Shown piece by piece: positions 1-34,531 of a stretch of 34,531 nt of DNA (position 1 is its first letter; the number at the start of each line of letters is the position of its first letter). A program made the position numbers and the translations under genes. The DNA is from Myxococcales bacterium. GTDB lineage: Bacteria; Myxococcota_A; Polyangia; Polyangiales; Houyiibacteriaceae. The notes below the pieces were generated by a model, which saw only the letters and a program-made list of their open reading frames with translations, was not told the DNA's origin and made no database searches. The stretch covers positions 1-34,531 of the forward strand of contig JAHELW010000288.1 in assembly GCA_024643985.1 (NCBI GenBank), in the 5' to 3' direction.

Positions 1-50
1 TAGGGGCTCGGAAAAAACGCGACGTGGGTCGGAGCGGACGTGCCAAGTGA

Positions 51-150
51 CAATCGCCAAGACAGCAACCACCGGCGATTGGCGCGCAGCCCGAGGGAGG
101 GCGTGCGTGGCCTACATCTCCAGTCTTACGGGCCACATTTGCAGGCCCTC
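51..150. terminator. Hairpins in the left-edge intergenic region
   Basis: The first 200 bases hold no gene I can support. Two structures are visible: an 8-bp perfect stem (51-58 with 74-81, 15-nt loop) and a two-step stem (97-102 with 145-150 enclosing 107-112 with 131-136). Both lie downstream of the minus-strand beta-barrel gene that stops at 201, so they could end its transcript or that of an unseen plus-strand gene entering from the left. There is no U-tract, so assignment as terminators is tentative. Confidence 0.3.
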
Positions 151-200
151 CCGCTCCGCGCAGGCCCATGTCGTGTTTTTTCCGAGCCCCGTATGAGGAG

Positions 201-1085
201 CTATTTGGTCTTGATCTTCGGCGGCAGGGCGAAGATCAGGCCGACGGAGAACATGTTGTTGAACTGGCGGAGGCGGTCGTCGCCGTTGATTTGACCGTCT
301 CGGTTGTTGTCCGTGCCGCTCGTGTTGTACTTGAAGGGAATCCCGCGCCAGCGGAACGAGAGGCCAATGAACTCTTTGAAGAATGCGTTGAAGGCGACGC
401 CGAAGGAAGGCGCGATGGCCGTACGCTTGGCGCGGGCGCCCTGGCTCTGAAGGCAGCCGAGGTCCGTCGCGTTTCCGGCGATTTCGCAGAACGTAACTGC
501 GTCGGGGGCCGGCTGGCCAACCGCATCCGCACGTTCCTCGATTCCGACGAAGGCGGCGCCGACGAACAAGTCGATGTCGGCATCGACGAAGATCTTTTGG
601 AACATGGCGAGCTTTCCGCGGAATGGTACGAAGTGAACCTCGACCCCGGACCACCAGTTGAGGCGTCCCACTTGGTTCGGGTAGCCCTCGCGCGAGGGCA
701 GGTCCAACCGGTTCGCGTTGGTCGTGACGCCTTTGTCCCGAATCTCCTTCGTGAGGTTGGTATCGAGCGTTGCAACGGAGTAGCCGCCCCATCCACCGAT
801 GCCGAGCCAATCGAGGAAGTGAAAGCGAAGCTCGCCACCGAGGATCAGGGAGCGCGAGTACTCGTCCGCCATCGTGAATGCGAAGAAGGGCTCCACGTGC
901 AGCCTCATGTCACGCCACAGGCGCTGGTTCATCACCGCAGGCGCGTCCGCGAGCGGTCCACTCACCTGGACCGCCTGCGCGCGCACGGCGTGTTCGGCCC
1001 GAAGTCCGTCGGCCATCACGAGGCCGAGTGCGAGGGCTGCCACCAAGCTGATTCGCAAAAGCGTCTGTCGTGCGCGCATCATCAT
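201..1085 (-). CDS. Exported outer-membrane beta-barrel protein, GltA/GltB (NfsA/NfsB)-like
   Basis: The 294-residue product starts with a clear signal peptide (basic MRARQ, hydrophobic core, end near residue 36), followed by alternating aromatic/polar stretches typical of beta strands and a C-terminus rich in strand-like segments (SVGLIFALPP). The start ATG overlaps the stop of the preceding beta-barrel gene as ATGA; three consecutive Met codons (1085, 1082, 1079) leave the exact start open by two residues. Family knowledge: pairs of small porin-like barrels, GltA/GltB and their NfsA/NfsB paralogues, are outer-membrane parts of the Myxococcus Glt and Nfs complexes. The assignment here rests on size, pairing, signal peptide and the GltC/D/E/G/I-like genes 6 kb away, and not on a residue-level match. 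A generic OmpW-like barrel is the main alternative. Confidence 0.72.
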   Translation of the reverse strand: MMMRARQTLLRISLVAALALGLVMADGLRAEHAVRAQAVQVSGPLADAPAVMNQRLWRDMRLHVEPFFAFTMADEYSRSLILGGELRFHFLDWLGIGGWGGYSVATLDTNLTKEIRDKGVTTNANRLDLPSREGYPNQVGRLNWWSGVEVHFVPFRGKLAMFQKIFVDADIDLFVGAAFVGIEERADAVGQPAPDAVTFCEIAGNATDLGCLQSQGARAKRTAIAPSFGVAFNAFFKEFIGLSFRWRGIPFKYNTSGTDNNRDGQINGDDRLRQFNNMFSVGLIFALPPKIKTK

Positions 1086-1999
1086 TTCGGTAGCCTGTAT
1101 TCAAACTTGATCGGGAGGAACAAGGTGATGCCGATTTGGATCGACGTGTTGGCCACGAAGGTGGAGCCCGACTGGAGCCAAGTCGACGAATCGGCTCGGT
1201 CCACTGGGTTCGGAGCGACCCGTACGTTTTCGAACTTGTCGGGCCACATGTAGGCGCGGAACTCCGTGAAGAACGTCAGGTAGCGCGTGAGGAAGATTCG
1301 AAGCCCGAGGCCGACGTTGAACGCAACATTGGTCCGCCAGTCGAAATTGCGGATCTCTGGATCGAACACCGGAATCGGTTTCGTACGCATCAAACCAACA
1401 CCGCCGATGACGTAGGCGTCCCACTGGAAGATGGTCTTTCGGACCTTGAACTTCCCGTAGAAGGGCACGTAGGCGAAGTTGGCCCAGAAGCCGAACTGCC
1501 AGTCGTTGACCGGCACACCGAGGCGGAACTGGTTTTGGATGCGCGGGATGATATCCGTACCCCGATCGAGCGGGCTGCAGCCCGGCCTGCCTCCGCACCA
1601 GTCGTACCAGATGAAGTTGAAGCCGACCGCCAGAACGTTCGTGAACCAGTAGTTCGCGGCAAACCCAAGCCCGTACCGCTTCAGGTATGGGTCGTTGAGC
1701 GTGAAGGACGCGGACGGAGCGAGCTCGAAGCGCTTCAAGCGGAGCGCATAGATCTGCTGGACGGCGTAGATCTCCTCGGCGATTTCTTCGCGCTGAGGCG
1801 AGGGCTCCACCGGGCCTTCGGGCGCATCTTCACCTGCCGCGAGCTCCTCGATCAGATCGCCCTGACCCTTCTTTGGCGCCGGCTTGCTCTCTTCCTCCTC
1901 GACCTCGTCGAGGGAGAACTCCATCTGGGCCTGCACCGCCGACGGAAGCGCCAAGCAGAACGCCGCCATGAGTAGCGCAATCCCCCCAAAAACTCGCAT
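1082..1999 (-). CDS. Exported outer-membrane beta-barrel protein, second member of the pair (GltA/GltB-like)
   Basis: From ATG 1999 the product has 305 residues: signal peptide MRVFGGIALLMAAFCLALPS with cleavage near AVQA, then an acidic Lys/Pro/Glu-rich segment (about residues 25-75), then a beta-barrel with many Trp/Tyr/Phe strands, a Cys pair in a loop (DWCGGRPGCS) and a strand-like C-terminus (IKFEYRLPK). A TTG further upstream (2068) would bury the signal peptide behind a basic 23-residue leader, so I prefer 1999, which has GGAGG just upstream. It is translationally coupled to the next barrel gene by a 4-nt overlap. The acidic periplasmic segment could contact the periplasmic TPR proteins encoded downstream in the window (inference). 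Confidence 0.74.
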   Translation of the reverse strand: MRVFGGIALLMAAFCLALPSAVQAQMEFSLDEVEEEESKPAPKKGQGDLIEELAAGEDAPEGPVEPSPQREEIAEEIYAVQQIYALRLKRFELAPSASFTLNDPYLKRYGLGFAANYWFTNVLAVGFNFIWYDWCGGRPGCSPLDRGTDIIPRIQNQFRLGVPVNDWQFGFWANFAYVPFYGKFKVRKTIFQWDAYVIGGVGLMRTKPIPVFDPEIRNFDWRTNVAFNVGLGLRIFLTRYLTFFTEFRAYMWPDKFENVRVAPNPVDRADSSTWLQSGSTFVANTSIQIGITLFLPIKFEYRLPK

Positions 2000-2093
2000 C
2001 GGCCTCCGGCCTTCCCCCCTCGAGCGCCTCGGCCCCCACCTCGGCAACTCGCTGAAATCACGTAACAAGTGTCCGTTTCAATCGGACGACAAG

Positions 2094-2123
2094 ACTATAC
2101 CATGGCGAATCTCGCACCTCCAA
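2094..2123 (-). promoter_or_regulatory. Candidate sigma70-type promoter for the beta-barrel pair
   Basis: On the minus strand TTGGAG (2123-2118) is followed after 18 bases by TATAGT (2099-2094). Transcription would start near 2087 and give an ~88-nt leader before ATG 1999. It lies between the ftsY stop and the barrel genes and would uncouple them from ftsY. Confidence 0.45.
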
Positions 2124-2166
2124 ATCGTGTGGCGATTTTCGATGAAAGCGGCGTAGTCGCGCGGAG

Positions 2167-3417
2167 TTAGCTCGCGTTTGCGGCTTCCGGAACCGAGTCG
2201 ACGGCCTCGGGAGCCTCGAACAGGGCCTCGAGGAACGTTTCGGTGTCGAATGCTTTGAGATCTTCGACGCGTTCACCGACGCCGACGAACTCGATCGGCA
2301 CCTCGTGCTGGTCGACGATTCCGAGAATCACGCCGCCTTTCGCGGTTCCGTCGAGCTTCGTGAGGACGATCCCGCTGAGCGGCAGCGCGTCCTTGAAGAG
2401 CTGGGCCTGCTGGATCGCGTTTTGGCCGGTCGTGGCGTCGAGCACGAGCAGGACGTGGTCCGCCGGACGGCCGAGGGCCTTTTCGACCGTGCGGCCGAGC
2501 TTCTTCAGCTCGTCCATCAGGGGCACCTTGGTGTGCAGCCGGCCCGCCGTGTCGGCGATGACGACGTCGACGTTTTCGTCCTGGGCTCGTCGAACGGCGT
2601 CGAAGACCACGGAGCCAGGGTCGGCGCGGTCCTTCCCCTTCACGACCTCGCATCCCACGCGACGTCCCCATACTTCCAGCTGAGTGACCGCGGCAGCGCG
2701 AAACGTGTCTCCTGCCGCGAGGAGCAGACTCTTGTTCTGTCGATCGAAGCGGCTTGCAAGCTTTCCTATCGTCGTCGTCTTGCCGACTCCGTTCACGCCG
2801 ACGACCAAAATCACCGTCGGCTCGTGTTGGATCGCCAGGCCGCGCCCGCTCGTGGACAAGATCGCTCGCGCTTCGCTCCGAATCGCCTCCCACGCGTCTG
2901 CTGCAGAGCCGAGGTCTCCGCTCGTCAGCTTGGCGCGAAGGGCTTCCAAAATGCGTTGGGTCGTATGAACTCCGACATCCGCGGTGATCAGCACCTCTTC
3001 GACTTCATCGAGGATCGTCGAATCGAGCTCGCGGTCCTTTCGGAACACATCCGCGAGGCGGGAGATCAGGTTGCCGCGCGTCGACTTGAGCCCGCTTCGA
3101 AACGCGCCGAGGTCTGCCGGCGGCTTCGGCGGAGGGACCACCGTAGGCTCTGGAATCAGAGTGGGGAGTGGCTCGCCAGGGCTTGGCGGCACGAGATCGT
3201 CGAGCTGAAGCGGCTGCGTGGGCTCGGCCGTCGTCTCTGGTGCTTCGACCTTTGGCCGCTCCTCGGCAAGCGCTTCGGGCGCTGGCGAGGGCTCCTCGAC
3301 GGGTGCGCGCTTCTTCCGTGCGCGGACGAACCCGACGATGATTCCAATGAGAATGACGGCGGCAACCGCGGCGATCGCGGCGAGCACGTTTGGGTTGTTT
3401 AGATCTATCGAATCCAT
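2167..3417 (-). CDS. ftsY: Signal recognition particle receptor FtsY
   Basis: FtsY is the SRP receptor GTPase that docks ribosome-SRP complexes at the inner membrane for co-translational insertion. From ATG 3417 the product has 416 residues: an N-terminal membrane segment (about residues 9-29, VLAAIAAVAAVILIGIIVGF) with a basic end, a Pro/Glu-rich linker to about residue 100, then the NG domain. The GTPase motifs are intact: P-loop GVNGVGKTTT near residue 207, the RAAAVTQL stretch, DTAGR near 286 and TKLDGTAKGG near 352. A true N-terminal TM differs from the amphipathic targeting of E. coli FtsY but is common in related bacteria. An upstream in-frame start at 3474 lies upstream of the predicted transcription start, so 3417 (AGAGG, 5-nt spacing) is preferred. 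Confidence 0.97.
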   Translation of the reverse strand: MDSIDLNNPNVLAAIAAVAAVILIGIIVGFVRARKKRAPVEEPSPAPEALAEERPKVEAPETTAEPTQPLQLDDLVPPSPGEPLPTLIPEPTVVPPPKPPADLGAFRSGLKSTRGNLISRLADVFRKDRELDSTILDEVEEVLITADVGVHTTQRILEALRAKLTSGDLGSAADAWEAIRSEARAILSTSGRGLAIQHEPTVILVVGVNGVGKTTTIGKLASRFDRQNKSLLLAAGDTFRAAAVTQLEVWGRRVGCEVVKGKDRADPGSVVFDAVRRAQDENVDVVIADTAGRLHTKVPLMDELKKLGRTVEKALGRPADHVLLVLDATTGQNAIQQAQLFKDALPLSGIVLTKLDGTAKGGVILGIVDQHEVPIEFVGVGERVEDLKAFDTETFLEALFEAPEAVDSVPEAANAS

Positions 3418-3457
3418 TCGACCTCTTACATCCCCCGATGGCCGTTGGGACGGACGC

Positions 3458-3487
3458 AATATAGAGAGGCACACACCGGGCAGTCAA
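3458..3487 (-). promoter_or_regulatory. Predicted sigma70-type promoter of ftsY
   Basis: TTGACT (3487-3482) and TATATT (3463-3458) are separated by 18 bases on the minus strand. The predicted transcription start near 3451 gives a 34-nt leader with AGAGG before the ATG at 3417. This is one of the closest consensus matches in the window. Confidence 0.6.
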
Positions 3488-3509
3488 CGCGGCTGCACGC
3501 GCGGAACGT

Positions 3510-3539
3510 TTGCCGAAGGTGCTGTGCAGCTGTGATACT
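3510..3539 (+). promoter_or_regulatory. Candidate promoter of the HEAT-repeat gene
   Basis: TTGCCG (3510-3515), 18-base spacer, GATACT (3534-3539). Transcription would begin near 3546, about 20 nt before TTG 3567. This argues against translation starting at the TTG at 3510, which coincides with the -35 box. The -10 box is a moderate match. Confidence 0.4.
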
Positions 3540-3566
3540 GGAAACGCTGGGGAAGGGCGGGCGCGT

Positions 3567-4391
3567 TTGAGGGGGCACATCGGCCGATGGCACTGTTGGC
3601 GACTCGTGGTTGCGGGGATTCTCCTCGTGTCGACGACCGCGCACGCCAATGGGCGCGAGGACTACCTCCTGCGCTTGCTGCGGAGCTCCGACGCGTTTCG
3701 CGTTCGGGCTCAGGCGGCTCTCTCGCTCGGTCAGCTCGAGGAGACCAGGCGGTCGGTCGCTGCGCTCGAACGGGCGGTCCGAGACAGGCATCCGGCCGTG
3801 CGGGTGTCAGCGATCACGTCGCTTCGGCGGCTGCAATCCAAGTCCTCGCTCCCGGTCGTCGAGCGAGCGACACGAGACCGCAACAAGTCGGTTCGGCGGG
3901 CTGCGGTCGAGGCCCTCGAAGCGCTGGAGGCGATCGGCGAGCGCGAGCGAGGGCCCGGGCCGCCTCGATTTCTGGTCGCGGTGGGGATGCCGGGCGCCAA
4001 GGCCGAGCGCGTCTCGCGCCAAATGCTGTTCGACGCCCGGATCTACGTTTCGGAGCAGCTCGTCCAGCTTCGCGGGGTCGAGCTGGCGCCCGATGATTTG
4101 AGCCCCGCCGACGCCAAGAGCGAGATCGTCCGGCGGGGGCTGCACGGCTTCTATCTGGAGAGCTCGGTCGTGACGCTCGAGCCCACGAGCGGAGGGGTCC
4201 GCGCGGTGGTCTCGATCATCGTGCTCACCTATCCGGGGCGCGACATGCGAGGGATGCTGCGGGGTGCGGCCACCGCGACCGGCCGATACAGCGCGGACAG
4301 GGCGGAGCAGGCGATCAAGGGAGCCTTCGTGAGCGCGCTCCGCCGTCTACCCACGCTGCTCGAAGCAGCCAAGCCGGCAGGAAGCCTTTGA
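3567..4391 (+). CDS. Exported HEAT-repeat protein of unknown function
   Basis: The product (274 residues from TTG 3567) has a good signal peptide (basic N-end, core LVVAGILLV, AHA cleavage site), then about three HEAT-type helical repeats (roughly residues 28-125) with phrases such as VRAQAALSLGQL, VRVSAITSLRRL and VRRAAVEALEAL spaced about 31 residues apart. The C-terminal ~140 residues form a mixed alpha/beta domain I do not recognise; it contains a strand-rich stretch (VRAVVSIIVLTYPG) and a helix-rich end. TTG 3567 is chosen because GGGAAGGG precedes it and the upstream TTG at 3510 falls inside the likely promoter. It is divergent from ftsY and only ~40 nt upstream of the HAMP gene, so the two are probably co-transcribed. 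A periplasmic protein-binding scaffold is the likely role (inference). Confidence 0.75.
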   Translation: MRGHIGRWHCWRLVVAGILLVSTTAHANGREDYLLRLLRSSDAFRVRAQAALSLGQLEETRRSVAALERAVRDRHPAVRVSAITSLRRLQSKSSLPVVERATRDRNKSVRRAAVEALEALEAIGERERGPGPPRFLVAVGMPGAKAERVSRQMLFDARIYVSEQLVQLRGVELAPDDLSPADAKSEIVRRGLHGFYLESSVVTLEPTSGGVRAVVSIIVLTYPGRDMRGMLRGAATATGRYSADRAEQAIKGAFVSALRRLPTLLEAAKPAGSL

Positions 4392-4429
4392 CCCCCGATG
4401 AGCGATGGGCGTAGGAAGTGAGTGACGGG

Positions 4430-5017
4430 ATGGGGCAAAAGAAACAACGCAAGGTGAGGAACTACCTCCTCGATCGGCGTTTTCAGCTGAAGTACACCGG
4501 AATGGTGCTGTTCGTGACCGTGGCGGTCGCGGGTGTGCTGGGCTACGTCGCATACGACTTTTCGAAGGGTCAGACCGAGGCGTTCACGGCGCAGCTCGCT
4601 GCGCAGCCCGATCTGGATCCGGACACGGCCAAGGATCTCGAGCAGTTCGCGAAGCAGGAGGATCGCAGGGTGCGCAACGCCATCCTGGCCGGCGTGCTCC
4701 TCATGACGCTCGCGCTCGGGCTTACGGGGATCATCGTCACGCACCGGGTCGTCGGACCGGCGTATCGAATGAAGCGTCTCTTCAAGCACGTGAGCGAAGG
4801 TCATCTCGAGGTGACGACCGGCATTCGAAAGGGCGACGAGCTGCAGGAGCTCTACCACTCGTTTGCCGAGATGATCGAATCGCTTCGCGAGCAGCGCGCC
4901 GAAGACATCGAACGGCTCGAGGACACGCTGATCAAGATGGAAGCCGCAGGCGTCCAGTCCGCCCACATCACCGAGCTCCGCGGCGTCCTAAACCGCATCC
5001 GCCAAACCGTAGACTAG
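4430..5017 (+). CDS. Two-TM HAMP-domain protein without output domain
   Basis: This ~195-residue inner-membrane protein has TM1 at about residues 20-42, a short periplasmic loop of about 40 residues, TM2 at about 83-104 (LLMTLALGLTGIIV), then a HAMP linker beginning at the typical post-TM motif THRVVGPAYRMKR, and a C-terminal coiled coil (about 150-195). No histidine kinase, methyl-accepting or cyclase domain follows, so signal output must go to a partner. ATG 4430 is preferred because GGAAG sits 11 nt upstream; an in-frame GTG at 4418 would overlap that site. The stop codon (5015-5017) is also the first triplet of the 70-bp repeat described separately. Confidence 0.8.
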   Translation: MGQKKQRKVRNYLLDRRFQLKYTGMVLFVTVAVAGVLGYVAYDFSKGQTEAFTAQLAAQPDLDPDTAKDLEQFAKQEDRRVRNAILAGVLLMTLALGLTGIIVTHRVVGPAYRMKRLFKHVSEGHLEVTTGIRKGDELQELYHSFAEMIESLREQRAEDIERLEDTLIKMEAAGVQSAHITELRGVLNRIRQTVD

Positions 5018-5084
5018 CGGGGACATTCTCCCCCCTCGCAAACCCACTCTTTCCAACCACTTACGACCCACACCGCGAAAACCC
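5015..5084 (+). repeat. 70-bp intergenic repeat, copy 1 (inverted relative to copy 2)
   Basis: The 70 bases starting with the TAG stop of the HAMP gene match the minus-strand sequence 6621-6552 at 64 of 70 positions without gaps. The element begins with a small hairpin (GGGGA, 5-nt loop, TCCCC) followed by a conserved core around CTTTCCAACCACTTA and CCCACACCGCGAAAACCC. Similarity stops exactly at the stop codon on the gene side. Confidence 0.85.
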
Positions 5085-5105
5085 GAACGAGGTGTGGGGT
5101 GGTTG
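5054..5105. terminator. Long interrupted hairpin between convergent genes
   Basis: CAACCAC (5054-5060) pairs with GTGGTTG (5099-5105), and CCCACACC (5067-5074) pairs with GGTGTGGG (5091-5098), giving 15 bp with a 6-nt bulge and a 16-nt loop. It lies between the convergent HAMP gene and the 40-residue lipoprotein gene, a good place for a bidirectional terminator. There is no U-tract. Confidence 0.45.
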
Positions 5106-5132
5106 CTGAGTTGGGGGCGTGGTTTGACTTAG

Positions 5133-5255
5133 TTACACCACCCAGCAGTCGTCGATGCGCTTCTGCCGATCCGGATCGTTGGGATTTGGGACCGTGTGGC
5201 ACCCGAGCAAGAGCAGCACGAAGGCGATCAACCCGAGTCGACGCACGTCAATCAC
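5133..5255 (-). CDS. Micro-lipoprotein, 40 residues
   Basis: A GTG at 5255 overlaps the TGA of the upstream SRPBCC gene as GTGA and opens a 40-codon frame. The product has a type II signal peptide (basic VRR, core LGLIAFVLLLLG) with the lipobox LLLGC; the mature part is only 22 residues (HTVPNPNDPDRQ onward) with one more Cys near the C-terminus. The overlap implies translational coupling to the SRPBCC gene. The size is below most gene-calling limits. The combination of lipobox, coupling and terminal hairpin makes it credible, though chance is not excluded. Function unknown. Confidence 0.6.
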   Translation of the reverse strand: MIDVRRLGLIAFVLLLLGCHTVPNPNDPDRQKRIDDCWVV

Positions 5256-5788
5256 TCCGTGGGAGCGGACTCGATCACCTTCTTCAGCCGTGCCAGCCCG
5301 TCCTCGTAGTCCTTGCCGACCCAGCCGTCCATCATCTTCGCGAAGTAGCCGCCGAGGGGGCCGGAGGCGCTCCCGGCCATACCCCACGTGACCTTCGTTC
5401 CACCGCCGGTCGTCGGCTCGAAAGTCCAGTACGCGTTCGGCTGTCCCATGTCGCCGAAGTCGAGGGCGGTTTCGATCCGGTCCGGCCGTTCGCTGAGCGT
5501 GATGGTCTGTGTGCCGCTGCCGGACTTCTCGCTCGTCCACGCCACGGTCGCTCCGACCCCGGAGTCGGGACCCGAGTACTCGTTTTGAATCGACGGGTCG
5601 CGTGCGATCCATGGAGACCACGCATTCCATTTCTTCAACGAGTTGACCTCGTCGAAGACCACCTCCGGTTCCGCGTCGATCTCGATCGACCGCACGACCT
5701 CGAAGTCCTTGGAGAGAAGGGCCCCGACCCCGAAAACGAGCACGCTGAGGGCGAGAATGATCAGCACCGCGATCTTGAGTATTCGCAT
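5252..5788 (-). CDS. Membrane-anchored SRPBCC (START/polyketide-cyclase fold) protein
   Basis: The 178-residue product starts with an uncleaved-looking signal anchor (residues 5-27, IAVLIILALSVLVFGVGALL) and continues with an SRPBCC/polyketide-cyclase-2 type domain: SIEIDAEPEVVFDEVNSLKKW near the start, WSPWIARDP, an ETALDFGD strand region and the long C-terminal helix GYFAKMMDGWVGKDYEDGLARLKKV. These folds bind hydrophobic ligands in a cavity; the ligand cannot be predicted. GGGAGG precedes ATG 5788 by 5 nt. It is followed with a 4-nt overlap by the micro-lipoprotein, so both probably work at the envelope. Confidence 0.85.
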   Translation of the reverse strand: MRILKIAVLIILALSVLVFGVGALLSKDFEVVRSIEIDAEPEVVFDEVNSLKKWNAWSPWIARDPSIQNEYSGPDSGVGATVAWTSEKSGSGTQTITLSERPDRIETALDFGDMGQPNAYWTFEPTTGGGTKVTWGMAGSASGPLGGYFAKMMDGWVGKDYEDGLARLKKVIESAPTE

Positions 5789-5887
5789 GAGAGCCTCCCG
5801 GTGACGCTACGGTACGGCAGGAGCGAAAGCAGTGCTAGGGGGTGGCTGCAACCGGTCGGCAGATGGCCCCGCGGGCCTCGGGCCCAA

Positions 5888-6343
5888 CTATCCGAAGATC
5901 TTGCGGAGCTTTCGATGCCGCCATCGGAAGAGGATTGGCACCGTGAGCGCGAACGTTGCGCTCGCGCCAGGAAAGCGGCCACGCCACTCGAGGCGATCGG
6001 TGACGCGCGTGCCCTCGGCGACCGATTCGAGGAGACGTTCGTGCTCCCACAGCTCCTGCGAGAGCATCGGCGAGCGTTCGAGAAAACGCCGCCCGCGGTC
6101 CATCTCGACGAGCGTCAGGTCGCTTCGATCGACTGGGACGAAACCGAACAGCAAGAGCCAGCTTCGGAACAATACTTTGCCTGGCACGAATGGATCCACG
6201 GCAATCGAGTCGGCGCCACTCGGATAGGTCATGCGAATCAAGGGCCGAAGCTCGCGGCTTACTCCCTTCATCGAGCTGCAGTGCGTCCATACCGCATCGA
6301 CGTCGGCTTGCAGCACAGAGCTGATTTCGAAGCTGTTCTTCAT
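5888..6343 (-). CDS. SRPBCC-family protein (ligand-binding START-like fold)
   Basis: This 151-residue cytoplasmic protein has the usual SRPBCC order: an N-terminal strand and short helix (FEISSVLQADVDAVWTHCSS), a central beta sheet (VLFRSWLLLFGFVPVDRSDLTLVEMD) and a C-terminal helix (ATFALTVPILFRWRHRKLRKIF). It resembles the CDP-type 'ligand-binding SRPBCC' group found next to epimerases, but no such partner is here. It lies 99 nt upstream of the second SRPBCC gene on the same strand and may share a transcript. TATAAC lies only about 10 nt before the ATG, so a nearly leaderless mRNA is possible; no convincing -35 box was found. Confidence 0.82.
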   Translation of the reverse strand: MKNSFEISSVLQADVDAVWTHCSSMKGVSRELRPLIRMTYPSGADSIAVDPFVPGKVLFRSWLLLFGFVPVDRSDLTLVEMDRGRRFLERSPMLSQELWEHERLLESVAEGTRVTDRLEWRGRFPGASATFALTVPILFRWRHRKLRKIFG

Positions 6344-6439
6344 TCAGGTCTCGTTATACCGCCCACCCTTCTTGAATTCTCGGGCCCGGGCCGGGGGCCA
6401 GGGCCAACTCGTGAAAACCCGCCCGCTTCCAGCACGCGA

Positions 6440-6530
6440 GGAGAATCGGTCGGGATGCCCAGCACAGCGAGTGGGGGGAGCGAAGCGACCGGGTCCCGCT
6501 CGCGAGCACGGGCGTCGCGACCGATTCTCC
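6440..6530. repeat. 91-nt imperfect palindrome
   Basis: Bases 6440-6460 and 6510-6530 are inverted copies matching at 19 of 21 positions (GAGAATCGGTCG core). A second, weaker inner pairing (GCGAGTGGG with CCCGCTCGC) continues the stem into the loop. It lies in the 275-bp gap between two minus-strand genes, which otherwise holds GC-rich sequence (6380-6400) and the second 70-bp repeat. The structure resembles REP/MITE-like hairpins, but only one copy is visible here. Confidence 0.55.
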
Positions 6531-6551
6531 GATCTCGGCAGCCTGAAATCT

Positions 6552-6621
6552 GGGTTTTCGCGGTGTGGGTTCTAAGTGGTTGGAAAGAGGGCGTTTGCGA
6601 GGGGGGAGACTGTCCCCCCTA
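6552..6621 (-). repeat. 70-bp intergenic repeat, copy 2 (inverted)
   Basis: Read on the minus strand from 6621 this begins with the TAG stop of the YraN-like gene and matches copy 1 (5015-5084) at 64 of 70 positions with no gaps. The six differences are scattered. Both copies therefore sit in the same orientation relative to the gene whose stop codon they include. The initial hairpin here is GGGGGA, 5-nt loop, TCCCCC. Confidence 0.85.
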
Positions 6622-6993
6622 GCGGAGAGGGAAGGACACGTTTTCGTAGTATTCGATTTGCGGCTCTCCGTTTGGGCCGTCGAAGACGACGGCGGCTGCA
6701 TCGATTCTCGCGTGGACGCGGCCGAGCTTCTGCTCGCGCAACCAAATCGCGGTTGCGCGCCGGATGCGCTGTAGCTTCTGGCGGCTGATCGTCTCGGCGG
6801 GAAACACCGGTCGCGCGCGCTTCCGCGAGCGAACCTCGCACACGACGAGGAGCGGGCCGCTTCGGGCGATCACGTCGAGCTCGAGCCGTCCGACGCGAAC
6901 GTTGCGGCCGCAAATCGTGAACCCGCGTCGTTCCAAGAGCGACGCGACGAGCGCTTCGCCGCTCCGAGCGAGCTCAGCTCTCCGGAGGTGTCG
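6619..6993 (-). CDS. YraN/UPF0102-family nuclease-fold protein, start unresolved
   Basis: The recognisable part is a YraN-type domain: a first helix (RRAELARSGEALVASLLERRG), then NVRVGRLELDVIARSGPLLVVCEVRSRK, which carries the restriction-endonuclease-like D...ExK motif as Asp plus Glu-Val-Arg, and a C-terminal helix/strand pair. YraN proteins are small, widely conserved and of uncertain role, probably nucleic-acid linked. The given right end is where homology begins, because no ATG, GTG, TTG or CTG exists in frame there. The only canonical starts are TTG 6936, which would delete the conserved first helix, and GTG 7227, which would overlap the Cys-rich lipoprotein gene by about 250 nt and add a basic Ala/Ser/Arg-rich tail. 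Possible explanations are true overprinting, a sequencing frameshift or a rare start. Confidence 0.72.
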   Translation of the reverse strand, partial: RHLRRAELARSGEALVASLLERRGFTICGRNVRVGRLELDVIARSGPLLVVCEVRSRKRARPVFPAETISRQKLQRIRRATAIWLREQKLGRVHARIDAAAVVFDGPNGEPQIEYYENVSFPLR

Positions 6994-7423
6994 CGAGCTC
7001 TTCGCGGACGCAGTAGCTTCCGCGCAAGCCGTCGCCTCCGGTCTCGAGGACTTCCTCGCACGTGAACCCGCCGGGGCACCCGCAGGTCGGAAGGCCGCTT
7101 CCGGCCGGTGCGCCGCATCGGCAGGAGCAGTAGACGCTTTCTGCGACTTCGGACGCGGTGACGCAGGTCGGGTCGGGGTCCGCCCCTTCGCACGCTTCGC
7201 TTTCGCCGACGATCTTGTTCGGGTCACCGTCTAGTTCTCGGACGAGGCAGACCCGAGTTGCGCATTGAACCGAGCTCGTCTCGAGATACGTCTCCGTGGC
7301 GAGGAACCCGCCCGCCGGTACCTGCTCCGGCACGCACGGATCGCCGACGCCGGTCCCCGAACATGCGGCGCCGAGCAGCACGACCGCCGCAAAACCCACC
7401 AATTCAAGCCATTTCCTACACAT
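6974..7423 (-). CDS. Cysteine-rich lipoprotein of unknown function
   Basis: The product of about 149 residues has a lipoprotein signal (basic CRKW, core LVGFAAVVLLG, lipobox GAAC) followed by a mature region with more than a dozen Cys, several in tight CxC patterns (YCSCRCG, TCGCPG), suggesting a disulfide-knotted surface domain like those in many myxobacterial secreted proteins. ATG 7423 is preferred over the adjacent GTG 7426 because AGGGGGG lies about 5 nt upstream. A promoter candidate is present at 7456-7485. Its 3' end overlaps the YraN-like frame, which implies coupling if both are translated. Confidence 0.75.
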   Translation of the reverse strand: MCRKWLELVGFAAVVLLGAACSGTGVGDPCVPEQVPAGGFLATETYLETSSVQCATRVCLVRELDGDPNKIVGESEACEGADPDPTCVTASEVAESVYCSCRCGAPAGSGLPTCGCPGGFTCEEVLETGGDGLRGSYCVREELATPPES

Positions 7424-7455
7424 CACGCCCCCCTAAGAAGCCCCCGGTCACCCTC

Positions 7456-7485
7456 AGCATAACGGCAATCCGAGATCGGACCCAA
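7456..7485 (-). promoter_or_regulatory. Candidate promoter of the Cys-rich lipoprotein gene
   Basis: TTGGGT (7485-7480), 18-base spacer, TATGCT (7461-7456) on the minus strand. Transcription would start near 7449 with a ~27-nt leader containing AGGGGGG before ATG 7423. Confidence 0.45.
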
Positions 7486-7620
7486 ACTTCCCCGGCCGCC
7501 CGGGGTCATACGGAAGAGTCACCGGGCAGGCCCACGCTCCTGCCTGTATTTGTCAGCTCCATGCGCAGGTTTCCAGTCTCAATTGCAGTCAGCCCGTCAA
7601 AAGCCCAATGGGACTATACC

Positions 7621-7650
7621 TTGACGACCCCTTGGGCTGCTTTCTATGAT
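7621..7650 (+). promoter_or_regulatory. Predicted sigma70-type promoter of the Glt-like operon
   Basis: TTGACG (7621-7626), 18-base spacer, TATGAT (7645-7650); each box has five of six consensus bases. The predicted start near 7657 gives a ~48-nt leader to ATG 7705. The rest of the 278-bp gap between 7424 and 7704 carries only this and the divergent lipoprotein promoter. Confidence 0.6.
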
Positions 7651-7704
7651 GGAACGCGAGCGAGCCGGAAGGGGCCGGTTTCGTTCGAATTTTTGGGGGA
7701 CTTT

Positions 7705-9342
7705 ATGAACTGGATCCGCTTCTGGGCGGTGCCTGTGTTGGTCTGGGGCCTGTGTGTAGGCGCACCGGCCGACGCGCAGGACATGAGCTTCGGTCTCGAG
7801 GAGACAGGGCAGAGCAAGGCACCCGTCAAGCTCGGCAAGCCTTCCAAGCGTCTGGCGCAGGCGCTGAGCGCGTTCGAGAGCAAGAAGTACGAGGAAGCTG
7901 CGATGGGCTTCGAGCGCGTCGCCGCAGGCAAGTCGAAGGACGGCCGCGGCAACCGCAACCGAGCTCAGTTCATGTTGGGGCAAACGCTCTACAGCATGGG
8001 TTACTACCAGTCTGCGCTCACCGTGTTCGACGACGTCAGCGCGCAGGGTCCGCGTCACCTGTTCTTCAGCGAGACGCTCGAATGGCTCGGCAAGCTCGCG
8101 TCGAAGCTGCCCGAGTCCTCCGGCATCATCGAGAAGGTCGGACGATACGGCGTCGGTGCGCTCGAGGAGTTCAAAGAGAAAGACCCCGGGCTCTACAACC
8201 AGCTCCTTTATCTGATGGGCCGGCACCTTTATTCACAGGCGTCGTTCCGGCAGGCCATCGACGTGTTTCAAGAGGTCGATCCCCGGGCCAAGCAGTACAC
8301 GTACGCGAAGTTCTTCGAGGGAATCTCCTTCATTCGCATGCGAAAGGCCCGTCCCGCCATCGCTTCCTTCCGCGCGATCCTCGAAGCGATCGATGCGGGC
8401 GACGTGAAGGGCGTCGACGAGGAGCGGATGGAAAACCTCGCTTGGATTTCCCTCGCGCGCGTCTACTACACCGCCGCCAACCAACAGAAGAAGAGCGGCC
8501 AGATCGACGGAACGCTGCTTGGGCAGTCGGTCGAGTCCTGGACCAAGGTCGAGCAGTCGAGCGAGTACTGGCTCGATTCGCTGTTCGAGTCCTCGTGGGC
8601 GTTTTTTCTGGCGGACGAGTACTCGCGCGCGCTCGGCAACGTTCACACGCTCTACTCGCCATACTTCACCGACGCGTTCTACCCCGAAGCGCTGGTGCTC
8701 AAGGCCGTCACGTTCTTCGTGAACTGCCAGGTCGACAACGCCGAGGCGACGGTCGCGAAGTTTCACGACCTCTATGATCCGGTGAAGCGCGAGCTCGACG
8801 CGGTGCTGCGGAAGCACCAGGACAATGCGGACTTCTTCGAGTTCCTCAGGAACGTACGAAGCGGGAGCGCCGAGCTGTCGCCTCGCGTTCGCCCGATCGT
8901 CTCGACTGCGCTCAGCGACCGTACCGTTCTTCAGCACCTCGAGTACGTCTCGCTACTCGACCAGGAAGAGGTCCGCCTCGAGAAGTCGGGAGAGAAGCTC
9001 AAGGGCTCGCCGATCGGTGGACAGATCCTCGAGGACATCGCACTCGCCAAAGCCTTTGCCGTCGACCAGGCCGGCGACCTGGCGCGCGGCCGGTACAAGC
9101 GGCTCATTCGGGAGCTCCGGGACCTGAGCCTTCAGGTCGATACCGTCGAGCTCGAGATCGCGACCTTTCGTCGCGGCCAGATCGATCAGGAGCTTCAACA
9201 GCAGATGACGCTCGCCAAACAATCGAGGGGCGGCGACGTCAACCCGGACGAGGAACACCAGTTGTGGCCGTTCAATGGGGAGTGGTGGCGAGACGAGCTC
9301 GGGTTCTATCGACAACAGGTGACTAACCTATGCACGCGCTAA
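7705..9342 (+). CDS. Periplasmic TPR protein, GltC-like
   Basis: From ATG 7705 (GGGGGA upstream) the product has 545 residues: a signal peptide (MNWIRFWAVPVLVWGLCVGA, cleavage near ADAQ), then helical repeats starting with a TPR-like stretch (ALSAFESKKYEEAAMGFERV), further TPR-type pairs such as FMLGQTLYSMGYYQSALTVF and HLYSQASFRQAIDVFQEV, and a long charged helical C-terminal half. It is first in an operon and overlaps the next gene by 13 nt. Family knowledge: GltC is the periplasmic TPR component that accompanies GltA/GltB in Myxococcus, with NfsC as spore-coat counterpart. The call rests on size, export, TPR content and position immediately before a GltD-like gene. The exact orthologue (GltC or NfsC) is not settled. 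Confidence 0.75.
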   Translation: MNWIRFWAVPVLVWGLCVGAPADAQDMSFGLEETGQSKAPVKLGKPSKRLAQALSAFESKKYEEAAMGFERVAAGKSKDGRGNRNRAQFMLGQTLYSMGYYQSALTVFDDVSAQGPRHLFFSETLEWLGKLASKLPESSGIIEKVGRYGVGALEEFKEKDPGLYNQLLYLMGRHLYSQASFRQAIDVFQEVDPRAKQYTYAKFFEGISFIRMRKARPAIASFRAILEAIDAGDVKGVDEERMENLAWISLARVYYTAANQQKKSGQIDGTLLGQSVESWTKVEQSSEYWLDSLFESSWAFFLADEYSRALGNVHTLYSPYFTDAFYPEALVLKAVTFFVNCQVDNAEATVAKFHDLYDPVKRELDAVLRKHQDNADFFEFLRNVRSGSAELSPRVRPIVSTALSDRTVLQHLEYVSLLDQEEVRLEKSGEKLKGSPIGGQILEDIALAKAFAVDQAGDLARGRYKRLIRELRDLSLQVDTVELEIATFRRGQIDQELQQQMTLAKQSRGGDVNPDEEHQLWPFNGEWWRDELGFYRQQVTNLCTR

Positions 9343-12300
9343 TCAGATCGAAGTACGCTGCGAGCCTTCTCTTCGGGTTGCTCGCCGTGGTGATGGGGGG
9401 CGAGGCGGCGGCGGAGCAAGCGCCGACGAGCACTGCCCCCATGTGCATTCCGCCGGATACCGAGCGGGCCATTGCCGCGTGTCCCGCGGGCGCCCGCAAA
9501 GAAGTCGCGAAGGAGGGTGGCAACGCGCCCGTTTCGCGAATGAAGGCGGCGGAGCGCAAGAAGACGCAGAGCAGCGGTCCGACCGGGCCCTCTCTTCAAA
9601 TCGACATGAGCACCCGGCTCGGTCGCGAGCAGACTCGCGCGCGCGCAGAGACCCTGCTCGAGAAAGAGATCGCGATTCTGCAGCGGCTCGTGAAGAACAG
9701 CCCTGCGGACGATCCGCGCCGGCCCGAGGTGCTGCTCCGGCTCGCGGAGACCCAGTTCGAAATGCAGATCGCAAAGACCGCCAAGGTGCGATCCTTCGAC
9801 GACCCGATCTACGAGGCGTGCACCCGGGACAAGGACAAGGCGCGCTGTAAGCAGGCGCGCGAGGGCCAGAAGGCTGCCGAGGCCGACCTCGACAAGGTGC
9901 GTTCGGACAGCATTCGAACCTACGCCACGCTCGTGCGCGACCACCCGAACTTCAAGCGCATGGACGAGGTGCTCTTCTCCCTTGCTTTCGCGCTGCAGGA
10001 GGTCGACCAGTTCGAAAAGGCGCGCTCCGTCTACAGGCGCCTGATCAAGGACTTCCCGAACAGCCGTTTCGTTCCGAACGCCTATCTCTCGTTCGCCGAG
10101 TACTACTTCAACGAGAGCGACATGGACGCCGCAGCGAAGTTCTATCGCAAGGTCGTCGAGTTCCCACCGAAGCGGAACTCGGTCTACGGCTACGCGCTCT
10201 ACAAGATCGCTTGGGTCGAGTACAACCGCGAGCGGTATCGGCAGTCGCTTCAAGGCTTCGTCGACATTCTCGAGTTCGCGCAGAAGAACAAGCACGCGAA
10301 CGACGCAAAGAACCTCGCGCGCCAGGCGCGCAAGGAGCTCGTGCTGCCATACTCGCGCTACGGCTCGCCCGGTAAGGCGCTCTCGTTCTTCCGCCGGTAC
10401 GCTCGAAACGACGCCGAGGCACACGAGATGCTCGAGAACCTCGCGGAGCTCTACTACGACACCGGCCAGTGGCCCCAGGCGATTACCGTCTACCACAAGC
10501 TGATGGCCGATTCGCCGCGCAGCAATTCGCTTTGTGACTGGCAGACCAAAGTCACCAACGCCGTCATCTCGTCCCGGCCGAAGCAGGATCAGATCGTCGA
10601 GCTGAAGCGCCTGGTCGACGTCTACAGGACTTTCAAGAAGGGCGGTAAGCCCCCGGCCAAAGTCCAGGCGTGTAAGGCCGAGACCGCCACGACGATGCTC
10701 TGGCTAGGCACTTCCTGGCATCGCGAGGCAATTGGCACCGACTCCGCCCCCGGCACCAAGAACAAAAAGACGATGTCGCAGGCAGCCGTCCTCTACCGGA
10801 CTCTCCTCAAGGAGTTCCCGGACATGGAGCGGATGGAGTTCCCGAACATCGACGAGCGCGACTGGCCGACCAAATACAAGATCTCGTATTTCTACGCGGA
10901 GCTGTTGTGGAAGATGGAAGAGTGGGGCCAGTGCGGACCCGCTTTCGATCACGTCGTCGAGCTCAATCCGCAGGGCGAGCTCACGAGTGACGCCGCGTAT
11001 GCCGCGGTGCTCTGCTACAACAACCTCTACCAGCAGCAGTACGTGCCGCGTGAGACGAAGACGAAGTTCGTCAGCCGCACGGACCAGAAGGCGATGAAGA
11101 ACGCCAAGGCGCAGCCAAAGAGCGAGTTCGCGCCGAAGAAGCTCACACCGCTCCAAGAGGGCATGCTCGAGGCCTTCAACCGCTACGTCTGCTACGTCGA
11201 CAAGGCGGACGACCTCGCCACGATCAAATACCGCCGCGCCCGCATCTACTACGAAGCGAATCGCTTCGAGGAGGCAGCGGTGCTGTTCCGCGACATCGCG
11301 TTCAATCACAAGGACAGCGAGCTCGCCGAGTACGCGGCAAACCTCTATCTCGACTGCCTCAACATTCTCGGGACGCAGGTCTCCCAGCCGAGAGTTGCCT
11401 GCGTGCAGGAGTTGAGCGCCTCGATCGACCCGATGTCGGCGTCCTTCTGCGGGACCGAAACGCTCGCCGAGGAGCATCCGGACCTCTGTGGGACGCTGAG
11501 CACGCTTCAGTGCCAGGTGCGGCGCAAGGAGGCGGAGATCTATCAGAAGACCGGCGAGTTCAAGAAGGCCGCCGCCACTTACGTTCGAATCTTCCGCCGC
11601 CACGAGGAGTGCGGCGAGATGGACGAAATGCTCTACAACGCCGCCATCAACTTCGAGGCGGCACACCTGCTCGGGCGCGCCATTCAAGTTCGCAGCGTCC
11701 TGATCGAGCGGTATCCGCAAAGCCAGCTCTCGAAGAAGGCGGTCTACCTCATCGGGCAGAACTTCCAGGCGCTCGCCTACTACGAGCAGGCTGCGAAGTA
11801 CTACGAGCAGTTCGCAAAGAAGTTCCCCGGCGAGGACGGCACGAGGTGCAGCGCCGAGGACAAGAAGAACGGCACCTGTCCGAATGCGATCGAGGGTCTC
11901 GAGCAGGCCACGTTCTTCCGGATCGGCCTCGGTGACGACAAGACCGCGATTCAAAACTCCGATCTCTTCGCGAAAAATTATCGGCGCAAGCTGCCTCGTC
12001 AGACCTCGCAGGTGTTCTTCTCGATCGGCTCGATCTACGAGCGCCAGCAGCGGTGGCTTCAGGTCATCACGCACTATCGCGAGTACCTCAAGAAGTACGC
12101 CAAGGTCGGGATGCCGCATCAGGTGATTCAGGCGCACACGGCGATCGGTCGAGCGCTCTGGGAGCTCAACCGGAAGAGCGAGGCCAGGTCGAGCTTCACG
12201 GCTGCCGTTCGAGCATGGGCGTCCGGGGCTCCGAAGCGGATCTCGGCTCTGAAAGCGTCCAAGGGGGACAAAGTGCTCTACCTCCGTCAGGCGCTCGACA

Positions 12301-12944
12301 GCGCAGCGGAGTCACAGTTCTACCTCTCCGAGTTCAAGTTTGCCGATTTCGAGAAGGTCGCGTTCCCGCAGTACCGTGGCGGAAAGAGCATGGCGCGCGT
12401 GAAGAAGTGGTCGGACACCGAGTTCAAGAAGTGGGTCAAGCGCAAACAGTCGGCTCTTCGCGCCGCCGAAGCCGACTACGCCAAGGTCGCGAGGATGACC
12501 GTCAACGCCGGCGGCGTTCAGATGAAGTCGGCGCCCTGGCAAATCGCAGCCGCGTCGCGAACCGGTGAGATGTACCGGAGCTTCGTCGACGAGTTCCGCG
12601 ACGCGCCGATCCCGCGTGAGATCGAACGGGACCCGGAGCTCTACGACATCTACGTAGGCGCGCTCGACGACGTCTCCGAGCCCCTGCAGCGCCAGGCGGT
12701 CGACAAGTTCGAGTTCTGTTTGAAGACGGCAACGCAGGTGCGCTGGTTCAACAAGTGGTCTCGCGCATGTGAGCACGAGCTCAACGGGCTCAATCCGACG
12801 AAGTACCCGGTCGCAGCGGAGCTTCGCGGCGCGCCGAATTACGTGAAGGCCACCGTCGGCGAGCCGGGTGTGGTCGACCTCGGCGCGATCAATCAGCAGC
12901 GCCTCAACACCGAAGATGCGGTTGCCAAGAGGGAGGGACCGTGA
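9330..12944 (+). CDS. Large periplasmic TPR protein, GltD/AgmU-like
   Basis: The 1204-residue product begins with a signal peptide (SKYAASLLFGLLAVVMGGEAAA) and consists largely of TPR and TPR-like helical pairs, e.g. YATLVRDHPNFKRMDEVLFSL, YRRLIKDFPNSRFVPNAYLSF and YRALYKIAW-type helices. The middle contains extra Cys residues that could form disulfides in the periplasm. Family knowledge: GltD (AgmU) of M. xanthus is a periplasmic TPR protein of about this size, part of the trans-envelope gliding complex; NfsD is its sporulation paralogue. ATG 9330 lies within the end of the GltC-like gene (13-nt overlap) with AGGTGA about 7 nt upstream, so the two are probably translationally coupled. Its stop overlaps the next gene's start (TGATG). 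Confidence 0.8.
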   Translation: MHALIRSKYAASLLFGLLAVVMGGEAAAEQAPTSTAPMCIPPDTERAIAACPAGARKEVAKEGGNAPVSRMKAAERKKTQSSGPTGPSLQIDMSTRLGREQTRARAETLLEKEIAILQRLVKNSPADDPRRPEVLLRLAETQFEMQIAKTAKVRSFDDPIYEACTRDKDKARCKQAREGQKAAEADLDKVRSDSIRTYATLVRDHPNFKRMDEVLFSLAFALQEVDQFEKARSVYRRLIKDFPNSRFVPNAYLSFAEYYFNESDMDAAAKFYRKVVEFPPKRNSVYGYALYKIAWVEYNRERYRQSLQGFVDILEFAQKNKHANDAKNLARQARKELVLPYSRYGSPGKALSFFRRYARNDAEAHEMLENLAELYYDTGQWPQAITVYHKLMADSPRSNSLCDWQTKVTNAVISSRPKQDQIVELKRLVDVYRTFKKGGKPPAKVQACKAETATTMLWLGTSWHREAIGTDSAPGTKNKKTMSQAAVLYRTLLKEFPDMERMEFPNIDERDWPTKYKISYFYAELLWKMEEWGQCGPAFDHVVELNPQGELTSDAAYAAVLCYNNLYQQQYVPRETKTKFVSRTDQKAMKNAKAQPKSEFAPKKLTPLQEGMLEAFNRYVCYVDKADDLATIKYRRARIYYEANRFEEAAVLFRDIAFNHKDSELAEYAANLYLDCLNILGTQVSQPRVACVQELSASIDPMSASFCGTETLAEEHPDLCGTLSTLQCQVRRKEAEIYQKTGEFKKAAATYVRIFRRHEECGEMDEMLYNAAINFEAAHLLGRAIQVRSVLIERYPQSQLSKKAVYLIGQNFQALAYYEQAAKYYEQFAKKFPGEDGTRCSAEDKKNGTCPNAIEGLEQATFFRIGLGDDKTAIQNSDLFAKNYRRKLPRQTSQVFFSIGSIYERQQRWLQVITHYREYLKKYAKVGMPHQVIQAHTAIGRALWELNRKSEARSSFTAAVRAWASGAPKRISALKASKGDKVLYLRQALDSAAESQFYLSEFKFADFEKVAFPQYRGGKSMARVKKWSDTEFKKWVKRKQSALRAAEADYAKVARMTVNAGGVQMKSAPWQIAAASRTGEMYRSFVDEFRDAPIPREIERDPELYDIYVGALDDVSEPLQRQAVDKFEFCLKTATQVRWFNKWSRACEHELNGLNPTKYPVAAELRGAPNYVKATVGEPGVVDLGAINQQRLNTEDAVAKREGP

Positions 12945-14230
12945 TGCGAATTCACAGCGTAGCGCTCATGGGCATGGCCTTCGTCGTCGCATGCGGCGGC
13001 GGAGGGGAGAGCACGGGAAGCTCGAGGACGACCGCGGCGCCGGCCGCAGACGTGGCGCGCACCGTAGGCGGAGAAGCGATCATGACCGCGGACGGAAGCG
13101 CGGTCAGCAAGAAGGCGCACAGCAAGTGGGAGTCGGCGCTCGACGACTTCGAGGCGAACGAAAAGAGCGGCTGGACCTCCGCGAAGTGCAGCTCGTCGGC
13201 CAAGTCCTTCGAGCGCGTGTCCGACGCCCAAGGCGGCGGTTTCGCCGAAGCCCACTACATGGCCGGGCTCGCCCTGTCACGATGCGGCGACTCGGGCGCA
13301 TACGACCACTACGAGCGGGCCCTCAAGGTCGACTCGAAGTTCTGCAAAGCGCGCGTTGCGCTCGGCCTTCGCGACCTCGAAAATGGGCGAACCAGAGACG
13401 CGAAGAGCGCGTTCGAGCGTTCGATCAAGGACGATCCGCAGTGCACGTCCGGGTACACGAACCTCGCCATCGTCCAGCGGTCGGAGGGCAACAACGCCGA
13501 GGCCCTCAAGAACCTCCGGCGCGCACTGGCGATCGAATCCGACTACCTCGCCGCCTTCAACCAGATGGCGTTGCTTCACTACGATCGGGGCCGTGCCGGC
13601 AAGCCCGCAGAGCTCGACCTCGCCGAGGTCGTCTGCAGGCAGGCACAGATGCTCGATGCCGACTACGCGCCGATCTACAACACCTGGGGCCTCATCAAAG
13701 TGTTCAAGGGCGACGTGATTTCGGCGCTTCGGTATTTCCAAAAAGCCATCACGCTCGATCCCGACCTCTTCGAGGCCCAGATGAATTTCGGCGGCGTGAC
13801 GATTTCCTTCCGCGGCTATCAGGACGCCCGAAAGGCCTTCGCGACGGCCGTGGCGCTCGAACCGGAAAGCTATGATGCCGTGGTCGGCCTCGGCACCGCG
13901 CTGCGCGGTCTCGGTCAGTTCGGCGAGGCGCAGCGTCAATACGAGCGCGCCAAGCAGATCGATGGAGGCCGGCCCGAGGCCTACTTCAACCTCGGTGTGC
14001 TCTATCAGGACTACATGTCGGGCTCCGTGGCGGACCTCAAGCAGGCGAAGGGCTTCTTCAACGAGTTCCTAAGGCGGGCAGGCAACCGCGCCGAATTCCG
14101 ATCGAGCGTGAAAGACGTGAGCACCCGGTGCGCCCAGAAGCCGAGCAAGAAGCGCGGCGCGCCGAGGTGCCGACCGGGCCGCATGCAGAACATCGACATC
14201 TCGATCGAGGCCATGCAGGTGGCGGGCTAA
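12944..14230 (+). CDS. TPR lipoprotein, GltE/AglT-like
   Basis: From ATG 12944 the product has 428 residues: a lipoprotein signal ending in VVAC followed by a Gly/Ser spacer (GGGGESTGSS), and from about residue 60 a series of TPRs (GLALSRCGDSGAYDHYERAL, NLAIVQRSEGNNAEALKNLR, NTWGLIKVFKGDVISALRYF, GTALRGLGQFGEAQRQYERA, NLGVLYQDYMSGSV). The tail is basic. Family knowledge: GltE (AglT) is an outer-membrane TPR lipoprotein of the Glt complex, encoded directly after GltD. The start overlaps the GltD-like stop (TGATG) with GGGAGGG about 6 nt upstream; a GTG three bases earlier is the alternative. Order, lipobox and TPR content together support the call. Confidence 0.8.
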   Translation: MRIHSVALMGMAFVVACGGGGESTGSSRTTAAPAADVARTVGGEAIMTADGSAVSKKAHSKWESALDDFEANEKSGWTSAKCSSSAKSFERVSDAQGGGFAEAHYMAGLALSRCGDSGAYDHYERALKVDSKFCKARVALGLRDLENGRTRDAKSAFERSIKDDPQCTSGYTNLAIVQRSEGNNAEALKNLRRALAIESDYLAAFNQMALLHYDRGRAGKPAELDLAEVVCRQAQMLDADYAPIYNTWGLIKVFKGDVISALRYFQKAITLDPDLFEAQMNFGGVTISFRGYQDARKAFATAVALEPESYDAVVGLGTALRGLGQFGEAQRQYERAKQIDGGRPEAYFNLGVLYQDYMSGSVADLKQAKGFFNEFLRRAGNRAEFRSSVKDVSTRCAQKPSKKRGAPRCRPGRMQNIDISIEAMQVAG

Positions 14231-14239
14231 GGAGGAAAC

Positions 14240-14509
14240 GTGGATTACAGGCTTTCTAAGTTCATTGCACAAACCCTCGTATTCGTTGCACTCCTTGCCG
14301 GAGTTTCCATGCTCTCGCTGCCCGCGGCGGCGCAGGACGGGCCTCCGTCCGAGACGACCTACGACTTCGAGGATGACCTCGTGACCGGTGACCTCGTTCG
14401 CCCGGATGGCGAGCAGCTGATCGTTCGGCGCCGCGGCCGACGGGCGTCTCTGATTCAGATTCGAGAGCACTTTATTCCCGAGATGCTGAAATCTGTGGAA
14501 GATTTGTAA
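14240..14509 (+). CDS. Small exported protein in the GltF/NfsF position
   Basis: This 89-residue protein starts at a GTG with a textbook AAGGAGG five bases upstream. A signal peptide or anchor (TLVFVALLAGVSMLSLPAAA, cleavage near AQ) is followed by an acidic stretch (TTYDFEDDLVTGDLVRPDG), a basic cluster (IVRRRGRRASLIQIR) and a C-terminus HFIPEMLKSVEDL. The mature part is about 55 residues. It lies between the GltE- and GltG-like genes, the slot of GltF/NfsF in Myxococcus; I make the link by position and export only. The charge segregation suggests a linear linker or regulator that binds a partner. Gaps of 9 and 12 nt to its neighbours place it firmly in the operon. Confidence 0.75.
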   Translation: MDYRLSKFIAQTLVFVALLAGVSMLSLPAAAQDGPPSETTYDFEDDLVTGDLVRPDGEQLIVRRRGRRASLIQIREHFIPEMLKSVEDL

Positions 14510-14521
14510 TGGGGGATTCGG

Positions 14522-16564
14522 GTGACTGAAACGAGCCACAATACGTCGGTCGCGTTTTCCATCTACGATGGCGAGCAGCTGATCGGGAATGAGACGCTGA
14601 GTCAGGAGATCATCAAGATCGGCCGTCTGGCGACGAGCGACGTTCGTCTCGAAGATGACAAGGTCAGCCGCATGCACGCGGTGATCGAGGTGACCGCGCC
14701 CGGGGAGGTGTTCATCATCGACCTCGGCTCTGCGTCCGGCACGCTCGTCAACGGCGAGAAGATCAACAAGCGGAAGCTCCAGACCGGCGATCAGGTGCAA
14801 GTCGGCAACAAGCAGCTGCACGTCGACATCATCACCGGCACGGTGGCTGTCGCGTCGAGCCCGCCCGTGGCGATGGCGGCAGGGGCGGAACGCGCCACTC
14901 CAGTCGTCGACGAAACCGCGATGACCGCCATGCTCGACGAGGAGTCCGAGCCGCGCGCGAAGGCGCAGACGAAGCCCGCCGCCGAGCCCGAGGACGACTC
15001 CGGTCCCAGATTCAATCCTTTCGAGGTCGGCGCCAAGCGCAAGTCCCGAACGCCTTTTGCTTCGGCGGCGACAGTCGCACAAGAAGAGGGCGCCGTGTAC
15101 GGGCTCGTGGCGACCGCACCGGCGGTCCCCGCCCACGAAATCGAAACCAACGAGCGCGCCATCGAGGTGTCCGTCCTTTGGGGCGATCGCAACGTGCTCA
15201 ACGTCGACTATCTCAATCCGCCCCGCGACTATTTCGTGGGAGAGCCGACGAGCGACGAAGAAGTCGACTACATCCTCGGTCACGACGCCATCGGCGTCGA
15301 CCGGATGCCGCTCTGCGTCGCTGAAGGGGCCGGCGTGACCGCCGTCATTCCCGAGGGCGCCAAAGGGGAAGCCACGATTGGCGACCAGACTCGCTCCTTC
15401 GACTTGATGCGGGGGCAGGGCGATTTTCGCGAGAGCCGGAACCTGCGCGGTGCGTTGGAGTGGCCGATACCCGAAGGCGGCTCGGTGCGCGTGAAGCACC
15501 GCGACTTCACGTTCATCGTGAAGGACGTCAAAGCGGGCAAAAAGGTCGCAGGACACGCGAGGCCCGACGTTCGGCCCATGATCTACGTCGCGGGCGCGGC
15601 GCTCTTCGCGAGCCTCGTGCTCACGATGTTCTATTTCCAGCCTCCGCGGCCGAGAGGGCTTTCCTCCGACCTGCTGAGCACCGACTCCCGCCTAATTCAA
15701 TTCCTGATGGAGCCAGACGAGCTCGAGGAGCCGGAGCCCGAGTGGCTCAACGGCGCGGATTCTTCCGGCGGCGGCACCGGCAAAGCCCACGAGGGTGAGC
15801 AGGGTCAGATGGGCGATGAAACCGCCGAGAAGACCAAGAACAAGTACGGCATCGAGGGCCCCGAGGACAACCCGGACCCGCAGATGGCACGAGAGCAGGC
15901 GAAGGAAGAAGCGGGCAACGCCGGGATCATCGGCACGCTTGCGTCCATGCAGGGCTCGTTCAACTCGCCCACGTCGCCCTACGGCGCGGACTTCGCTCTC
16001 GGCAACGACCCGGCGAGCGCTCTCGGCGCGATGACCGGCAACGACATCGGCCAGAACTTCGGGTTCGGCGGGCTCGGTCTGCGCGGGACCGGCCGCGGCG
16101 GTGGCGGTATCGGGCAGGGCACGATCGGCATGGGCAACTTCGGCACCATTGGTCGCGGCGGCGGCCGAGGCGCGGGTGAAGGCGGCTACGGCCGCGGCGT
16201 GGGCGGCTTTCGCGGCCGCTCGGGTGGCGTTCCGCAAGTTCGAAGCGGCGGGGCCGAGGTTCGCGGCTCGCTCTCGAAGGAAGTCATTCGCCGCGTGGTG
16301 CGACGCCACATCAACGAGGTGAAGTTCTGCTACGAGCAGCAGCTCAACGCGCGTCCCGACTTGCAGGGCCGTGTGACGACTCGCTTCGTCATCTCGCCAA
16401 CCGGCTCGGTGCAGTCGGCGATGGTGGCGAGCTCGAGCCTTCGAAACGAGGCCGTCGAGAGCTGCATCGTTCGCGCCGTTCGCCGGTGGACCTTCCCGGC
16501 GCCAGACGGCGGGGGCGTGGTGGTCGTCAACTACCCGTTCCTGCTCGACGCTGCAGGCCAGTGA
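14522..16564 (+). CDS. FHA - TM - Gly-rich - TonB-like C-terminal protein, GltG/PglI-like
   Basis: The 680-residue inner-membrane protein has an N-terminal FHA phosphothreonine-binding domain (about residues 20-105: IGRLATSDVRLEDDKVSRMH with the conserved Gly-Arg, Ser-Arg-x-His, and later SGTLVNG), a cytoplasmic linker, a single TM at about 352-372 (MIYVAGAALFASLVLTMFYF), a periplasmic acidic then Gly/Arg-rich region (about 490-575) and an AgmX/PglI-type TonB C-terminal domain (about 585-680, including RRVVRRHINEVKFCYEQQL and RRWTFPAP). Family knowledge: GltG (PglI) and NfsG share exactly this architecture and are thought to span the periplasm and connect the inner-membrane motor with the outer-membrane part. 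GTG 14522 has GGGGG 6 nt upstream. A strong hairpin follows the stop, so the operon probably ends here. Confidence 0.87.
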   Translation: MTETSHNTSVAFSIYDGEQLIGNETLSQEIIKIGRLATSDVRLEDDKVSRMHAVIEVTAPGEVFIIDLGSASGTLVNGEKINKRKLQTGDQVQVGNKQLHVDIITGTVAVASSPPVAMAAGAERATPVVDETAMTAMLDEESEPRAKAQTKPAAEPEDDSGPRFNPFEVGAKRKSRTPFASAATVAQEEGAVYGLVATAPAVPAHEIETNERAIEVSVLWGDRNVLNVDYLNPPRDYFVGEPTSDEEVDYILGHDAIGVDRMPLCVAEGAGVTAVIPEGAKGEATIGDQTRSFDLMRGQGDFRESRNLRGALEWPIPEGGSVRVKHRDFTFIVKDVKAGKKVAGHARPDVRPMIYVAGAALFASLVLTMFYFQPPRPRGLSSDLLSTDSRLIQFLMEPDELEEPEPEWLNGADSSGGGTGKAHEGEQGQMGDETAEKTKNKYGIEGPEDNPDPQMAREQAKEEAGNAGIIGTLASMQGSFNSPTSPYGADFALGNDPASALGAMTGNDIGQNFGFGGLGLRGTGRGGGGIGQGTIGMGNFGTIGRGGGRGAGEGGYGRGVGGFRGRSGGVPQVRSGGAEVRGSLSKEVIRRVVRRHINEVKFCYEQQLNARPDLQGRVTTRFVISPTGSVQSAMVASSSLRNEAVESCIVRAVRRWTFPAPDGGGVVVVNYPFLLDAAGQ

Positions 16565-16604
16565 GCCTCAGACGATCGCCTCGAACGCGAGATTTCCTTC
16601 TGAT

Positions 16605-16648
16605 CTCCCGGCTTTCCAGCCCCTGTTCCCACGTTCAGGGCCCGGGAG
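16605..16648 (+). terminator. Hairpin after the GltG-like gene
   Basis: CTCCCGG (16605-16611) pairs with CCGGGAG (16642-16648), and inside it GCCCCTG (16619-16625) pairs with CAGGGC (16636-16641) with one bulged base. It lies 40 nt after the stop and before the next promoter. There is no U-tract. Confidence 0.5.
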
Positions 16649-16705
16649 TGCGTCTGAAACTGGCCAAAATCCCGAAAATAGTCGAAAAAAGAGCCAGATT
16701 TAGTG

Positions 16706-16735
16706 TTGTTGGCTATGCGACAAATGCTGTAGGAT
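16706..16735 (+). promoter_or_regulatory. Candidate promoter of the TPR lipoprotein / giant TPR gene pair
   Basis: TTGTTG (16706-16711), 18-base spacer, TAGGAT (16730-16735), in a locally AT-richer stretch that stands out in this GC-rich window. An AGGAGG at 16762-16767 lies 5 nt before ATG 16773. Confidence 0.5.
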
Positions 16736-16772
16736 TGAAGTGCTTGTGAATTTCCAAGCGTAGGAGGCAAGC

Positions 16773-17642
16773 ATGCGAGCTCAGGCAGTCGGGTTTGTGT
16801 TGGTGGGTCTAATCCTGATGGGCGGCAATTGTTCGCGCGCCCGCGTCGAATCGATGAACGAGATGAACGCCGGAGTCGAGCTCGCGCAGATGAAGCGGTT
16901 CTCCGAGGCGGCGGACAGCCTCGAAAAGGCCGCCGCGATCGATCCGACGAATCACCAGGCCTACTTCAATTTGGCGATCGTTCGGATCGAGCTTCGGTCG
17001 TTTTCGGCGGCCCGAGAAGCGCTCGAACGTGCGATCATCGCCAAGCCGGATACGGCTGGCTACCACGAGAAGCTCGGCACGGTGCTGATGGAGCTCGAGG
17101 ACTGGAAGGGCGCAGTGTCTGCTTTCGAGTCGGCGCTCGAGCTCGATCCGTCCCTTCACAAGGCGCACTTCAAGCTCGGACGCTGCAGCGAGGAGCTCGA
17201 GGACCCGCAGAGCGCGCTTCACCAGTACACGGCCGCCATCAAGACGGGGCCGCGCTTCCTGCCGTCGTATTCGGCGCTCGGACGCCTCTACGCGGACCTG
17301 AAGTATCCGGACCACGCGGCGCAGGTTCTCAAGGAAGCCTTCAACGTCGCGATGCCCGGGACCGAGGAAGAAGCCAACATCCACCATCTTCTTGGGACCG
17401 TCTTTCAGCAGCAGCGAAAGTACGACGAGGCCATCGCCGAGTTCCAGGCTGCGCTGGCGATCGTGCCCGGCATGTCAGACGCGCTGTTTTCACTCGGCTG
17501 GACCTACGCGCTCCAGGGCAACGACGAGGAAGCCAAGCGCTACCTCGACAAGTACGTGATGATGGCGGGCACCGATGCCCCCGACCATTACTTGAGAGCT
17601 GCGCGTGACCGTCTCGCAGAGTTGAGGACCGAATCGCCGTAA
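16773..17642 (+). CDS. TPR lipoprotein
   Basis: The 289-residue product has a lipoprotein signal (AQAVGFVLVGLILMGGN, lipobox MGGNC) and then about six TPRs covering nearly the whole mature protein, with canonical spacing (VELAQMKRFSEAADSLEKAA, NLAIVRIELRSFSAAREALE, LGTVLMELEDWKGAVSAFES, LGRCSEELEDPQSALHQYTA, LLGTVFQQQRKYDEAIAEFQ, LGWTYALQGNDEEAKRYLDK). It has its own promoter and a strong Shine-Dalgarno, and lies 15 nt upstream of the giant TPR gene. In M. xanthus the gene between gltG and gltI is gltH, predicted to be a barrel; this protein is clearly not a barrel. It resembles PilF/Tgl-type or GltE-type outer-membrane TPR lipoproteins, which assist assembly of envelope machines. Confidence 0.82.
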   Translation: MRAQAVGFVLVGLILMGGNCSRARVESMNEMNAGVELAQMKRFSEAADSLEKAAAIDPTNHQAYFNLAIVRIELRSFSAAREALERAIIAKPDTAGYHEKLGTVLMELEDWKGAVSAFESALELDPSLHKAHFKLGRCSEELEDPQSALHQYTAAIKTGPRFLPSYSALGRLYADLKYPDHAAQVLKEAFNVAMPGTEEEANIHHLLGTVFQQQRKYDEAIAEFQAALAIVPGMSDALFSLGWTYALQGNDEEAKRYLDKYVMMAGTDAPDHYLRAARDRLAELRTESP

Positions 17643-17657
17643 GGGGGCTGAGGCAAG

Positions 17658-20600
17658 ATGTCGGAAGAACAATCGGGGGATGAGGTTCGCGAGCTGACGG
17701 CCGAGGAGACCGCCGAGCTCGAAAAGCTCGACGACGCGATCGCCAAGTTCGAGCAGCAGAAGCGGTGGTCGGACATGATCCGCTCCATCCTGAAGAAGGC
17801 CGATCTGGTGCAGGAGCCGGCCGAGAAAGTCGAGCTGTTCCGAACCGCCGGGACGCTCTACCTCGAGCGGTCGAGCAACCAAGCCGAGGCGATCAAGTGC
17901 TTCGAGCAGCTTCTCGAGTACGACGCAAGCGACGTCGACGCGATCGAGCGCCTGAAGCAGATGTACGAGAAGCGGCGCGACTGGGAGAAGCTGATCCGCA
18001 CGATGCAGCGGGAGGTCGAGCTTCTTCCCGAAGACGACAGGCTGCTTCGCTACAACGAGATGGCCGAGCTTGCGACGCAGCGGCTCAGGAAGCCCGCCGT
18101 CTGCATCGAGCTCTGGCAGAAGGTGCTCCAAGGCGATCCGGAAAACCCCACGGCGCTCAGCAACCTCGCGCAGCTCTACGAGCGGGCCCGAGAGTGGGAG
18201 CCGCTCGCCGACGTGCTCGAGACGCTCGTCGCAAGCGATACCGACGTCACGTCGATGAAGCAGCAGCTCCAGAAGCTAGGCATGATCTACGCCGACAAGA
18301 TCGGCAACGATGAAGGCGCGATCGGCGCGTTCAAGAAGCTGCTCGAGCTCGATCCCTCGGATCGGCGCGCCCAGGAGCAGCTCAAACGGCGCTACGTGTC
18401 GCTCGGCGCGTGGGACGAGCTCGAGGCGTTCTACGCGGCCAACGAAAAGTGGGATGAGCTGATTCGGATCGTCGAGCGGCAAGCCGAAGCGCAGGAGACC
18501 TCGCCCGACGACAAAATCGCACTTCTTTTCCGCGCTGCTCGTCTCTGGGAAGACAAGAAAGGTAAGCCGGACCGCGCGGCTCGGGTCTACGAGAAGATTC
18601 TATCGGCGGACGGCGACAACGTGCAGGCGGCCGAGGCGCTCACGCCGATTTACGAAGAGGCGCACGACGCCCGCAAGCTCGTTTCCGTGCTGGAAGTACG
18701 CTTCGCGCATGCAGCGGAGACCAGCGCCAAGGTCGAGCTGCTCGGCAAGATCGGTCACGTGTTCGAGGAGCGGCTCAGGCAACCGGAGGTCGCGTTCGAG
18801 CGATACCTCGAGGCTTTCTCGCTCGCGCCCTCGCACGATGACGCCCGTACCGACGTCGAGCGTCTCGCCGAGGAGCTCAACGGATGGGACCGGCTCGTGT
18901 CGGGCTTCGAGCGCGCAATCGAGGCAGTTGCAGACCCGAATCAGGCCGTCCCGATTCGCCTGAGCTACGGGCAGACGCTGACTCAGCTCGACCGGATCGA
19001 CGAAGCCGTCGAGCAGTTTCGTCTGGTCTACGATCTCGAGAGCGACAATCTCGGCGCGATCAGCGCGCTCGGAGAGCTCTACCTCCGCACGGAGCGTCAC
19101 CGTGATCTGCTCGACATCTATGCGCGGCAGATCGAGCTCGAGCAGGATCCAGAGGTCCGCCTCGACGTCTCATATCGGCGCGCCCAGGTTTTCGCAGAGG
19201 CGCTGGACGACAGCGACCGCGCCATCGATGCCTTCGAGGCGATCATCGACGAGTACGGCGTCGAGCAGAGCCGGGCCTGTCAGGCGCTCGAAGAGCTCTA
19301 CGAAGCCGAATCGCGCTGGCAGGAGCTGAGCCAGCTTCTCGAGCGGCGCATCGAGGCCGGGCCCGATAGCCACGAGGAGATCGCGGCACTGAAGTTCCGG
19401 TTGGGGCGGGTCTGCGAGTCGCAGATCCGGGACAAGTCGCGCTCGGTCGATCTCTATCGCGAGGTGCTCTCGATCATGCCAGAGCACGACGGCGCCCGAG
19501 AGAGGCTCGAGCAGCTTCTCGAGGATTCGGACGTGGCCGCCGAGGCGTCTCGCGTGCTCGAACCCGTGTACGAAATGAGCGAAAGCTGGATGCAGTACGT
19601 CAACGCGCTCAGGGTCCAGCATCGATTCAGCACCGAGCCCCAGCAAAGGCTTGCGCTTCTCACTCGCGTCGCCGACACCTACTTTCAGCACATCGGGGAC
19701 GGCGAGCGCGGTTTCGTGTCGCTTTGCGAGGCGTTTCGCGAGGTGCCCTCGGATGCCGCGACGCTGCAGCGCCTCGAGCTGCTCGCGACCGAGAACGACC
19801 TCTTCGAAGCGGTCGCCGACTTGACCGCGGACCTCGCGGCGAGCGTCGAAGACGTCGCGCTCAGCCGCTCGCTGTGGATCAAGACGGCCCAGATTCACGA
19901 GACGCAGCTCATGGACGTCGAGGCGGCCGTCGCCTCGTACCGCAAGGTGCTCGAGGCCGACTCGGGCGATTTCGAGGTGCTCGGCGCGCTCGATTCACTC
20001 TACCGTGGCGCCCAGCGGTGGCACGACCTCGCCGGCGTGCTGCGGGCCCGGGCTGAAGCCCACTCCGACCCGGATGACAAGATCGGGGTGCTTGCGGAGA
20101 TGGCGCGAATTCACGCGGACCTTCTCGACGAGCCGGAGCAGGCGATTGCTCTTCAAAACGAGATCCTCGAGCTCGATCCTACCAATCGCGGCGCGCTGAG
20201 CGCTTTGGACGAGCTGCTTGCGCGCCAAGGACTCTGGAGCGACCTCGCCGACAACGTCGAGCGTCAGCTTTCGATGACGGACGATGCAGAGGAGCAGACG
20301 GCGCTTTTGCTGAGGCTCGCGGACATCCGCGAAGAGCGCATGGGCTCTACCGACTCGGCAATCGAGATTTACCGGGACGTGCTTTCGAGCGATGCGAGCA
20401 ATCCCGCCGCGCTGGGCGCGCTCGAGCGCCTGCTCGAGTCTTCCGAGCACCAGGCGGCCGTCGCCGAGATCCTCGAGCCGATCTACCGAGATGGCGGCGC
20501 GGCGTCCCGGCTCGTCGACGTCTACGAAATCCAGGCGAATCATGCGACCGCGCCAGAGCGGCGGCTCGAGCTCTTCCACGAGATCGCGAAGCTTCAGGAG

Positions 20601-23600
20601 TTCTCGCTGAGCGATTTGCACGGCGCCTTCGAAAGCTACGCACGGGCGTTCCGGGAGGACCCGGGGCACCCGCAGTCGAGGGATGAGCTCGAGCGCCTGA
20701 GCGCCGCGGTTGGCGCGTACGACGCGTTGGCGGGCGTCTACGAGCAGGTCGTCACGGCAACGGACGACCCGGAGCTTGCCATCGGGCTCTTGCTCCGGGC
20801 TGCGGAGATTCGAGAGGACGATCTCGGTCAGCTCGACCGCGCCATCGAGCACTACGAGCACGTGCTTCGACTCGACGAGGAGCATCAGACCTCGGCCGAT
20901 GCGCTCGAGCGTCTCTTCCAGCAGTCGGAGCGCTACGACGAGCTTGCGGGCGTGTATCGCCGCAAGGCGCGAATGCTGCCCTCCGCCGTGGACCAGCGGG
21001 AGCAGCTCGTGAAGGCCGCCGCGATTTACGAGGACATCCTCGACAAGCCGAGCGAAGCCATTTCGGCCTACCAGCAGGTGCTCGAAGTCGATCCCGAAGA
21101 CGTCGAGTCGATCGACCGTCTGATCGAGCTCCAGACGCAGCTCGGGAAATGGTCCGCGCTGCTCGAGACCTACGAGCGCAAGACCGAGGTGGTGTCGGAC
21201 CCGAGCGTCCGCAAGGAGCTGTACACCGCGATGGGTCGCGTGCACGAATCGCAGCTCGACGACGCCGAAAAGGCGATCGATGCGTACCAGCGCGCGCTCG
21301 AAATCGATCCGGACGACCTCGCGGCGCTCGCCCACCTCGACGCGTTGTTCGCGGAGACCGAGCATTGGAGAGATCTGCTGCAGGTGCTCGAGCGGCAAGC
21401 CGAGCTGGTCGCCGCCGACGATGAGCGGATCGAGCTTCGATTCCGGATCGGAGAGCTCTGGCGGCGCCATCTCGAGGACCCCACTCGGGCGATCGAGATC
21501 TACCGGGACACCCTCGTCGAGGTGCCGCAACACCAGCCGACTCTCGAGGCTCTCACGGCCATGGCGAACGGCGGCGTCGAGCCGCTCGCTGCCGCCGAAG
21601 CGCTCGAGGAGGTCTATCTCGGCGCGGGCGAATATCGCAACCTCGCCGATGCGCGAGAGGTGAGGGTTCGTTTCACGGAGGACGCCGCCGATCGCGTGGA
21701 GATGCTCCAGCAGCTCGCAGAGATCTACGAGATTCAGCTGGAGGACTTGCCGGCCGCGTTCGGGGCTTTCGCACGCGCGCTTCCGCTCGACGTTCGAAAC
21801 GATCTCACGCTCTCGTCGCTCGAAAGGCTCGCCGAGCAGACCGGCCGCTGGCATGAAGTGGCTTCTCGTTATGACGAGGAAGTGCAAAAGAAGAGAGAAG
21901 AATTTCCGGAAGAGGTGGTCCACCTAGCCAAGCGGTCCGCGGTCGTCAACGAGGTGCATCTCGACGACGTCGACGCGGCGATTTCCCGCTATCAGCTGGT
22001 GGTGAGCGTCGATCCGTCGGACGTCGTGGCGATCGAGGCGCTGGACCGGCTCTACGAGCAGACCGAGCGCTGGGACGACCTGGCCGCAACGCTCCAGCTG
22101 GAAGCGGCCGTGGCGACGACGCCCGAAGACGTGCTCAATCTGCAGTTCCGGACGGGGCAGCTCTTTCAGAATGAGCTCGGCAACGTGGAGTCGGCCATCG
22201 CGCAGTACCGCGAGATCCTCGCCGCCGCGCCCGAGTATTCGCCCGCCGTCTCCGCGCTCGAGGAGCTCTTCGCGAGCGGCGTGCGGCCTCTCGAGGTCGG
22301 CGAGGTGTTGGAGCCTCTGTATCGGATGCAGGGCAACTGGGACCAGCTGCTCAACGTGCAGGAGGTGCAGGTCCAGCACCAGAGCGACCCGATCGAACGC
22401 GTCGTGATGATGCACCGCCTGGCGGAGATCGCCGAGGAAAAGGCAGACGACCACGGCCGCGCGTTTTCGTGGATGCAGCGGGCGCTGCTCGAGGACCCGA
22501 GCCACGACCATTCTCTCGGCGAAGCCGAACGCCTTTCCGCGATCGTGGACGGCTGGACGGATCTCGCGACCACCTATGCGAACGGCATTCAGCATACCGA
22601 AGACTCGCTCAGCAAAGCCGAGCTCGGAAGGCGGCTTGCAAAGGTCTACGAGGAGCAGCTTCACGATCTCGAACGAGCCGAAGAGACCTACCGTTTCGTC
22701 CTCGGGGTGGACGACCACGACGAGGACGCGCTCGTTGCTCTCGATCGGATCTACAGCGAGCACGGGGCGCACCGGGCGCTCGTCCAAGTCCTCCGGAAGC
22801 GGATCGAAGGCTCGAACATCAGCTCGGAGCTGATCGAGCTCCACTTCCGGCTCGGCACGGTGCTCGAGCAGAACCTCGGCTCGACCGACAGCGCGATCGA
22901 GGTGTTCAGCAGGCTGCTCGACCAGCACGACTCCGAGCACGCACCGACGATTCGCTCCCTGCAGCGCATCTATGCGAATCTCGAGCGTTGGCCGGAGCTG
23001 TTCGCGGCGTTCGAAAAGGAGCTCAGCATCGCGCTCGGCGACTCGCAGCAGGCCGATGTGTTTGCTCGCATGGCGCGGCTCTCCTCCAACCGGCTGCGAG
23101 ACCAAGAAAAAGCCATCGGGCTCTGGCAGCGCGTGCTCGATCTTCGGGGCGAAGACCCCGAGGCGCTCAACGCGCTCGGCGACATCTACGCAGGACAGGG
23201 CAACTGGCGCGACCTCGTCGACGTGCTCGAACGGGAAGCGGCCATTGCCGAGGAAGACAGCTTCCGCGTCCAGGTCTACTCGGACCTCGCCAGGGTTTGG
23301 TACGAAAAGCTCGAACGTGAGCGCAACGCGATCGAGAACTGGGAGCGCGTCCTCGACATCGATCCCGGCAATACCTACGCGCTCTTCAGCATCGCGGAAA
23401 TTCAGCGTGCCGGCGGGCAGTCGAGAGAGAGGGCGGACACGCTCCATCGGATCATCGACGTGGGCGCGGCGACGCTCGAGGACGCAGACCTCATCACCGT
23501 GTACATGCAGCTCGGCCACATCTACGCGAACGAGCTCGGTCAGCCGCACGACGCCGCGGAGGCCTATCGCAGCGTCCTCAACATCGATCCGGCCTGCTTC

Positions 23601-26600
23601 GAGGCCCTGGACTCACTGGAGCTCATCTTCCGCGAGGAAAACGACTGGGAAGAGGTGATCGACGTGATGGAGCAGCGCGCGCTGGCGCTGTTCGATCCGC
23701 AGGACAAAGTCCGGCAGCTCATCGCGGTCACCGAAATGTGGGAGAGGGAGGTCGGTGACAAGGATCGCGCGTCCGGGGCGTTCGCGCGCATCCTCGAGGC
23801 CGACCCGATGCACGAATATGCGTTTTCGGAGCTACAAGGGCTCCACCGCGAAGCGGAGCGCTGGGACGAGCTCATCGACCTCTACGTGACCCGCATCGAG
23901 GCCACGGAGGACCGGGACGAGCGCATCGAGCTCCTTCGGGCCGCCGCACGTGTCTACGAGGAGCACCTGGGCGACGGCGAGCAGGCCTATCACACACTCT
24001 ACATCGCTTGGACCGAGGACTTCGCGAACAAGAACACCGCGGTCGACCTCGAGCGCGTCACGGCGGCCAACGAGAAGTGGAACGAGCTGCTCACGTCCGC
24101 CAACCAGGTTCTTCAGGAAGACTCGGACCCCGAGACGCAAATCGCGATCTGTCTTTGCTGCGCCAAGTGGTACGGCCAGGATCTCGGACATCCCGAGTAT
24201 GCGATTCCATACTACGAGCAGATTCGTGCGCTCGATCCGAGCAACGCGAAAGCCTGGTGGCAGCTCGGCGACCTGTACGAGACCACGCACCAGTGGGACA
24301 AGCTCGCCCAGGCGCTCGCGAAGCTGGTGGAGCTCACCAGTGATGACGAGGTGAAGGCCAATACCTACGTTCGCATGGGCGACCTCGCGGACGATCGGTT
24401 CGCGATGCGGCAGGAGGCCGAGGACTACTACCGCCGGGCGCTCCAGCTACAGGAGCGGCACGTCGGGGCGCTCGAAGCCCTCGAGCGGATCTACCGGGAG
24501 GACGGACGCTCCAACAAGCTCCTCAACATCCTCGAACGCAAAGCCGAGGCCGTGGAGGATGTCGACAGCATCGTGTCTGCCCTCCTTCAGGTCGCGGAGG
24601 CCTACCAGGAGCGGTTCAACGACTCGAACGCGGCGATCGAGAACTTCGAGAAGGCCGTAGAGCTCGCGCCGTCCAACCTCAATGCGCTTCGAGGTTTGGA
24701 GCGCTTGTACACGGAGCAAGGTCGCTATCAGGACCTGATGAGCATCCTCGAGCGCGAGTACGAGGTGGTCGCCACGGAGCGCGAGCGCATCGAGATTCTG
24801 ATGCGGCTCGCCGAGATGTGGGAGCAGGAATTCCGCAAGCCGGACAACGCGGCCGAGCGTCTCGAGCAGGTGTTGGACATCGATCCGCTCCACGACGAAG
24901 CCCTCTGTCAGCTCGAGCGGCTCTACCGAACCATGCAGCGGTGGGACGAGCTGGTGCGGACCTATGACAGGCATGCGAGCGCCACCTCCGACAACGAGGA
25001 TCGGGTCCGCATCTTCCGAGAGCTCGGCGAGGTGTACGCGACGCACGGGGGAGACGTCGAGCAGGCGATCGACAGCTATCTCAATGCGCTCAACCTGAAC
25101 GAGCACGACGTCTCGAGCCTGCAGGCACTCGCAAAGCTCTACGAGCGCAAGGGAGACTTCTCCGCTGCTCTCGACGCCCTGGGCCAGCTTGCAGCGGTCG
25201 TGCAAGATCCGGCCGAGCAGGTGTCGCTCAAGCATCGAATGGGTCGCATCCTCGACCAGGAGCTCGGTGACAGGGTCTCTGCCCTCGAGCAGTTCCAGGC
25301 CGCGGTCGACATCGATCCGTCCCATCTGCCGTCACTCGAGGCAATGAGGAACATCTACGTCGACTCCGGGGACTGGGTTGCCGCTGCAAAGACGCTCGTG
25401 CTCGAGGTGGAGCACACGGAAAAGGACCGCAAGCGCTCGGCGCTGCTGGTCGAGCTCGGCCGCGTACGCGCCGAACGGTTGGACGACGAGGGCGGCGCCG
25501 TCGAGGCATTCGAAGCGGCCTCGGAGGCCGACCCGGACAACGAGGACGCCATGCTTCCTCTCGTCGATTCGTACCTCGCCCGGGAGCAGCTCGACGATGC
25601 GTTCCCGCTCCTCCAGGTCTTGGTGCAGCGCTCCGACAAGCGCGAGATCGACGACCAGCATCGCCTGGCCCTGATGCTCGGCGAAACCGCGACGAAGCTC
25701 GGGGAAGCCAACGAGGCCGTCGATGCGTACGAGAGAGCCTTCGGCCTCGACAACGACGATTCGGTCGCGCTCAAGGGTCTAGCCGGAAGCTGTTTCCGCG
25801 CCGGCCGGTGGGACGACTCCTTCAAGCACCATCAGGTGCTGCTCGTCCAGCATCGAGACGCGCTCGGCCGCGATGAAATCACCGAGTTGTACTATCGCCT
25901 CGGCGTCGTCAAGCGAGAGCAGGGCGAGGACAAGAAGGCGCGCAACATGTTCGACAAAGCGCTCGAGGAGGACACGCATTTCGTGCCCGCGCTCGAAGCG
26001 ATGATCGGGCTGCAATCTGCGGAGGGCGATTGGACCTCGGTGGTCGAGTACAAGAAGCGCATCCTGGACGTCGCCGACGAGCCCGCGTTTCGCGCGAAGC
26101 TTCTCGTCGAGCTCGGTGGGCTCTGGCAGGAGAAGCTAGGCGATCCCGAGGCCGCGGCAGAGGCATTCACCGAGGCACTCGACCTCGAGCCGGACAACCA
26201 CGTCGTGTTGCACAAGCTGCTGGTGACGTACCAGGCAGCCGAGCGGTGGTCCGAGGCCATCGACGTCATCGAGCGGGTCTCCGAGCTGGAGGAGCGCAAC
26301 GATGCCAAGGCCAAGTACAGCTACACCACGGGCGTCATCCTCCGTGACAAGCTCGAGGACGAGGACGCCGCTCTCGAACGCTTCAACGAGGCCCTGGACC
26401 TCGACAGCACCCAGCTGAAGCCGTTCGAGGCGGTCAACAAGCTCCTCAACACGCGCAAAGACTGGAAGGCGCTGGAGCGTGCCTACCGGAAGATGCTCCA
26501 CCGCATCATCAATCAGGGCAACACCGACCTCGAGCACAATCTGTGGCACACGCTCGGCATCATCTATCGCGATCGGCAGCGCAACTTCGATGCTGCGGCG

Positions 26601-27710
26601 GAAGCCTTCAAGATGGCCTCCGCGCTGAAGCCGGACGACGCGATGGTGCACGAGATTCTCGCCGAGCTCTACGCGACCATGCCCGACAAGACCGACGAGG
26701 CGATTGTCGAGCACCAGTGGTTGCTTCAAAGCGACCCGAATCGGCTCGACTCCTACCGCGCCCTCTACAAGCTCTACTTCGACGCTCGCGCATACGACAA
26801 AGCCTGGTGCATTGCGCGGACGCTGAGCTATTTCCAGAAGGCCGACGAGGAGCAACAGAAGTTCTTCCAGCAGTACCGGCAGGACCGCGAAATCCAGCCA
26901 ACCACGCGTCTCAGCAACGAGAACTGGGTCAAAGACCTGATGCACGTCAATCAGGACATCTACATCTCCAAGATCATGGAGGTGATTGCGCCGGCGGTCC
27001 GCGCGTCGCTCGCAGTTTCCGACAAGAAGCTGAATCTGCACAAGCGCAAGCCCGAAGACCTCGCCAACCCGAGCCTCGCGCTCGCCAGGCAGTTCAAGCT
27101 CGCTCTGGACGTGCTCAACGTCAGCATCCCGGTTCGGTTCTACATCCAGAAAGAGCTCTCGGGCGCGCTTCGCGACGAGGCACGTAGCAATCCGCCTGCC
27201 ATCGTCACCGGCTACACGCTTCTCTCGGGCTACAGGCCCGTCGACCTCGCCTTCGTGTGCGGGCGCCACCTCACGTACTACCGGGGCGAGCACTTCATCC
27301 GCACGATGTACCAGTCCCATACCGAGCTGAGGACGCTGCTTCTCGCAGCGATGCGGCTCGTCGGGATGGGTGGCGGCGATGCAAGCGTCGAATCGACTGC
27401 AAAGCAGCTGGCGAAATACATGGATCAGCCGTCCCTCGACGTTCTGAAGAAGGTGGTGCGCAAGTTCGTCGACGCGGGCGGTCAAGCCGACATCAAGCGT
27501 TGGATGCAGGCGAGCGAGGTCACGGCTCTGCGAGCCGGGCTGCTCCTCTGCGACGACGTGGACACCGCGGTGCGCATGACGCAACAGATCCCGTCCGAGA
27601 CGACGGCCGACCTCGCGCCACGCGACAAGGTCAAGGAGATCGTGCTCTACAGCATCTCGGAGAGCTACTTCCGTCTTCGAGAGCAGCTCGGGATCCAAAT
27701 CAAGGTCTAG
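17658..27710 (+). CDS. Giant cytoplasmic TPR scaffold, GltI/AgmK-like (3350 residues)
   Basis: No signal peptide or TM is visible, so the protein is probably cytoplasmic. Residues ~70-3075 consist of about 40 units of ~72 residues, each two TPR-like hairpins of the form AIxxYxxVLxxDPxxxxALxxLxxLY...WxxLxxVLxRxxE, separated by turns such as GDPE or DDAE. Several units are longer by ~17 residues and are followed by a variant unit starting with AF (for example near residues 390, 690, 1000, 1370 and 1600), giving a higher-order pattern. The last ~275 residues form a distinct non-TPR domain with the conserved-looking segment GRHLTYYRGEHFIR. Family knowledge: GltI (AgmK) of M. xanthus is a cytoplasmic TPR protein of several thousand residues in the gliding complex. 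The coding frame is intact. Functional identity with GltI is inferred from architecture and context. Confidence 0.85.
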   Translation: MSEEQSGDEVRELTAEETAELEKLDDAIAKFEQQKRWSDMIRSILKKADLVQEPAEKVELFRTAGTLYLERSSNQAEAIKCFEQLLEYDASDVDAIERLKQMYEKRRDWEKLIRTMQREVELLPEDDRLLRYNEMAELATQRLRKPAVCIELWQKVLQGDPENPTALSNLAQLYERAREWEPLADVLETLVASDTDVTSMKQQLQKLGMIYADKIGNDEGAIGAFKKLLELDPSDRRAQEQLKRRYVSLGAWDELEAFYAANEKWDELIRIVERQAEAQETSPDDKIALLFRAARLWEDKKGKPDRAARVYEKILSADGDNVQAAEALTPIYEEAHDARKLVSVLEVRFAHAAETSAKVELLGKIGHVFEERLRQPEVAFERYLEAFSLAPSHDDARTDVERLAEELNGWDRLVSGFERAIEAVADPNQAVPIRLSYGQTLTQLDRIDEAVEQFRLVYDLESDNLGAISALGELYLRTERHRDLLDIYARQIELEQDPEVRLDVSYRRAQVFAEALDDSDRAIDAFEAIIDEYGVEQSRACQALEELYEAESRWQELSQLLERRIEAGPDSHEEIAALKFRLGRVCESQIRDKSRSVDLYREVLSIMPEHDGARERLEQLLEDSDVAAEASRVLEPVYEMSESWMQYVNALRVQHRFSTEPQQRLALLTRVADTYFQHIGDGERGFVSLCEAFREVPSDAATLQRLELLATENDLFEAVADLTADLAASVEDVALSRSLWIKTAQIHETQLMDVEAAVASYRKVLEADSGDFEVLGALDSLYRGAQRWHDLAGVLRARAEAHSDPDDKIGVLAEMARIHADLLDEPEQAIALQNEILELDPTNRGALSALDELLARQGLWSDLADNVERQLSMTDDAEEQTALLLRLADIREERMGSTDSAIEIYRDVLSSDASNPAALGALERLLESSEHQAAVAEILEPIYRDGGAASRLVDVYEIQANHATAPERRLELFHEIAKLQEFSLSDLHGAFESYARAFREDPGHPQSRDELERLSAAVGAYDALAGVYEQVVTATDDPELAIGLLLRAAEIREDDLGQLDRAIEHYEHVLRLDEEHQTSADALERLFQQSERYDELAGVYRRKARMLPSAVDQREQLVKAAAIYEDILDKPSEAISAYQQVLEVDPEDVESIDRLIELQTQLGKWSALLETYERKTEVVSDPSVRKELYTAMGRVHESQLDDAEKAIDAYQRALEIDPDDLAALAHLDALFAETEHWRDLLQVLERQAELVAADDERIELRFRIGELWRRHLEDPTRAIEIYRDTLVEVPQHQPTLEALTAMANGGVEPLAAAEALEEVYLGAGEYRNLADAREVRVRFTEDAADRVEMLQQLAEIYEIQLEDLPAAFGAFARALPLDVRNDLTLSSLERLAEQTGRWHEVASRYDEEVQKKREEFPEEVVHLAKRSAVVNEVHLDDVDAAISRYQLVVSVDPSDVVAIEALDRLYEQTERWDDLAATLQLEAAVATTPEDVLNLQFRTGQLFQNELGNVESAIAQYREILAAAPEYSPAVSALEELFASGVRPLEVGEVLEPLYRMQGNWDQLLNVQEVQVQHQSDPIERVVMMHRLAEIAEEKADDHGRAFSWMQRALLEDPSHDHSLGEAERLSAIVDGWTDLATTYANGIQHTEDSLSKAELGRRLAKVYEEQLHDLERAEETYRFVLGVDDHDEDALVALDRIYSEHGAHRALVQVLRKRIEGSNISSELIELHFRLGTVLEQNLGSTDSAIEVFSRLLDQHDSEHAPTIRSLQRIYANLERWPELFAAFEKELSIALGDSQQADVFARMARLSSNRLRDQEKAIGLWQRVLDLRGEDPEALNALGDIYAGQGNWRDLVDVLEREAAIAEEDSFRVQVYSDLARVWYEKLERERNAIENWERVLDIDPGNTYALFSIAEIQRAGGQSRERADTLHRIIDVGAATLEDADLITVYMQLGHIYANELGQPHDAAEAYRSVLNIDPACFEALDSLELIFREENDWEEVIDVMEQRALALFDPQDKVRQLIAVTEMWEREVGDKDRASGAFARILEADPMHEYAFSELQGLHREAERWDELIDLYVTRIEATEDRDERIELLRAAARVYEEHLGDGEQAYHTLYIAWTEDFANKNTAVDLERVTAANEKWNELLTSANQVLQEDSDPETQIAICLCCAKWYGQDLGHPEYAIPYYEQIRALDPSNAKAWWQLGDLYETTHQWDKLAQALAKLVELTSDDEVKANTYVRMGDLADDRFAMRQEAEDYYRRALQLQERHVGALEALERIYREDGRSNKLLNILERKAEAVEDVDSIVSALLQVAEAYQERFNDSNAAIENFEKAVELAPSNLNALRGLERLYTEQGRYQDLMSILEREYEVVATERERIEILMRLAEMWEQEFRKPDNAAERLEQVLDIDPLHDEALCQLERLYRTMQRWDELVRTYDRHASATSDNEDRVRIFRELGEVYATHGGDVEQAIDSYLNALNLNEHDVSSLQALAKLYERKGDFSAALDALGQLAAVVQDPAEQVSLKHRMGRILDQELGDRVSALEQFQAAVDIDPSHLPSLEAMRNIYVDSGDWVAAAKTLVLEVEHTEKDRKRSALLVELGRVRAERLDDEGGAVEAFEAASEADPDNEDAMLPLVDSYLAREQLDDAFPLLQVLVQRSDKREIDDQHRLALMLGETATKLGEANEAVDAYERAFGLDNDDSVALKGLAGSCFRAGRWDDSFKHHQVLLVQHRDALGRDEITELYYRLGVVKREQGEDKKARNMFDKALEEDTHFVPALEAMIGLQSAEGDWTSVVEYKKRILDVADEPAFRAKLLVELGGLWQEKLGDPEAAAEAFTEALDLEPDNHVVLHKLLVTYQAAERWSEAIDVIERVSELEERNDAKAKYSYTTGVILRDKLEDEDAALERFNEALDLDSTQLKPFEAVNKLLNTRKDWKALERAYRKMLHRIINQGNTDLEHNLWHTLGIIYRDRQRNFDAAAEAFKMASALKPDDAMVHEILAELYATMPDKTDEAIVEHQWLLQSDPNRLDSYRALYKLYFDARAYDKAWCIARTLSYFQKADEEQQKFFQQYRQDREIQPTTRLSNENWVKDLMHVNQDIYISKIMEVIAPAVRASLAVSDKKLNLHKRKPEDLANPSLALARQFKLALDVLNVSIPVRFYIQKELSGALRDEARSNPPAIVTGYTLLSGYRPVDLAFVCGRHLTYYRGEHFIRTMYQSHTELRTLLLAAMRLVGMGGGDASVESTAKQLAKYMDQPSLDVLKKVVRKFVDAGGQADIKRWMQASEVTALRAGLLLCDDVDTAVRMTQQIPSETTADLAPRDKVKEIVLYSISESYFRLREQLGIQIKV

Positions 27711-27751
27711 GCGCCGTGCATGGCGGCCCGTCATGTGACAGGCCTTCGCAC

Positions 27752-28225
27752 ATGCTGGAGCTCCGCCTCGATGACGAAGCCGCGACGCTCGCACTGGCCG
27801 CCGCTCTCGCAGAGGTGCTCGAGGGTGGCGACGTAGTGGGCCTCGAGGGCGGTCTCGGGGCCGGCAAGACGACCTTCACCCGCGGCGCCGTGTATGGGCT
27901 CGGCGTGCCGGAAGAAACCGCGGTGACCAGCCCGACGTTTGCACTGCTTCATCAGTATCAGGGGCGCGTGCCGATCGGCCATGCCGACTTCTATCGGTTG
28001 AACGAAGAAATCGAAATCGAGGAGCTCGGCCTCGACGAGCTGTTGGAAAACGGCGCCGTGCTCTTCGTCGAATGGGGCCGGAAGTTTACGGAGATGGCCG
28101 ATCGGACCGTCCTGTGGGTCGACCTGGAGATCGTTTCCGGCGACGCACGCCGGGTACGACTCACGCCTCGAGGCGTTCGCGGTGATGCGATCATCACCGC
28201 CCTTCGTCAGCGTCTTTCACCCTGA
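27752..28225 (+). CDS. tsaE: tRNA threonylcarbamoyladenosine biosynthesis ATPase TsaE
   Basis: TsaE is the P-loop ATPase that works with TsaB and TsaD in adding threonylcarbamoyl to A37 of ANN-decoding tRNAs. The 157-residue product has the family's signature: Walker A GLGAGKTTFTRG (about residues 33-44), the TSPTF segment, the HADFYRL motif and the VEWGRK stretch, and is the usual length. ATG 27752 is the first start compatible with the family's N-terminus; no strong Shine-Dalgarno is visible. It follows the giant TPR gene by 41 nt and may be read through from it; no TsaB or TsaD gene is in the window. Confidence 0.93.
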   Translation: MLELRLDDEAATLALAAALAEVLEGGDVVGLEGGLGAGKTTFTRGAVYGLGVPEETAVTSPTFALLHQYQGRVPIGHADFYRLNEEIEIEELGLDELLENGAVLFVEWGRKFTEMADRTVLWVDLEIVSGDARRVRLTPRGVRGDAIITALRQRLSP

Positions 28226-28241
28226 ATGATTCCCGGTTGCG

Positions 28242-28254
28242 GCCCCTCGGGGGC
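28242..28254 (+). terminator. Short GC hairpin between tsaE and carB
   Basis: GCCCC and GGGGC form a 5-bp stem with a 3-nt loop just after the tsaE stop. It is small and has no U-tract, so it may be only a chance structure in the 69-bp gap. A loose TTGCGG overlaps it, but no convincing carB promoter is visible. Confidence 0.25.
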
Positions 28255-28294
28255 TCTGGTAAGCCCGCGCGAACGTCCAGGTTGAACTGACTCG

Positions 28295-31200
28295 ATGCCC
28301 CGCCGCGACGACATTGAAAGTATCCTTCTCATAGGATCGGGGCCGATCGTCATTGGGCAGGCCTGCGAGTTCGACTACTCGGGAACGCAAGGCGCCAAGG
28401 CGCTCAAGGAAGAGGGCTACCGGGTCATCCTCGTCAACTCCAATCCCGCCACCATCATGACGGATCCGGAGTTCGCGGACCGCACGTACATCGAGCCTCT
28501 GACGCCGGAAATCGTCGAAGCGATCATCGAGCGCGAGAAACCGGACGCGGTGCTTCCGACGCTCGGAGGTCAAACCGCGCTCAATCTGGCGCTCGAGCTT
28601 GCCGATCGCGGTATTCTCGAAAAGCACGGCGTCGAGCTGATCGGAGCCAAAGTCGAGGCCATCCGGAAGGCAGAGGAGCGCGAGCTCTTCAAAGAGGCGA
28701 TGGACCGCATCGGCCTCGAGAGCGCGAAGGCGGAAGTCGCCCGCACCGTCGAGGAGGCGAACGAGATCGCCGACCGAATCGGCTTTCCAGTCATCTTGAG
28801 ACCATCGCTGACGCTCGGGGGCTCCGGCGGGGGCGTCGCGTACAACAAGGCCGAGTTCGAAAAAGCAATTCGGTGGGCGTTTCAGTGCAGCCCGATCCAC
28901 GAGTGTCTCGTCGAGGAGAGTCTGCTCGGCTGGAAGGAATACGAGCTCGAGGTCATCCGCGACAACGCCGACAACTTCGGCGTAATCTGCACGATCGAGA
29001 ACTTCGACCCGATGGGGGTTCACACCGGTGACTCGATCACCGTCGCGCCTGCCATGACTCTGACCGACCGGGAGTACCAGCGCCTTCGCGACGCGGGGCG
29101 CGCGATCATCACCGAAATCGGGGTCGAAACGGGCGGTTCGAACATCCAGTTCTCGGTCAATCCAGAAGACGGCCGCGTGATCGTCATCGAGATGAACCCG
29201 CGCGTGTCACGCTCGAGCGCGCTGGCGTCCAAGGCTACCGGCTATCCGATCGCGAAAATCGCGGCAAAGCTCGCCGTTGGCTATCGGCTCGACGAGCTTC
29301 GAAACGACATCACCGGGACGAGCTCCGCGTTCGAGCCGACGATCGACTACGTCGTCACCAAGTTGCCCCGCTTTGCCTTCGAGAAGTTTGCCGGGGCCGA
29401 TCCGCGGCTCACCACGCAGATGAAGTCCGTCGGCGAAGCGATGTCCATGGGACGGACGTTCAAGGAGTCGCTGCAGAAGGCGGCGCGCTCACTCGAGACA
29501 GGGCGGGACGGGCTGAGCTCGCTTCTTTCCAAGGTGGACTACCGGGACCTGGCGGCGCAGGTCCGGCGATTGGTGGAGACCGGAGAAGCCATCAACACCG
29601 CCAAGCCCATGCTCGGGGATCTGCCGGAGCCCACAAACGAGGCCCTGGCGGAGTCGATCGTCGACCTGATCCGAACCCCGCTCGCCGAGCGCCTCTGGTA
29701 CATCGCGGACGGCTTCCGCGTGGGGCTCACGGTCGAGCAGATTCATGGAGCCACCGACATCGACGTCTGGTTTCTCGAGCAGATGCGCCAAATCATCGCG
29801 TTCGAGGACGTGCTTCGAGACTCGAGCGGAGGGCCGCTCGACGCCGGGCTGCTGCGCGAGGCGAAAGAGCTCGGCTTCAGCGACCGGCAGATCGCCTTGC
29901 TTCGAAACGAGAGCCCTCGAGCCGTCCGAGAGACCCGCGCCGAAGCGGGAGTGGAGCCGGTCTATTGCCGAGTCGATACCTGCGCTGCCGAGTTCCCCGC
30001 GCTTACGCCGTACATGTACTCGACCTGGGGTCTAGCTTCGGAGGCTCGGGACGGGGGTGACAAGAAGAAGGTCATGATCCTCGGGGGAGGACCCAATCGC
30101 ATCGGCCAGGGGATCGAGTTCGATTATTGCTGCGTCCATGCATCGTTTGCGCTCAAGCAGATCGGGTTCGAGACGATCATGGTGAACTGCAACCCCGAGA
30201 CCGTGTCGACCGACTACGATACCTCCGACAAGCTCTACTTCGAGCCGCTGACCTTCGAAGACGTCATGCACATCGTCGACGTCGAAAAGCCTGACGGCGT
30301 CATCGTGCAGTTCGGCGGCCAGACGCCCTTGAAGCTGGCCGTTCCACTTTCGCGTGCTGGGGTGCCGATTCTCGGGACGACGGCAGACGCCATCGATCGG
30401 GCGGAGGACCGAGAGCGTTTCGACGAGCTCCTCACCAAACTCAACCTGAACCGCCCGCGCGGCGGAATCGCAAAGGGCACGCGAGATGCCTTCGCGGTCG
30501 CCGAGCAGATCGGGTTCCCGGTGGTCGTGCGTCCGAGCTACGTGCTCGGGGGTCGGGCCATGGAAATCGTGCACTCTCAGGAGGAGCTGTCGCGGTACAT
30601 GACGGTGGCTCTCGAGGCCGTGTCGGACGCCGAGACCCAGACGATTCTGGTGGACGAGTTCCTGAAAGACGCGATCGAGGTCGACGTGGACTGCGTTTCC
30701 GACGGCAAGGACGTCGTCATCGGCGGTCTTCTCCAGCACATCGAAGAAGCGGGGATTCATTCAGGCGACTCGTCCATGGCGCTCCCGGCGCACGCCCTGC
30801 CGCCCGACGTCCTCGCCACGCTGCGGTCGTCGACGCGCGCCCTGGCCCTCGAGCTCGGCGTGGTCGGCCTGATGAACGTGCAGTTCGCCGTGCGTGGAAG
30901 CGCCGTTTTCGTGATCGAGGTGAATCCGCGCGCCTCGCGAACGATTCCCTTCATCAGCAAGGCCATCGGGGTGCCGCTCGCGAAGATTGCGGCGAAAGTC
31001 ATGGCGGGCCGGACGCTCCAGGAGCTCGGCTATACGCGCGAGATCGTGACCGACCACATCGCGGTGAAGGAGTCGGTCTTTCCATTCACGAAGTTTCCTG
31101 GCGTCGATACGATTCTCACGCCCGAGATGCGGTCCACCGGCGAGGTCATGGGCATCGCGGACAACTTTCCAGACGCTTTCTACAAGGCGCTGCTGTCGGC

Positions 31201-31630
31201 GTACTCCGAGCTCCCGGACGAGGGCAAAGTGTTCATCAGCGTCAAGGAGAACGACAAGCCTGCAGCCACCGAGCTCGCCCGCCGTCTCCGCGACCTGGGG
31301 TTCGAGATCATCGCAACTCGCGGGACGCGGGAGATCCTCGAGCGGGCCGGTGTCGAGGCCGAGCCCGTGCACAAGGTCGGGGAGGGGCGGCCGCACATCG
31401 TCGACCGCCTGCAGAGCGACGACATCGCCCTGGTCTTCAACACCACGGAGGGTGCAAAGGCGATTCGGGACAGTCGATCGATGCGGCGGCAAACCGTCCT
31501 GAGCGGAGTTCCGTACTTCACCACGATCGCGGCTGCGGTCGCTGCGGTCGATGCCATCGAAGCGCGACGGTTCCGGCCCCCGTCCGTGTGCTCGCTGCAG
31601 GAGTACCACGCCAAGACCGGCTCCCCGTAA
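28295..31630 (+). CDS. carB: Carbamoyl-phosphate synthase large subunit
   Basis: CarB makes carbamoyl phosphate from bicarbonate, two ATP and ammonia delivered by the small subunit CarA, feeding pyrimidine and arginine synthesis. The 1111-residue product has the duplicated structure expected: the first half opens with [20 protein letters not shown], the second (from about residue 590) with [20 protein letters not shown], each followed by an ATP-grasp domain with the NPRxSR motif ([20 protein letters not shown] and [20 protein letters not shown]). The final ~150 residues form the methylglyoxal-synthase-like allosteric domain. It is slightly longer than the E. coli enzyme. CarA is not in the window, so carA and carB are unlinked here at least on this side. 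Confidence 0.98.
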
Positions 31631-31631
31631 A

Positions 31632-31675
31632 GAGAACGCGTTGCGTTCTCCACGGGGCTTTGCCCCCCACGTGGG
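31632..31675 (+). terminator. Three tandem palindromes after carB
   Basis: Immediately after the carB stop come a perfect 8-bp stem with a 3-nt loop (GAGAACGC / GCGTTCTC, 31632-31650), a 5-bp stem with TTT loop (GGGGC / GCCCC, 31654-31666) and the 10-bp palindrome CCCACGTGGG (31666-31675). The first is a convincing terminator stem although no U-tract follows. greA begins 54 nt later. Confidence 0.55.
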
Positions 31676-31728
31676 CGGGTGCGGATGTACGGGTTGCGGA
31701 CGAACCGACGACGGTTTAACAACGGGGG

Positions 31729-32199
31729 ATGGACCGGGTACCGATGACGCCCGAGGGGCACGCCGCCCTTTCCGCGGAGCTCGCCGCTCTCAAGGCCGAG
31801 CGGCCCAAGATCTCGCAGGAGATCGGGGTTGCGCGCGAACACGGCGACCTCAAGGAGAACGCGGAATACCATGCGGCCAAGGAAAAGCAGGGGCTCTGCG
31901 AGGCGCGCATCGCCGAGATCGAAGACAAGCTCTCGCGCGCCGAGGTCATCGACCCGTCGACGCTGAGCGGGGACAGGGTGAAGTTCGGGGCCATCGTGGA
32001 GCTCGAAGACATGGACAACGGGAAGGTCGTCACCTACCGACTCGTCGGCCCGGACGAGTCCGACATCAAAGAGGGAAAGCTCTCGATCACCTCGCCGGTG
32101 GCTCGCGCGCTCGTGGGCAAAGAGGTGGGAGACGAAGTGCGGGTCCAGGCGCCGGGCGGGGTGCGCAACTACGAAGTCAGCGACGTTCGCTGGGGCTGA
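31729..32199 (+). CDS. greA: Transcription elongation factor GreA
   Basis: GreA inserts its coiled coil into the RNA polymerase secondary channel and stimulates cleavage of backtracked RNA. The 156-residue product has the family layout: [20 protein letters not shown] start, the coiled-coil tip with the acidic pair in [19 protein letters not shown] (about residues 38-56), and the C-terminal FKBP-like domain ending in [26 protein letters not shown] 31729 follows GGGGG closely; a second Met five codons later is possible and fits the usual GreA N-terminus equally well. Its stop is directly followed by the recG start with no intervening base, so greA and recG are co-translated. Confidence 0.96.
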
Positions 32200-34290
32200 G
32201 TGCCTTCGCCGATCGAGCATCCCGTCGAGTCGCTACCGGGTGTCGGACCGACCACGGGAGCCGCGCTCAGGCGGCGCGGCTATGAATCGATCGGCGACCT
32301 GCTGTGGCTGCTTCCACGAGGCTACGACGACCAGCGAGTACCGACTCCCATCCACGCGCTCCGAGACGGGGACTATGCGGTGGTCGATGGAGTCGTCCGG
32401 AGGGCGCGTTCTTTTCCCCGGGGTGGACCGATCGGCTTCGACGCGCGCCTCGAGCCCGTCGTGCTTGACGAGGCCGAGGAAGGCTATCGTGAGCTGAAGC
32501 TGATCTGGTTTCGCGCAATCCCGGGTCTCGCGCGCCGTTTTGCGGAAGGTACCCGGGTGCGAGTTGCCGGGCGCGTTCAGGACTACCGCGGCACCGCCAC
32601 GATCGCGCACCCTGAAACCCTGGCCGCGGACAGCGCGGGTACGATTGAGCCCCGATACCCGGACGTGCCGGGGGTGCGGCGAAAGACGCTCCGGCGTGCA
32701 ATCCGGGCGGCTGTCGATCGCGCGGTAGCCGAAGTGCCTGACCTGATTCCCGCGCCGCTTCGCGCCGAGCTCGGACTCCCGGCGGTGGGCGAGGCGCTGC
32801 GGAGCATCCACGTGCCCGATCCGGAGACCTTCGACGCGAAGAGCGCTGACTCCAACGATCCCGGCTACCGCCGGTTGGCGCTCGAAGAGCTGGTGCTGTG
32901 GGAGCTCGCTTTGCGCATGCGACGCGCATCGGAGCGCGGCGGGATCGCGCAGCGCTTCGGCGTCGGTCCTGTCTCCGAGGCATCTACGGCGTTTCCCTTC
33001 GAGCTCACCGGCGCACAGCAGCGCGCGATCGAGGAGGTGAGCCGCGCGCTCGATTCCGAGAGCCCGATGAAGCGTTTGCTTCAGGGCGACGTTGGATGCG
33101 GGAAGACCGCGGTCGCGCTCGTAGCGTGCGCTCAGGTGGCAGGGGGCGGGGCGCAGGCCGCGTTCTTGGCTCCCACGGAGCTGCTTGCGGAGCAGCACGC
33201 GGAAACGCTTCGAGCGACTGCGGACGACCTCGGGCTTCGAATCGGTCTCTTCACCGGCGCGCTCAGCCGCGACCAGCGGCGTTCCATGCTGGACCGCATG
33301 GCGACGGGCGCGGTCGACCTGATCGTCGGCACACATGCGCTGTTGAGCGGAGAGGTTCGCTTCTCGAACCTCGGTCTCGTGATCATCGACGAGCAGCACC
33401 GGTTCGGGGTGGCTCAGCGCCTGCGCCTCGGAGCGCGCGGGGTCGACAGGAGACCGCACCTTCTCGTGATGACGGCAACGCCCATCCCGAGAAGCCTGGC
33501 GCTGGTGCTCTACGCGGGCCTCGACCTCACCATCATCGATGCCAAGCCGCCGGGCCGTGTTCCCTCCACGACGAAAATGATCTCCAGGGAGAACCGCTCA
33601 CTCGTCTTGCGACAGATCGAGCGTGCGCTCGGGGCTGGAGGCCGAGCGTTCGTGGTGTGTCCTGCGATCGCGGCCTCGGACGAGCTCGTGACCGTGCATG
33701 AGATCGTCTCCGAGATGAAGACGCATTTCGGGGACGACCGCGTCGCCGAGGCTCACGGCCGTCTCTCCTCCGACGAGCGCCGCGATGCGATGCGGGCGTT
33801 CGCTGAGGGCGATAGAGACGTGCTCGTAGGGACCACGGTTCTCGAGGTCGGGGTCGACATTCCAGACGCCAACATCATCGTCATCGAGCAAGCCGAGCGT
33901 TTCGGCCTCGCTCAACTGCATCAGCTCCGCGGCCGCGTCGGGCGTGCCGGGCAGCGGAGCGCGTGTCTGCTGGCTCATGGCGAGCCGATGACCGAAGACG
34001 CCGAGTTTCGCCTCCGAGCGCTGTGCGAGACCGACGATGGGTTCCAGCTCGCGGAGCGCGATCTCGAGCTCCGGGGTGCGGGTCACCTTTTTGGATACCG
34101 CCAGTCGGGGGCGAGCGGGCTTCAGTTTGCCGACCTGGTCGAGGATCGTGCGCTCTTGCAAACGGCGGCCGCCCTGGTCGACCGCATCGTCGAGGCCGAC
34201 TCCGAGCTCTCGATGCCCGAGCACGCGCCTGCGCGCGCCGCCGTCGAGCGGTGGGAGCGAAATGCCGCGGTCCGGGAGGACGCGGGGTGA
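32200..34290 (+). CDS. recG: ATP-dependent DNA helicase RecG
   Basis: RecG is a branch-migrating helicase that regresses stalled forks and processes recombination intermediates. The 696-residue product is of normal length and order: an N-terminal wedge/OB domain (VVDGVVRRARSF to about residue 150), then helicase domains with Walker A LLQGDVGCGKTAVAL (about 290-304), DEQH box IIDEQHRFGVAQRLRL (about 393-408), TATPIPRSLAL (about 425), the EVGVDIPDANIIVIE segment and motif VI QLRGRVGRAGQ (about 575-585). The GTG start directly abuts the greA stop. The last ~60 residues form the usual RecG C-terminal helical end. Confidence 0.97.
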   Translation: MPSPIEHPVESLPGVGPTTGAALRRRGYESIGDLLWLLPRGYDDQRVPTPIHALRDGDYAVVDGVVRRARSFPRGGPIGFDARLEPVVLDEAEEGYRELKLIWFRAIPGLARRFAEGTRVRVAGRVQDYRGTATIAHPETLAADSAGTIEPRYPDVPGVRRKTLRRAIRAAVDRAVAEVPDLIPAPLRAELGLPAVGEALRSIHVPDPETFDAKSADSNDPGYRRLALEELVLWELALRMRRASERGGIAQRFGVGPVSEASTAFPFELTGAQQRAIEEVSRALDSESPMKRLLQGDVGCGKTAVALVACAQVAGGGAQAAFLAPTELLAEQHAETLRATADDLGLRIGLFTGALSRDQRRSMLDRMATGAVDLIVGTHALLSGEVRFSNLGLVIIDEQHRFGVAQRLRLGARGVDRRPHLLVMTATPIPRSLALVLYAGLDLTIIDAKPPGRVPSTTKMISRENRSLVLRQIERALGAGGRAFVVCPAIAASDELVTVHEIVSEMKTHFGDDRVAEAHGRLSSDERRDAMRAFAEGDRDVLVGTTVLEVGVDIPDANIIVIEQAERFGLAQLHQLRGRVGRAGQRSACLLAHGEPMTEDAEFRLRALCETDDGFQLAERDLELRGAGHLFGYRQSGASGLQFADLVEDRALLQTAAALVDRIVEADSELSMPEHAPARAAVERWERNAAVREDAG

Positions 34291-34350
34291 CTATGCGCGG
34301 CTTTTTGCCGCCTTCTTGACGGCTCTCGGCGAGCCAGGTACTTGCGAGAT

Positions 34351-34531
34351 ATGGCCCTGGTCCTTCACGCGCAGCGCGAGATTACCCTGAAGATCGCGTA
34401 CTACGGCGTCGGGCTCGGGGGGAAGACGACGAACCTCGAGGCCCTCCACGCGCAGTCGCGGCCCGAGTGTCGCGGCAAGCTGGTCACCGTGAACACCGAG
34501 GCCGATCGCACGCTCTTCCTGGACTTCCTTC
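34351..34531 (+). CDS. MglA-like small Ras-type GTPase (partial, cut by window end)
   Basis: Sixty codons are present before the edge. The segment contains ITLKIAYYGVGLGGKTTNLE, whose P-loop GVGLGGKTT corresponds to GPGLCGKTT of M. xanthus MglA, followed by GKLVTVNTEADRTLFLDFL, closely matching the GKLISLSTETDRTLFFDFL region of MglA as I remember it. Family knowledge: MglA is the polarity GTPase that switches gliding and pilus motility and recruits the Glt complex with AglZ and GltI; many Myxococcota carry extra MglA-like GTPases. Switch II, NKxD and the catalytic residues are beyond the edge, so subtype and activity cannot be judged. An in-frame TTG at 34342 is an alternative start. The gene follows recG by 60 nt; no mglB precedes it. 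Confidence 0.85.
   Translation, partial: MALVLHAQREITLKIAYYGVGLGGKTTNLEALHAQSRPECRGKLVTVNTEADRTLFLDFL

Follow-up and report, generated by a model that had tools for sequence, protein, structure and literature searches.

The gliding machinery of Myxococcus xanthus, the Agl-Glt system (G1, G2, M1), is encoded in a split layout (gltABC / gltDEFGHIJ), and its gltC lies with gltK, gltB and gltA. The same species carries the Nfs set (G3), a paralogous A–H set in one cluster that works with the same type of motor, and a G4 core set next to mglA with a paralogous C-D-E-F-G order. A genome containing AglRQS and GltA–G is regarded as that of a potential glider, and full gliding in M. xanthus needs GltH and GltK (PMC3169522). 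In Anaeromyxobacter, homologues of G1 and G2 were reported in 2011 to be grouped in one region (PMC3169522). The split between glt and nfs has been ascribed to a recent duplication (PMC3858216).

We analyzed a stretch of 34,531 nucleotides (the window), which is contig C134 of a MAG from an uncultured Myxococcales bacterium (3.52 Mb, 288 contigs, 80.6% complete, 5% contaminated). Homologues of GltA, B, C, D, E, F, G and I are encoded in the window, and AglRQS, a GltJ-like protein and MglBA are encoded elsewhere in the source genome. Sequence comparison identifies the locus as genuinely Glt-type and its host genome as carrying a near-complete Agl-Glt-Mgl gene set.

Gene content and layout of the locus

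The genes gltC-D-E-F-G, a TPR lipoprotein gene and gltI form a single run on the plus strand (7705–27710; Table 1). The run is tight; genes overlap or are spaced by 9–15 bp, and the sole larger gap (208 bp) lies 5' of the lipoprotein gene. The GltA/GltB-like barrel pair is on the minus strand (201–2068), adjoins ftsY and is approximately 5.6 kb upstream of gltC, with at least six other genes in between. Therefore, the barrels and the gltC–gltI run are not one operon. The interval contains ftsY and genes encoding HEAT and HAMP proteins, together with two SRPBCC-like genes, one yraN-like gene and one gene for a small lipoprotein; the last three kinds (SRPBCC, YraN, small lipoprotein) were named from our own reading of the sequences. 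On the 3' side of gltI are tsaE, carB, greA and recG (named by sequence), followed by the start of an MglA-family GTPase gene.

Table 1. Features of the window, with coordinates and the matches on which their names rest.
Feature	Position	Strand	Evidence
OMP1, GltA-like outer-membrane beta-barrel	201..1085	-	TIGR04565 E=5.7e-10; profile vs Myxococcaceae GltA family E=2.5e-22, prob 99.5
OMP2, GltB-like outer-membrane beta-barrel	1082..2068	-	TIGR04565 E=5.4e-14; M. xanthus GltB 72 bits, E=5e-19; GltB profile E=1.3e-37
GltC-like exported TPR protein	7705..9342	+	NF033756 E=2.1e-84 (284 bits)
GltD-like large exported TPR protein	9330..12944	+	Archangium GltD E=7.6e-84; M. xanthus NfsD E=1.6e-63; syntenic in relatives
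GltE-like TPR lipoprotein	12941..14230	+	NF033758 E=6.3e-28; start 12941 or 12968
GltF/CglF-like small exported protein	14240..14509	+	NF033764 E=7.6e-17; M. xanthus GltF 54.7 bits, 38%
GltG-like FHA / TM / TonB-C-like inner-membrane protein	14522..16564	+	NF033760 E=2.3e-119; FHA PF00498 4e-18
TPR lipoprotein, gltG–gltI slot	16773..17642	+	conserved slot and Cys/motif; outside published GltA–K
GltI-like giant cytoplasmic TPR scaffold, 3350 aa	17658..27710	+	M. xanthus GltI 26% over 3421 columns
N-terminus of MglA-family GTPase paralogue	34351..34531	+	cut by contig end; 52% over 60 aa to M. xanthus MglA

Family models, direct comparison with Myxococcaceae and profile comparison of the barrels recovered the genes that the earlier note had named, in the order it had given. 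The assignment of the barrels to A or B is soft, as the GltA and GltB families match each other, and neither OMP1 nor OMP2 was convincingly similar to GltH in the profile comparison. The start of OMP2 is uncertain and likely falls near 1969–2000. The gltC open reading frame was listed as 7258–9342, and its coding score places the true start near 7705; GltC carries the invariant motif GE[YW]WRDELG in its C-terminal part. The tail of GltG is of the AgmX/PglI type (NF033768, E=1.9e-33).

GltD and GltI have no dedicated family match, and their identity comes from direct comparison with Myxococcaceae. The C-terminal region of the giant protein by itself matched M. xanthus GltI over 470 aa (99.8 bits, E=6e-27), and this sequence match confirms the giant protein as a genuine homologue of GltI, as the earlier note had proposed. 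Matches of GltC, GltE, GltG and CglF were strong yet remained under the NCBIfam equivalog cut-offs. Because the GltC cut-off was passed by only 1 of the 284 sampled Myxococcota genomes, the sub-threshold GltC scores reflect a narrow cut-off, not foreign proteins, and we rejected these cut-offs as the sole membership test. With scores under the curated GltC cut-off, name-based annotation will miss most such loci.

Phylogeny of the Glt and Nfs sets

The comparison genomes, M. xanthus AM003 and Archangium lansinium, were reached by a GltC scan, and from each we extracted the sets of the Glt, Nfs, G4 and G5 types. The labels G3 (Nfs), G4 and G5 were assigned by gene content and position; the set beside mglA was taken as G4 and the next-best scoring complete C-D-E-F-G set as Nfs. 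Concatenated C-D-E-G trees were built under LG+G4 and LG+C20 PMSF.

In these trees, the window grouped with loci of its own order, its own class and other Myxococcota classes, and this group was sister to a clade of Myxococcaceae Glt (M. xanthus/Archangium) together with the Glt locus of another MAG, G002, and the locus L122. The joint Glt clade including the window had UFBoot/SH-aLRT support of 99/98 in our careful tree, which places the window with M. xanthus Glt and not with Nfs. The other C-D-E-G trees agreed, with SH-aLRT of 97–99 for the joint clade and Nfs outside it. The window also scored higher than the M. xanthus Nfs-set paralogues against the GltC model (284 vs 206 bits) and the GltG model (400 vs 337 bits). 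By trees and scores, the window set is Glt-type and not Nfs-type, which bears out the preference of the earlier note.

A clade uniting only the glt and nfs sets of Myxococcaceae was rejected by the AU test (p-AU 7e-6 with distant outgroups, 0.0036 without). Because the Nfs branch is long, its precise placement is less certain than the support values imply; we therefore regard the trees as good, though not conclusive, evidence for a glt/nfs split that predates the recent duplication of the published account. Contrary to that view, we argue that the two machines separated before the divergence of Myxococcia from the other sampled classes.

Synteny across Myxococcota

The C-D-E-F-G-lipoprotein-I block was contiguous in genomes of the same genus and family, and likewise in the sampled families of the order, the class and other classes where contigs extended far enough. 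It was contiguous in nearly all sampled loci of the Glt subclade of the window, from several Myxococcota classes, and its order was conserved across many families at 25–60% protein identity. A single-contig genome of the same order (10,327,335 bp) carries the same arrangement. The exceptions were two very divergent loci without the lipoprotein and GltI (G195 and G005) and one without GltI (G040). A few GltF or GltG calls were missing in single genomes, most likely reflecting the limit of a simple gene caller.

The surroundings of the block were more variable. Barrels adjoining ftsY were found only in the class of the window. In this position, and on the strand opposite to gltC, the barrels of the window differ from those of M. 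xanthus. Several other Myxococcota have the barrels and C-D-E-F-G together, and the Myxococcaceae among the named loci show barrel-barrel-gltC with gltD not adjacent, whereas gltC of the window lies with gltD–I. The G002 Glt cluster (contig JAADFL010000025.1) shares the gltC-D-E-G-TPR lipoprotein-gltI order; however, its gltC is immediately preceded by genes for a barrel and a CglB-like VWA lipoprotein, and a GltJ-like gene directly follows its gltI.

The single gltC-to-gltI locus is therefore common among sampled Myxococcota. Judged by these genomes and the published Anaeromyxobacter grouping, one-locus organization is not unusual; the order is not special to the source organism and is ordinary for the phylum. 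From the sampled synteny together with that grouping, the single locus is probably the ancestral arrangement, as the earlier note had suggested, and the split layout of M. xanthus is probably derived.

A lipoprotein gene between gltG and gltI

Outside Myxococcaceae, the sampled Glt-clade loci reaching that far have a lipoprotein gene in the same slot between gltG and gltI, the divergent loci named above apart. Thirteen aligned copies have in common an N-terminal Cys region, then a conserved C-x-R-x-R...MNxG motif, and finally a body of TPRs; for a few copies, the choice of start codon is uncertain. The protein has no dedicated family match, and the GltA–K set listed in PMC3169522 does not include it.

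In the two Myxococcaceae genomes, the slot is occupied by gltH and an ORF of 627/645 aa, which in M. xanthus is the agmV-region ORF. Whole-genome profile searches of these two genomes (Myxococcus and Archangium) returned no full-length counterpart of the lipoprotein. A Myxococcaceae orthologue elsewhere was also considered and rejected; the best matches were generic TPR proteins, and the three best, upon examination, did not align from the N-terminal Cys region. What is new here, judged by these comparisons, is a conserved gltG–gltI lipoprotein without a counterpart in the model Myxococcus gene set. We tentatively suggest, at somewhat less than even probability, that it may be an ancestral structural subunit of the gliding transducer, retained in most Glt-bearing Myxococcota and lost in Myxococcaceae, with GltH and the AgmV-region protein in its place. 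If so, the model organism Myxococcus would show a derived gliding machine.

Motor, GltJ-like and Mgl genes elsewhere in the genome

The earlier note had listed no motor or GltJ, which is true of the window; in the genome as a whole, an AglRQS trio is found on contig C47 and a GltJ-like protein on C53. Contig C47 carries two divergent ExbB-ExbD-ExbD trios. M. xanthus has eight ExbB-type loci, and two of these show the same arrangement. The M. xanthus AglRQS trio was identified by its 245/162/194 aa, matching the published lengths. The plus-strand trio of C47 was closest to it (AglR 49%, AglQ 29%, AglS 30%), and the paralogous minus-strand trio paired with the other M. xanthus trio in a one-to-one pattern. 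The aspartate D28 of M. xanthus AglQ has a counterpart in the plus-strand C47 trio.

The GltJ-like protein on C53 has the full domain order of a zinc ribbon, a GYF-like segment, a transmembrane segment and an AgmX tail, with a score of 108 bits (NF033761, E=6e-31) that is below the 450-bit cut-off; unlike that of M. xanthus, its gene is unlinked to the locus. Contig C97 carries mglB-mglA, and its MglA is 77% identical to that of M. xanthus. This full MglA is separate from the MglA-family paralogue in the window. A search for CglB with one distant VWA query (from G002), run without a positive control in this 80.6% complete assembly, gave no match. Among the genes identified in the genome, none is GltH-, GltK- or CglB-like, with GltH compared against the two window barrels. 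Given the 80.6% completeness and 5% contamination of the genome, a foreign origin of the contigs that carry the motor, the GltJ-like gene and mglBA is conceivable in principle.

A second core set was found, with gltC2-D2 on C31 and E2-F2-G2 on C259. The two contigs overlap by 186 bp at 99.5% identity (blastn); an exact-match test gave 0. In the trees, this set clustered with the M. xanthus G4 set; thus, the G4 orthologue of the source genome is the C31 and C259 set and not the window locus. It lies beside Wza-like and nucleotide-sugar genes. The earlier note had pointed to a second complete glt set elsewhere as another possible source of gliding, and we rejected this explanation. Because the second core set is of the G4 type in these trees, it does not displace the window locus as the glt candidate.

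Proposed function

We propose that the products of the locus make up the trans-envelope transducer of a surface motor of the Agl-Glt type, most likely used for gliding. The gene identities, the Glt rather than Nfs orthology and the conserved order are established here, as is the presence in the source genome of a motor, a GltJ-like protein and MglBA; this genome contains the published AglRQS and GltA–G complement of a potential glider. We infer the mechanism, the topology of the proteins and a gliding phenotype by analogy with M. xanthus. Inner-membrane GltG would couple to the proton-driven AglRQS motor encoded on another contig, and the cytoplasmic scaffold GltI would link the transducer to the MglA/MreB side. 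GltC, D, E and F, perhaps with the extra TPR lipoprotein, would make up the links that lie in the periplasm or are anchored in the outer membrane, with the GltA/GltB-like barrels carrying force across the outer membrane.

A Glt-family machine could also serve a non-gliding purpose, such as the movement or deposition of a polysaccharide at the cell surface, for which Nfs on spores is a precedent. To assemble the spore coat, Nfs relies on the same motor (PMC3858216), and related core complexes are also present in bacteria for which gliding is not known (PMC3169522). The lack of a GltH-like match among the two window barrels and of a CglB match with the one distant query is consistent with such a use. 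However, the phylogeny falls on the Glt side, GltI and a GltJ-like protein, both published as absent from Nfs, are present, and it is the second, G4-type set of this genome that is linked to polysaccharide-export genes. We therefore consider a non-gliding use unlikely and retain gliding as the preferred reading.

It is far less probable that the window holds an Nfs-type (sporulation) set or a mixture of Glt and Nfs genes. NfsA–H likewise lie in one cluster, so gene order alone is not decisive; however, the trees exclude Nfs with support of 97–99, the Nfs-set paralogues of M. xanthus score lower, and gltI is present in the window, and we rejected this reading on trees and scores.

Finally, TPR proteins cross-match widely, and GltD and the TPR lipoprotein lack a dedicated family; however, the idea that generic TPR, FHA and barrel genes without a common function came together here by chance is refuted by the conserved synteny and has a negligible probability, as non-TPR regions (the GltI C-terminus, the end of GltC, GltF and GltG) match too.

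Motor genes, MglA and a second core set

The two AglRQS-type motor trios on C47, another contig of the window's own genome, paired one to one with both M. xanthus trios. A second C-D-E-F-G core set, of the paralogous G4 type of M. xanthus, was located on contigs C31 and C259 (L030 and L020) of this genome; it adjoined Wza-like and nucleotide-sugar genes and may be a polysaccharide-linked machine. The true MglA of the genome was encoded on C97, beside mglB, and showed 77% to M. xanthus MglA. The window itself ends in the N-terminal part of an MglA-family GTPase gene, whose product matched MglA of M. xanthus at 52% along a 60-aa stretch.

Genes in and around glt clusters

Many genomes, drawn from several classes, have a yraN-like gene directly ahead of gltC, and a small lipoprotein gene often accompanies it. 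The glt cluster of JAADFL010000025.1 formed a single locus, beginning with a CglB-like VWA lipoprotein gene and ending with a GltJ-like gene. In M. xanthus AM003 and Archangium lansinium, the gltH-gltI interval holds ORFs of 627 aa and 645 aa, respectively, that resembled each other; it is here that MXAN_4864/65 (agmV) were judged probably non-genes (PMC3169522).

Coordinates of the features described
Feature	Location	Strand	Remark
yraN-like and small lipoprotein genes	window 6619-7426		immediately 5' of gltC
MglA-family GTPase gene, N-terminal part	window 34351-34531		truncated by contig end
Two AglRQS-type trios	L018 (C47) 16-3967		adjacent, divergent
CglB-like VWA lipoprotein gene	L099:6094-7752		MAG contig JAADFL010000025.1
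ORF, 627 aa	L216:15952-17832	-	M. xanthus AM003, flanked by gltH and gltI
ORF, 645 aa	L223:16143-18077	-	Archangium lansinium, flanked by gltH and gltI
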